Source of the DNA: Nereocystis luetkeana | Taxonomy: Eukaryota > Sar > Phaeophyceae > Laminariales > Laminariaceae | Direction of reading: 5' to 3' | Assembly (NCBI GenBank): GCA_031213475.1 | Contig: JARUPZ010000010.1 | Location: 4,814,776-4,878,775 of the forward strand | Length of the DNA stretch: 64,000 nt | Shown: positions 1 to 64,000 of the stretch, one piece after another | Position numbering within the stretch: position 1 is the stretch's first letter | Layout: each line of letters starts with the position of its first letter | Translations under genes and position numbers: made by a program | The notes under the pieces: generated by a model | Told to the model about the DNA's origin: nothing | Database searches by the model: none | Seen by the model: the letters and a program-made list of their open reading frames with translations, nothing else

Positions 1-738
1 TGAAAAGCTCACGGGTCGGGTCAGGTCATTGCCCGCGAGAAGCGGGCCACTCGCGGGTCGGGCGAGCATGACCCGCGAGTTGTTTTTCATTGACCCGCGG
101 GTCGGACCCGCGCATTCGGCTCGCGGATCCGACACTTGAACCATTCCCGCTCTCTTATACCCTATAAGGCTTCTCTGGTACCAATACTCAATAATAATCC
201 TTTGGTATCATACTCAAACATGAAAACACTGCCAAATTCATACTGGTATACGCATACCCGCATCCATTCATACCCACTACAGCCAGCCCATCATATATCG
301 CTTCGGGGCACTAAAACGAACATTAAATTGTTTTTGAATTGCCGACCCACGGGCCAGATCCGTGGGTCGAACCTTCGGGTTAAGATAAAAGGTCTCGCGG
401 GTCAAGGTGACCCGACCCGCATGAAACCCGTTTCTCACGGGTCAGTCGGAAGGTGGCGAGTCGGGTCGTGTCGGGTCGTGTCGGGTGGGGTCGGGTCGGG
501 TCGGGTCAGGAGGTTTTGAAATCTCGCGGGTCGGGTCGAGTCGGGTCGGGAGGTTTTCAAATCTCACGGGTCGGGTCAAGAGGCTTTCATAATCTCGCGG
601 GTCGAGTCGGGTCAAGTCAACATACCTCATGGTTTTCGCGGGTCGGGTCGGGTTTGCTGACCCGACCCGACCCGACCCGACCCGACCCGACCCGACTCGA
701 CCTGACCCGACCCGTGAGGTTTGACCTGACCCGCGAAA
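1..738. repeat. GGGTC/GACCC pentamer array, possible subterminal repeats of a hAT-like element
   Basis: Runs of the pentamer GGGTC lie on the plus strand at about 1-125 and 360-655, then switch abruptly to GACCC at about 656-735, so the last 300 bases form a large imperfect inverted repeat. The outer ends are loosely alike: the first 30 bases and the reverse complement of 700-745 both run into a CGGGTC/GGGTCAGGTCA motif. Subterminal pentamer arrays of this style are known in non-autonomous hAT elements, so a transposon cut by the window edge is my inference. The ORFs here are repeat translations (Arg/Gly/Val/Ser) and not genes. The unit is not a telomeric TTAGGG type. Confidence 0.6.
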
Positions 739-756
739 AGCCCTATACTTTTCCTA

Positions 757-861
757 TTACGGGGGGCCATAGTTAACAGGACCAAATATTGTTAGTAAAA
801 ATGGTTAAACATATAGGTTTTTATGTATACCATAGGTCCTGTTAACTATGGTCCCCCGTAA
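757..861. mobile_element. 105-bp TA-flanked MITE, copy 1
   Basis: Near-perfect terminal inverted repeats of about 29 bp (outer part TTACGGGGGACCATAGTTAA) flank a short AT-rich core. The element is bordered by TA on both sides (755-756 and 862-863), as expected of a Tc1/mariner-type target duplication. Copies of exactly 105 bp recur at 50258-50362 and 52567-52671, and a broken one lies around 61141-61661. It has no coding capacity. It sits immediately left of the point where homology among the 14-kb segments begins. Confidence 0.8.
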
Positions 862-864
862 TAG

Positions 865-3800
865 TTCCGGTACGGGTTTCATGTGATAGGTCAACCCGCG
901 GATGTAAAAAGTCACGTTTCATGTGATTTTTTGTTTTTCGTTTTACTGAACCCGCCAGACAAACCCACAGAATATCATAGGATACCGAGTCTGCTTGGAG
1001 CGACCGAGAAAGCAAGGAGACCAACCCGGCCACCCCAGAACCACGGACTGCCCTGCACCTAGGGCGGTCCGTCTTTGAGGCGGCCACTTTCCAGGTCAAA
1101 TCCACGGGACAGCATTCTTGGGCGTTGAGGCGTCTAGTTCCTTTCCGCCGGTGGCAAGCAGGCATCATCATGCTGTTCTCTGTCTTCTTTCTTGCGGCAA
1201 CGTCTACCATGGTCTCCCACCTGGGCAGCCTCGCTGCTAACAACGCAGTGATGTACGAGGTCAACCGCGCCGTAGGCCACGGCGCGCTGCAGTTCTTCGG
1301 GATGGTCATGACACCTGTCGGGGTAAGCACCTTTCGTTGTTGTTGCTCATTTCAACCACCGTCCTGTTCGACCAGAAAGGGCCATCACCTCAACGATGAT
1401 ACATACCTGGTGCGCGGTACTACAGTTATTAATAGTTGTATTGTATTCATAACGGCACATATTCTACTACAACATGAGCGGTATAAGTACGTGCAGTACT
1501 TTCTTTGCAACCAGCAACTACGGCGACTACTCATACGTATTTCTGCGGGTATCGTCCGCAGTTTTTATGAGCTTTGGTCCCTGGCGTGTATGATGCCCAC
1601 GCCCGACGAGTGCCCGCGTACCGATGGACGACCTCGAAAACTCAACATACCGTACAAGTGTCGTCTTCTCCGAGCTTTCTTTGCATCCCGCGATCGAAAC
1701 ACTCAAAGAAACGTCTTTCCTTTCATCTCTCGGCTTTCACGCATTGCATGCCACGTGGGTGCGGGTATATAGATGCGCGAAATAGTAGAGGACCGCTACA
1801 TACAGTAGTAGTATGGAACCCCCATCTATCTCATGTAGCACCCGAACAAACCGTGCCCCCCTGTATGTGCTTTCGGTTTTCAACATATTTCATACATCAG
1901 TCCAGGAGGATTTGACGGCACTGACATCCCATGCCTCGAGGGACCGATGTCGGAAGGTGATACTCGTATATATATTTGTTGTCCTCCGCGTCCACGCGCT
2001 TTCCCTTTTTCTCTCAGTCGATGCCATAATAACTCTGATTGCACTGCGGATCGTTCCTTTTAAGAAAGCCTTCAATACGCTCGCGGTCCCCATTGACTAC
2101 GTATCGTCGCCCTTCCTGGCCTCCTACGTGTACCCAAGGGTTGCAACAGAAACGGAGAACACTGGGGTATAGCACTATTTGGCGGTTTACAGTTGCGGGT
2201 GGACAGTTAGTTCCCAAACATCTGCGAAACACAAAAAAATGTGTTTTGATCATGGTGCCAGGTACTCGGATGTATGTGCTGTTGTTGTGTACATGTTGCA
2301 TGTACGCGTACGGAAATCATGTCGAACGGTCCACCAAATCCTCAACGATGTCGAATAACAGGACCGCAGCTCTAGCTAGAGCAACACGAGTGCAGCCCAG
2401 TCCGAGTGTGGCCCATCTGAAGCGTTGACGCTGTCGCTAGTCGGCATAACCTTTCATCGTCTACCCCTGTAGTGACAGTGGGTAGCACAATATTTTATCG
2501 CGGATAGACAGAGGCAACAACGATATGTGCTGGTGCAGACCCGCTAACTTACTGCGCGAGATAAAAGGTTTTCAAAACTGGCACGCGATCAAGCAGAACG
2601 TTGCTTTTTGGTGGCAGCACCGGCTGTATTCGCGCGTCATAGTGTGTGAGCCAATGTTGGTGTGGGATGTGCGTGGTGTGCGGCAACGAAAACTTACTTA
2701 TAAAAATGATCTCCACGAAAAGCACGAAGCGAACTGCCCTCGGGTGCAGTCCCATGGTGCGGGAATCATATTCACTACGTCTTAATAGTAAAGTTCGCAG
2801 CTTCGATGATTTCATACCCAGCGTCGCTGCTGCCAGTTGCTCTGACGTACACAATACAAGGTAGGCGTAAGCATGCATACCCTGCTGAACTATTTCGTGG
2901 TTCTTATGGGCAACGTGCTAATAATACTACTGTGGCAAGTCAATTGACCCCCGTCGCCGCTGCCACCGCCACGTTTCCCGACATGACCTTTATCAGAAGA
3001 GGATGTAACACACGATGGAGAGGTGGACGTCGCTCCCGTCGACCCTTGCATTGCTCTCACTACATGGGACGTTTCGGTTTCAGGCCTCCCGCCCACGCTC
3101 GGCAAAGGCCGTCGAGGAACGCTCGAGGGGGAGAGCGGTCCACCTGGTTTCTCGATCGGGAAGGTCGGTGACCGCACGGTGGGAAAGGCATCTGGAAGAC
3201 TACCGACTGCATTCGCCTGTGATATGTGTCTCACAATATTGCACCTGGTACTGTACTGCACTGTACGATAAATGAAGATTTCATCGCGAGCTAACCACAC
3301 GTAGCACCGTCTTATGTGCACGCTACTCTATACGTTCCTGCTTCTTTGAGCAGGCCCTCCCGCCGACCGCCTTCGGACAAGGCCTGCCCAGCGCTGCGCG
3401 TCGGCCTACGTGGGCGGCATTTCCGACGAAACCCTCTTCTACCGACGGCAGTTCATGGGACGGCGTGGTCAACATACATGACGCCCAGCAGGTGGGCCGC
3501 GCACCGACGCGCTGTCAAAAGTGACGTCTGCTGCGCGGTCATGACTTCTGAGTATACGCTGTCGGATAAAGAACTGTGGCCAGTTTTAGGGAACCCTTGC
3601 GGGCAGGGTTGCCGAACGCGCCGACGAACTATCACACAAGATGAAGACAAGGACGAAAATATGTAGGAAAATGCGTTACGTATACAATACACTAAATATG
3701 TTTCGTTCTGTTCGAGGGAGGTCGGGAATACACATGAACCACATCACCGCGCTCGGAGACGAAGTTCACATTCGGAATGACTGTGAAGATGGACTAGCGA

Positions 3801-4760
3801 TTGCGCTAAGCTCGCTATGCACACGCGCGTTGTAGACAATATCGCATGTTTGATATTGATTGCTTTTATGGTTCAAAAGTCCGTTTGGGTGTTCATAATG
3901 TCCTCGGAAATTGTGGGTGATCCAGTCCACAGCAACACGACTAAGGCCTCCTATAAAACGTTCACAGCCCCTCATCGTCGTCGTCGCCATCGTCCTACTA
4001 TACTGTCGGAAATATCACGCCGCAGAGCGAGGCTAACGACTTTGGAACGTTCGATGAGATCGGCGACTGGGAACCCATCGTTCGCGGTGAGTCTAACCAT
4101 TGTGCTCGACCCATTCCGATAAGAGCCGGCCCCATTCACTCCTTATTCGGGTATAAAGCAACTACACATTTGACTGCACAAAATTACATAATTGATTGTA
4201 AAGTGTAACTCTTATACTGCGGCGGCGAGATTTGTCCAAACATAACTCCCGCTGTACAAGAAAATATTATTACCAACAGATTGCCCCCGAAATATGGGTG
4301 CAGTTTTAACGTAGCCATCGCAATGAAAGTATCGCATACCACACGGCCTACGTGCAGTACGAGTACTGATGTCCTCATGTTTTGCTTTTTTTGCCAGTTT
4401 CACCGTCCTCGCGCCATCCACTTACTTCTAGAAGATCCCCTATTCACCTAGGTTTGATTGATATTGTCGCAGCGCTGATAGCTGTTTCATCCCACCCACA
4501 CGCACCTCCAGCTACCTGCCGTTGTACAGTAGTACAGGTTTTACAATATTCCAGGCTAGCGGTGACTCTCCACGATCACAATGCCGGTACCTGCCTTTCG
4601 TATGTTCGTTTTCTTCCCCCCTGTCGCGCACTCAGATGCCGACATGATGTTGAACGAGATTCACGAGCTGGACTCCGACGTTGCCGTGTCGGCATACGGA
4701 CCACCATCTACGACCAACGCGCCGTTGTCAAAAGGCCCGCCGGAAGTGCTTGGGGAGTGA
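865..4760 (+). pseudogene. Gene A: 3' part of the tandemly repeated membrane-protein gene, 5'-truncated
   Basis: This is the leftmost copy of the gene described in full under 12096-25285. Homology starts only at about 865, so exons before the two-helix transmembrane exon are missing. Recognisable exons are about 1134-1322 (transmembrane; donor GTAAGC), 1887-1956, 2801-2866, 2997-3163, 3354-3491, 4026-4086 and the terminal exon 4636-4760 with stop TGA at 4758-4760. The last five join in phase without a stop. Damage: the acceptor before 1887 reads AT where copies B and C have AG, and the exon ending at 1322 is shifted by two bases upstream relative to B. Many differences from B in the last exons are silent or conservative, so the decay appears later than a coding past. 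Relative to B and C it lacks a 677-bp foldback element near 925. Confidence 0.55.
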
Positions 4761-5025
4761 GTCCCCCTTTGTTTATCAAGCAGTTTCCGTGAGGTTTCCC
4801 TGCGTTGCCAATATTGGCTTCAAAACATACCAGACTTTTCTTGAAAACGGATCGTGCTTGTCTATAAAATGGACCAAACTTGTCTCGAAAACGGTTGCAT
4901 TACACATTACATGTCTTGGGAGAAAGTTAAACGTATCTCGAAAACGGAGGAAACTTGGCTCGGAAACAAGCCGCCTTGATCGACATTCCTTCATTAGTTG
5001 GGCGTGGGAACCACCTTCGTTTTAT
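4761..5025. other. 3' flank of gene A
   Basis: This is the segment between the stop codon of gene A and the copia insertion. It contains several lightly degenerate copies of a motif like CTTGTCTCGAAAACGG (about 4835-4960). It is nearly identical to 25286-25550 downstream of gene B, where an extra partial tandem duplication of about 50 bp is present. I see no gene in it. Confidence 0.5.
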
Positions 5026-5030
5026 GGCGC
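5026..5030. repeat. Left target-site duplication of the copia element (GGCGC)
   Basis: The five bases GGCGC immediately before the 5' LTR recur at 11648-11652 immediately after the 3' LTR. The uninterrupted site TTATGGCGCGTTAG is present once in the paralogous copy near 25590-25605, which confirms the insertion boundaries. Confidence 0.92.
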
Positions 5031-5480
5031 TGTTATGGAAATGTTAGCACATGACCATGTGTGAGTCAATGTTCAGTAGCACTGCACTGTATCGTAGATC
5101 GTAGTCTATGTATCGTTTCGGCGTGTAACGTATATTATGCGGAGGAATAGCATTCGTATTATATCTGCTGGTAGGACCGAGCTGGTAGGACCGAGTACCT
5201 CACTCTCTCGTGTTGATCTCGACGAATCGTGATGGTAACCTAGCTGCCTGTTCATCTCTGGAAGCTGCCGTCATCTGGACTCCTGCATTCTCTGTGGAAT
5301 TCATCTGTGTGTGTTGGCCAACTAAGCGCCAGTGTTTACGTGTTATCACGTCTTTTTCTCACTACCACACCGGAGTATCGCACTCCTGGTCACTGCGTGA
5401 CCGGTGTCATCACTCGGCTTACGCTGAGGACACAGCCTTCGCCTACATTGCCAGGGTATAGCCACACAATACCAATAACA
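5031..5480 (+). repeat. 5' LTR of the copia element
   Basis: 450 bp, beginning TGTTATGG and ending CCAATAACA, so it has the TG...CA ends of LTRs. It matches 11198-11647 at all but four positions. It should contain the promoter and the start of the RNA; no clear TATA box was singled out. Confidence 0.95.
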
Positions 5481-5481
5481 G

Positions 5482-5496
5482 GTTATGATAGCCTCG
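5482..5496 (+). promoter_or_regulatory. Primer-binding site for an initiator-tRNA-Met half molecule
   Basis: GGTTATGATAGCC begins one base after the 5' LTR. GGTTATGA is complementary to the anticodon-loop region (CAU plus flank) of initiator tRNA-Met. Copia-group elements commonly prime reverse transcription with that half-tRNA. The 3' part of the match is imperfect. Confidence 0.55.
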
Positions 5497-6368
5497 TGAG
5501 CGTGGCGAGTAGTGTGCATACACATTTTTTTCGCGAAGGTCTCTTCTGCTGGAGTCTGCTTCCTGTTGGAGGTCTACACTGAGTCAACCCGGCTGCTGCT
5601 TGGATCCGGATTGATCACCTGGGTTCTCGGCTGCACATTCGGTACGATACTGCTGTGTGTAAAGCATTCGGGAGCATAACATCTAGGCGTTGATTCCGGT
5701 CGGCGAATATAGTTGTGCAGGGTTGTTGGTTTGCGCGTGCAGAGCACCGCTCTGGTGTTCCGCGTGTGTTCAAATCGATTTCCCTAAATCGCCTGCGCGT
5801 GTCGTATCGCGAGGCGTAGTCTGTCCAAGACACCTTCCACCTGCTGAGTGCCGACTTGGTAGCGTGTGTTAAGGGTGAGGATCTGACTGGGCTGATTGCA
5901 TCCGGTGCGGCAGTCCCATACAACGTGAATCGCATCACGTTACCTGCGCGTGCGGCGTCACGCGAGGTGCTGTCTACATCCAAGACCATTTTTCTCGTAC
6001 CGGTTCGCGGTGCGTGTGTAAGATTGAGGATTCGACAAGTCTGAGCAGTGCATCTGACCCGTGTGCCTGCAGGACGTGGCCGGAGTTGACGCCTCCGACG
6101 CCACACACCGCAGCTTAGTCAACTGTGGTAGGTTGTACCTGTGTCTCGCGGAGCACAGAAGTCTGGGCGGATACTGGAGAGTGTCCGGAAGACGTGGATT
6201 GTGAGCTTCAGGGCTGCAATCCTGCAAAGCCTACATCCGTGTAGCAAATTAACACCCTGCACTGTCCCTTGCGCGTCGAGCTCACTCCGGTACTCGGGGC
6301 GTTATACGTGTGGGTAAAGCCTGCGCGCCTTGCGCGTAGCCCCGGTCCCTGGTTAGGGTCGGGAAGCG
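5497..6368 (+). other. Untranslated leader of the copia element
   Basis: An 870-bp leader between the primer-binding site and the gag start. It carries two degenerate direct repeats of about 150 bp: CCTGCGCGTG...CCAAGAC occurs at about 5791-5837 and again at 5951-5988, each followed by a related GTGTGT-GAGGAT stretch. Short ORFs on both strands here look fortuitous. Confidence 0.5.
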
Positions 6369-9300
6369 ATGGCGGAATCGTCGTTCAACGCGTTAAAACG
6401 CACCCTTGAATCCGTGGGCCTTTGCAAAGAGCAACGGGATTACAGGGAATGGCAGGCGAAGTTTCGCCAGGCAGTGGGGTTCCATTCACAGGAACTTCTC
6501 AAGATCCTCGACGGGGAGCCGTGCCCCGTGGGTACGGACACTGATGCTGTTGCAGCAACGGCGACATGGAAAGCCCGCAACAACCAGCTATACTCGCTGG
6601 TTTACTTGTCCACTACCGGGTCGGCAAACATCACCACCAGGCCTTTCCAAGCGAAGTCTGGGGGTGAGATGGGTGACGGGGCAGCGGCGTGGGCGGCCCT
6701 CAAGGAGCGTTTCGACGGCAACACAAAGGAATCCCGTCGGGTCTGCAAGACACAGCTCCACACCGCGAAGCTCCGGCCTGGCCAGAACGTCATCGACTTC
6801 CTGGCTAACATGGACGACCTCAAGCTTCGCCTCGACGACATGGGGGAGCCCACCACCGATGAATCTTACGAGGATTTGGTGCTTAGTGCACTTACGCACT
6901 CCTCGGAGTACCGATTCCTCCAGGACATGCACTACCGGAGCCCGTTTCCGGACGTGGAGGCGTTGAAGAAGACGGCTACAAACTACTTCATCGACGCGCA
7001 GTCGAGGAAATCGTCGGGTCCTGCGGTGGTCGGCCGCGGAGCGGCGATGGCTGCAACAAGTACGGATCAGTGCCACAACTGCAAGGCTTACGGTCACTTC
7101 CAGCGAGACTGCCCTGCCCCGGCCAAGAAAATTAGGCCGAAGACAGGAAAGTCGTCGTGGAAAAAGAAGGGCAAGAAGGGTAGCGGCAGCGACCCTTCTC
7201 CAAAATGGTGCTCCTACCACAAGACCGTCACGCACAGCGACAACGAGTGCAAGGCGCAAAAGGAGATCCAGTCGCTATCTGCGCGCCTGGCGCTTCTGCA
7301 GACACCGGGCCATGGTGGTTTCGCTCCCGTCGGGAGCGCACACCTGGCTGCAGCCCCTCAACAACCGGTGAGCGACGCTAGCTTCGCTCACGTCGGGAGC
7401 GCCCACATGGCCCCACTTTCTTCTCCGGCACAGAACACTTTCGGGTACTCGTTCCACGCGGTGTCAGCGGCGGCCGCGCCCCCCCCTTGTACTGGGGTGA
7501 TCACCGCGGGGCTCGCCGTCGCGCCGGCGGCGCCTGCGTCTGCTCCGGCGGAGTCACCGACCAACCACCGTCTGTCGGAAGGGATCTTCCGAGCGCTCAT
7601 GGCGACCACTCCCGACCTGTATGGTGGGGGTGGGCTTCTCACCGATGGTTCCGTCATCCGTATGCTGGTGGACAGCGGAGCGTCTTACAACTTCGTAGAC
7701 CCGGAGCTTACTCCAGGACTGCTTGCCTTGATGCGAGACTACGAATCTCTTCAGGTTCCCCACGAAATCGTCGCGGCTGGCCAGCACATCCTGCACGGGG
7801 TAGCTGCCGGCACTATCAACGGCGCCATTGCCGATGACGGTGGGAACAAGCGGGATTTCTCCTTCCGAGCAATCGTCGTGCCTGGGCTGGGGACGAACCT
7901 CTTCTCCGTCTCTCAGGCAATGCTGGGAGGAATGGCTTCGCTGTTCTACCCGGACAACCCGCGGTTGGAGAAAGACGACCTTGTCCTGCCGATGAAGAAC
8001 CTGGGTGTTGACGAACTGACGAAGTGGAAGGAGATATTCCTCATCAAGAGCAAGACAAACACCGTTGACTCCCTCGAGCTGTTCAACAAGGCCGTTGTGA
8101 TTCCGTCCAAAGAGCGCTTGGTCCGGCTGAAGGGGGACAAAGGTACAGAGTTTACGAGTTCGGAGTTCCGCCAGTACTGTCTCGACATTGGAATCCAGTT
8201 GGAGTTTGCGTCTACCAACACCCCACAGCAGATCGGCGCGAACGAGCGGGCAGGTCGGACGCTTGCTGGCATCGTGCGCTGTCTACTTACTGATTCGGGT
8301 CTCCCGAGTTTTCTCTGGGGGGAGTTGATGCAGGCGGCAGTCTACCTAAGCAACCGGGTCCCACATGCGGCGTTGAGCAACGGTACGCCCTACAAGGCAC
8401 TCTACGGCAAGGATGCTTACCTCGGGAACCTTCGGGTGATCGGGGCTAGGTCGTTTGTGCATGTAGAAACCCACACCAAGAAATTGGAGTCGCGTGCTTG
8501 GGAAGGACGCCTGGTTGGGTACAGCACGGACAGCAAGTCTTACCGGATCTACAACCCGGCGACGAAGCGTGTGAGGGAGAGTCGAAACGTAGTCTTCATT
8601 GAGACGCCCTCAGCACTGCCTCGCCTGGAGGTCGGTGGCTTTGACGAAGGAGACGACCTGGTAAGGGATGTGCGCGACCACACGTCTAACATAGACATCC
8701 ATGGGCCTTCTCCTAACATAGACGCTGCAGATCCGTTAGTAACTACACTTATAGGGCAAATCCATGATGTCACCAACCGCGACATTGACATTGATACTGC
8801 AGCCACTACTCCATCTATTCCGCCTGGGGGAGTAAGCCCTGCCGAGCAGGGTCCTCCGCCATCCGGTGCTTCGCCATCCGGTGCTTCGCCATCCGGTGCT
8901 TCGCCATCGGGTGCTTCGCCATCGGGTGCTTCGCCATCGGGATCTTTGCTTTCCGGATCTGCTTCGCGTGGTGGTTCTTCGCGAGGTGGGTCTGCGTCGC
9001 GCGGAAGCCGCGCGATTACACCGGCTGTTACCAGAGCTACTGCTAGTACACCTAACGCCAGGACTGTCAGCGAACTCCGACGCCTAAATTTCGCATACTC
9101 CACGATGGGGGAGTATCAGGACGTCGCCCACAAGGACGACATGCCTCGGTTCGCAGAGTACGCATATGCTGTGCAGACTATGCAGCCGGGAATCCCTAAA
9201 TCGTTCTACGACGCCATGAAAACACCGGAAGCTTCATTTTGGCGCGCTGCTGCGGATAAGGAGATGGACAGCCTGCATGAACTCAAGGTCTACAAGCTCG

Positions 9301-10739
9301 TTCCGCGCTCTACTGTTCCTCCGGGACAGAAGATCATCAACTCAAAGTGGGTTCTGAAGCGTAAGGCCGATAATTCCTACAAGGCGCGGGTGGTCGCGCA
9401 AGGCTGGAACCAAGTACATGGGCTAGACTGCGGCAACACGTTCGCTCCGGTTTGCAGGCTGCAGAGTGTTCGGATGGTGCTTGCTATAGCTGTGGAAATG
9501 GACTGGGAAGTCATTCAGCTTGATGTCAAGACAGCTTTCCTGTATGCGGACATTGAAGAGGAAGTGTTCGTCGCGCAACCCCCTGGATATGAGACCAAGG
9601 ACAAGGATGGAGGTCCTCTAGTCATGAGGCTGGAGAAAAGCCTCTACGGGCTAGCACAAAGCCCCGGGAACTGGTTTCACACCATTGACCCCGTCCTCAA
9701 GATCATCGGTTTCGTCCCGCTGAAATCTGACACGTGCGTATACATTTACAAGCACAACGGTGTCACCATCATCCTCACACTTTACGTGGACGATCTACTC
9801 GTGATTGGTGGTAACATCGAAGTGATCGAGAAGATCAAGACACAACTAATGGACCGGTTCAAGATGACCGACATGGGCGATGTGTCGCGTGTACTTGGGC
9901 TACAGGTCACCCGGAACCGGGCGGAGAAGACACTCACAATAGACCAGGAGGAATACACCAAGTCCGCCTTGGAGCGGTTCGGCTTCGCGAACTGCAAGCC
10001 AACGCTGACCCCTGGTTACGGACCCGAGCTCTCCACTATGCAGCCGGAGGAGACACTGCTCAACGCCGAGGAGACGCAACGGTACCAAGCGATCGCCGGC
10101 ACGGTCATGTACCTGTCTTCTGTCCTCAGGTATGACATAATGTACAGCTCGAGCCAGCTCTCTCGTGCTATGTCAAAACCGTCGAAGGTGCACATGGTCG
10201 CGGCCAAGCACATTCTGAGGTACCTGGCGGGGTCCACCAGCTTCACCATAGTGTACAAGAAGGGAGGTTTTAAGCTCACAGCCTTTTCGGACGCTAACTG
10301 GGCTAACAACCCGGACAACGGCAAGTCGACGTCGTGTTACATCATGATGTTGGCCAGAGCACCAATTAGCTTCAAGTCGGGCCTTCAAAGCCTGACTGCC
10401 ATGTCCACCATGGAGGCTGAGCTGGTTGCATCGGCACTCGCGATGAAAGAAGCCGTGTTCTGCATGAACATGATGACGGAGCTTGGGTTTGGGGAGCAGT
10501 TCGTTCAAGTGCCACTTCACTGCGACAACACTGCAACTCTGCATGCGCTCGGGAACCGATCGTTCAGCTCTCGCACCAAACACATTGCTCTCCGCTACTT
10601 CTACATCCGCGAGCTGGTCACCGAGGGGAAGATTTCGACGCACTACATCCCCACCAACGACAACCCCGCCGACATAGGGACCAAGCATTTTGCCAAGCCG
10701 CGTTTCCAGCAGCTACTGGACATCATCCGCAACTTCTGA
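6369..10739 (+). CDS. Copia gag-pol polyprotein (1,456 aa) with an internal integrase deletion
   Basis: A single ORF encodes a retrotransposon polyprotein. The domains in order are: a Gag UBN2-like region; a CCHC zinc knuckle (C235, C238, H243, C248); an aspartic protease with DSGA at 435-438; the integrase catalytic core with D590 and E626 (spacing D-35-E); a Pro/Gly/Ser linker with five or six GASPS repeats at about 832-860; a reverse transcriptase with catalytic D1052 and YVDD at 1139-1142; and RNase H with D1308, E1349 and D1386. What is missing is the HHCC zinc finger (gag-pre-integrase) and the first catalytic Asp of the integrase. The protein runs from the protease-linked segment straight into the part just before D590 (seam around nt 7990-8030), yet the frame stays open. 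I infer an in-frame deletion. The protein could still supply Gag, protease, RT and RNase H, while integration would need help in trans. The start at 6369 is the first Met in frame and gives a typical Gag N-terminus. Confidence 0.95.
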   Translation: MAESSFNALKRTLESVGLCKEQRDYREWQAKFRQAVGFHSQELLKILDGEPCPVGTDTDAVAATATWKARNNQLYSLVYLSTTGSANITTRPFQAKSGGEMGDGAAAWAALKERFDGNTKESRRVCKTQLHTAKLRPGQNVIDFLANMDDLKLRLDDMGEPTTDESYEDLVLSALTHSSEYRFLQDMHYRSPFPDVEALKKTATNYFIDAQSRKSSGPAVVGRGAAMAATSTDQCHNCKAYGHFQRDCPAPAKKIRPKTGKSSWKKKGKKGSGSDPSPKWCSYHKTVTHSDNECKAQKEIQSLSARLALLQTPGHGGFAPVGSAHLAAAPQQPVSDASFAHVGSAHMAPLSSPAQNTFGYSFHAVSAAAAPPPCTGVITAGLAVAPAAPASAPAESPTNHRLSEGIFRALMATTPDLYGGGGLLTDGSVIRMLVDSGASYNFVDPELTPGLLALMRDYESLQVPHEIVAAGQHILHGVAAGTINGAIADDGGNKRDFSFRAIVVPGLGTNLFSVSQAMLGGMASLFYPDNPRLEKDDLVLPMKNLGVDELTKWKEIFLIKSKTNTVDSLELFNKAVVIPSKERLVRLKGDKGTEFTSSEFRQYCLDIGIQLEFASTNTPQQIGANERAGRTLAGIVRCLLTDSGLPSFLWGELMQAAVYLSNRVPHAALSNGTPYKALYGKDAYLGNLRVIGARSFVHVETHTKKLESRAWEGRLVGYSTDSKSYRIYNPATKRVRESRNVVFIETPSALPRLEVGGFDEGDDLVRDVRDHTSNIDIHGPSPNIDAADPLVTTLIGQIHDVTNRDIDIDTAATTPSIPPGGVSPAEQGPPPSGASPSGASPSGASPSGASPSGASPSGSLLSGSASRGGSSRGGSASRGSRAITPAVTRATASTPNARTVSELRRLNFAYSTMGEYQDVAHKDDMPRFAEYAYAVQTMQPGIPKSFYDAMKTPEASFWRAAADKEMDSLHELKVYKLVPRSTVPPGQKIINSKWVLKRKADNSYKARVVAQGWNQVHGLDCGNTFAPVCRLQSVRMVLAIAVEMDWEVIQLDVKTAFLYADIEEEVFVAQPPGYETKDKDGGPLVMRLEKSLYGLAQSPGNWFHTIDPVLKIIGFVPLKSDTCVYIYKHNGVTIILTLYVDDLLVIGGNIEVIEKIKTQLMDRFKMTDMGDVSRVLGLQVTRNRAEKTLTIDQEEYTKSALERFGFANCKPTLTPGYGPELSTMQPEETLLNAEETQRYQAIAGTVMYLSSVLRYDIMYSSSQLSRAMSKPSKVHMVAAKHILRYLAGSTSFTIVYKKGGFKLTAFSDANWANNPDNGKSTSCYIMMLARAPISFKSGLQSLTAMSTMEAELVASALAMKEAVFCMNMMTELGFGEQFVQVPLHCDNTATLHALGNRSFSSRTKHIALRYFYIRELVTEGKISTHYIPTNDNPADIGTKHFAKPRFQQLLDIIRNF
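8866..8945 (+). repeat. 15-bp tandem repeat inside the copia ORF
   Basis: Five to six copies of a unit like TCGCCATCCGGTGCT encode GASPS repeats in the spacer between integrase and reverse transcriptase. The later copies switch to TCGCCATCGGGTGCT, which shows stepwise expansion. The unit is in frame, so copy number can change without breaking the ORF. Confidence 0.85.
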
Positions 10740-11197
10740 TGTAAAAGTCGTTGTCAACATCGTGTGTTATATGTTTGTGTCATCAACATCTGTGTTTTGT
10801 GTTTGTGTGGTTGTTTTGTGAAACTGTTATTTGTGTGAATCAGTTTGCTATTTCAATAGTCAACATTCGGCCTCGCACCATCACTGGTTGAACGAGCCAT
10901 GTAGGATTGAAGGCTATGGTAAATTTGGTTTGTGCAAGATACAATAGCAGTACTTTTGCAAGCACATAAATGTATGCACATAGGGCACGAAACATCGTTA
11001 CAATTTCTACTGGTTAAAGCATCGAATGAACTGCTTAATTGCATCGAATGGAGTGGTCTCTTGAACTACTTCTATTATCACCGACTTGATTGTTTTCTGG
11101 ACTTTATTGTTTCAACATCGAATTGGATTCGTTTTCTAGGTTTGTTTGTCAAAATTATAGTTTGATACAATTCAGGGCAATTTTCATTGAAGGGGAG
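10740..11197 (+). other. 3' untranslated part of the copia element with polypurine tract
   Basis: AT-rich sequence follows the stop codon. The purine run GAAGGGGAG ends at 11197, directly before the 3' LTR, and fits the plus-strand primer (polypurine tract). I see no further ORF of note. Confidence 0.7.
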
Positions 11198-11647
11198 TGT
11201 TATGGAAATGTTAGCACATGACCATGTATGAGTCAATGTTCAGTAGCACTGCACTGTATCGTAGATCGTAGTCTATGTACCGTTTCGGCATGTAACGTAT
11301 ATTATGCGGAGGAATAGCATTCGTATTATATCTGCTGGTAGGACCGAGCTGGTAGGACCGAGTACCTCACTCTCTCGTGTTGATCTCGACGAATCGTGAT
11401 GGTAACCTAGCTGCCTGTTCATCTCTGGAAGCTGCCGTCATCTGGACTCCTGCATTCTCTGTGGAATTCATCTGTGTGTGTTGGCCAACTAAGCGCCAGT
11501 GTTTACGTGTTATCACGTCTTTTTCTCACTACCACACCGGAGTATCGCACTCCTGGTCACTGCGTGACCGGTGTCATCACTCGGCTTACGCTGAGGACAC
11601 AGCCTTTGCCTACATTGCCAGGGTATAGCCACACAATACCAATAACA
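11198..11647 (+). repeat. 3' LTR of the copia element
   Basis: 450 bp, the same length as the 5' LTR, with four transitions between the two. It is followed by the right target duplication GGCGC (11648-11652). Confidence 0.95.
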
Positions 11648-11652
11648 GGCGC

Positions 11653-12095
11653 GTTAGTCGAGGCAGCTCTTTGACACCTATCTTTGTGATACTGCTGTCT
11701 CGAACGGTCCGTGGTCCGGCCATGATATACTTTGGTATACGCGTAGATAGCGAGCCTGTGCTTGTGCGTCGAAATGCGACGGATAATAGAAACTGTAGTT
11801 GCTTTATTTCAGAGATAGCGGCAGCCTACTGCTGTAAACTTCTTAGAAACGCAATCCTAGTAATCGTAAACTCGTAGTGTGGAGATAGAGAATGAGAGTC
11901 ATGGAAACTCCTATCGGCACTAACTACTTGTAGTGGCAGAAGGCTCAAGAACATGATGTGCCAACATACACGCAGTGATAGCTACTCTACAGTAGCATCA
12001 TGTGCCTTCGGTAGTGCTGCAGTATGGTATGGTGTTTCTACATGGGGTGCGAGACAAAAAAGACGAAACAGCTCTACACTCCTAAGAAGGCCAGA
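11653..12095 (+). promoter_or_regulatory. Presumed promoter and 5' leader region of gene B
   Basis: This 440-bp interval lies between the copia insertion and the first candidate start codon of gene B. Its counterpart in copy C is 25606-26039. The two align closely, but small indels shift all reading frames upstream of the ATG, consistent with non-coding leader sequence. I do not see a convincing TATA box or other named element. Confidence 0.35.
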
Positions 12096-12227
12096 ATGGA
12101 AAACAAACCAGTGCGGTGGGGTTTCCGGACAAAATTACGAAAAAAAGCGATTTCTTTCATTTTTGCATTTTACTTGGTTTTCGTATACCCCTCATTTTAC
12201 AGTGCTGATAAGAACGGCATTTCTACA
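12096..12227 (+). CDS. Gene B exon 1: start codon and hydrophobic N-terminal segment
   Basis: 44 codons starting MENKPVRWGF, with a basic stretch and then a hydrophobic segment (about residues 17-34) suited to a signal peptide or signal anchor. The exon ends at a perfect donor, GTAAGT (12228). In copy C (26040-26168) the exon is one codon shorter, an in-frame change, while sequence upstream of the ATG is shifted out of frame. That supports both coding status and this start. Confidence 0.5.
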
Positions 12228-15200
12228 GTAAGTAGCGGAGAAGAGGAGTCGCCGCTCACCTTCACTTCCCGAACTCCCTTCCTGAAAACGCCTCCCTTCT
12301 CGACCCAGAGATAGCGCCGTCAACACAACATCGTTGTTCGAGTACTACATGGGTGGCTCCGCGCCTGATGGCAGCCAAAGCTGTCAGGTGAGCGTGGCGG
12401 AGTGGGGATATCCAATCCATACAAACACCTTGAGCTTCAAAGCACAAAATACGTGGGCAGAGTTATTAACGATTCCTGAGCGATGAACGATTGCGCCCCG
12501 CCCGAGACAAGATCAACTGTCTACCGCTGCTTTGGTTAGTGGCCACCGCATGATGAGATGCGACGGTCGACTGTACGGTAAGATGGCCCGACGCCACCCT
12601 GCTAAGTAAGTTCTGAAGTTCTCTGGAGTTATTGCCTTGGTTGGCGATGCATCGCCTGGTGTATCGCTGCGCACGATAGTGAACGACCCCCGCTAAAGTC
12701 CACAGCTACAGGCAGTAACGACTGAAGGTAGCTCCCAATGAGGAGCTATGCTGGCCTTCAGTGCCCGGTGATGGTTCGTGATGCCGAGCCTTCAATCGCT
12801 TCGCAACACAAGGTTCTATCACTGCACTGCTTTCAAACCGACCTATGATGCCTGGTACCAGGTATCATTTGTGAGTAGCTTATACTCAATGGTCGGACGG
12901 AAACGGGGTGTGCTTGCTTTCCCCCTCGTCCTTTTGCACCGAGAAAAAGCGTCCCATCTTCCTGTATTTTCAGCGATGTCTGTTGCCTGAGCGGCGTCTG
13001 TATACCGCATGTTCCCATGGTAACGAAGGCCGCGGAATGCACGACTTCCGACGTGCCAAGTGGGCGCCTTCCGCGCATCAGCAGGCGCCACCGAACAGTA
13101 ACATCTGGTAGGCAATCGTGGCAAAACAATAATCGAATCGAGAATTGCTTCAGACCGCCCTTACAATCGTGCCTGTTTCCCCCATCTGGTGTATACTCCA
13201 CGACCTCGTCCTCAGGCCGATGCTGGAGCCGTGACAATATGGGTCCCTCCTGTCAAGTGGTCTACTTTGGACGAAGCTGTTCCTCCCGCTGAGCCTGGAG
13301 CCGTGGTTGTTTGGACTTCCTCGGAGAAGGCTTACGGAAGGAATGTAGCACCTAAACGGTGCTGCTACAGGCTTCCCCGCGTGCTTGACCGCAACTATGC
13401 AGGAGAAAGGTGAGAAGTGTTGCGAAAGCCCGTTCGCGTACTGTAGGCGGTCGACCAGTCCTTCGTTGGACAAACCCTACCGGGTGTGAGCTTGTTGAAA
13501 GTACAGACGGTGTTGTGTAAACGCCTGCGAGACCCCGCACACGCGCTTGTTCGTGGTTAAGGTTGGAAGGTGCTGCGAGACTTGTGCCAGAGAGACCCCC
13601 ACAAAGCCTATTCGTTAGTTGTCAGGGACACCCTCGGCACGTTTTGTCAGAGAGCTGATAGCCCGCCTATATCACCCCCGACGCGTAGCGAGGGATATTA
13701 GTAGGTAAAAAACGAATACTACTGGTAGCCTTGTTAGCAGAGACGACGACCGCGTTGATTTTACCTACCAGGTACTCTATGTTACAGCCTCATTGCTGGC
13801 ACTACCGATGCGATGCAACGAGGCCACCGATCCTCGTAGTCTTCTCCGGATGGTGCCATTTCTTAATGGGCTGCCGATGAAGCCGCCGTGCTCACAGACA
13901 CATAACAACGTCACACCCGCCCACCCACCCACCCACCCACTCCCGCAGCGGCGTTTTCCCTCAGGAAAATAGCACCAGCTGAATCCCTGTACGTGCTTCA
14001 AATATTTAGCATTTCCTCGGGCAGATAGTCCAGTACGCACGCAAACGCTTTGTTAGCGTCTAGTCTTGAAACGTGTTTCCCACTGCAGTACTGTTGGAGC
14101 AACGGTATCAAAGGGTCACGGGTGCCATGGTGTGAACGTACTGCCGTAAGCACCTGACACTATCTGATATTCGTATTTTTGCAGGGTAAGTGTACCGATT
14201 GAGTTCCGCAGAATGTATACTTGATTCTGGTGTTTCAGCGTCGCATGAGAGTCAGAGGAACTGTAGGCAGCAGCAAGCCTCTCCCACCATGAAGAAAGAT
14301 ACTATGGGAATGTTACAGAAACATCTGATACGTGAGCCGTCACGCATTGATGTGTTTCCCAATGTAATCTTACCGCAGGCTCATGCATGGCGCGATTTTG
14401 GCGTCGCGCCATGCTCGCCGGACTGCCAGGGCGCTCTATCTCCCCTACATGCAAAAGACCACCGAAGCTTCCGCCGAAGAATCAATGCCAACCACCGTTG
14501 ACACGTCGGTGAGGAATTCTTGTTAACCCTGGTATTTATGCGTTGTATGGCTCTCGAAAAATTAGGCGATAACATAATCCCGATACAACACCACCACATT
14601 ATCCACGCACATATTGTTGATAGAGAGTACACACCGTCCGACTTTCTCTACCCGTATCGAAACAGGTGATGCCTAGTTGAGTTCAAGGGCACACTGATCT
14701 TGATGTTTTCCCCTCCTATGTTTTACTCCTCTCGGCTTATCTCAGCTCCGGCTCGAACAGCTTCTTACATTACACTCTGCACGGCTGGCGTAAACATAGC
14801 GTAACCGTGAGTGTGACGTTGGTGTAGTCCCACAATCCCTACCGTACCGAGTGTGGCTTGCCGCGAGTGACCTTGTAGCGACCATGGCCGGACGGAATCC
14901 AAGCTGGAGCCTGGGTGCCCAGGAGGTACCCAACCGAACATTGCCGGTGCGCTACACTGCAGTGCGTCGGCACGTCATTGTTGTGTCGACTTGGACTCAA
15001 TGGCTTGTCCTCGCGTCCTGCATCGCCTTCCCCGCTCGCGCCGTCCGGAAGCTCATCGTTGCTTGACATGGTTAATGAGCCTTCAAACTGTTATGTATTC
15101 ACGTAGGGTGGCTGTTTGCTTTTGTCGACGATTCTCTCTCTGTATCCCTCTCTGTATCTCTCTCTGACTCTCCTTCTCTCGCTTTCGTCCATCCCCATAT

Positions 15201-18200
15201 CGTCCGGCGCAAAGGTGGATCCATCGCACGAAGCGGTCCTCGAAACTCGTCCCCCCTGGTTCGAGCTAGACTCTGCCTCCCTGTCTGAAGCTCTGGTACC
15301 GTGGGCCCCTATCGCAGCGAAAGTGCTGACACTCGTAGCGTGGGCGTGGATATCCTGCAAACTCGTGAGGGCACTCCACTTGATGCTCGCTTGTATTCTG
15401 GTAGCATCGTCGCCGATCCTGAGTGCCCTCTTGACGATAGACACATGGCGCGCTATGCTCTTTGTGGGGAAGCTGTCAGCGTCCAAGACGTGGTTGGCTG
15501 TGCTGTTTCTGTCGGACACATGGGTCCGGGGACTATTGCTGGCGAAGATCTCGGTGGTGAGCATGTGGCTGGCGGTGGTGTTCCTGTTTAAGCTGGCGGG
15601 GAGGGTCGGCTTGGCCGTGCTGGAATCGGACGCCGTAGCTGCTGTCCTATTCCTGCAGGCCGCAGGTCTAACGATCTGGATCCTGGCGACCTATGACCCC
15701 GGGCAAGAGGGAACGGAGCAGCAGCAGCAGCAGCAGGTATACGTTACGTTGTTGCAATTTCGAGCGGTGCCATTTTCGTCGCAGCCTAAATTTCAAGCGC
15801 AAACAATGAAATGAACGCGTTATCGTCTGCAGCACTGGGACGGCCGCTTTTGCGTATTGAGGCATTTCGTTCACCGATCGGGGCAAGGGGAGAGAGCCCT
15901 GATAGCATTTTCTCTCGGTGGGTGCAACGATATTACAGCTAGAATCTATATATTGTGCCGTACTGCAGTAACTAGGCTTCTCATTGTTTGTTTTTGTGTG
16001 AGGTATGCAGTGGAGCTCCACGTCTTATACAGGAGGACCTTGTTGCATTTGAGCAGGTACTCTGTATCATACCCTCCCTACCGTACTATTTGTAAATACT
16101 AGCATGCCTCGCTTCACAGAGCATCGTGTCGCCTGCAATTTGGCAAAATATTACACAGTCCTCTTCCTCAATCTAGTTTGCCCCTCCGATATTGGCAACA
16201 CACAAGGACCTCCCCTTGGAAGAAATAGCGCTTTTCTGGCCACATGGCTGCAACCCAGACCCTTTTTTGTTCCCCCTCGTGCTCACTGACGTCCGCCATT
16301 ATCCCATGCGTGGGTATACAGGTAAACACTTCTTCGACCCCATCCCCTGTACAGGCGGTTTCGCCAGCGCTGCCAGTACCAAGCCCACTAGCACAGACTG
16401 AGGCCTCGACAGCACCATCATCAACGCCAATCCAATACGTGTCAGCACCCACACATGAGGCGGTCGCTGCCGTTCCGACGGTGGCAGAGACAAATGCTCA
16501 CCATAAGGCTAGGTTACGCCGGGAAAGTGGTATCGGTTCACACGTCTCTCCTATGCGGTGTTAGACCATCACCACGGCGTTGGTTTGTACCTAAGCAAAC
16601 CGGATATAGAGGGATCGCCTTGTTGTCTTGTTTTGGACCTAGGTTTTCTTTCACTGTGGTCACTTCACCCTGCCGAAAGACGGGGGAAGGCAGAGAGGTC
16701 CTGTGCGAATATGACCACCTTCGTAGTTAGGCGTAGCAGGGAATTATTTCAATTATCCCTCTCCCCTTGCGAGGTGTTTCCCAGTGATGACACTCTTAGT
16801 TTTGGGCAGGGAGGCCATAAGGGAAGGAGGGTGGAAGGGAGGGAGGCCATAAGGAAGGGCGGGAGGGGGGGGCGTAAGGGAGGAGGGATGGGGGAAGGAT
16901 CTAAGCGAGGGAGGGATATGGGAGGGGAAGGAGGAGGTGCGCGAGGGTACATGTCGCTTGCACGCCCCCCTCCCCAACCGGGCATCCTTCGCAGAGAGGG
17001 TGCAGGCGGCAGAGGCCCTGAATTGGTAGTGCTCGTGATAGGGAAGATGCGGAGGGCAAGCACCACAGCGGGAAAATATGTATGTAAAACTGCATACAGT
17101 GCCAGGTATATAATCCGAAGTGACTTTCGTATCATGCACCTATACCTGGTGCATCACACGCGAAAACGCGATAAGCTGCCCTTAAACGACGAAAGGATGT
17201 CGACTTGTTTTTTGTTGTTCTTCGCTTATAGAAGAAAGGTAGGTGGGGCACACCTGCGAGGGCAAGAACATGAGGCGGTGGCCAATTTCACGGCATTTAT
17301 ATCCTGCGCGGTATGTGCAGCAGGGCGCGAAACACTATATTTGGTCCCATTTATTATATTCGCCCTTCTTTTTTTTCTCTCTCTCCTATTGATAGTCGTA
17401 CGAGTAACTCAGATCCGGGGTCACACGGCAGGCTCAAGCCCCCCCCCGCCCCCTTAACTCATTGAAGCTGTCATCCATATGCAAGTCCGCCTCACAAGCG
17501 GTTCTTAGTAGGATGCAGCTCGCCCTTCAAGCGACTCGCCGGACACCTCACGGCGCTTCGCGCTTGGTGCAAGCGCAGTAAGCCTGGTCGGTGAAAACCC
17601 GACATGCTCCGCCCCGGCATTGTAGGGATCCGAGGGTCTATGGTCATACGACTACGGCCATGCATGAGATCGAGTACATGTCTCCTATCTATCGAGTACA
17701 TCCCCTTCCTTCACACTACGGCTTGCTTTTTTGTCACGAGAATGCTTAGGCCCTTTCTTCCCTCGTCGACTCGTGTCACACCAATCATTGTAGGTCGACT
17801 GTAGGTCGACTGTACACACAAACCTATGTATACAAATTGTGCAGCCCTGACACCTACATTAACAACAAATGTTGTGGTACTGCTTTGGATGATGCTGGAA
17901 ACCCGGTAATTACCTGGGTTCAGGCACTGGGGGTCGTATTGTTGGACTCGGGAGGCGGATCTTAGTTAAAAAACCAGGGGTTTTCACGGCGAGGCACATG
18001 CTTGGCTCTCATTCACCTCGAGCACGAAAGGAGAAATATGCTCTTCTTCTATCTCTAAGCAAACGACACACCTGAGTACCAACGAGTCCCGGCTTAATAG
18101 ACAGACCTCTCCAGGGATACAAAGTGTACCGACCTTGATCATAACACGAACGTGACGCTGGCTCTTGCTGGGCTTCTTGCCTAGGAAAGGATGCGTTCTT

Positions 18201-21200
18201 TATACTGCACTAACTCCAGTTCAACTGCTCCCGATTGATGTTTCCCTGTAAATCTCCGCTTTTCTGTGTTTTTGTTACTACTGGTGTTTGTACCAGGTAC
18301 CGTCAGCACAACATTCAGTCGCAAATCCTGTACGAACGAGCAGCGAAACCGCGCACTCAAGGGACGCCCCCTGCTATTTCTACGTAGATACGAGTGGTAC
18401 CACTACCACGTATTGGTAGTTTCTTCTTCTCTTCTTCTTATTGTTTCCCCGGTTCCATTTATTATCTTCGCCCCCCTGTCCTCTCTCCAAGTAGTAGCTC
18501 AGATCCGGGGTCACATATAGGAGGCTCTTGATAAATCCACCCCCCCCACAACGGTTTGTGACTTGAATTTTCATCGCGAGAAGGCTATTTCTTCCCTCAT
18601 CGACTCGCGTCTAATTTTGTGCCTACCCACGTTACAAAGGCGCTCTAAGCAACTGGTTCCTTTTTATTATTGCAAGTAAATCCAAAACTTCACTCACGGT
18701 GGGATTCGAGCTCGGGTACCAATTGCAGTAGAACCGGCGTATCGTGGTAAGGGAATCGACTGCAGGAACTGGCACGGAAGGCAGCTTCTCTTGTTCGGGA
18801 GACTTCTTTTTTGTTGTCGTCGTCTTATTCCCGTCTATGATGAGAGAATAGGGGGCAGTTTGAGAGTAAGTCGATAAGGGCTTGGTCAAGGCATCAAGCC
18901 CACTCTGCTCTCTTCCATTGACCCGCTAGAAGGGTACACGCGCTTGCCCGAGGAATTGTCCTCGGACGCTGGTCTACTCTTCTCGTAACGACTCCTAACC
19001 ACAGAAGTAGCCAAACCCTAGGATACTTCTGTCGTCTACTAACCCAATTCTACGGGTTATCCTGTCGTTAAGGGAGGCCTGTTCTAGAAATATTCCTTGT
19101 GTCCCGCACGAAAGCACGAAAGCCATACTACTGGCTGTCATATCTACCGACAGAAACTTCGGAGCCCCAAGAATACCCTTATGGTATTTAGGGCTTTGGT
19201 TCTTGTTTACCAAAAGGAACTTCCGAGCCCCAGGAATACTCCTAGGATATTCAAGGCTCTGACACTGCGGGCTAACTCATAACCACTTCTATAGCCCGAT
19301 GCTATAGCATATCAAGCAATGCTATTATATTATTATTTGTAGCTAACCACTAGACTACCGGGTCGAGCTTCAGTAGTTTTAACAAGAGCGGCGGCGGGCG
19401 ACCGACGGCGCTACTGACCGAGCGACGGCAAGCGACGACGGCGGGCCACGGCCGCCAAACTATAATTACGGAGCGACGAGATCGAGCCACGGCGCGATCG
19501 ACAAAGCGGTCGAGCGAGCGATGGGGCGGGCAGCGCCAACAAACTACGGAGCGACGAGGTCGAGCGACGGTGCGATCGACCGAGTGACCGAGGGAGCGAC
19601 TCGTGTTTCGTACGCGTGACCCAATTCGTTAGGAATATACTACTTTGATGCCACTGGAGCTTCGCCCCTTCGGCTTCAAACTCCTCATTAATAGTATTAA
19701 TTTCTTCAGAAGGATGTGGGCCAACGAATCGTTCACGTGTTAATAGTACTGAACATAAGCATTAGTAGTATGTAGAGGTACTCTACTGCACAAACCTGGG
19801 GAAATGGCATGTTCTCCCTCTCTCGCCCTGTAGGAGGGTACACCCCCGGACACGCCTTGGTTGTGTGCGGGACAACAACCCCCATGATCGCAGCCAGGAT
19901 CGCCATGGGCCATGCAGCGGTACTCCTCGCTGGCGCTGGCACACTGGCACCGATCGAATGCACTGACTGGTGCGTTTAGGCATCACATTATGCTGGATGA
20001 AATGAGATGCGCAGCTCTACGCAGCAGCAACATGAATAGCAGGTGCACCGACCACACGCACTGCAACGGCGGAGGACGCGCCCTTCCCAGCAGAAGGTAG
20101 ATATATATGTCAAGTGTATTGTGGAATCACGCTTCCTTGCCTGAAGACTTCTGGGCCACTATAATAGTGTAGGCCACGCTGCTTGGTACGAAGCATCACC
20201 AAGAAGGGCTCTCTCAGGAAAAATCTAAACAGTGGGAATGACTCTGCTTGATAATATTAGTAGTCATTCCCATTGATGTTGATTCCCATTGACTTTTCCC
20301 TACGGTCCGGTGGTGGAAATCGATTTTATAAGCTGTGAACTCGGGTAGCGTTTGTTACGTAGCATTCTTAGTCCACGTGCATTTCCCTACAATGGCGTCA
20401 CAGGCAGGGCGAGTTCCGTGGTTCGATTCTCGCCTTCATGTCCCGAAAAAAGGGGGATGCATATATCATGTTCTTGTAAAACTCACCCACTTCGGAAACA
20501 CCCTGGAGGGAACGATGAGAGCAATGCGTTGCGGTCATTGCATACTGAGTCCGGTACCGAAACGTAGGAGGTAAAACATAGAGCCAGAGTCTCACCGGGG
20601 TCCCTGACTTACTCGCAAGAAGATATAAGTCCGGTTTAGTGGGGGATAATGTGGTAGAAATCGAGTTTTTAAGCTTCAAACTCGGGTAGCGTTTATTACA
20701 TAACAGTTTTAGCCTACAACAATGGGAATGACTATTAATATTAATACTAGTAATTCCCATTGTGTCCCTCCGTACAGTTCCGGTACTGGTTTCATGTTCA
20801 TTGGTCAGGCGATAGGCCAACCCGGGGATGCAAAAAATCATGTTTCTTGTGACTTTTCGAACTATTCACCTGTGTTGCACTGCCCACCAAACACAAAAAA
20901 GCCCCGACAACAAAGACGCTGGAAGCACGTCTGCCGCCGTTTTTTTCACGAGGACTTTTCGTTTGTCTCCTCTAGCTCCGAACGTTTCCATCGAGCCAAA
21001 AATTGGCCAGCAGCAGATATGAGCTCCTTGGTGCACTCCTGTGAATGAGTGTGCCAAAGCAACAGCACTCTTCGTGACCTCCTTCGGGGCGGACCTCGTC
21101 ATTGCTGTGTGAAAATAAATGTGGTTCCAGGCGCTTGAATTTCCAGTTTCTTGTACTGTAGCCGAGTAATATTTTTCTTTTTTAAAACGATAAGAAGGAG

Positions 21201-24200
21201 AACCCTGAAGCGACGAGTACGTTTCTCCGTCCCGTTCTACACCAGACGAAAAACTAGTTGGCTACAGTACAAGATGCTGGAGATTCAAGCACCCGGAACC
21301 ACATTTTCAAACTTCAGCGTCGAGGTCCGCCCAGAAGGAGGACACTAAAAGTACTGTCGCCTTGGCGCACTGACGGGTGTGCACCAAGGAGCTCATATCG
21401 GCCCTGGCAAAGTTTGGCTCGATGGAGACGTTCGGCGCTAGAGGAGACAAACGAAAAGTCCTCGTCAAAAAAACGGCGGCAGACGTGCTTCCAGCCTTTC
21501 TTTGCTGTCGGGACTTTTTTGCACGCAATGCAACACAGGTGATTTTTTTGTTTTTCGTTTTTTTGAAACTGCCAGGCACACCCACCGACAGAAAATCAAA
21601 AGATATCGAGTCTGCTCGGAGCGACCGAGAAAGCAAGGAGGATATCCCGGCCACCCCAGAACCACGGACTCCCCTGTACCTAGGGCGGTCCGTCTTTGAG
21701 GCGGCCACTTTCCAGGTCAAATCCACGGACAACATTCTTGGGCGTTGAGACATCTACAAATTATAGCTTTTCTTTTCGCGGGTGGCAAGCAGGCATCATC
21801 ATCATGCTGTTCTCTATCTTCTTTCTGGCGGCAACGTCTACCATGGTCTCCCACCTGGGCAGCCTCGCTGTTAACAACGCAGTGATGTACGAGGTCAACC
21901 GCGCCGTAGGCCACGGCGCTTTACAGTTCTTCGGGATGGTCATGGCGCCTGTCATGGTAAGCACCGTTCGTTGTGGTTGTTGCTAATTTCAACCACCGTC
22001 ATGTTCGGCCAGAACGTGCCATCATCCCAAAAATGATACATACCCGGCACGCGGTACTGCTGTGTTATAGTCATAACGGCACGTATCCTACTGCAACATG
22101 AGCGCTATGAGTACGCGCAGTATGTACCTCATTTGCAACCAGCAACGCCGGCGACTACCCGTACGTATTTCTGCGGGTATCGTCCGCAGTTTTCATGAGC
22201 TTACATCCCTGGTGTGTATGGTGCGTACGCCCGAAGAGCGCCGGCGTACCGATGGACGACCACGACAACCCAACTTACCGTACAAGTAAGTGTCGTCTTC
22301 TTCGAGCTTTCTTTGCATTTGATTCACTCAAAGATACGTGTTTCCTTTCATCTCTCGGCTCTTCTTCTGTGTTGCACGTCACGTGGGTGAGGGTATATAG
22401 ATGCGCGAAATAGTAGATGACCGCTACAGTAGTAGTATATAACCCCCATCTCATGCAGCACCCGAACAAACCGTGCCCCCTCTGCATGTGTTTTCGTTTT
22501 TCGACAGATTTCATACATCAGTCGAGGAGGGTATGACGGCGCTGACACCCCATGCCTTGAGGGACCGATGTCGGAAGGTGATACTGTCCTCCTCCTACGT
22601 GTTTTTCTGTCCACCCCATCCACGTGTTTTGCTTTTTATGCGAGTCGATGAAATACGTCTGATTGCACAGCGGATCGTAGACGGCCTTGAATACGCGCGC
22701 GGTCCCCATTGGCTATGTATGGTCGGCGTTCCTGGCTTCCTATGTATACCGAAGGGTTGCAACAGTAGCAGAGAACATCTTCCTTTACAGCAAGCATGAT
22801 ATACATATGTGTCTGGGGTATAGCACTATTTCGCAGCTCAGTTACAGGTGGACAGTTCCCAAACATCTGCGGAACAAAACATAGAACTTGTTCTGTCATG
22901 GTGCTATAAATAAGTACTCTCGGGTGTGTTGCTGTGTATTGTATGTGGGAAGTTCATGTCGAACGATCCATCAAAACCTTAACGATGTTGAATGACAACA
23001 CCGCAGCTCTCGCTAGACCAACGGGTGCAGCCCAGTCGGAGTGTGGTCTATCTGGAGTGTTGACGTTGTCGCTAGTCGGCATATACCTCTGTAGTACGAA
23101 GTGGGCATACACTCTCGTTGTATATAGATCGCGGATAGACAGAGGCAACAACGATATTTGCTGATGGAGACCCGCTAAGTTACTGCGTCAGATAAAAGGG
23201 GTTCGAAACTGGCACGCCGTCAAGTGCTCTTTAGTGGCTGCGCCGGCTGTATTGGCACGTAATCTAATATTATACGATGTGCGTGGTGTGCGGCAACGAT
23301 AACTTACTTATAAAAACGGTCTCCACGAAAAACACGAAGCGAACTGCCCTCGGGTGCAGTCCCAATACTGGTGCGGGAATCATATTTACTACGTCTTAAT
23401 AGTAAAGTTCGCAGCTTCGATGATTTCATACCCAGCGTCCCTGCTGCCAGTTGCTCTGACGTACACAATACAAGATAGGCGTAAGCATGCATACCCTGCT
23501 GAACTATTTCGTGGTTTTTGTAGGCAACACATTGCTACTACTGTGGCAAGTCAATTGACCCCCGTCGCCGCTGCCACCGCCACGTTTCCCGACATGACCT
23601 TTATCAGAAGAGGATGTAACACACGATGGAGAGGTGGACGTCGCTCCCGTCGACCCTTGCATTGCTCTCACTACATGGGACGTTTCGGTTTCAGGCCTCC
23701 CGCCCACGCTCGGCAAAGGCTGTCGAGGAACGCTCGAGGGAGAGAGCGGTCCATCTGGTTTCTCGATCGGGAAGGTCAGTGACCGCACGGTGGGAAAGGC
23801 ATCTGGAAGACTACCGGCTGTATTCGCCTGTGATATGCGTCTCACATTATTGCATCTGGTACTGTACTGCACTTTGAGCAGGCCCTCCCGCCGACTGCCT
23901 TGGGACAAGGCCTGCCCAGCACTGCGCGTCGGCCTACGTGGGCGGCATTACCGACGAAGCCCTCTTCTACCGACGGCAGTTCATGGGACGGCGTGGTTAG
24001 CGTACATGACGCCCAGCAGGTGGGCCGCGAACCGAAGCGCTGTCAATAGTGACGTCTGCTGCGCGGTCATGATTTCTGAGTATACGCTGTCGGATAAAGA
24101 ACTGTGGTCAGTTTTAGGGAAGCCTTGCGGGCAGGGTTGCCGAACGCGCAGACGAACTATCACACAAGATGAAGACAAGGACGAAAAAATGTAGTAAAAT

Positions 24201-25285
24201 GCGTTACGTAGGCACAGTAATAAATAAGCTTCGGTCTGTTCGAGGGAGGTCGGGAATACACATTCACCCCATCACCGCGCTCGGAGACGAAGTTCACATT
24301 CGGAATGACAGTGAAGATGCACTAGCGATTGCGCTAAGCTCGCTAAACACACGCGCGTTGTAGACAATATCGCATGTTTGATATTGGTTGCTTTTATGGT
24401 TCAAAAGTACGTTTGGGCGTTCAGAATGTTCTCGGTCATTGTGGGTGATCCAGTCCGCAGCAACACGACTAAGGCCTCCTATAAAACGTTTACAGCCCCT
24501 CGTCGTCGTCGTCGTCATCCAACAATGCTGTCGCAAATGCCCTCCTGCAGAGCGAGGCTAACGACTTCCGAACTTTCGATGAGATCGGCGACTGGGAACC
24601 CATCGTTCGCGGTGAGTCTAACCATTGTGCTTGACCCATTCCGATAAGAGTCGGCCCCATTCACTCCTTATTCGGGAATAAAATAACGACAAATTTGACT
24701 GCACAAAATGACATAGTTGACTGTAAAGTGTAACTCTTATACTGCGGCTGCGAGATTTGCCCAAATATAACTCCCGCTGTACAAGAAAATATTTTTATCG
24801 ACACATTGTCCCCGAAATATGGGTGCAGTTTTAACGTAGCCATCACAATGAAAGTATCGCATACCACACGGCCTACGTGCAGTACGAGCACTGATGTCCT
24901 CATGTTTAGCTTTTTTTGCCAGTTTCACCGTCCTCGCGCTAACCACTTACTTCCAGAAGATTCCCTATTCACCTAGGTTTGATTGGTATTGTCGTAGCGC
25001 TGATGGCTGTTCCACCCCACCCACACGCACCTCCAGCTACCTGCCGTGGTACAGTAGTACAGGTTTTACAATATTCCAGGCTAGCGGTGACTCTCCACGA
25101 TCACAATGCCGGTAGCTGCCTTTCGTATGTTCGTTTTTTTTCCCCCTGTCGCGCACTCAGATGCCGACTTGATGTTGAACGAGAGTAGCGAGCTGGACTT
25201 CGACGTTGCCGTTTCGGCCTACGGACCACCATCTACGACCAACGCGCCCTCGTCACATGTCCCGCCGGAAGTGCTTGGGGAGTGA
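12096..25285 (+). CDS. Gene B: multi-exon integral membrane protein gene (span; exons listed separately)
   Basis: I assembled this plus-strand model from splice sites, phases and comparison with genes A and C. Exons: 12096-12227, 12343-12387, 12974-13107, 13216-13409, 13651-13704, 14379-14508, 14963-15070, 15215-15736, 16322-16529, 19834-19969, 21767-21956, 22508-22577, 23415-23480, 23608-23774, 23882-24019, 24551-24611 and 25161-25285. From 13216 to the stop every junction is in phase with no internal stop. The joint 13107/13216 is out of phase, so an exon there is missing or wrong. Total about 2.48 kb, near 825 residues. Features: a hydrophobic N-terminus, hydrophobic repeats in the 522-nt exon, a Ser/Pro/Thr linker, about four further membrane helices and an acidic tail. 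Two segments carry a GHxA motif opening a helix that ends near Pro (AMGHAAVLLAGAGTLAPI; AVGHGALQFFGMVMAPV). This distantly recalls cytochrome b561 helices, but I would not assign that family. Exon indels between copies are multiples of three. No RNA evidence is available to me. Confidence 0.5.
12343..12387 (+). CDS. Gene B exon 2 (15 codons)
   Basis: Encodes YYMGGSAPDGSQSCQ, ending at the strong donor CAG|GTGAGC. The acceptor is uncertain. The AG at 12341-12342 keeps phase with exon 1. A better pyrimidine-tract acceptor lies about 30 bases upstream (CCCTTCTCGACCCAG) but would put exon 1 out of phase. Confidence 0.35.
12974..13107 (+). CDS. Gene B exon 3: Cys/Arg/His-rich segment
   Basis: The acceptor TTCCTGTATTTTCAG is strong and the donor is TG|GTAGGC. 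In phase with exon 2 the exon reads from RCLLPERRLYTACSHGNEG to SNIW, hydrophilic with cysteines that could pair with the one at the end of exon 2. The next exon does not continue in phase, so this exon or its partner is uncertain. Confidence 0.35.
13216..13409 (+). CDS. Gene B exon 4: beta-strand-like extracellular-type segment
   Basis: The acceptor GACCTCGTCCTCAG is followed by 64 codons containing two similar strands, AGAVTIWVPP and PGAVVVWTSS. The donor is GAAAG|GTGAGA. Copy C (27166-27359) differs in this frame by one silent and one Thr/Ala change, fewer amino-acid changes than in the other frames. Confidence 0.5.
13651..13704 (+). CDS. Gene B exon 5: small symmetric exon
   Basis: 54 nt, beginning and ending in phase 2, so it can be skipped without a frameshift. 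The acceptor is GTTTTGTCAG. The donor is AG|GTAAAA in gene B but AG|GAAAAA in copy C (27655), so C either skips it or reads through. Confidence 0.3.
14379..14508 (+). CDS. Gene B exon 6
   Basis: The acceptor TAATCTTACCGCAG and donor TCG|GTGAGG enclose 43 codons. They start LMHGAILASRHARR and end in a Thr/Ser/Glu-rich stretch (MPTTVDTS). Phase 2 at entry matches exons 4 and 5; phase 0 at exit matches exon 7. The DNA is identical in copy C (28333-28462). Confidence 0.45.
14963..15070 (+). CDS. Gene B exon 7: Ser/Pro-rich segment
   Basis: 36 codons (CVGTSLLCRLGLNG...SSSLLDM) lie between the acceptor ACACTGCAG and the donor ATG|GTTAAT. Phase 0 on both sides. An overlapping frame that encodes a membrane-like stretch is also open here, so the frame choice rests on phase. 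The DNA is identical in copy C (28917-29024). Confidence 0.4.
15215..15736 (+). CDS. Gene B exon 8: hydrophobic repeats and a glutamine run
   Basis: A long pyrimidine tract (15125-15200) precedes acceptor GCGCAAAG, and the donor is CAG|GTATAC. The 174 codons are in phase 0. After VDPSHEAVLETRPPWFELD comes a series of hydrophobic, Trp-containing repeats of about 25 residues (for example SKTWLAVLFLSDTWVRG and VSMWLAVVFLFKLAGR), then ATYDPGQEG and a poly-Gln end coded by CAG. Copy C (29169-29696) is identical except for two extra CAG codons. Other frames are also open here, so RNA is needed to settle the frame. I prefer this one for its phase fit and repeat structure. Confidence 0.5.
15737..16321 (+). 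other. Intron after exon 8
   Basis: 585 bp, ending with CCCATGCGTGGGTATACAG. I see no other gene in it. Confidence 0.4.
16322..16529 (+). CDS. Gene B exon 9: Ser/Thr/Pro-rich linker
   Basis: Encodes VNTSSTPSPVQAVSPAL and further Pro/Ser/Thr/Ala-rich sequence, then a basic end (HHKARLRRES). Entry phase 0 matches exon 8 and exit phase 1 matches exon 10. The donor is G|GTATCG in B. In copy C it is G|GGATCG, so C may use the next GT six bases on (GTTCAC), which keeps phase. Confidence 0.45.
16790..16955 (+). repeat. Polypurine (GGGAGG-type) tract
   Basis: About 165 bases almost free of T and C, rich in GGGAGG and AAGGGAGG blocks. It could form G-quadruplexes or triplex DNA. It is conserved in copy C at about 30755-30900. 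ORFs across it encode low-complexity Gly/Arg or Pro/Ser proteins and are rejected as genes. Confidence 0.8.
17340..17770 (-). mobile_element. Interrupted tRNA-derived SINE (minus strand)
   Basis: 17340-17450 matches the minus-strand tail and body of the SINE family (oligo-T run, then CTCAGATCCGGGGTCAC). 17728-17770 matches a more internal part (CCCTTTCTTCCCTCGTCGACTCG). The 270-odd bases between (about 17455-17727) are foreign and look like an insertion into the SINE. Copy C has the same arrangement at about 31300-31731, so both events predate the 14-kb duplication. Confidence 0.5.
18440..18730 (-). mobile_element. tRNA-derived SINE (minus strand), near full length
   Basis: Read on the minus strand it has a tRNA-like head with a B-box-like GGTACCCGAGCTCGAATCCC, then the family body: TTGCAATAATAAAAAGGAA, GTGGGTAGGC, CGAGTCGATGAGGGAAGAA, TCGCGATGAAAAT and CCCCGGATCTGAGCTACT. 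A T-rich plus-strand end corresponds to its poly-A tail. The counterpart in copy C is 32405-32700. Confidence 0.6.
19380..19600. repeat. CpG-rich degenerate repeat array
   Basis: Irregular repeats of GAGCGACGG / CGACGAGATCGAGC-like units in an intron of gene B, with local GC far above the neighbouring AT-rich sequence. The counterpart is 33345-33565. ORFs on both strands are compositional artefacts. Confidence 0.6.
19834..19969 (+). CDS. Gene B exon 10: transmembrane exon with a GHAA motif
   Basis: The acceptor TTCTCCCTCTCTCGCCCTGTAG is excellent and the donor is TG|GTGCGT. The 136 nt read GYTPGHALVVCGTTTP and continue into AARIAMGHAAVLLAGAGT and LAPIECTD. One clear membrane helix. Entry phase 1 and exit phase 2 match exons 9 and 11. 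Copy C (33799-33934) carries the same exon. Confidence 0.6.
20230..20275. repeat. 46-bp palindrome, GTGGGAATGAC family
   Basis: GTGGGAATGAC...GTCATTCCCATTG forms a hairpin. A related palindrome is at 20719-20763 and counterparts are at 34195-34240 and 34691-34735. A minimal MITE is likely. Confidence 0.5.
20719..20763. repeat. 45-bp palindrome, CAATGGGAATGAC family
   Basis: ACAATGGGAATGACTATTAA...TAATTCCCATTGT with an AT-rich core. It lies directly before the point where homology with copy A begins. Confidence 0.5.
20866..21542. mobile_element. 677-bp foldback element with long inverted repeats (copy B)
   Basis: Arms of about 260-270 bp (about 20866-21165 and 21265-21542) are inverted copies of each other around a 100-bp centre. 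The termini are TCACCTGTGTTGCA and TGCAACACAGGTGA. It is present in copies B and C (34838-35509) and absent from copy A near 925. It has no coding capacity of its own; ORFs in it are mirror images of the two arms. A foldback or MULE-like MITE is the likeliest class (inference). Confidence 0.65.
21767..21956 (+). CDS. Gene B exon 11: two transmembrane helices with a GHGA motif
   Basis: 190 nt ending at donor ATG|GTAAGC. The exon encodes WQAGIIIMLFSIFFLAATST, then SHLGSLAVNNAVMYEVNR and AVGHGALQFFGMVMAPVM. With the acceptor at ATTATAG it enters in phase 2, matching exon 10. Differences among copies A (to 1322), B and C (35734-35923) are largely silent or conservative. The GHGA helix resembles the GHAA helix of exon 10, hinting at an internal duplication. 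Confidence 0.6.
22508..22577 (+). CDS. Gene B exon 12
   Basis: The acceptor TTTTCGTTTTTCGACAG and donor GAAG|GTGATA enclose ISYISRGGYDGADTPCLEGP and MSE. Copy A (1887-1956) gives ISYISPGGFDGTDIPCLEGP: the same phase and mostly conservative changes. In A the acceptor AG is mutated to AT. The exit phase 1 matches exon 13 directly. Confidence 0.5.
23415..23480 (+). CDS. Gene B exon 13: short hydrophobic segment
   Basis: Encodes SMISYPASLLPVALTYTIQ plus two residues, probably a membrane helix. The donor C|GTAAGC is present in A and B. A second donor six bases upstream (CAAG|GTAGGC) exists in A but is GA in B. Using GTAAGC keeps both copies functional and in phase. Confidence 0.45.
23608..23774 (+). 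CDS. Gene B exon 14: hydrophilic segment after the last helix
   Basis: The acceptor GACATGACCTTTATCAG and donor AAG|GTCAGT enclose EDVTHDGEVDVAPVDPCIAL followed by TTWDVSVSGLPPTLGKG and a Gly/Ser stretch ending FSIGK. Same length in copy A (2997-3163). It fits a cytosolic domain following exon 13. Confidence 0.5.
23882..24019 (+). CDS. Gene B exon 15: Pro/Ser-rich cytosolic segment
   Basis: 46 codons, phase 0 on both sides, from ALPPTALGQGLPSTARRPTW to VSVHDAQQ. The donor is CAG|GTGGGC. Copy A (3354-3491) has several third-position changes and few replacements. Confidence 0.55.
24551..24611 (+). CDS. Gene B exon 16: acidic conserved segment
   Basis: The acceptor AATGCCCTCCTGCAG and donor CGCG|GTGAGT enclose SEANDFRTFDEIGDWEPIVR. 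Copy A (4026-4086) differs mainly at one residue. Sequence just upstream of the acceptor is far more variable between copies, which supports this boundary. The phase 0 entry fits exon 15. Confidence 0.6.
25161..25285 (+). CDS. Gene B terminal exon: acidic tail and stop codon
   Basis: The acceptor TCCCCCTGTCGCGCACTCAG is strong. The split codon G|AT joins exon 16 to DADLMLNESSELDFDVAVSA and a Pro-rich end (PPEVLGE), with TGA at 25283-25285. Copy A ends the same way at 4758-4760 with several substitutions and no indel. Confidence 0.6.
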
Positions 25286-26039
25286 GTCCCCTTTGTTTAT
25301 CAAGCGGTTTCCGTGAGGTTTCCCTGCGTTGCCAATATTGGCTTCAAAACAGACAAGACTTTTCTTGAAAACGGATCGTGCTTGTCTATAAAATGGACCA
25401 AACTTGTCTCGAAAACGGTTGCATTACACATTACATGTCTTGGGAGAAAGTTAAACGTATCTCGAAAACGGAGGAAACTTGGCTCGGAAACAAGCCGCCT
25501 TGATCGACATTCCTTCCTTAGTCGGGCGTGCGTTTTATGGCGTGTTACTCGAGGCAGCTCAGAGACACCTATCGGAACCACCTTCGTTTTATGGCGCGTT
25601 AGTCGAGGCAGCTCTTTGACACCTATCTTTATGATACTGCTGTCTCGAACGGTCAGTGGTCCGGCTATGATATACTTTGGTATACGCTTAGATAGCGAGC
25701 CTGTGCTTGTGCGTCGAAATGTGACGGATAATAGACACTGTAGTTGCTTTATTTCAGAGATAGCGGCAGCCTACTGCTGTAAACTTCTTAGAAACGCAAT
25801 CCTAGTAATCGTAAACTCGTATTGTGGAGAGAGAGAAAGAGCGCCATGGAAACTCCTATCGGTACTAACTACTTGTAGTGGCAGAAGGCTCAAGAACATG
25901 ATGTGCCAACATACACACAGTGATGGCTACTCTACAGTAGCATCATGTTTCTTCAGTAGTGCTGCAGTATGGTATGGTGCTTCTACATGGGGTGCGAGAC
26001 AAAAAGACGAAACAGCTCTACACTCCTAAGAAGGCCAGA

Positions 26040-29000
26040 ATGGAAAACAAACCAGTGCGGTGGGGTTTCCGGACAAGATTACGAAAAGTGATTTCTTTCA
26101 TATTTGCATTTTACTTGGTTTTCGTATACCCCTCATTTTACAGTGCTGATAAGAACGGCATTTCTACAGTAAGTAGCGGAGAAGAGGAGTCGCCGCTCAC
26201 CTTCACTTCCCGAACTCCCTTCCTGAAAACGCCTCCCTTCTCGACCCAGAGATAGCGCCGTCAACACAACATCGTTGTTCGAGTACTACATGGGTGGCTC
26301 CGCGCCTGATGGCAGCCAAACCTGTCAGGTGAGCGTGGCGGAGTGGGGATATCCAATCCATACAAACACCTTGAGCTTCAAAACACAAAATACGTGGGCA
26401 GAGTTATTAACGTTTCCTGAGCGATGCACGATTGCGCCCCGCCCGAGACAAGATCAACTGCCTACCGCTGCTTTGGTTAGTGGCCACCGCATGATGAGAT
26501 GCGACGGTCGACTGTACGGTAAGGTGGCCCGACGCCACCCTGCTAAGTAAGTTCTGAAGTTCTCTGGAGTTATTGCCTTGGTTGGTGATGCATCGCCTGG
26601 TGTATCGCTGCGCACGATAGTGGACGACCCCCGCTAAAGTCCACAGCTACAGGCAGTAACGACTGAAGGTAGCTCCCAATGAGGAGCTATGCTGGCCTTC
26701 AGTGCCCGGTGATGGTTCGTGATGCCGAGCCTTCAATCGCTTCGCAACACAAGGTTCTATCACTGCACTGCTTTCCAACCGTCCTATGATATATCAGATG
26801 CCTAGTACCAGGTATCATTTGTGAGTAGCTTATACTCAAACGTCGGACGGAAACGGGGTGTGCTTGCTTTCCCCCTCGTCCTTTTGCACCGAGAAAAAGC
26901 GTCCCATCTTCCTGTATTTTCAGCGATGTCTGTTGCCTGAGCGGCGTCTGTATACCGCATGTTCCCATGGTAACGAAGGCCGCGGAATGCACGACTTCCG
27001 ACGTGCCAAGTGGGCGCCTTCCGCGCATCAGCAGCCGCCACCGAACAGTAACATCTGGTAGGCAATCGTGGCAAAACAATCATCGAATCGAGAATTGCTT
27101 CAGACCGCCCTTACAATCGTGCCTGTTTCCCCCCTCTGGTGTATATTCCACGACCTCGTCCTCAGGCCGATGCTGGAGCCGTGACAATATGGGTCCCTCC
27201 TGTCAAGTGGTCTACTCTGGACGAAGCTGTTCCTCCCGCTGAGCCTGGAGCCGTGGTTGTTTGGGCTTCCTCGGAGAAGGCTTACGGAAGGAATGTAGCA
27301 CCTAAACGGTGCTGCTACAGGCTTCCCCGCGTGCTTGACCGCAACTATGCAGGAGAAAGGTGAGAAGTGTTGCGAGAGCCTGTTCGCGTACTGTAGGCGG
27401 TCGACCAGTCCTTCGTTGGACAAACCCTACCGGGTGTGAGCTTGTTGAAAGTACAGACGGTGTTGTGGAAACGCCTGCAAGACCCCGCACACGCGCTTGT
27501 TCGTGGTTAAGGTTGGAAGATGCTGCGAGACTTGTGCCAGAGATACCCCGACAAAGCCTATTCGTTAGTTGTCAGGGACACCCTCGGCACGTTTTTTCAG
27601 AGAGCTGATAGCCCGCCTATATCACCCCCGACGCGTAGCGAGGGATATTAGTAGGAAAAAAACGAATACTACTGGTAGCCTTGTTAGCAGAGACGACGAA
27701 CGCGTTGATTTTACCTACCAGGTACTGTATGTTACAGTCTCATTGCTGGCACTACCGATGCGATGCAACGAGGCCACCGGTCCTCGTAGTCTTCTCCGGA
27801 TGGTGCCATTTCTTAATGGGCTGCCGACGAAGCCGCCGTGCTCACAGACACATAACAACGTCACACCCGTCCACCCACCCACCCACCCACCCACTCCCGC
27901 AGCGGCGTTTTTCCTCAGGAAAATAGCACCAGCTGAATCCCTGTACGTGCTTCAAATATTTAGCATTTCCTCGGGCAGATAGTCCAGTACGCACGCAAAC
28001 GCTTTGTTAGCGTCTAGTCTTGAAACGTGTTTCCCACTGCAGTACTGTTGGAGCAACGGTATCAAAGGGTCACGGGTGCCATGGTGTGAACGTACTGCCG
28101 TAAGCACCTGACACTATCTGATATTCGTATTTTTGCAGGGTAAGTGTACCGATTGAGTTCCGCAGAATGTATACTTGATTCTGGTGTTTCAGCGTCGCAT
28201 GAGAGTCAGAGGAACTGTAGGCAGCAGCAAGCCTCTCCCACCATGAAGAAAGATACTATGGGAATGTTACAGAAACATCTGATACGTGAGCCGTCACGCA
28301 TTGATGTGTTTCCCAATGTAATCTTACCGCAGGCTCATGCATGGCGCGATTTTGGCGTCGCGCCATGCTCGCCGGACTGCCAGGGCGCTCTATCTCCCCT
28401 ACATGCAAAAGACCACCGAAGCTTCCGCCGAAGAATCAATGCCAACCACCGTTGACACGTCGGTGAGGAATTCTTGTTAACCCTGGTATTTATGCGTTGT
28501 ATGGCTCTCGAAAAATTAGGCGATAACATAATCCCGATACAACACCACCACATTATCCACGCACATATTGTTGATAGAGAGTACACACCGTCCGACTTTC
28601 TCTACCCGTATCGAAACAGGTGATGCCTAGTTGAGTTCAAGGGCACACTGATCTTGATGTTTTCCCCTCCTATGTTTTACTCCTCTCGGCTTATCTCAGC
28701 TCCGGCTCGAACAGCTTCTTACATTACACTCTGCACGGCTGGCGTAAACATAGCGTAACCGTGAGTGTGACGTTGGTGTAGTCCCACAATCCCTACCGTA
28801 CCGAGTGTGGCTTGCCGCGAGTGACCTTGTAGCGACCATGGCCGGACGGAATCCAAGCTGGAGCCTGGGTGCCCAGGAGGTACCCAACCGAACATTGCCG
28901 GTGCGCTACACTGCAGTGCGTCGGCACGTCATTGTTGTGTCGACTTGGACTCAATGGCTTGTCCTCGCGTCCTGCATCGCCTTCCCCGCTCGCGCCGTCC

Positions 29001-32000
29001 GGAAGCTCATCGTTGCTTGACATGGTTAATGAGCCTTCAAACTGTTATGTATTCACGTAGGGTGGCTGTTTGCTTTTGTCGACGATTCTCTCTCTGTATC
29101 CCTCTCTGTATCTCTCTCTGACTCTCCTTCTCTCGCTTTCGTCCATCCCCATATCGTCCGGCGCAAAGGTGGATCCATCGCACGAAGCGGTCCTCGAAAC
29201 TCGTCCCCCCTGGTTCGAGCTAGACTCTGCCTCCCTGTCTGAAGCTCTGGTACCGTGGGCCCCTATCGCAGCGAAAGTGCTGACACTCGTAGCGTGGGCG
29301 TGGATATCCTGCAAACTCGTGAGGGCACTCCACTTGATGCTCGCTTGTATTCTGGTAGCATCGTCGCCGATCCTGAGTGCCCTCTTGACGATAGACACAT
29401 GGCGCGCTATGCTCTTTGTGGGGAAGCTGTCAGCGTCCAAGACGTGGTTGGCTGTGCTGTTTCTGTCGGACACATGGGTCCGGGGACTATTGCTGGCGAA
29501 GATCTCGGTGGTGAGCATGTGGCTGGCGGTGGTGTTCCTGTTTAAGCTGGCGGGGAGGGTCGGCTTGGCCGTGCTGGAATCGGACGCCGTAGCTGCTGTC
29601 CTATTCCTGCAGGCCGCAGGTCTAACGATCTGGATCCTGGCGACCTATGACCCCGGGCAAGAGGGAACGGAGCAGCAGCAGCAGCAGCAGCAGCAGGTAT
29701 ACGTTACGTTGTTGCAATTTCGAGCGGTGCCATTTTCGTCGCAGCCTAAATTTCAAGCGCAAACAATGAAATGAACGCGTTATCGTCTGCAGCACTGGGA
29801 CGGCCGCTGTTGCGTATTGAGGCATTTCGTTCACCGATCGGGGCAAGGGGAGAGAGCCCTGATAGCATTTTCTCTCGGTGGGTGCAACGATATTACAGCT
29901 AGAATCTATATATTGTGCCGTACTGCAGTAACTAGGCTTTTCATTGTTTGGTTTTGTGTGAGGTATACAGTGGAGCTCCACGTCTTATACAGGAGGACCT
30001 TGTTGTATTTGAGCAGGTACTCTATATCATACCCTCCCTACCGTACTATTTGTAAATACTAGCATGCCTCGCTTCACAGAGCATCGTGTCGCCTGCAATT
30101 TGGCAAAATATTACACAGTCCTTCCTCAATCTTGTTTGCCCCTCCGATATTGGCAACACACAAGGACCTCCCCTTGGAAGAAATAGCGCTTTTCTGGCCA
30201 CATGGCTGTAACCCAGACCCTTTTTTGTTCCCCCTCGTGCTCACTGACGTCCGCCATTATCCCATGCGTGGGTATACAGGTAAACACTTCTTCGACCCCA
30301 TCCCCTGTACAGGCGGTTTCGCCAGCGCTGCCAGTACCAAGCCCACTAGCACAGACTGAGGCCTCGACAGCACCATCATCAACGCCAACCCAATATGTGT
30401 CAGCACCCACACATGAGGCGGTCGCTGCCATTCCGACGGTGGCAGAGAGAAATGCTCACCATAAGGCTAGGTTACGCCGGGAAAGTGGGATCGGTTCACA
30501 CGTCTCTGCTATGCGGTGTTAGACCATCACCACGGCGTTGGTTTGTACCTAGGCAAACCGGATATAGGGGGATCGCCTTGTTGTTTTGTTTTGGACCTAG
30601 ATTTTCTTTCACTGTGGTCACTTCACCCTGCCGAAAGACGGGGGAAGGCAGAGAGGTCCTGTGCGAATATGACCACCTTCGTAGTTAGGCGTAGCAGGGA
30701 ATTATTTCAAATATCCCTCTCCCCTTGCGAGGTGTTTCCCAGTGATGACACTCTTAGTTTTGGGCAGGGAGGCCATAAGGGAAGGAGTGTGGAAGGGAGG
30801 GAGGCCATAAGGAAGGGCGGGAGGGGGGGGCGTAAGGGAGGAGGGATGGGGGAAGGATCTAAGCGAGGGAGGGATATGGGAGGGGAAGGAGGAGGTGCGC
30901 GAGGGTACATGTCGCTTGCACGCCCCCCTCCCCAACCGGGCATCCTTCGCAGCCGAGAGGGTGCAGGCGGCAGAGGCCCTGATACCGGTAGTGCTCGTGA
31001 TAGGGAAGATGCGGAGGGCAAGCACCACAGCGGGAAAATATGTATGTAAAACTGCATACAGTGCCAGGTATATAATCCGAAGTGACTTTCGTATCATGCA
31101 CCTATACCTGGTGCATCACACGCGAAAACGCGATAAGCTGCCCTTAAACGACGAAAGGATGTCGACTTGTTTTTTTTGTTCTTCGCTTATAAAAGAAAGG
31201 TAGGTGGGGCACACCTGCGAGGGCAAGAACATGAGGCGGTGGCCAATTTCACGGCATTTATATCCTGCGCGGTATGTGCAGCAGGGCGCGAAACACTATA
31301 TTTGGTCCCATTTATTATATTCGCCCTTCTTTTTTTTCTCTCTCTCCTATTGATAGTCGTACGAGTAACTCAGATCCGGGGTCACACGGCAGGCTCAAGC
31401 CCCCCCCCGCCCCCTTAACTCATTGAAGCTGTCATCCATATGCAAGTCCGCCTCACAAGCGGTTCTTAGTAGGATGCAGCTCGCCCTTCAAGCGACTCGC
31501 CGGACACCTCACGGCGCTTCGCGCTTGGTGCAAGCGCAGTAAGCCTGGTCGGTGAAAACCCGACATGCTCCGCCCCGGCATTGTAGGGATCCGAGGGTCT
31601 ATGGTCATACGACTACGGCCATGCATGAGATCGAGTACATGTCTCCTATCTATCGAGTACATCCCCTTCCTTCACACTACGGCTTGCTTTTTTGTCACGA
31701 GAATGCTTAGGCCCTTTCTTCCCTCGTCGACTCGTGTCACACCAATCATTGTAGGTCTACTGTAGGTCGACTGTACACACAAACCTATGTATACAAATTG
31801 TGCAGCCCTGACACCTACATTAACAACAAATGTTGTGGTACTGCTTTGGATGAGGCTGGAAACCCGGTAATTACCTGGGTTCAGGCACTGGGGGTCGTAT
31901 TGTTGGACTCGGGAGGCGGATCTTAGTTAAAAAACCAGGGGTTTTCACGGCGAGGCACATGCTTGGCTCTCATTCACCTCGAGCACGAAAGGAGAAATCT

Positions 32001-35000
32001 GCTCTTCTTCTATCTCTAAGCAAACAACACCCCTGAGTACCAACGAGTACCGGCTTAATAGGCAGACCTCTCCAGGGATACAAAGTGTACCGACCTTGAT
32101 CATAACACGAACGTGACGCTGGCTCATGCTAGGCTTCTTGCCTAGGAAAGGATGCGTTCTTTATACTGCACTAACTTCAGTTCAACTGCTCCCGATTGAT
32201 ATTTCCCTGTAAATCTCCGCTTTTCTGTGTTTTTGTTACTACTGGTGTTTGTACCAGGTACCGTCAGCACAACATTCAGTCGCAAATCCTGTACGAACGA
32301 GCAGCGAAACCGCGCACTCAAGGGATGCCCCCTGCTATTTCTACGTAGATACGAGTGGTACCACTACCACATATTGGTAGCTTTTTCTTCTCTTCTTCTT
32401 ATTGTTTCCCCGGTTCCATGTATTATCTTCGCCCCCCTGTCCTCTCTCCGAGTAGTAGCTCAGGTCCGGGGTCACATATAATAGGAGGCTCTTAATAAAT
32501 CCACCCTCCCCAAAACGGTTTGTGACTTGCATTTTATATCGCGAGAAGGCTATTTCTTCCCTCATCGACTCGCGTCTAATTTTGTTTCTACCCACGTTAC
32601 AAAGGCGCTCTAAGCAACTGATTCCTTTTTATTATTGCAAGTCAAGCCAAAACTTCGCTCACGGTGGGATTCGAGCTCGGGTACCAATTGCAGTAAAACC
32701 AGAGTATCGTGGCAAGGGAATTGACTGCAGGAACTGGCTCGGAAGGCAGCTTCTCTTGTTCAGGAGCCTTCTTTTTTGTTGTCGTCGTATTATTCCCGTT
32801 TTTGATGAGAGAATAGGGGGCAGTTTGAGAGTGAGTCGATAAGGGCTTGGTCAAGGCATCAAGCCCACTCTGCTCTCTTCCATTGACCCGCTAGAAGGGT
32901 ACACGCGCTTGCCCGAGGAATTGTCCTCGGACGCTGGTCTACTCTTCTCGTAACGACTCCTAACCACAGAAGTAGCCAAACCCTAGGATACTTCTGTCGT
33001 CTACTAACCCAATTTTACGGGTTATCCTGTCGTTAAGGGAGGCCTGTCCTAGGAATATTCCTTGTGTCCCCCACGAAAGCACGAAAGCCATACTACTGGC
33101 TGTCATATCTACCGACAGAAACTTCGGAGCCCCAAGAATACCCTTATGGTATTTAGGGCTTTGGTTCTTGTTTACCAAAAGGAACTTCCGAGCCCCAGGA
33201 ATACTCCTAGGATGTTCAAGGCTCTGACACTGCGGGCTATCTCATAACCACTTCTATAGCCCGATGCTATAGCATATCAAGCAATGCTATTATATTATTA
33301 TTTGTAGCTAACCACTAGACTACCGGGTCGAGCTTCAGTAGATTTAACAAGAGCGGCGGCGGGCGACCGACGGCGCTACTGACCGAGCGACGGCAAGCGA
33401 CGACGGCGGGCCACGGCCGCCAAACTATAATTACGGAGCGACGAGATCGAGCCACGGCGCGATCGACAAAGCGGTCGAGCGAGCGATGGGGCGGGCAGCG
33501 CCAACAAACTACGGAGCGACGAGGTCGAGCGACGGTGCGATCGACCGAGTGACCGAGGGAGCGACTCGTGTTTCGTACGCGTGACCCAATTCGTTAGGAA
33601 TATACTACTTTGATGCCACTGGAGCTTCGCCCCTTCGGCTTCAAACTCCTCATTAATAGTATTAATTTCTTCAGAAGGATGTGGGCCAACGAATCGTTCA
33701 CGTGTCAATAGTACTGAACATAAGCAGTAGTAGTATGTAGAGGTACTCTACTGCACAAACCTGGGGAAATGGCATGTTCTCCCTCTCTCGCCCTGTAGGA
33801 GGGTACACCCCCGGACACGCCTTGGTTGTGTGCGGGACAACAACCCCCATGATCGCAGCCAGGATCGCCATGGGCCATGCAGCGGTACTCCTCGCTGGCG
33901 CTGGCACACTGGCACCGATCGAATGCACTGACTGGTGCGTTTAGGCATCACATTATGCTGGATGAAATGAGATGCGCAGCTCTACGCAGCAGCAACATGA
34001 ATAGCAGGTGCACCGACCACACGCACTGCAACGGCGGAGGACGCGCCCTTCCCAGCAGAAGGTAGATATATATGTCAAGTGTATTGTGGAATCACGCTTC
34101 CTTGCCTGAAGACTTCTGGGCCACTATAATAGTGTAGGCCACGCTGCTTGGTACGAAGCATCACCAAGAAGGGCTCTCTCAGGAAAAATCTAAACAATGG
34201 GAATGACTCTGCTTGATAATATTAGTAGTCATTCCCATTGGTGTTGATTCCCATTGACTTTTCCCTACGGTCCGGTGGTGGAAATCGATTTTATAAGCTG
34301 TGAACTCGGGTAGCGTTTGTTACGTAGCATTCTTAGTCCACGTGCATTTCCCTACAATGGCGTCACAGGCAGGGCGAGTTCCGTGGTTCGATTCTCGCCT
34401 TCGTGTCCCGAAAAAAGGGGGATGCATATATCATGTTCTTGTAAAACTCACCCACTTCGGAAACACCCTGGAGGGAACGATGAGAGCAATGCGTTGCGGT
34501 CATTGCATACTGAGTCCGGTACCGAAACGTAGGAGGTAAAACATAGAGCCAGAGTCTCACCGGGGTTCCTGACTTACTCGCAAGAAGATATAAGTCCGGT
34601 TTAGTGGGGGATAATGTGGTAGAAATCGAGTTTTTAAGCTTCAAACTCGGGTAGCGTTTATTACATACCTGGTAACAGTTTTAGCCTACAACAATGGGAA
34701 TGACTATTAATATTAATACTAGTAATTCCCATTGTGTCCCTCCGTACAGTTCCGGTACTGGTTTCATGTTCATTGGTCGGGCGATAGGCCAACCCGGGGA
34801 TGCAAAAAATCATGTTTCTTGTGACTTTTCGAACTATTCACCTGTGTTGCACTGCCCACCAAACACAAGAAAGCCCCGACAACAAAGACGCTGGAAGCAC
34901 GTTTGCCGCCGTTTTTTTCACGAGGACTTTTCGTTTGTCTCCTCTAGCTCCGAACGTTTCCATCGAGCCAAAAATTGGCCAGCAGCAGATATGAGCTCCT

Positions 35001-36862
35001 TGGTGCACTCCTGTGAGTGAGTGTGCCAAAGCAACAGCACTCTTCGTGACCTCCTTCGGGGCGGACCTCGTCATTGCTGTGTGAAAATAAATGTGGTTCC
35101 AGGCGCTTGAATTCCCAGTTTCTTGTACTGTAGCCGAGTAATATTTTTCTTTTTTAAAACGATAAGAAGGAGAAGCCTGAAGCGACGAGTACGTTTCTCC
35201 GTCCCGTTCTACACCAGACGAGAAACTAGTTGGCTCCAGTACAAGACGCTGGAGATTCAAGCACCTGGAACCACATTTTCAAACTTCAGCGTCGAGGTCC
35301 GCCCAGAAGGAGGACACTAAGTACTGTCGCTTTGGTGCACTAACGGGTGTGCACCAAGGAGCTCATATCGGCCCTGGCAAAGTTTGGTTCGATGGAGACG
35401 TTCGGCGCTAGAGGAGACAAACGAAAAGTCCTTGTAAAAGAAACGGCGGCAGACGTGCTTCCAGCCTTTTGCTATCGGGACTTTTTTGCACGCAATGCAA
35501 CACAGGTGATTTTTTTGTTTTTCGTTTCTTTGAAACTGCCAGACACACCCACCGACAGAAGATCAAAAGATATCGAGTCTGCTCGGAGCGACCGAGAAAG
35601 CAAGGATATTAACCCGGCCACCCCAGAACCACGGACTCCCCTGCACCTAGGGCGGTCCGTCTTTGAGGCGGCCACTTTCCAGGTCAAATCCACGGACAGC
35701 ATTCTTGGGCGTTGAGACATCTACAAATTATAGCTTTTCTTTTCGCGGGTGGCAAGCAGGCATCATCATCATGCTGTTCTCTATCTTCTTTCTGGCGGCA
35801 ACGTCTACCATGGTCTCCCACCTGGGCAGCCTCGCTGTTAACAACGCAGTGATGTACGAGGTCAACCGCGCCGCAGGCCACGGCGCTCTACAGTTCTTCG
35901 GGATGGTCATGGCGCCTGTCATGGTAAGCACCGTTCGTTGTGGTTGTTGCTCATTTCAACCACCGTCATGTTCGGCCAGAACGTGCCATCATCCCAAAGA
36001 TGATACATACGCGGCACGCGGTACTGCTGTGTTATAGTCATAACGGCACGTATCCTACTGCAACATGAGCGCTATTAGTACGCGCAGTATGTACCTCATT
36101 TGCAACCAGCAACGCCGGCGACTACCCGTACGTATTTCTGCGGGTATCGTCCGCAGTTTTCATGAGCTTACATCCCTGGTGTGTATGGTGCGTACGCCCG
36201 AAGAGCGCCGGCGTACCGATGGACGACCACGATAACCCAACTTACCGTACAAGTAAGTGTCGTCTTCTTCGAGCTTTCTTTGCATTTGATTCACTCAAAG
36301 ATACGTGTTTCCTTTCATCTCTCGGCTCTTCTGTGTTGCACGTCACGTGGGTGAGGGTATATAGATGCGCGAAATAGTAGATGACCGCTACAGTAGTAGT
36401 ATATAACCCCCATCTCATGCAGCACCCGAACAAACCGTGCCCCTGCATGTGTTTTCGTTTTTCGACAGATTTCATACATCAGTCGAGGAGGGTATGACGG
36501 CGCTGACATCCCATGCCTCGAGGGACCGATGTCGGAAGGTGATACTGTCCTCCTCCTACGTGTTTTTCTGTCCTCCCCATCCACGTGTTTTGCTTTTTAT
36601 GCGAGTCGATGAAACAAGTCTGATTGCACTGCGGATCGTAGACGGCCTTGAATACGCGCGCGGTCCCCATTGGCTATGTATGGTCGGCGTTCCTGGCTTC
36701 CTATGTAGACCGAAGGGTTGCAACAGTAGCAGAGAACATCTTCCTTTACAGCAAGCATGATATATATATATATGTGTCTGGGGTATAGCACTATTTCGCA
36801 GCTCAGTTACAGGTGGACAGTTCCCGAACATCTGCGAAACAGAACATAAAATGTGTTCTGTC
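26040..36862 (+). pseudogene. Gene C: 5' part of the repeated membrane-protein gene, truncated at the array end
   Basis: Third version of the gene. Exon counterparts: 26040-26168, 26284-26328, 26924-27057, 27166-27359, 27601-27654, 28333-28462, 28917-29024, 29169-29696, 30280-30487, 33799-33934, 35734-35923 and 36469-36538. Homology stops abruptly at about 36862 (after TGTTCTGTCA), so exons 13-17 and the stop are absent. Differences that could matter are a lost donor after the 54-nt exon (27655, GA), a GT-to-GG change after the linker exon (30488) and two extra CAG codons. It might be transcribed as a truncated membrane protein, but I treat it as a broken copy. Confidence 0.5.
34838..35509. 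mobile_element. Foldback element with long inverted repeats (copy C)
   Basis: Counterpart of 20866-21542, with the same termini TCACCTGTGTTGCA / TGCAACACAGGTGA. Small indels distinguish the two. Confidence 0.6.
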
Positions 36863-38070
36863 AACAGCAGCAATGTCGGCAGCGTGGAGGGGCACCTCGA
36901 TCCAGCACGCGTGATTCAACCGACAGCCTCTCGTATTAATAGTAACTGGAAATGATCGACCACAATATCCCCGAATATATGGAGCACACTCAGCACAACA
37001 AACACCACCACACACTGCACAGCACAACCCGGCACACAGGCCGTGATTCCGATGGATTTACTGTGCGCGCACAGACGCGAACCAACGCCGAGACCAACTG
37101 CTGTTGTAGTGGTCTGATGCCGCGAAGAGACGCGCTGGGTGCGCTGCACTGCGTGTAGGACCCTAGCATCCTAGCCTACTCTGACTGCCTTTCTTTGGTC
37201 TGGTGGCCGAGAGACGTGTCGAGTCAACTCATCTTGGTATCGCTGTACTTCACAATGTGACTGACTGCTGCTGTAGTCTACGAGTACGTATCCATCGAGA
37301 GGTGCGCGCCGAGTGCGCTTCTCTTGGTATCTAGGCCCAAACCCGCGCCAGCCGACTGTTGTCGTCTGACCACGGAGAGATGCGCCGCCCGCTGACCGCG
37401 CGTCGGGCGCGAAGCAACGACGCTATACAGTTGTTTCACCATCCAACTCATCGATCGTTCTGCTGCTGTTTGTTGTCGTGGAGAACATCTTGAATTCAGA
37501 GAGCTCGATCTTCTAGTGTACTTGGTGTGATATCATAAATATGTTGGTACAAGGCATGATGGTACTAAACGGCTTGATATACTATATCATAATATGGAAC
37601 AAACACGGGATGGGATATGGGATATGTTGGTGGTATGGTATAAGGGGAAAACGTCGTACCAGGTATGTGGTATGGTATGTGTTGACGGCATGGTACGGGA
37701 AAACACAGTACCTGGTATATGTTATGGTACGTTTGCGGTATGGTACCATGTTACGGTGTCGTGGGTGTATTATATGGCTAAATTCACCTGGTGGTATGGT
37801 ATGTTTCAGTATATAAGGCCCGTTAGGGTCGAATACGTCGTACGAATATCATCTGTAACAACCTTATATATCGACCATTGGAAAGTGCTCGAAAGTATAA
37901 GGCTTGCGGACAGACGTACAGACAGACAGACAGACAGACAGACATACAGATTTGCAATTACCAAAACAGAGACTCAGTTCTACAAATTAAGAATAGGTGT
38001 CCTGTACTGAATCTATTTTACGGAACCGTGTTGGGTCGGGCGTCGGCACGAGTACTGTTTGATCCCTCTC
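36863..38070. repeat. Unique flank with GGTAT-rich and ACAG microsatellites
   Basis: Starts at the right breakpoint of the 14-kb array. 37590-37830 is a low-complexity GGTAT/GGTATG-rich stretch. 37915-37945 is an (ACAG)n microsatellite. I see no gene; ORFs here are translations of the repeats. Confidence 0.5.
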
Positions 38071-38479
38071 TTTAATCTTGGGAGGTTGAACGAACAGCCC
38101 AACACCATGCTCCTACGTATGGTATATTGGTGCTTGAGTACAGCAGCAGACCTATACCTGGTATACTATTGCTGTACTTGCGCCAGTACGTGCGAGGTAC
38201 GTCGTACTGACAGGTACCTGGTATGGGGTAAAGTAGTACATTTGCACCATATCTCCGAATGTGTAATGAGCATTTTTGCACTAATATGAAACTAAAACGG
38301 TGCTTACAATTCCGGACAGAGTCAGCATTGAATATCAATATTGCAGCAGAGTCCGGGCTCGTGGCGCCCTGTCTTCCTTCAAAATACGAATTGATTCCCA
38401 ATTGACGGTCGCAGTGGAGCAAGCGTACTTTCGGCAAGTGACTCAAAGGAGCGCTTGCACAAGCGATGCGGTGGGAACC

Positions 38480-39007
38480 TACTCCAGAAGCAGCGCTGCA
38501 CGAAGCGCACCTCCACCTGGTGCGCGGAATACAGCAGCAGAGTATTCCCATACACATACATCTTGGAAAAGCAATGATACATCGTACCTGGTAGAGCTTT
38601 CGTAGAACGAGGAGAAGTGCTGCCTCTTCCAGACGTTTGTTGAGACAAAACCAACCGGAGTGTTTCGGTTTCTGCCACCCATGCCCAAGTCCTTGAGCTT
38701 TAAGAGAGCCCCCTTGTGGGTCAGGAGTAATTCGAGATCCCCGCCGTGCAGCATTGCTCGTGCAGGAGTAGAAGAGGAACACGACCAACATCTCTTGCGT
38801 GCAATGCAGGAAAGACTCCACCGCTACTAAACGGCCATCCGACTCTTTACGAACGCCGTCATTCATGAAACGACAATACGCGATCTTTGGCCCCAAAGCG
38901 GGTAAGCCAGTTGCTTGAGTACGGACTTGTTGATCGGACTTCAGAGCTACACCCTCTCGCCGCCTACTACCATCTGCAAGTTCCTCGGCCTCCTTCGCGT
39001 CGGGCAC
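38480..39007 (-). pseudogene. Possible degenerate coding sequence, minus strand, unknown family
   Basis: An open stretch of 311 codons (38072-39007) begins with plausible protein-like sequence (TGLPALGPKIAYCRFMNDGV, then VAVESFLHCTQEMLVVFLFY). About 38755 the more protein-like frame appears to switch by one base to a second ORF (LHGGDLELLLTHKGALLKLK, ending near 38590 with KRQHFSSFYESS). I read this as one frameshifted remnant, perhaps of a transposon ORF, but recognise no domain. The rest of the long ORF down to 38072 looks random. Confidence 0.3.
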
Positions 39008-39009
39008 CC

Positions 39010-40640
39010 TTCCTCCAGCCTCGAGGTTTGATTGTCTCTGTTGGTGCCCATTCGGTACTGCTCGGTGGTGCCCTTCTTTCTGAAACGGGGGAGTGGACTA
39101 TGAAGTCCATAAAATAGAAGCTGCACCGGCGTAGGGGTAGCTAGAAATCGCCTGCGTTCGCTGGGCACATCACTGCCTTCGCGCCGAGGGTGTGTACTCG
39201 ATCACAAACCGATATCGTTTTTTGTCATCGAGGCGCCCACCTGTTCTCTATCTCGCCCCTAAAAGCAGCAACCCATGGCCTTGACACTTGAAGCATACCA
39301 GGTACCAACCAGGTAAACTTGGAAACCGTTTGGGCACTTTCATTCCCCGACTCGTTTTTCGGGCATCTTTCTTGCAGTTGTTTTTCAAGTGTGATCATGT
39401 GTTGAAAGCTCGACGAGACAAACAGAGCCACGAGCAAAGTGTCAGCTCCGGGAGAAGTTGCCCGGGTCTCTAGTGTATACCTCATATACTGCTGTACTAC
39501 AATGTAGTACACGGTATACGACCAACGTCATCGCAATGGTCAGGGCGCTTCCACCTTCAGCATGCTGTGTCAGCCGAATGCTCGCGATGATGATTTTTTT
39601 TTCACCGTCTACAGACAGACGTACGGCTAATTTAGTACCTGGTACAATAGTAGTACCTGGTATACTGTACTTGTACTGTTAATAACACATGCATAGGCTG
39701 TAGGTGCAGATATCAGCTACTGCTGTACCAGGTACCAGCTGATACCAGGCATGCAATACGTACAACAAAACTAAAGCTTGCCACCGTCTCGAACCGCCAG
39801 ATATCTTCCACTGGTGGCGTGCACGCGTTTCGCTTTAATGCCGGTACGCTAGGATTCGAACATCGATTGCATTGGGTTACGCACACAAGCGTGCGCGGAC
39901 GAATCAAACAATATTCAGGGTCTAGTCGCCTGGTAAACCGGAAGCATTGTTGGGAAGCAAGGCCACAATATGAAACGCTTCCCTATTAATAGTTACTTTG
40001 CGAGCACGTTATTTCAGTGTTTGGTAAGGCTGTTTCATTGTTTACCTGGTGCTGGTACAGAGCAGCAATGGGTCGCAGTACGGGGTGAAGGATACGTCTT
40101 TTTTTGCAACTTGCGCCAGGAGGGCACGCGCAATATGCGACGTACAGCGCCGCAACAACTAGAAACCAACAGTGAGGCGGAGGCGTACGATTCGGTCGAC
40201 CGTTGGCTGAGTAACCATGCTGTGGAATGAGTGAAATATTCGTATTTTTTGCTCCCGGCGTGAAACGTTAGAGGGTGGACCGTCGACGAAAAACCTAATC
40301 AGTCAGAAGCTCTGTACATGTGTGCTCGCGATATGCTGTAGTGCCGGGTGTGCACGAAACAACTCGCAGCGCAGGCCAGAGTGAAGGCACGGGCACTCTC
40401 TCACAAAAGTTGTTGACCACGCGAAGTGAATCTCCGTAGACACTTGCCTGGTCCAGCAGCACCGTAGCTGCAAGGAACACACACTCACACGAGTAAAATA
40501 CTCACCAACATGTCGGTTTCAGTCCTGCATCGCAAGCAAGTATCAGGCGCCTACATCCACTTACGTTAGAACTCGCGACGACACCCGACAGAACGCCAGC
40601 GGTGATCAAATTTAACCACCCCACAACAATCGAAGGCCCA
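39010..40640. other. Non-coding interval with many TACCWGGTA motifs
   Basis: No supported gene. TACCWGGTA occurs at 39296, about 39635, about 39651 and about 39725, with related forms nearby. The motif TACTGCTGTA occurs at 39487 and 39718. Confidence 0.4.
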
Positions 40641-40790
40641 TGCGACTCCTTCGTCTGGATAATCCCCCGCAGCAAACAGCGGCGACCAGGCACCTGACAC
40701 GCCGCCCCTACGTCCTCACTACCAATCTGTCGTCGTACACCCCTTACCAGGCACTCGTCTTTGACGGCGTGCATCTCTCGACCACCCCGG

Positions 40791-41157
40791 CCCTTCGCGT
40801 CCACCTTCTACGAAGTTCTACCTGTACCGCCGCCGGAAACTCCAGCCAAGTACTCCTGTTCCGACCCTTCGCGTCCACCTTCTACGAAGTACTACCTGGA
40901 TCGCCGCCGGAAACTGCAGCCAAGCACTCCTATTCTGGCCCTTCGCGTCTACCTTCTACGAAGTTCTACCTGTACCGCCGCCGGAAGCTCCAGCCAAGCA
41001 CTCCTGTTCCGACCCTTCGCGTCCACCTTATACGAAGTACTACCTGTATCGTCGCCGGAAACTGCAGCCAAGCACTCCTACCCTGGCCCTTCGCGTCCAC
41101 CCTGTACAACGTACTACGTGTACCGCCGCCAGAAACTCCAGCCAAGCACTCTTCCAT
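40791..41157 (+). repeat. 74-bp minisatellite, five units with alternating subtypes
   Basis: Units start at 40791, 40865, 40939, 41013 and 41087 with CCCTTCGCGTCCACC. Units 1, 3 and 5 share TGTACCGCCGCC...CTCCAGCC. Units 2 and 4 share GTACTACCTG...CTGCAGCC. The true higher-order period is therefore about 148 bp. Because 74 is not a multiple of three, the 218-codon ORF through it (40640-41296) reads successive units in different frames. I regard the ORFs as by-products. Confidence 0.85.
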
Positions 41158-41159
41158 AA

Positions 41160-42425
41160 ACTCTGCACCCAAGGGAAACCAAGCACACGACCACGCGCCT
41201 GCCCACCACCAGGTAAGCAAGGGGGCAGTAGTTGTTGCGATTGTGCAATATGACAACGAGTATCTGGTAACGCTTAGAGTGGACAGCCTGTTGTAGGAGT
41301 TTGCCTCAGGACACAATGGTAGATACCACCAAACATAGATTTACAGATTTACTGACACGAGAACCCTATGGTTGACATACACCGCAATATGGTGCCCGGT
41401 GTACAGGCACGCCGGCAACCGCCAGCCAGCTATACTACAGCAGCACACTATACCACTGAAAGTTGTGCCGGTTCGGACAGTATGATTCAAAATATGTCAA
41501 AAATGAACGTACACGCCACGAGAAAAAAATATGGCACATGATACATACATAAACCGGGTGCCGTTCGATTCTTCGGCCATCGGCCGTTGCCGATCAGCTA
41601 CCTGGAATATATGTAGTAAAACAGTCGGAAAAGAGACGAATCCCCCGCCTTGCCAGTCAGTGAAAAACACTGAGAGTAGCCTAGCAAATCGTGACCAGCA
41701 TTAACATAACGAAGATCTGGGGCATATCGTAGACCAAGAAAAACCAGACTGCCAAAAGCACGTCTGTGACATAAACCGTATCGACACCCAGAAACAATAC
41801 GGTGTAAGTAACACATCTCACAAGCAAGACGCAACTCCACGCGGGCGTGTCGAGGCGCGGTTCGTAATATAGGCGCGTAACGACCCCTCCCCGCGCAGGC
41901 CTGTAGAGAGCACTCTCAGTGGCGCCTCTCAGCCTCCCCGAACCTCTCGAATATCGACACACCGTATACTGGGAGGGCCAGCGGACGAGCGGAGAAAAAG
42001 GGGGGTGAGCTGGTATCAGGAAACCTACGTACGCATCTGCAGACGACAAGAACCCTTCTGTGCAAAGACAAAATAGACCGTGCTGCGTGTTTTCTTGACA
42101 TTGAACAGTTGCTTCCATCTACCCGTCGACATCCAGCACACCCGGTAGTGTCCGTGCTGGATTCTTCCCCCCAGAGAAGTACCCAGTACAAACTCTGTGG
42201 TCACATGGCTACGACACAGAGATACAGCAAGAAGAGAAAACAATGCAATGACATGCCCTCGTACTGGATACGACGAGCACACTCTACAAACGCCAGCACG
42301 CGCCAGTAACCCAGATACATCACTACTTTGAAAGAGAGAAGTTTAAGTTAAATGAACGAAGCGAAAAAAAAAACCCACTCGTAAGAAAAAAAGTGGGGAA
42401 AAAAAGAGACAGAGCGAACGGGAAT
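41160..42425. other. Interval without a recognised gene
   Basis: No ORF here has supporting splice structure or a recognisable motif. A short piece at 42113-42140 (TCTACCCGTCGACATCCAGC) recurs at 47692-47715. Confidence 0.4.
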
Positions 42426-42429
42426 AAGG

Positions 42430-42660
42430 GTCATTCTTATCGGGGAGCTTTTTCCCCATATTTTCGACTTATTTTTCGCGCAATTTTTCAGTCTTCCATA
42501 TGTTCTTGATTTTTTTTCCGAAATTTACCGAACTTGATTTTTTTTGCTTCTGGACATTTTCACGAATAGTGGCAGAACGCCTCCGTATATCGATATATAT
42601 TTCCAAACTTTGGAAATTATTGGAAAAAACGCTCTCTGATAGGAATGCGCCTAAAACCAA
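42430..42660. repeat. Dispersed repeat R1, copy 1
   Basis: Aligns imperfectly with 49715-49945 over about 230 bp. Shared blocks include TCATTCTTATC, CAGAACGCCTCCGTAT and TTTCCAAACTTTGGAAATTA. AT-rich and non-coding. Confidence 0.5.
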
Positions 42661-42719
42661 ATGCAAACACTGCAATACAATAACACGAATACGTAGCTAA
42701 GAAAACCCAAACTCGAAGG

Positions 42720-44215
42720 AAGAAAAATACCACGAGCCTGCGTCAAGATGGGCACCCACCGAGCAGACGGAGGTACCGCGAGATAAAACAAAACTGGGAA
42801 AGGCAGATCCAAACAAAATCAAACAATTCAAAACACTCAAACAAACAGAGAGCAAGGCAGACCACGACAGGACTCGATGCAGAAGCCGACATGGGTTCCG
42901 AGTGAAGCTGGAAAAATAACATTGACACGCGACCTATCATCTCCTTATTGTACTTGGTTGATAGCGGCGTCGACATCGTTATCATTGTGACCCTACCGAC
43001 AGGGACAACACAGCACGATGATGGAAATAGACAACAGAGAAAGCGATACAAGAAAACGGAACCATCCAAAACTAAGAGAAAAAAAAATGAAAACACAAGA
43101 AGCGGAGAAGACGCTGCACTTTTGATAGATACTCTGGCAAATATCCCGCGAACGCAGGAGATGCAACAGGCAATACACAAGGAACAAACTCGCCACGCAC
43201 CAAAACAAACAAGATTTCTTTGATACAAAAAAGAAACTGACAAGAAAAAACTCTAAGGCAACACAACAAAATCACATTCGAAGCGGCCGCAGCAATTAAA
43301 CCATACAATCAAACAACTTACGACAGCTATATACCGAAGCCGAACGAGTACACGGCCACTACGTACGCTTCGTTTCCCTCAAGTTTTTTTGTTCTGGGTA
43401 CGTGCCATTTCTAATTTTTTCCTTCTTGCGCTGGGATATTCCAACGAAAAAGGCACGTCACTTTTTTATCGAGTTCTAGAAAGGGGAAGGGGTATCCTAA
43501 AACCAAGTCAACATATTAATTTGTTTAGAAACACAAAATCTTTCTGCCAGATTTACCTTTCTTGTTAGTTTCCAACAGGAACCCCTTTTTTCTTCGTGTG
43601 CAAGGGTGAACGAAAAACAGAACGACGCCCCAATTTTGTTTTTTTTAGTCTCAAGACAGAAGGGGGTATACTGAATCCACGTAAATATCAATCCTTGAAA
43701 AATATCTGGCACCTATTTTCTCGTCTTGACAAAAATCGCCATTGTATAAATATGCGATCGATGCTGTCAATCATGCTGCAGTATGATTCTCGTGTCGATC
43801 GTGCTGTCTATATTCGGGTACTTTTCTCTTGAGCATCCATTTTTCGCGTCTTTCTCTGTTTATACCGGTGAACGTTTCGCCATTTTAACGTTTCGCCATC
43901 TTCCATTTTCCACTTTCCATTGTTTCTGTTTCTCTTGTGTAGCTCATCTGATTTGCTTGTTTGCGCATGTTCTGCTCTGCGTACCCAGTATATCGGGCGT
44001 TGCGTGTGCCCAATCTCCCCTCTGTACGTGTATGGTGCATCGCATTTGCGTCGTAGTTTTCTGCTACAGTATGTAATCACAGGACTTGGTTCTCTCTGTA
44101 GGATAAAGAATCGGCACGGACGCCGGACGTACTGGATGCCGGTAGGTAGAATGAACGGCTTGTAGTAAACAAAAAAAAGAAGAGAAATACACACATTTAT
44201 TCTCAGTCGCTACAC
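42720..44215. other. AT-rich interval without a recognised gene
   Basis: The longest ORF is 166 codons on the minus strand (42743-43243), hydrophobic and Cys/Phe/Leu-rich, as expected from the reverse complement of an A-rich tract. No splice-supported exon was found. Confidence 0.35.
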
Positions 44216-44239
44216 AACATTGTGGGCACATGCACCCCG

Positions 44240-45061
44240 CCCACCTGCTTGATAACGTCGGTGTCGGCACTCTCACCGAACAGCCTTCTCAATCGGAATG
44301 CTTCGTCAGGACCCCACCCCCCTCCTCCTGTAGGCGCACCCCAAAGTCTGTTGTGCCACAAACACGGCTGCTACCGACGACGATTTCGCTGCTGACCATG
44401 TCGCTGGCTTCGTCGCCTTGCCCTGTAGCTGTTCACCACGCCACCGCCACCGCGATCGATACCTGCTGCTGCCGCGGCTGCGACGGCTGTTTTTTCAATT
44501 TCCCCCCGCCACCACTACTATCATTGATACTGCCGATGCCATCGTCACTGCTACCGGCCGACGCGCCAGTGTCTACTGTAAGCTCGTACTGGCCGTCACC
44601 CCGCAACAGGGATGTTGATGACATCGCCATTGCCTCGGGTGCTTCCGGTTGCGAGCTTGGTGCATCCGGCGCAAACTGCGCCGATGCCATGACAGCTACC
44701 CGCTGCGTATCCGCTCTGCTGTCACCCCGGGAAATCCTCTTGCTCCTTCGCTTGAAGGCGTTATTATTACTAGCGCTGTAGGTTGGCTGAGTAGGTGGCG
44801 CATGCAGACCACCTCCTCCGCAATGTACAAGCCCCAGGGGTTGCCCGGGTTCAGGACGGGCTTCTCGGATGTACGCGTTATACACAACCTGCACAGGACC
44901 AGTGCAGCCACGGGATAATGAAAATCGCGAACGAAGCGTGCAGTCTGGCCAACTGCATACTTGGTAGTACCCTCCCTGTTTTCAAACGTTGGCGGTACGG
45001 ACGTAGCCAAAAGGCCGCTGAGGGCCGTTGTTAGGTTATCATCGAAGATTGTTTCTCCCAA
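44240..45061 (-). pseudogene. Possible minus-strand gene remnant, paralogous to 53890-54170
   Basis: From 45061 leftwards one frame is open for 121 codons, from MGETIFDDNLTTALSGLLAT through FVRDFHYPVAALVLCRLC to ITRTSEKPVLNPGNPWGLYI. A second frame (44894-44433) then gives an acidic Ser/Gly-rich region (VDTGASAGSSDDGIGSINDS). Beyond an in-frame stop it continues as TATGQGDEASDMV, which matches SAASGQGDEASGKV in the minus-strand ORF at 53757-54326. Shared protein-like sequence in two places argues for a real, now degraded, coding family. I do not recognise it; a spliced gene is also possible. Confidence 0.35.
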
Positions 45062-45716
45062 GTATTCTCCTGATTTTACTGATTTTGCTTCCCGATTTTT
45101 TTTTGTTTCCTGATCTTTCTGATTGTATCTGCCAAAAGAGGGATGCTACTTAATAAGCGTTCCTGATTTTCGTCCTTGATTCAATTTTCTAATTTAGGAG
45201 ATAATTTCTCGTTTTCCTTTATTTTTCTAGAAAAAGAGGAAAATCAGGGGAAACGTTGTTCGATAAGAACGGCCCTAACAGCATGCTGTGCAGCACAGAC
45301 AGGTATCCTCGCTTGTCACTTTGAGCGGACGCATCTATTCTGCAATGTCACAGCTCGCTTCACACAAATACAACGGGGTTCCTCGGTAAACGTTCCTCGA
45401 CATAACAACACGGGTAGATGGTATAGGGTCGTGCATCAAGGAGAGAGCACACGTGATGGTGTATAGCGTGCTGTTCTAAAGTGCGAATCGGGATTTTGAA
45501 ATACCTTGCATTGTGAACATGTACGTACGTGTGCAAAAAAACAACTTTCCAACATCAAATCGATAATAATAGCCGAAAACAATAAGTGAAAAATGGGTGA
45601 ATGTACTGACGGGACAAAAAGGGGTGAAGCGCATGGTTGAACAAAGTGGTTAAAACGATTTAGAAGAGCTGAAAATCGGGTTCACACTTACTTGTGCCGA
45701 GTGTACATACTGCTGT

Positions 45717-45813
45717 TTAACCCTTTTAGAACCGCAGTCCCGTTCTGGGGACAAACCAGTCAAATTTCAAGTAGTTTTGTCCCCAAACGGGACTGCGGTT
45801 CTAAAGTGGTTAA
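45717..45813. mobile_element. piggyBac-like hairpin MITE flanked by TTAA
   Basis: 97 bp with TTAA at each end (45717-45720 and 45810-45813) and inverted repeats. The left end reads CCCTTTTAGAACCGCAGTCC; the right arm is its near-exact reverse complement. TTAA targets and CCYTTT ends are hallmarks of the piggyBac superfamily. It has no coding capacity. A diverged copy lies at 54337-54428 within a larger paralogous segment. Confidence 0.7.
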
Positions 45814-46475
45814 GCCTACCCGGTAGAAAATCGTACCGCGTTCTTTGATGATCTTCAAGTTGCCCAATATTAGGCAGATGGACAACACATAACATGCGTA
45901 AATACAGCAATAATATACTCAAAATGTGCGTCTGACACGCTCTTTCTACCCTCTCAGAGTAGGTGGTCGCGAGGCTTCCTTTGGCGTAGAGAAACACCGT
46001 ATTCATAGTATACCTGGTACTCTGGTACAAAGGAAAAAAAAAGTACGAAGGCAAAATCTTGAAAATTAACACGAAAAAACATGGCATGTGGTTCGATGGT
46101 CGTGGACGAATGCTCAGCCCAGGGCAAGCATAGCCCGACCACCCAAGTTTCCACATCCTACACTCGACACAATCATGAGAAACACAGCAGTAGTTGGCTG
46201 TTTTGGCGCACGTTGGTACAGAGTCTCGCCGTCAGATGACCGGGGGGGAAAAATGGGTTTTAGTCAAAAGCAGGAGTATCTGGCCACTTTCCGGCCAAAA
46301 TCAGTTACATGCTAAAAAAAAGTACTAAACACACCCCAGGAGCCCTGCTTTTGGCAAGGCTGGCATCGTAACCGATTTTGGCTCGAAAAGACCAAAGTAA
46401 ACCTGACTCATTCTGTCTAGGTTTCAACTGATTTTAACCAACTTTGAACCAATCAGAGAGGCCATACGTAAGCCG

Positions 46476-46827
46476 GTCGCCCGGGTGGTTCAAGTGGTTA
46501 ACCTCGAATTCTACTTGTGTTTGAGTCCTGGGTTCGAGCCCCAGGTGGGTCGGACTTTTGACTTTATTTGCAAAAATAAAAATAAAAAGGATTCAATTGT
46601 TGAGAGCGCCTTGCAGCGTGGGTAGGCACTATTCGATGCGAGTCGACGAGGGAAGAAAAGGCTGAAATCTTCTCGCGATAAAAATGAAGGCACGTACCGT
46701 AGCGGGAAGGGGGGAGAAGAGCCTGCTATGTGACCCCGGATCTGAGTTACGAGTTGGAAGGAGAGAGAGAGAAGAAGATGTGCGAAGATAATAAATGGGA
46801 TGAGCAAAAAAAAAAAAAAAAAAAAAC
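46476..46827 (+). mobile_element. tRNA-derived SINE, full length with poly-A tail
   Basis: The head is tRNA-like, with an A-box-like TGGTTCAAGTGGTTAACC and a B box GGTTCGAGCCCC about 50 bases downstream. The first 75 bases could pair as an acceptor/T-arm (CCTGGGTTCGAGCCCCAGG). The body contains GTGGGTAGGC, GCGAGTCGACGAGGG, TCTCGCGATAAAAATGAAGG and CCCCGGATCTGAGTTACG. It ends in an A22 run. 61184-61533 is a near-identical copy. RNA polymerase III transcription and mobilisation by an unseen LINE are inferred. Confidence 0.8.
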
Positions 46828-46879
46828 GTACACTGTTTTTTCTCTCCGTATGCGTCTGCCCTCCCTCGGTTGAAATTCT

Positions 46880-47475
46880 TCTTTGTTGACGTATACACTC
46901 TCTACTCGTACGTCGTACGTGAAATTACGTATTTATACATGCATGCATGCGTACGCCGGTTTCACTTTTTTTTCTTTGGGGTGTGCGATGGGCTTCAGTT
47001 AGTTGCTGCGATGTGTACTCTGTTGATTTCTATGGTCACAGCAGTCTATACAGCAGCACCACATAGTCACACGGCATTTCGTTTGTACAACCCCGCGTCG
47101 AGGTGGTCTCAGGTTTGGTACGGCAATATAATTTCGGCTGCACGAGGACGGTCTAGAAGCTTTAAAGCTGTGAACGAGGGGGGGCGCCAGAGTAATTTTT
47201 CTTGACGCTCCCACCGTGGCGAAACAAACGAAGTCTGTCTCTCTGCAGGTCCAAGTGGAGCCCGTGGTACCTACACCCTAAAGAATACCTGGTACAAAAC
47301 AATTCAGATTTTGGAGGCCATGTGGCACGCTTGATGCTATTTAGGCGCATTCTTTTTTTACCGGATTTTCATGGACATGACACCGCTCGTGGCCCGCGGT
47401 TTTTACTTGGTTTTATTTAGTATGTACCTGATTTTGGCTCAAACGGATCAGGTATACCTGATTTTGGCATTTGCC
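46880..47475 (+). repeat. Dispersed repeat R2, copy 1
   Basis: Two blocks match 59150-59640. One (46920-47040) contains TGTGTACTCTGTTGATTTCT; the other (47270-47475) contains AAAACAATTC, GACACCGCT and CAGGTATACCTGATTTTGGC. About 230 bases between the blocks (47040-47265) are missing from the other copy. The repeat is non-coding as far as I can see. Confidence 0.55.
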
Positions 47476-47479
47476 CAAA

Positions 47480-49700
47480 AAATAATTGCCTACGGCGAAA
47501 ACGAACCCAAACAAAATCGAAAATAAGTACGGCACCAAAACACGACCCCAGCACACGCTCGGGGGAATTCTCGCGTAAAACGTGTGTCAGCGCATCGCCG
47601 TACGGCTCAAGTATAACCACCCTTTCGATACTGCTGCATGGCTGCCGCCGTCCTTCGTGTGTAGGCTCTTCACCCCCAATTGCATCGCTCTTTCTACCCG
47701 TCGACATCCAGCATACCCACTGCCCCGTGTCACGTCTTCATCCTACGGAGTAAGACACAGGCTACGTATGTATGTGGTCACAAATGATGCATTCTACGGA
47801 AGAGGTAGCACATTTCCGCTGAAATGTCTTCTGAATGACGGGGTCCCTTAACCCAGAATCGTCGGAGTGTCAATTTTGTTTCGGAAAAATACTTTTTTGT
47901 ATACTTGGGCCATGGGATTATCCATCGAGAGGCAATTTGGTTTTTGCTGAAGTCAGATTTTGGATGAAGTATGGAGTTCCTTACGTGAGGGGCCTCAGAA
48001 AAGCTAGAGTTAACCTCTATCGTAGAACGCCTCAAATACCCATACGGACCTTGGCCCAGCGACAACCTGGCTAATTTCAGATCCTAACCTCGGCCGTCCG
48101 GGATTTTTTTCCGACAACCGTATACCTGGTAGCACGGACGCAAGATAGTAGCCCAACCGACCAAGCAGATTATCCTGACAACGGGGAGAGTGCACTCGCC
48201 GAAGAGAATCGGTTGTGTATGGAAAAGGTCTCCACGAAATCTTGCCAAGGCCACCACTTTTAGATATTGTTGTGTGTGCCCCGCTCGGGTTAGACGACAT
48301 CGGCTCGGAAATTCGTTGTAGGAGGTGTGGGGTGTGTCATCTTGTCTTCCGTGTTTAACAGATAAATAAAGGCGTAACGAGGGGCTGGCGCCGACCGTGA
48401 ATCATTTACTAAAATCCTGGTCAAGTTGTCCAAGCTTTTGGCTTCAATGAATAGAGCACTACACTGGTGGCTGCCTTCCATCATCCCACGACAATACCGC
48501 AGGCGACGCGAGACCATCGTTAACAATAGTATAATAATCGCGTACGTATATTAATACGTATCTTGATATGGTACGAGTACATACTGAAATACTAGTGACC
48601 CAGACTAGGTTTATTGTACAGCTGCAGTTATCAAATAACCTACAGCAGTATTGTAATAATGCTCACGTTTGGGGAGACGCTCTGAAAATTGGATTAAAAA
48701 AACGTGTCCAGAGGCAAGCGCTGCACTAAATCATATACAAATGGCCATGCTCAAGGTTAAGGAGGATGTCGCCACAATAGTATTGTACGGCTTGCCATGC
48801 TCAGATTAAGTGTTTCTTGTCGGCCAGCCCATACTGACTGTATAGGGAAGGGTGCGCTCTACACTAACTTCAGTATAACCAATCGCTTATTATGGAATTA
48901 TTATTCGAACATTTCTGCAAATGTCAGCCTGACTTTCTTATGAGATCGATTTCTTATGGTAGGTGTTCGTAACTACTCGCTCTTGCCTGGTACAAACTTG
49001 TTGAAGGTCGCACGTACCAGGTACAACAGCAGTATCAATTCCTTAACCGCACTATCTACGGAATACGGCAGTCACCCGTGCCTCCTTCCCTCTCTCTGGG
49101 TGGTGCCGGTTTCGGGCAACAGTAATATTGATATCGATTAATTCTGTTAGAAGAGGTGAAACCAGGGGCATTCGACGAGGAGAGAAAAAAAACAACAGCC
49201 TCTTCACCCCCCCCTGCATAATACAATAATACATACTATACACTCCTCGCCAGTCATGAACCATGAAACATACACACATCAGTGGTGGCGTTGGCTGATT
49301 GTGTCACTACTTAAAAATGCGCAGTATGCGAGGTGATGCGATACAGCCCATTGGTAGGGAGAGCCTCCCCCGGCTTTTGTCGAAAATGCCAATTTTGGGG
49401 TAAAAATGCCCGGGTTCTTTTCCTTGAGCCTATGTTTGGGGGAGGGGGACGCGTTTTAGTCCCGGGGGCCGAATTCTGGAAAAACCCCAGTTAATCCTTC
49501 GTCCCCTGTACAAAAACACGTACCAGTATTATTTTTTATTGCTTACGGAACTTATTTTGAAAAAAAAAAAATGGGTGGTACGTTTGGGACTTCTGGCGCC
49601 TGCTGGCCGACGTGGGCAGCGCTTTGCTGATAGTGCACGCCGATCGAGCCTGCTTCCGACACAACAAAAGTTCATTTCCGTGTGAACGAGCCGATTTTCA
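47480..49700. other. Interval without a recognised gene
   Basis: Minus-strand ORFs at 47778-48300 have somewhat protein-like stretches but no supporting motif or splice signal. 49395-49580 contains G-rich and A-rich low-complexity runs. Nothing further was identified. Confidence 0.3.
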
Positions 49701-49714
49701 ATATTTCGAGCCGG

Positions 49715-49945
49715 CTTGAGCCATTCTTATCCGAGAGTTTTTTTCTCATAATTTCCATGTTTCTCTCGCTATTTTTTTTTTATCTCCCAGATTTCTCGTT
49801 TTTCTTTTTCCAAATGTGTTAAATTTAACAAACCTGATTTGTTCGCTTCTGGAGCATTTCACGAAGAGTGACAGAACGCCTCCGTATCTTGATTCCTATT
49901 CCCAATTGTTTCCAAACTTTGGAAATTATGGGGGAAAAGCTCTCC
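49715..49945. repeat. Dispersed repeat R1, copy 2
   Basis: Diverged copy of 42430-42660. See that entry for shared blocks. Confidence 0.5.
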
Positions 49946-50257
49946 AATACGAATGATGGATGGTATAGTCGCACCGCAAATCCCGAAAAAATGTTTTTTC
50001 GGAACCGAAAAAGCCGGGAAATGTGTTTTGGTATTTGCCGCGTTGTTTTTTTCTCCGACTCAAAGTAATTTTCTTTGAGCCGAATCGAGCCGAAAACCAT
50101 ATTTTCAGATATTTCAGCGCAGATCGAAAAACCTGATTGCATTTTGTTAGAGCACGACTACGCGAAACACAAACAAGCCGGCGGAGGCTCAGCCTACCAA
50201 TTAATTGGTGTATATAGTATCTAGGATGTATCCACCAACGTCATGACGGTGCAAATA

Positions 50258-50362
50258 TTACGGGGGACCATAGTTAATAGGACCAAATATTGTTACTAAA
50301 AATGGTTAAATATATAGGTTTTTATGTATACCATAGGTCCTATTAACTATGGTCCCCCGTAA
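50258..50362. mobile_element. 105-bp TA-flanked MITE, copy 2
   Basis: Same length and structure as 757-861, with TA at 50256-50257 and 50363-50364. It carries the TTAATAGGACC variant in both arms, so both arms of this copy share the same substitution. Confidence 0.85.
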
Positions 50363-50364
50363 TA

Positions 50365-52117
50365 GTAATCACACTGCCTCCGTCCTTTTCAGTGATCGCA
50401 CACGCCTTGTACGGTAACACGAGAAAAGACTACGCTGCAGCAGGCCTGTACTTGCGGGATCGAAGGCTATCGTGGAAGCTGCCGCGAAACCCGAGACGGG
50501 GCAGTAGTCCAAGAGACACGTGCGTTTTTCACCTGCACCCGCGATAGTCTCCAAAATATTACCGGTGCTGTAAAGAGGTTTGAGGAAAGTCTCCAACGGT
50601 ATGTTCTGTAGGATATAGTATCGTATTTTTCCCGAGGATATGTTCTGAGGTATATAACCGGTACCTGGGGCATTCTTGGTGGTCGTGCCCAAATTACCGA
50701 AGTGTCGGGTACCGGCATTGAGGTCGTACCGACCTTACCGAAGTGGAGGGTACCAGTACCGAGTCTGTACCGAACATTAACGGAATGTTCGGTAGAGTAT
50801 TGCGGTTGTACCAAACACTCCGGTAAAATAGGTAGGACATTGCGGCCGCATGGAGCACTCCGATAAGGCTCGGTAGGGTAGTTACCGAGCAAAATCTCCC
50901 GGTCGGTATACTTTGACACGTATCCTACGGAACATACCCTAGAAGGTTCGATCTCACCTCTGGCGTCATTTTGGTCAAAATGTCATGATCTTTTGTAAAA
51001 ATAGTCCATTCGAGACAACGCATTCCTTTTGCTTCGGTCTCACGACGTTTAAAGCACAACGAAATGAAAAAAAAAAACAGAACAGCCGTGATCGCCAGGA
51101 CCAAGGGAATCAGATCGGACACCGTTTTTATTTCACTTTTTATTTATTTCCTCTAATTGAGGTTACTTTCGGATGTTTTTAAAACATTTACGTGGTCAAC
51201 GTACGCATGCAAAACAATGTTCCATTTTGGTCAGAACCGTGAACATAAGCACAGTGAAATCTCGTTGTCCTTGAAAAACGTTTTTCATACCAGGATGGAT
51301 AAACGGGGGGATCGTTTTCCGTCCATTTGTTCTACATAAAAGTTAGGAGTATCCGTATTAAGGCGATACTAAATGTGGTCCCGGATACGTTTCTTTGCCG
51401 TCATTTTTTAGGGCAGAAATTTTAAAATGCTGAAACAGTTCCAGGGCAGCGCTATTTTTTTTTACTTAACCAAACCTGTTGCAAATTATGACTTCTGAAA
51501 ATTCACTCCCCAGAAATATCGATGTCAGAGAACACGGGTTTTCGGTTTTCGGCGATAAAGAGGAAAATTACGCTCGGATCTAAAAGCGCAAACTGGTACG
51601 TATGCAGACCTGCCGAAAGGGGGTTTTCATGAGGTGGCCATTCGCGCACTTTGGTCGGCTAAGGAGTATATCGTAAACTACGAACCTACAGTAATTCAAG
51701 CCAAAGCATCCAGTAGGCGCAAACGACGTTCCAAGCCGCAGCATCCCGAGCGGGCCGAATCAATTGTCAAACTGTAGAGTGTTCGTAGAGTATTTCCAAG
51801 CTCAACCTCCTACAGTATTATTTTGTAGCCCTGATTACCGGCTTAGGGTTCGGATTAGGGCTTGAATCAGGGTTCGGGTCGGAGGGTCGGCTTTTGGCGC
51901 CTAGGACAGAACCTTCTCGAAAATTATATATCGAGAGGTCTGACCACACCTCCAGTGTCTCGAAAATTTCCAACCACGAGATGAGCGATTGGGCGTTGAT
52001 TTTCTCTTTTTGATATTTATTAACACCCCCACTCACCAACAGATAGGTGTGTACCAGTACGGTATGACATGTGATATACGTGTAGGTGCCGGGACCAAAA
52101 TGAAGAAACCCGTCTGC
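50365..52117. other. Interval without a recognised gene
   Basis: 50640-50900 shows a loose series of TACCGAA/GTACCG-rich motifs (for example at 50697, 50734, 50760 and 50810) that look like decayed short repeats. No supported coding region. Confidence 0.3.
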
Positions 52118-52400
52118 ATGGTTCATGAGTAGGCCGGCGTCCCCGGTGGCTTGGTAGGTGGTCCGCGTGCCTATCAAGATCAATTTCGTGGGTTCAAGCC
52201 TCACCGAGTGCATGTTCGTAGGGTTTTTTTCTTGCATAAATGAAATTGATTACCGGAAAGCGCGAGGGCGTGAGTTAGCTACATTCGATGAAAATCGACG
52301 AGCAGTGGGAATGCTGAACCCTATGCGCGACTAAAAATAAAGGCACGTACCGGGGGGGAGAAGGGTAGACACTTGTGACCACGGCTTGTCCAGAAGGTCG
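52118..52400 (+). mobile_element. Diverged tRNA-derived SINE
   Basis: The head has the B-box-like GGGTTCAAGCCTCACCG. The body keeps family landmarks (ATTCGATGAAAATCGACGAG, TAAAAATAAAGGCACGTACC) but is strongly diverged and partly deleted. An older member of the family at 46476. Confidence 0.5.
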
Positions 52401-52566
52401 TCGAGGGTAAAACCTCTTACGATTTACCTGGTAGGCTGGAAAGTGATGATAAAAAAAAACAAAAACACGTTTTTCGTTTGACGTTTTATCTCCTTCAAAT
52501 TAGTGTATTCGTCCTTCTTTTCACTCTCCTTCCTACCAGGTACTATTAATGCTGTAGTGAAGTGTA

Positions 52567-52671
52567 TTACGGGGGACCATAGTTAACAGGACCAAATATT
52601 GTTAGTAAAAATTGTTAAACATATAGGTTTTTATGTATACCGTAGGTCCTGTTAACTATGGTCCCCCGTAA
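52567..52671. mobile_element. 105-bp TA-flanked MITE, copy 3
   Basis: Same length and termini as 757-861, with TA at 52565-52566 and 52672-52673. Only a couple of differences from copy 1. Confidence 0.85.
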
Positions 52672-52734
52672 TAGTCGCAACTCAAATCCCGGGGTCGCAA
52701 AGTGGGCTGTTCTCCCTCCTCCCCACCGCCGTTC

Positions 52735-52823
52735 TTGCCTTGCTTCATTATCGCGAGAGAGTACTTCGGCCCTTTCTTCTCTCGCCGACCCGTATCGAAT
52801 AACGCCTACCCACGCTACCACCT
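52735..52823 (-). mobile_element. SINE body fragment (minus strand)
   Basis: Reverse complement of the SINE middle (TATCGCGAGA, CTTTCTTCTCTCGCCGACCC, GCCTACCCACGC). It is followed directly at 52830-52860 by a plus-strand piece of the same family (CTCCGGATCTGAGTTACG), so two fragments meet in opposite orientation. Confidence 0.5.
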
Positions 52824-53889
52824 GTAGTGACTCCGGATCTGAGTTACGGCTAGGAAGGAACAGGACAGCGACGGATTCTGATACCGAACCGAACCGAAAA
52901 TTCCGAGAATCCGGTATCGGTATGCGATACCGAAACTGGTATGGTCCAGGCAGAACAATTTCTCCACGGGGGGTACCGGTTTTTTCTTCGTCATTTTTGA
53001 GAATTGACACGTGAAACAAAGTGTTCCAGAATCGCGCGGCCGAGAGGAATCCAAAACCGGTCTTAGGAAACAGTTCCAAAAACAATGGCCATTTTTCGAT
53101 TTTTGGGGGAAAATTTACCCCAAAATTACCCCCGAAATGTTGAAAAACATTTTTGTTGTCCCGAATCGAAATAAAAATAACAGACGACGGCCAACCCATA
53201 CCTGATTTGTCGAGAAGATACATACCTGGTATATGTATACAGGAGTAGGTACAGTAATCTATTATATGTGTATCCACAATGATACATCTGTCCATACGCG
53301 ATAGTATACATGTCATACACACAATGCAGATTCATGAAGCGGCTTTCCTCGGCCCACATTTTTTTTTCGAAAAAATAATAACAAACATCCAGTGTCCAGG
53401 TCCAATATATCCGAATCCGAGGAGTTTTTTTCACATCCACCGCCGTGCAGGGTTTGCTCTATGATCTCTTCAGCTGGCGACGGGAAAAGTGGCTTTTGCG
53501 CCTTTATCTCGCTTCACAGTCCATGAAAATAATTTCTGCTTTCCAGGAATTTATTTTCATGGACGCGATGCTTTCAAAACTGGTCAACTGTGTCGACCTC
53601 CTAAATCTTGACCCTTTTTTTGTCGGAAAACGAATCACTCCGACGCAACGACGAAAACAAAAAAAAAACTGCAGGAATTATTCGATCCGTCTGAAACAGG
53701 GCTTTCTGGCAATATCTTTCATGTCTTCTGAAAATAAGAGGCCACCCCGAAACAATTCAATATGTGAATGTCGAACTTCTGGAAAAGTTTTCTTCCTGGA
53801 CTATATATATTATATATATATGTATGTACGAACTGGTATAAACCCAGTCACTATGGTACAAGTCCTTGCTCGGTAATCCTTCTAACATT

Positions 53890-54326
53890 GCCGTAACATT
53901 TCCTGCCTGACTAGGTCGGTGCCGGCTTTCTCGCCGAATTTCCCACCCAGTCGGAACCCCTTTTGAGTACGCCGCGCCCCTTCCTGTTGGGGCATCCCAA
54001 GGTTCTGGGGTGCTAGGAACGGTAACAACGCCATTGTCGACCTTGCCGCTGGCCTCGTCACCTTGCCCGCTGGCCGCTGACCGCACCGCTACCTCCGTCA
54101 TCGATGATTGTTGCGGCTGATGCTCATGCTGCTGATGCCGACGCACTACCGTGACCTCTTGAAACGTGCGATATAGGGGGTTTGAATTGCCGTCACTACG
54201 TGAAAACACGTTTAAATCATTCCGAAAACCTAAAAATAATGGTCGAAAAATGGACGACAAAAAGGTTTGAAAAAAAAAAAACAGAAAACGTGGCGGGGTA
54301 CAGGTACGTATGGAAACCCGGGACAA
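53890..54326 (-). pseudogene. Minus-strand ORF paralogous to the remnant at 44240-45061
   Basis: Within a 189-codon minus-strand ORF (53757-54326) the part SSMTEVAVRSAASGQGDEAS...GVVTVPSTPEPWDAPTGRG matches the translated 44-kb remnant. The ORF ends either side of this match look random (poly-Phe start). Both loci also share the downstream piggyBac-like hairpin and its flank, so a segment of more than 1 kb was duplicated and has since diverged. Function unknown. Confidence 0.35.
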
Positions 54327-54336
54327 AATTGTACTC

Positions 54337-54428
54337 TTAACCCTTTAAGAACCGCACTCCCATATTTATGTGGGGACAAAACACTCTAATTATAAGTAGT
54401 TTGTCCCCAAAACGGGGCTGGGGTCCTA
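54337..54428. mobile_element. Diverged piggyBac-like hairpin
   Basis: Starts TTAACCCTTTAAGAACCGCA like 45717 and keeps GTCCCCA inverted blocks (GTGGGGACAAA...TTTGTCCCC). The right TTAA is mutated. Confidence 0.55.
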
Positions 54429-54429
54429 A

Positions 54430-57360
54430 GAGCGCATATATATCCCGATAGGAAATAGTACCGTGTTCTTGGACATTCTTTATACGAAACGTTCTCCATT
54501 TTTTTTTTTCCGAGTGCCGGGAGTTGTTAGCAAAAAAGTTCAGGGTGTGCCACGTTTTAATTGTGTACCATTATATCTATTTCCGAAAAGGTGCCTGGAT
54601 ACAACAAGGCCGAAATCCATATCACAAATAAATACAATCAAAAGAGGTGACCGCAATGAACAAAGCAATTTAGCATACTTGAAACGTAAAAAAAAACTGA
54701 AGGTCAATTCCCCATCACAGCTCAAATTATTGTTTGCGGCCCCCTACAACGCCGGTCTCTCGTAGCCCAAACATCCCAACCCGGTTCAATAACGCACCAC
54801 TCCTTGATGTATTAAAGTCGCGTTTCCACCGAATTTCTATCATTCATGTTGAACCGGGTTGCTACGCGCCGCCATACGGGGACTGGTATGCATTATTCAT
54901 AACATACTTTTGTCACGTAAGGTAGAGCTATGTAGCGCGCGTATTATTACTAATAACTATTAATAGCTGTAGACGAAACAAAATTGCCGTCCGTAGTAAT
55001 AGCTGAGCAGAAGTAGTTCGATCATTTCCTGAACGTGCGGTGTTTGTCTCTTGTTTTTAGACTGCAACGATCGCTAAATCGATGCCGGTCACGTCGCTGT
55101 AGTTCAACCATAAATAGGTAAAACCCTGTACAAGCACGTACCCAACAAGTAAGGCATGTATATGCGCACCCAACAAATAAGGTGAAACTCGTGCGTATCG
55201 ACAACCGGATGATCCCTCGCCGTATCTCGACTATTTATTGATAGAAGAAAGAAAGGGCGGCCACCAAAACACGGGATTGCCCGTTCCTTTCGGAACCAAG
55301 CCCAACTACAGTCTAAAATTGAATCAAAAACACGCGTTTGCCGTACGTACTTCTTCCAAACACCCTGCTCTCGCTTGGCACCCTGATCCCACTCGGACCT
55401 GAGCCCTCGAAGCTGAACCTGGGTACCAAGTACATAATTAACCGCCGGCAGGGCACGCCCAGCACCCTGATTCCACGCCTTAATTGTTTTTCGCTTGAGG
55501 CGTGTGTAACAATGCGCATAAATATGTATGTATCGCTAAGAAGGCCTAACCCAAGGACGAAATGACAGCAGAGAAAATCGAGAGGACAATGAATGAGTGA
55601 ATACTGAAAAGTGGTACTTAAAGAGCGGGGAATTATTGCAGCAGAACGAGAGGAATGACTGCAGCAGTGAAATCAAAGAAAGGTACATCACATATGAGTG
55701 GCTCAAGCAATAGGTATCGGAGTCCACATCGGTTGAAACCCCGACGCTTTTATGTGTTCATGGCCAATCGCGTGGCTCGTGGGGTGTGTTTTTGACTTGG
55801 TTCTAAAGTAGGTCGTACCCGTTTTAAGACTCCGAACATACCGGGTATACTCGTATCCATTTTGGGTCGTTGCTCAAAAAGTAAAGCCCCCACTGCTCAC
55901 TCCCCACTCCTCGCTCCGCACGCTAAACATGTATAATACTCGTATATACGTCATGGGTAGCTGTGGCAAGCAGAGACAGAGTTCATACCCCCCATGTATA
56001 TTGAGCGGTGAGCGTTTGTTTTCTGAAGCCGCACTGTACACACCCGCTTTGACGTAAGATGCTACCCTTCCCTTAGATATCACCCTCGGTGGTAAAAACA
56101 CTAAACAGGGACAAAGGACCAGGTTTTATCCCCGGGGCACGTTTAGATACCACCCCCGTGGACCGCTCCGCCTCCCAATCAGTAGAAAAAAGTATCACCC
56201 GGGGCCGGTACCGGTACAGTTGTTACATGTCATTTCTTACGTCGCATGATACAACATCAGTTATCACCATGACCGACTACAAGTAGGTCGGAACATTCAT
56301 CGTGCGTAGGACTGAACATATACCTGGTACCTGGTATCGACGACGAGGGAGGAGGGAGACTGAGCGTCGACGTGCGGAGAAGAGACGGATTGACCTCCCC
56401 CTGCGCGAGAATTTTTATTTCCCAGATCAGAACCGCAAGTGCGAGGAGCATTTTGTTTTTCAGGATGACGGAGAAAGGGAAACGACTGGAAGGGAATGGC
56501 AACGAGTGCACGCGCAAAGGAGCGGGTGGATTGGGCCAAGGCGATGATGCGGCCATGAAGAGCGGCAGGAAGACGGTGCATGGAGACCCATGATTTGCGC
56601 GCACACTATCATCACGAGAGAAGCAGTCATAGTTTGTTTTTCCTGGTTTTGTTTTTCACGAGGCAGAATAGTATCTACCGGTACTCGTCACTGGTTTTTG
56701 TAGTTTAACGAGTTGTATACCCTTCATGGGGAATAACCTACGCAATTATCAGGGACGTGGTATCATAACTACAGTTGTGCTGCACCTTTTTGTGTCAGAC
56801 AGTCCAGGAAGAGATGGCGATCGTTGATATTCGTGTGGCAGTAAGGTTCGATTGCTCCTTTTTTCACTGCATATATATCCGCGAGTCTTCACTCTGACAG
56901 CACTCCAGATAGCAGGCAGGTGTGTTCCTCTTTCGTTTTCACGACTACCGTGCGTTTCGTACGGTGCAGGCAGCACTTCAGACAGCATCCGCTGTAGTCA
57001 GCAGCCACGAGTTGGTTAGTGGTGGGAACGGGGGTACTCTTCTATATTATAGTTGAGAGGATATACCCGCGGCCATGTTAGTTCAGTTTTGCACATTGGT
57101 TTTATCTGTGTGCGCTTTTTCCGTCTCGTGTATTTTGAGGCAGCCGAATTTTCGTTTTTTTTTGTTTTTCGGATCTTCCTAGGGCTCCAGCACCTTTGTG
57201 TGACCACGGACTCCTTCGTCAGAGAGTTAATGTGAGAACAACAACAACAACAACAACCACGTACTGTACAGCAAATGTAGAACTGGCGGGGAGAGTGCCT
57301 CTGAAGAACCACTTCCTTCTTGTAGCAAGCAAGCTGCCTGGAAATCTTCTAATATGCTAC
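54430..57360. other. Interval without a recognised gene
   Basis: No convincing exon or family motif. It contains a double TACCTGGTACCTGGTA motif at about 56320. The ORFs are short and lack splice support. Confidence 0.3.
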
Positions 57361-57374
57361 TTTTCGCAGCTTGC

Positions 57375-57545
57375 GGTATCACCCCCCTTGTTATCACCCC
57401 CCTCCGCGGCCAGGGCACGAGTACCGGCAGGCGTGTCAAGTGCAGGAAAGCTTATCAATCGCTGTCAGGTTGTGTAGCGCTCACCCGATCACACGCCGTT
57501 TTCGCTATCACCCCCCGGTGATATCACCCCCCACGAGAATATACC
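57375..57545 (+). repeat. Cluster of TATCACCCCCC motifs
   Basis: TATCACCCCCC occurs about four times (around 57377, 57393, 57509 and 57524), with the reverse-type GGTGATA between. Related forms appear at about 56080, 56145 and 56190. Possibly decayed ends of a short transposon. Confidence 0.4.
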
Positions 57546-57559
57546 TCCCGGTGATAAAT

Positions 57560-59140
57560 ACAGCAAGACTCGAAGAAGTCATGCCCATTACATGCGGGGT
57601 ATACAACTCAACCACAGGAAACGATCCCGGGCGGCAAATGAAAAACAAAACGCGAAATAACTATTACCCGGGGTGGTTTCGTTTGTCAAGGATGGTACGT
57701 GATTGATGCAAAGCCTGTACGGTAACCGCGATGGCGAGTTTCGACGGTACATGTACTGTAGACGTACCTTTCAATTCAACGTCCGAAGCTTGGGTTCGGT
57801 GATCTTACTTTACCGATTTACTGTGTTGTTTCAAGTTGGTCTATCATCGTGTAAACTACCTTCATTTATCTATTTTTCATCTCATCTACGTTCAGTACAG
57901 TATTTCTAGCAGTATTTGCCATTCTTCCCCGTCTCTCCCTTCCGTTCGTATCTTAGATTCGGGGGGCCACAGGCGGTTTTTCTTACTTTCTTATGAGGAG
58001 CCCCCCTTTGCCCGGTGTATACACGTACTTTCAAGGAGTAGAAGCGCCCACCTCCACGTACGGTATCTACGCATATACCCGTATTCTCAAGGAGTAAGCT
58101 GTGCCTCTCGATCTGCGCTACGCGTTCTATCCATACTACAATGATACAGTATGTGTGACGGGGCGATTTTCGAGGCTTCCGCTGTTTTACCAGAAGACTA
58201 GATTTACCGAAAGGCTCAAGCAGTACCCACTACGCGAGTAGCGAACAGGTGCCGATCTCTACGATTGTGATACGAGTATGGACGGGTACGAGTACGACTC
58301 GTTTTTTATCTATGCATAAAAATAAGAAGACAGATCCAGGGTTCAGGGTTCTACGTACAAGGGGGGATATATGTAGCATACGAGTAGAGATGTTACCCCT
58401 TACACAAAAAATCCGGCTACTTGCGAGTGTCACCCGTTCCGCCAAAAATCGTCCCGGGCACGAGTACCACTCATTCCTCGCCGGGTAATTGGGTGCCGGG
58501 TATTCGCGAATTCCGGGTACACAGTACTCGGGTACCCGTTTACCCGCTGTTATATTGTGGAAACCCAGAGGGTGGCAATCGTATACTGTACGTAGCTTGC
58601 CATAAATCACGTAACCTGGGCAGTAGAAATTCGTCTGAAATATCTCGAGGAACCCCATTCCAAAATCCCTGTCTGGCGATTTAGTCCCTTCGCAGGAGGG
58701 GTACACGCGAGCGCCCCGAGTACTGGTACTCAGTGGTTCACCCTGAAAACCCCGAGGGAGGCGACTGACCATCCCGCAACCGCATCCCCTGGTCATTATT
58801 TTGAACAAAAAATCCAGTAAACCCGTTTCAAAACTAGCTACGGTATACTCTCCCGCACACCTCAAAAGTTCCGAGTCAAGGAGGGTGGTCGGCTGCTTGT
58901 ACCCAGGTACCCGTCGAAAACAGCCTAAATTACTCGCGAGTACCCGGGAAAGTTTCCCGCAAAAATTGGAAAGTTTCCCGCAAAAATTGGCGAGTGCTCG
59001 CTGGCGGGGTACACCTCTGCAGTGGGGGGCTCAAAATAGTGCCGATATGTCCCAGCCATGTATACCGGCACTATTCAGAACACCGGTATTAATGTGAATA
59101 CTGCCGAGACAGTCCGTCGGCAGCACAATTGTTGCGTACA
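57560..59140. other. Interval without a recognised gene
   Basis: The longest ORF (211 codons, minus, 58230-58865) lies in GTACCCG-rich sequence and shows no recognisable domain. I do not call it. Confidence 0.3.
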
Positions 59141-59149
59141 AGCTCTACT

Positions 59150-59640
59150 CTGTGCTCGGGCGTGCGTACGTATTTATGCAGGCATACGTACGGTGATTTC
59201 ACTTGGTCTTCTTTGGGGTGTGCGACAAATATGTCAGGAGACGTATTTTCACCCCTTGACAGCCATCAACATTTGCCTCGAGATGCCTCGATTGACACCA
59301 AACTACTAGGTTTTAGTGTGGAATACTCGGCCCTACACCGTTGACAGGGCACGTTTTGCCTTGCTTGAGATGTCTACTGATATCTTTGGTGTACGATGTG
59401 CTTCAGTTGTTATGATGTGTACTCTGTTGATTTCTATGGCATATACCCTAAAAAAAACAAAACAATTCGGATTATATTGGCCACGCGCTTGATGTTTTAG
59501 GCGCAGTTTTTTTTTTATCGGATGTACATGGACAAAACACCGCTTGTGGCGCGTTTTTTACTCGGTTTTTAGAGTACCTGATTTTGGCCCAAAAGCGGCC
59601 AGGTATACCTGATTTTGGCTACAGCCCAAAAATGAATGTA
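59150..59640 (+). repeat. Dispersed repeat R2, copy 2
   Basis: Counterpart of 46880-47475. The order of blocks is kept but a different interior is present. In this copy AAAAAAAACAAAACAATTC replaces the other copy's AAAGAATACCTGGTACAAAA, a site without the TACCTGGTA motif. Confidence 0.5.
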
Positions 59641-59649
59641 AGCGTGTGG

Positions 59650-61140
59650 CTGCCGGTCCCATACTGGTCTACCAGGTACTGCGATATCTCTACATCAGCT
59701 ATACAGTTCTGCTCTCTCATCTACAGCAAGCTGGCGAGCAAGGCTGGGCTTTTTTGTACTGATGTGGAGGCCCGAACCGGCACTATCAGAGCCCCGTAGC
59801 GAGGGTAACCGGCATTCATGAGATCCAGTTCCCAATAACGTCGTTGGGTACCGGCGTGAGTGAGGTCCCAGTCGTGCGAAGCAAAGTCACCCGCAATAAT
59901 ATCTGATATTGGGAGCAGTGGCATTATTCAACCGGCACTACTGGGAGCCCCCCGCTAGTTACTTGTAGCGACGTAAATAAACTCTCGACACGAGGGGGGC
60001 TACATGTGGCTGGGTCTGTCGATCTACAGCAGTAGTCTATGCTACAAGAACGACTTGTGCAACACGGCCTGACAACTAGCCTAGAGTGGGCTAGTCTACT
60101 TTTAGTCCAAGGCTTGGTTTTGCAGCCTACAGGAAGGAGCAAATAACCATCGATCGATCAAGGCTCAAGCCGTTGGTTTCTTCTCCCAGCCTCAAGCCTC
60201 GGATTCTAGCCACGAGTGGCCGGCGCGATCAGGAATAGGTGGAGACACTTCCGAGCAGGGACTACATGTTGATATGTGTTTCGTACGAGAATACCAACTG
60301 TTGTACAAGTGCTCGGGTCAGAGGTATCTTCCCGATACTGGTTTACGAGCGCGAGCAGAGCGAGCAGACTGCTGTTATCGGTACGACTGCGTACCTCTGG
60401 TACCTGATTTGAACTTTATCGACGAGGCCGATAGCACCAGTTGAGCATCCAACATCTCCAGCGCACCATCAACCGCATCCCTCGCAACACAGTGCGGGTT
60501 CAGACCCGCGTATCTCTTCTGCTTCTGCTGATGTGGCTACCCGGCTGGGTATCAGCAGTGACTTCACCGACCGCGCAACGCGCGCGGTGGTCAGATGTGG
60601 GTCGGCGTGGTCAGATTCGAACACAATACAAGTTCTTCCTCCCCGTTGTTAAAGGCCTGCCATATCTATAAAAAAGCTGTCGGTAAACGGTAACCGCAAA
60701 ACGCAAAACGGACAACGGGCGTATCATGTATGATATCCTTTGTTCAGATCTTCTGCTGCTTGCAGTTGGCCAGTACTACAGTACTCGTACCGTTGCAGTG
60801 ATGCAGGTCCTGCCAAGAGGCACCTGTATGGTGTAGACACTGCAGTTGAGGGTAGAGGTAGATACGATAGAGTAGTAATCTCATTATTGTTATAACGGGT
60901 AATTGTGATGCTCGAGACGGAATCATGGCGGACACGAAAAGTACTGCTGTACTGCTGTTCGTAGTGTCGGTACAGACTACTGACAGTATATCGGACGCTG
61001 TGTGCTGCTGTTGTTGGTGCTCAGGCGCACCCTTGGTACTGTCAGACAGGTGCCGGTACTGGCCCATACCCAGACATTTGTGCACATAGCAGGTATCGTA
61101 CTCTGAGGTAATAATTAATGCCCTTGAGGTACTGGTGCTA
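59650..61140. other. Interval without a recognised gene
   Basis: Short ORFs only. Contains TACCAGGTA at 59671 and TACTGCTGTA at 60942. Confidence 0.3.
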
Positions 61141-61661
61141 TTATGGGGGACCATAGTTAATACCCTGGTAGGACCTATGACTGGTCGTCCCCGGTGGTTC
61201 AAGTGGGTAACCTCGAATTCTACTTGTGTTTGAGTCCTGGGTTCGAGCCCCAGGTGGGTCGGAGTTTTGGCTTTATTTGCAAAAATAAAAATAAAAATGA
61301 TTCAATTGTTGAGAGCGCCTTGCAGCGTGGGTAGGCACAATTCGATGCGAGTCGACGGGGGAAGAAAATGCTGAAATCTTCTCGCGATAAAAATGAAGGC
61401 ACGTACCGTAGCGGGAAGGGGGTAGAAGAGCCTGCTATGTGACCCCGGATCTGAGTTTCGAGTTGGAAGGAGAGAGAGAAGACAATGTGCGAAGTGCGAA
61501 GATGATAAATGGGATGAGCAAAAAAAAAAAAAATGGTACCTGGTATACCATAAAAACCTACGGGTATACCATAAAAACCTACCAGGTACCAGGTACTGGT
61601 ATATATTTATCGATTTTTACAGACAATATTTGGTCATATTAACTATGGTTCCCCGTAATAA
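61141..61661 (-). mobile_element. 105-bp-family MITE split by a SINE insertion
   Basis: 61141-61183 is one end of the MITE (TTATGGGGGACCATAGTTAA). 61534-61661 is the remainder in the same overall orientation, ending ACTATGGTTCCCCGTAATA. The SINE at 61184-61533 sits between. The MITE parts also carry extra TACCWGGTA-type insertions and a partial tandem copy of GGGTATACCATAAAAACCTA. Confidence 0.7.
61184..61533 (+). mobile_element. tRNA-derived SINE inserted in a MITE
   Basis: Nearly identical to 46476-46827 over the head, body and A-rich tail, with the B box GGTTCGAGCCCC. Its insertion into the MITE dates it as younger than that MITE copy. Confidence 0.8.
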
Positions 61662-61734
61662 CGACGTATTGTGGGTACGATATACTGGCAGGTTGATTCA
61701 GCGGCAAGCAGCCAGTAGCTCATAATCGACCTGC

Positions 61735-61780
61735 TGAGACTGCGTAGTGTGGGTAGGCGCATTTCGAACCGAGTCGACGA
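61735..61780 (+). mobile_element. SINE body fragment
   Basis: GTGTGGGTAGGCGCATTTCGAACCGAGTCGACGA-like stretch matching the SINE centre (GTGGGTAGGCAC...CGAGTCGACGA). No head or tail. Confidence 0.4.
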
Positions 61781-64000
61781 TATATCAGGAGACCGGGGAG
61801 GGTGGTTGGGGACCCGCCCCCTCTCGGCACACCCATCCACGACCGTTTAGCGAATAAACGCAACCGCCCTGCCTCAGTGGTACTGTAAGAACAACATTGT
61901 AACGCAAATACTCCAAAAGTAGTGCCCTACGCGCCCCCTCTCTCCGGCTCAATCGTGACATGATGGCGGTCAGATTCCGTGCAGATATCGCGAAGTACGT
62001 AGGATGCTCGTACGTATTCGCATTCGATGCAAATCAATTGGCGAGCGCTCCTCGGTTCCAGTGCGTCACACGCAACACAACAAAGGGGCCCGGAATGGTC
62101 AGGGGGCAGAGGGAACGTACTTTATGACCCGGGGTCCGAAGAATCGAGTGCCGACCGCAACAAAGTGGTCGAAGGGACAACAACAAAAAACACCCCCTGG
62201 TCGTTTCCACGCCATCTATAAACCACATCCATCCGTGTTGTTGTGCTGTTTCTACGGTACGTGGTGTCACGGTTTACCGAAGCCCTGCTAACTGTTACCG
62301 GCCCTGCTCGTGGCGGGGATTGATCTAAAACCAGCGACAGGGATGGACAGGGGAGGTCCCCGAATCATGCGACGTACTACTGCCGCCCCCAGCTCTCCCC
62401 CGTATAGCCCGTTCGTTTGCGAAATGTATAGTAGTAAAGGGGGAAGAAAAAGTGCACTTCGCAGGGCTCTCCACCGTACCAGGTACCAGGTACCGGGTGT
62501 CAACACATTTATTTCTTGAACATCGACCGAGCTCTACACGTACCGAGGAGCGCTTGCGGTACGAGTAGTGCATGGATACTATGTTACATTTTGAGCTTTC
62601 GTTGAGGACCATGTGATTTTTGACGACCGCACTTTTTGTATTTGACATCGACGATATTCTTTGAGAGGTCTTTGAGTACGTAGTATATCCAATACTGAGT
62701 GGCGGCAGCAGGTAACAAACTGGAGAGTATCTCAGCATCTGGTGGTACATATTTCGTGGTAGTTGGTAAGGCTTGCTTGCTATGTATGACTGCTTGTTGT
62801 GACGGTCAATCCATACTTACTTGGGACTTACTTGTGGTCGCTTGCAGAAGGGAGGGTTGGCGCTTTTCGCAGTTGTTAGTTGTTGTACAATCTGCAAGAC
62901 CCCTCCGCGCAAACGCGTTGGGTAACGGCCGATCTGTGCCCTTGGCATCACGAATATATGTGCTCTCGAAGTCACAAGGGGCGCAGTGTATGTGGCGGCT
63001 TGTCACGTGTGACAACCGATCAATTCCTCTTGGCTAGAAGCTTGTGGCCACGTGCCCAAATGTATTCGAAAACACGCCACGACAAGCGGGGGTCGACACA
63101 CCTATTTCCTGTATGCACTCGCTTTTTCTGCTGCCACCCCCCAATACCGTTATTTGCGGTCTCTCTGCTGTCCCCCTCTCGCTTTATCTCCGGACCCGAA
63201 GCGTCTTCCACCACCGTCCTAAGGCTTTCGCTTCAAAACAAACTTACGCTACAAAACCTGTTGCCTGTCCTTCAAACACTCGTGCGGTAGGGGTGGCGTA
63301 GCGAGAAACATATCAAGAAATATCATGCCGCCGATAGCGTCGAGTCTATTTTTTTTGCAGTTGGAGGAGAAGGAAAAGGGGGAGGTAGAGGAAAAAGAGG
63401 AGTAGGACGAGTGGGATGAGTAGCAACATCAACTGTAGAATAGTAAAACCGGTAGTAGAATTAACCAAGTACGTGGTATGCTGCGACAGATATAGCGGCT
63501 ACAGCACATACTATCCCTCGAAGAGCTGTCACAAACGCGGCAATGAGGAGGGGATACGTTGTCACCGACGTAGTTGACACCATAGTCGAACAACAGCAAT
63601 ACATGAGCTCGATGCCTTAACATAACGCTCTAAATATATGCGGACTTGCTCCTGATTCGAGCATCGTAAACTCCGGCAGAATCCCTGCCTTCTAGCTCTG
63701 AATGAGGCATGCACAAGTGTCTGGATGCCTCCAGCAAGTAGTCGTTGTCTTCTCGACCACCGTGTCAAACCTTGCACAACAAACGCCCTCGAGGTCGCTG
63801 GGGCATCCAACATCCGGCTGGATGCTCCCACCGAGAGGCCACCCCCAGGTGCAGCTTCTCTCGGAGCCCATCTACCTCTCCAACAAAGCGGATGGGTAGC
63901 GCTGGAAATCAGCGATGGAAGCTCCTGCAGCCGCTGGAGTTTGTAGGCCGTGAGGGGTTCATAGTGCCACTATTTGGGCAGCCGTGTGGCTTACGGCCGT
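61781..64000. other. Right end of the window without a recognised gene
   Basis: Contains TACCAGGTACCAGGTA at about 62476 and a purine-rich run at 63360-63415. ORFs up to 141 codons show no recognisable domain or splice-supported exon. A gene continuing beyond the window cannot be excluded. Confidence 0.3.

Follow-up and report, generated by a model that had tools for sequence, protein, structure and literature searches.

The window, the whole 64,000-nucleotide stretch of Nereocystis luetkeana DNA analysed here, carries two copies of an 11.3-kb repeat, copies of a 111-bp MITE and a 9-bp word, TACCWGGTA, that recurs in two forms, TACCAGGTA and TACCTGGTA. Among 10 window open reading frames, Pfam recognised only a copia element. 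The features are listed below, with L numbers denoting further stretches of host sequence.

11648-22898 / 25593-36863, no strand assigned, 11.3-kb repeat pair, 97.9% identical, which served for the empty-site comparison
12856..12864, plus strand, TACCAGGTA, paralogue of 26806..26814 (TACCAGGTA, plus strand), both copies filled
13766..13774, plus strand, TACCAGGTA, common to 27716..27724 (TACCAGGTA, plus strand)
18291..18299, plus strand, TACCAGGTA, common to 32252..32260 (TACCAGGTA, plus strand)
20701..20702, no strand assigned, empty site TA (ATTACA-TA-ACAG), paralogue of 34666, 122/122 identical to its joined empty form
26806..26814, plus strand, TACCAGGTA, copy of 12856
27716..27724, plus strand, TACCAGGTA, copy of 13766
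32252..32260, plus strand, TACCAGGTA, copy of 18291
34666..34674, plus strand, TACCTGGTA, exact 7-bp insertion relative to 20701
37657..37665, plus strand, TACCAGGTA, exact word match
37709..37717, plus strand, TACCTGGTA, exact word match
38155..38163, plus strand, TACCTGGTA, exact word match
38215..38223, plus strand, TACCTGGTA, exact word match
38585..38593, plus strand, TACCTGGTA, exact word match
39296..39304, plus strand, TACCAGGTA, exact word match
39636..39644, plus strand, TACCTGGTA, exact word match
39654..39662, plus strand, TACCTGGTA, exact word match
39726..39734, plus strand, TACCAGGTA, exact word match
46011..46019, plus strand, TACCTGGTA, exact word match
47286..47294, plus strand, TACCTGGTA, exact word match
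48123..48131, plus strand, TACCTGGTA, exact word match
49015..49023, plus strand, TACCAGGTA, exact word match
50256..50366, no strand assigned, 111-bp TTACGGGGG...CCCCCGTAA MITE, further copies at 755-865 and 52565-52675, scars in other copies
52425..52433, plus strand, TACCTGGTA, exact 7-bp insertion in a dispersed repeat whose copies in stretches L028, L016 and L025 read TTAGG
52534..52542, plus strand, TACCAGGTA, exact word match
53223..53231, plus strand, TACCTGGTA, exact word match
56321..56336, plus strand, tandem TACCTGGTACCTGGTA, two overlapping sites with one TA in common
59670..59678, plus strand, TACCAGGTA, exact word match
61161..61170, plus strand, 8-bp variant TACCCTGGTA in a MITE-like copy, with TA at that place in other MITE copies (by inspection); this variant class also occurs at L013:670
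61537..61545, plus strand, TACCTGGTA, exact word match
61580..61595, plus strand, tandem TACCAGGTACCAGGTA, within a MITE-like copy
62477..62492, plus strand, tandem TACCAGGTACCAGGTA, exact word match

The first-pass annotation had claimed about 30 exact sites where roughly 0.5 would be expected, and the recount agrees: the window holds 31, while 100 dinucleotide shuffles gave a mean of 0.53 and a maximum of 3. The example coordinates it offered were off by no more than 2 bases, and the TA-sharing tandems it described are real (56321/56328, 61580/61587, 62477/62484). The two forms occur in 16 and 15 copies against 0.37 and 0.42 expected under an order-2 Markov model of the window; of the 18 highest-ranking 9-bp odd palindromes listed, the runner-up has 4 copies, and each word one mismatch from TACCWGGTA has at most 4. 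Because 26806, 27716 and 32252 are second copies within the 11.3-kb duplication, the window represents 28 independent placements. Across the genome (465,085,209 bases), the count that the annotation had proposed as a check gave 182,395 TACCWGGTA versus 1,744 for a control, the reversed word, about 105-fold and far from chance expectation, or one copy per 2.55 kb; 120 were counted in the 282-kb sample. The over-representation is therefore real, confirmed and genome-wide. Since TACCAGGTA and TACCTGGTA are reverse complements of each other, their ratio of about 1:1 tells only of random orientation, and the idea of two distinct footprints is rejected in favour of a single scar lying on opposite strands.

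The tested TACCWGGTA sites are insertions of exactly 7 bp into TA. Plain TA was found at a junction-spanning aligned paralogue for 10 of 136 sites (HSP identity 77-100%), which is the predicted polymorphism between TA and TACCWGGTA, here seen between paralogues. The proposal of a TA duplicated around a 5-base remnant stands because of this polymorphism and because the motif lies in several repeats. In the clearest pair, window 34666 and 20701, 122 of 122 bases are identical to the joined empty site. Informative paralogues were empty for 10 and filled for 14 TACCWGGTA sites, against 7 empty and 326 filled for other TAN5TA words (Fisher p = 3.6e-9), and 3 of the 7 control "empty" matches are shadows of the TACCWGGTA scar itself. 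These tests left out overlapping or near-identical stretches (L005, L006, L040-L042, L044-L046) and low-complexity control words (1,249 reduced to 1,185); window 26806, a spurious empty-type case whose partner is a filled copy, was also removed (11 to 10). One of the 12 informative empty-type paralogues, at L021:9581, has no TA at the junction. Among 17 indels between the 11.3-kb repeat copies, the single one of 7 bp is exactly TA to TACCTGGTA, and when 155 indels of 4-16 bp were listed without regard to the motif, 4 loci displayed the change from TA to TACCWGGTA. The word is thus scattered some 180,000 times because seven letters went into TA sites repeatedly. Only TA is duplicated, not the 3-bp TWA of PIF/Harbinger elements, and the TA target and the scar left behind differ from the TTAA target and seamless excision of piggyBac.

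Scars sit in the 111-bp MITE and in three further repeats: the 11.3-kb one, one with DDE_Tnp_4 that exceeds 8 kb, and a short dispersed one. Some sites have been copied within repeats (12856/26806, 13766/27716, 18291/32252, and 5 sites common to two DDE_Tnp_4 repeat copies), as would be expected if the motif belonged to a larger repeat family and were merely carried along with it. This explanation has practically no probability left: the flanks of 98 isolated sites (the 120 minus overlapping pairs and three duplicate copies) contain no common sequence, several repeats with no relation to one another have empty sites, and restriction to one larger repeat, an outcome that would have spoken against the first-pass annotation, did not appear. 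An iterated palindrome that selection or methylation maintains or spreads, as a eukaryotic analogue of HIP1 or a protein-binding site, would account for the very high copy number, and in bacteria CCWGG is the kind of core that is methylated. HIP1, the iterated palindrome of cyanobacteria, is likewise a short palindrome at enormous density, which arises and persists without insertion and is not, to our knowledge, an insertion scar, whereas TACCWGGTA inserts as an exact 7 bp. Such an origin is highly improbable, as the tested sites arise by 7-bp insertion rather than by point change, and words one mismatch away are in excess (114 vs 56, window plus sample), as decaying scars would give. Because of this excess, the scars appear to have a spread of ages, and a single burst is rejected.

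The 98 isolated sites display a symmetrical flank preference at d=6-7, significant on each side separately (p 9e-6 to 9e-11), in a TA-rich, two-fold symmetrical context of roughly WWnnnnR-TA-YnnnnWW, with an R-TA-Y bias that is significant on just one of the two sides (p 7e-5, with 0.065 on the other). Flanking TA is raised at d=6 (50/196) and at d=1, 3, 7 and 13 (46, 33, 32 and 35 of 196) over a background of 7-8%, and the flank bias is partly general TA-richness. The palindromic target preference around TA that characterises elements of the IS630-Tc1-mariner (ITm) group is accordingly present; on either flank it is strong at d=6-7 and weaker nearer the TA. The sites are also clustered, with 16 gaps of at most 50 bp versus 2.9 in a TA-matched null; for this count and the one-mismatch count, only the first of the two 11.3-kb repeat copies was used. 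Among the first 100 genome places listed, 8 are tandems, comprising 5 of the same orientation and 3 mixed (38770/38777, 195796/195803, 239145/239152), and a further mixed tandem lies at L025:9723. Slippage of a 7-bp unit as the sole cause of tandems is rejected by the mixed orientations.

The same genome has two more classes of scar for which a matching element is visible, and these provide an analogy. The second class, TATTAATA, occurs 71 times against 7.7 expected; its target, TAC-TA-GTA, compared after 17 of the 71 were dropped as microsatellite-like, is that of the TTACGGGGG MITE, which inserts with TA duplication and is the only clear TA family among the larger TA-flanked insertions between repeats. 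The control for the TATTAATA paralogue count was noisy. By its target, this MITE is the likely source of the TATTAATA scar. The third class, TACWGTA (113 vs 46), likely comes from a pogo-like element with TA-CAG ends and fits two pogo-like copies in which both ends start TA-CAG. Two shorter words, TACCGGTA (13 vs 4.2) and TACCAGTA (17 vs 6.5), are raised only 2-3 fold; they may be scars that were trimmed, or something else.

The source element itself was sought in the window, the 282-kb sample and 56 sequences (about 330 kb of host DNA), where no convincing pair of TACCWGG and CCWGGTA with inverted repeats was found; the best inverted-repeat matches resemble chance or overlapping scars. Half sites without a following TA yielded no recurring end sequence except repeat copies. 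The DDE_1 transposase profile matched at least 28 loci; none of the 11 inspected has CCAGG ends, and inverted-repeat pairs around 10 of the loci, TA-flanked for 9, revealed no CCAGG-ended element. DDE_Tnp_4 gave 57 matches, including repeats with near-identical copies (8 loci inspected); one family was set aside, since its two-copy similarity starts at GTGTAAAGCCCG rather than CCAGG, a comparison of the left boundary only. PF13843 gave four weak matches, DDE_3 none in host sequence, and mariner Transposase_1 none with a control that was silent as well, while 10 sample open reading frames had no Pfam match. The tandem word occurs in five viral records, each with just the tandem's two sites, which was taken as chance. 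Of the first-pass proposal, the TA and the remnant hold, and the element TA-CCAGG...CCTGG-TA with a transposase was not recognised in the roughly 330 kb examined.

Because the element was not found in that sequence, its nature is inferred from the scar, the target preference and the two other scar classes. Quite probably, TACCWGGTA is the mark left on excision by an ITm-like transposon that moves by cut and paste, duplicates TA, and has CCAGG ends and 5-nt self-annealing overhangs. An element with inverted CCAGG ends would enter a TA in a TA-rich symmetrical context, giving TA-CCAGG...CCTGG-TA. At excision, a staggered transposase cut, of putative polarity, would leave the outermost 5 nt of both ends protruding; the CCAGG overhangs would pair (C:G, C:G, A:A, G:C, G:C), and host end joining would resolve the central A:A mismatch to TACCAGGTA, or TACCTGGTA on the opposite strand, while the excised element would reinsert elsewhere, often nearby. 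Joining without pairing would appear as TACCAGGCCTGGTA or TACCAGGGTA, and the 282-kb sample contains no TACCAGGCCTGGTA alongside its 120 TACCWGGTA. The contrast in repair fits pairing, as non-complementary TT ends keep both (TTAA) and near-complementary CCAGG ends keep one. Against the model stand the lack of a recognised element in about 330 kb, the great uniformity of the one product and a remnant of 5 nt rather than the 0-4 bp given for ITm scars in the passages cited below.

That exactness and uniformity, together with the lack of a recognised element in the sequence examined, would also suit a templated or enzyme-specific micro-insertion, in which a repair polymerase adds a constant CCWGG at breaks with TA overhangs without any transposon. 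This is unlikely, since symmetrical flank preference and local clustering are expected of a transposase dimer, the two other scar classes match visible elements, and we know of no template for a constant 5-nt filler. Abortive or one-ended transposition, in which just the last 5 nt of an element, or a derivative drastically shortened by deletion, would be inserted and most sites would never have carried a full copy, would preserve the TA duplication and target preference and explain why no elements were seen. Its chances are slim: ordinary excision accounts for the other two scar classes, and we know of no report in which an ITm transposase inserts nothing but a 5-nt tip. Excision of a complete element is the reading retained here.

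The Sleeping Beauty remnant is C(A/T)G with a central mismatch. Within the passages of the excision-footprint literature drawn on (PMC2874221, PMC9976928, PMC7913693, PMC4495683, PMC4561436, PMC4423477), TA-flanked footprints are described for Tc1/mariner elements (PMC2874221, PMC7913693, PMC4561436), and the earlier statement that no described system has this signature was too strong. One gives the Tc1/mariner range as 2-4 bp and a palindromic AT-repeat target for ZB (PMC7913693), and a review prints the Sleeping Beauty footprint as TAG(T/A)CTA (PMC2874221). Like Sleeping Beauty, ZB and Tc1, the scars here involve insertion into TA with TA duplication and a short remnant between two TAs, a structure that fits nucleotides derived from the putative ends; unlike them, the remnant is CCWGG, 5 nt and not 2-4, and the scars number 182,395. 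The pogo superfamily (Tigger, Passer, Fot1) shares the TA duplication and is represented in this genome by the DDE_1 matches and TA-CAG-ended copies, but the inspected DDE_1 loci lack CCAGG ends and the remnant exceeds the 0-4 bp reported for Passer (PMC9976928). For the Stowaway MITE and plant mariner system OsMar 14T32, NHEJ of element-derived overhangs is described as giving a footprint together with the TSD (PMC4561436), much as proposed here. Rice excisions pooled over superfamilies were perfect in 8 of 94 cases, most having deletions or filler (PMC4423477), whereas one canonical product dominates here. PIF/Harbinger and ISL2EU have counterparts here in the near-identical DDE_Tnp_4 repeat copies; in the family examined, the similarity of two copies starts at GTGTAAAGCCCG, unlike CCAGG, and Tourist/Harbinger elements are described with 3-bp duplications and mostly precise excision (PMC4561436). 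Among the matches listed from open-access journals, none showed a genome-wide scar of this kind by its title or opening abstract lines, and those to the bare 9-mer appear unrelated by title. The scars here are unusual in having 5 nt, in being so uniform and in their number. The excision-footprint interpretation of the first-pass annotation is partly supported: its duplicated TA survives, its two footprints are one, its element was not recognised in about 330 kb, and its claim of novelty was too strong.

More tentatively, the source may be an undescribed kind of TA transposon, low in copy number and active for a very long time, with 5-nt self-pairing overhangs; nearly every excision of it would leave a uniform, benign 7-bp scar. 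The next visit would become likelier because a new scar sets TAs 7 bp apart, a spacing favoured around targets, and the more than 180,000 scars would be a record of visits far outnumbering the element. Transposon history is normally read from surviving copies. Here the scars far exceed visible copies, with one per 2.55 kb genome-wide and 0 responsible elements recognised in about 330 kb, and at such a density the jump history, target choice and repair outcome of one family would be measurable across the genome without the element. A 5-nt stagger, if true, would widen the range that the published passages report for TA transposases (PMC7913693, PMC9976928). The 7-bp insertions could be a large source of small indels that has gone unnoticed, and any within genes would shift the reading frame.

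The palindrome TACCWGGTA (W = A or T) occurs 31 times in the window against 0.53 expected from dinucleotide shuffles, in agreement with the first-pass annotation, which had counted about 30 exact sites. Each of its one-mismatch neighbours reaches at most 4 copies there, and, of the 18 top entries in a ranking of 9-bp odd palindromes for the window, the runner-up has 4. The excess holds genome-wide (465,085,209 bases in 1,987 contigs, of which the window is one stretch), with 182,395 occurrences of the word against 1,744 of its reversed control. Across 20 stretches of 10 kb at fixed places on ten contigs, 1-9 sites are present per stretch (mean 3.9). The A form is the reverse complement of the T form, so the two represent one scar in two orientations rather than the two separate footprints originally proposed.

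Two copies of an 11.3-kb repeat in the window, 97.9% identical, differ at one such site:

Window 34666, one copy of the repeat: filled site, ATTACA-TACCTGGTA-ACAG
Window 20701, the other copy: empty site, ATTACA-TA-ACAG

With the insertion removed, the two loci are identical at 122/122 bases. This is the only one of 17 indels between the copies with the form TA to TACCWGGTA, and three further sites are occupied in both. Motif-blind comparison of repeats in the sample yielded 155 indels of 4-16 bp, which included exact changes of this form at window 34666, window 52425, L022:2187 and L022:8898 (L handles denote other stretches of the same genome, followed by position). Among 136 sites with usable flanks, 10 had empty-type paralogues (11 before window 26806 was dropped as spurious), 14 had filled-type, none had both, and the remainder had no usable paralogue. 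The same treatment of 1,174 other TAN5TA words gave 7 empty-type cases, 3 of them shadows of the scar itself, and 326 filled-type (Fisher's test, 10/14 vs 7/326, p = 3.6e-9). One more site, L021:9581, has a paralogue lacking the TA. The tested sites arise as insertions into TA, and the earlier description of a TA duplicated around a 5-base remnant stands, as the 10 empty-type paralogues keep the TA and the 34666/20701 pair is exact.

Variants of the scar were also observed. An 8-bp form, TA to TACCAGGGTA or its complement, is found at L013:670 and, by inspection, at window 61161-61170; this class numbers 8 in the sample vs 0.7 expected. The shorter words TACCGGTA (13 vs 4.2 expected) and TACCAGTA (17 vs 6.5) lie within a 2-3 fold excess. 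At window 12850/26791, 9 additional bases, ATATCAGAT, are present in one of the two copies next to the scar at 12856/26806, perhaps through imprecise repair. At L018:7520, one copy of a miniature element (MITE) reads CCTACCAGGTATACAT and other copies CCTATGGTATACAT, where the scar seems to replace TATGGTA instead of adding to it.

A second class of TA scar, TATTAATA, occurs 71 times vs 7.7 expected in the 282-kb sample, with TA to TATTAATA polymorphisms at L017:4568 and L023:7103; its 4/62 empty-type paralogues form a count that is weak alone, the TAN4TA control being noisier (32/1,328). A 111-bp MITE with ends TTACGGGGG...CCCCCGTAA duplicates TA on insertion, and its empty sites were found. 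Its copies and some other repeats of the window are as follows:

Window 755-865, 50256-50366 and 52565-52675; L003:826-929; L009:6304; L019:8193: copies of the 111-bp MITE
Window 6369-10739: Ty1/copia element, its reading frame open over 1456 aa
Window 45717-45813: near-palindromic repeat of 97 bp bounded on each side by TTAA, resembling a short TTAA-target MITE
Window 40715-41158: 74-bp unit repeated in tandem, the array overlapping an ORF of 218 aa

TACCWGGTA scars sit within some of the 111-bp copies. The MITE target, TAC-TA-GTA (26 ends), equals the sequence preferred in the flanks of TATTAATA, as read from 54 sites after removal of 17 microsatellite-like ones, and TT plus AA, two bases from each MITE end, would yield TATTAATA.

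The third class, TACWGTA, occurs 113 times vs 46 expected, its empty-type paralogues (3/137 sites vs 8/1,067 controls) again being weak alone. The CAG ends of pogo-like copies predict this scar; two copies retain both ends, starting TA-CAGTACCGGCC and closing in its complement followed by TA:

L055:39-2222: DDE_1 match, one stop within
L028:6006-8055: no similarity to the DDE_1 middle stretch of the L055 copy

For a pogo-like protein of the same genome, 7 Ectocarpus entries are the best named among 82 relatives (identity 34-62%, query coverage 54-80%), and the highest identity among the 82 is 94%, which points to a brown alga other than Ectocarpus as the most likely host. The second and third classes are thus TA scars that match element types carried in the genome.

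Around 98 isolated TACCWGGTA sites, the flanks beyond the outer TAs share no common sequence and show the same bias on both sides. Outward positions 6-7 prefer TA (p 9e-6 to 9e-11 per side), with TA at position 6 in 50/196 flanks vs 7.6% background, and it is also elevated at positions 1 (46), 3 (33), 7 (32) and 13 (35) of 196; the context is therefore generally TA-rich, positions 6 and 13 marking a 7-bp periodicity. A is scarce at the base adjoining TA (14/196), with significance reached on just one of the two sides (p 7e-5 and 0.065). Two-fold symmetry is what results when a transposase acts on TA as a dimer, and such target symmetry can also explain tandem scars, as each scar spaces TAs 7 bp apart. 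Gaps of 50 bp or less number 16 vs 2.9 in a TA-matched null, 6/16 being tandems. The first 100 places of the genome-wide listing include 8 tandems, 5 in the same orientation and 3 mixed, and a further mixed tandem lies at L025:9723; these mixed orientations reject slippage as the sole origin.

TACCWGGTA is quite probably the excision scar of a TA-duplicating cut-and-paste transposon with CCAGG ends. A constant CCWGG added at TA breaks by micro-insertion, with no transposon, is improbable, although it gains slightly, and the excision reading loses slightly, because the flank bias is partly general TA-richness and the pogo comparison involves a single copy (L055) with a transposase match.

Reported footprints are 2-4 bp for Tc1/mariner (PMC7913693) and 0-4 bp for the pogo element Passer (PMC9976928); Stowaway/mariner overhangs derived from the element are joined by NHEJ (PMC4561436), and 8/94 rice excisions, superfamilies pooled, were perfect, all others carrying deletions or filler (PMC4423477). 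The TACCWGGTA scar would work like a Tc1/mariner or pogo footprint, but it exceeds these in length and, by a wide margin, in uniformity and number. A source family cannot be claimed before the element is found.

The element bounded by TA-CCAGG...CCTGG-TA that had been suggested, or any with TA-CCWGG-type ends, was not recognised in about 330 kb of host DNA, part of it repeated. By the rule of three this still allows about 4,200 copies genome-wide, more if elements exceed the length of the stretches examined, so the genome may contain such elements even though the sample showed none. DDE_3 gave 0 matches, as did Transposase_1, whose control was likewise silent. DDE_1 gave at least 28; of the 11 loci read, none has CCAGG ends, one having TA-flanked ends starting GCACCGGGG and another ends starting CAGTACCGG. 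DDE_Tnp_4 gave 57, including one family beginning GTGTAAAGCCCG:

From L027:7815 into L047/L039, and from L049:796 into L043: copies of a DDE_Tnp_4 repeat longer than 8 kb, left boundary GTGTAAAGCCCG

Its copies on contigs C10 and C19 show 99.7% identity and have five scars in common; the repeat has spread recently.

Following the same logic as the TATTAATA/MITE and TACWGTA/pogo-like matches, we infer a CCAGG-ended source excised by a 5-nt staggered cut. Its two CCAGG overhangs would pair except for the central A:A, so that one copy would stay and the centre become A or T, whereas TT overhangs, unable to pair, would both remain. The fully doubled TACCAGGCCTGGTA occurs 0 times in the 282-kb sample, vs 120 TACCWGGTA there. 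One-mismatch words number 114 vs 56 expected, alongside 105 exact, in window and sample, which suggests that decay of the scars has long been under way and that prolonged activity fits better than one burst.
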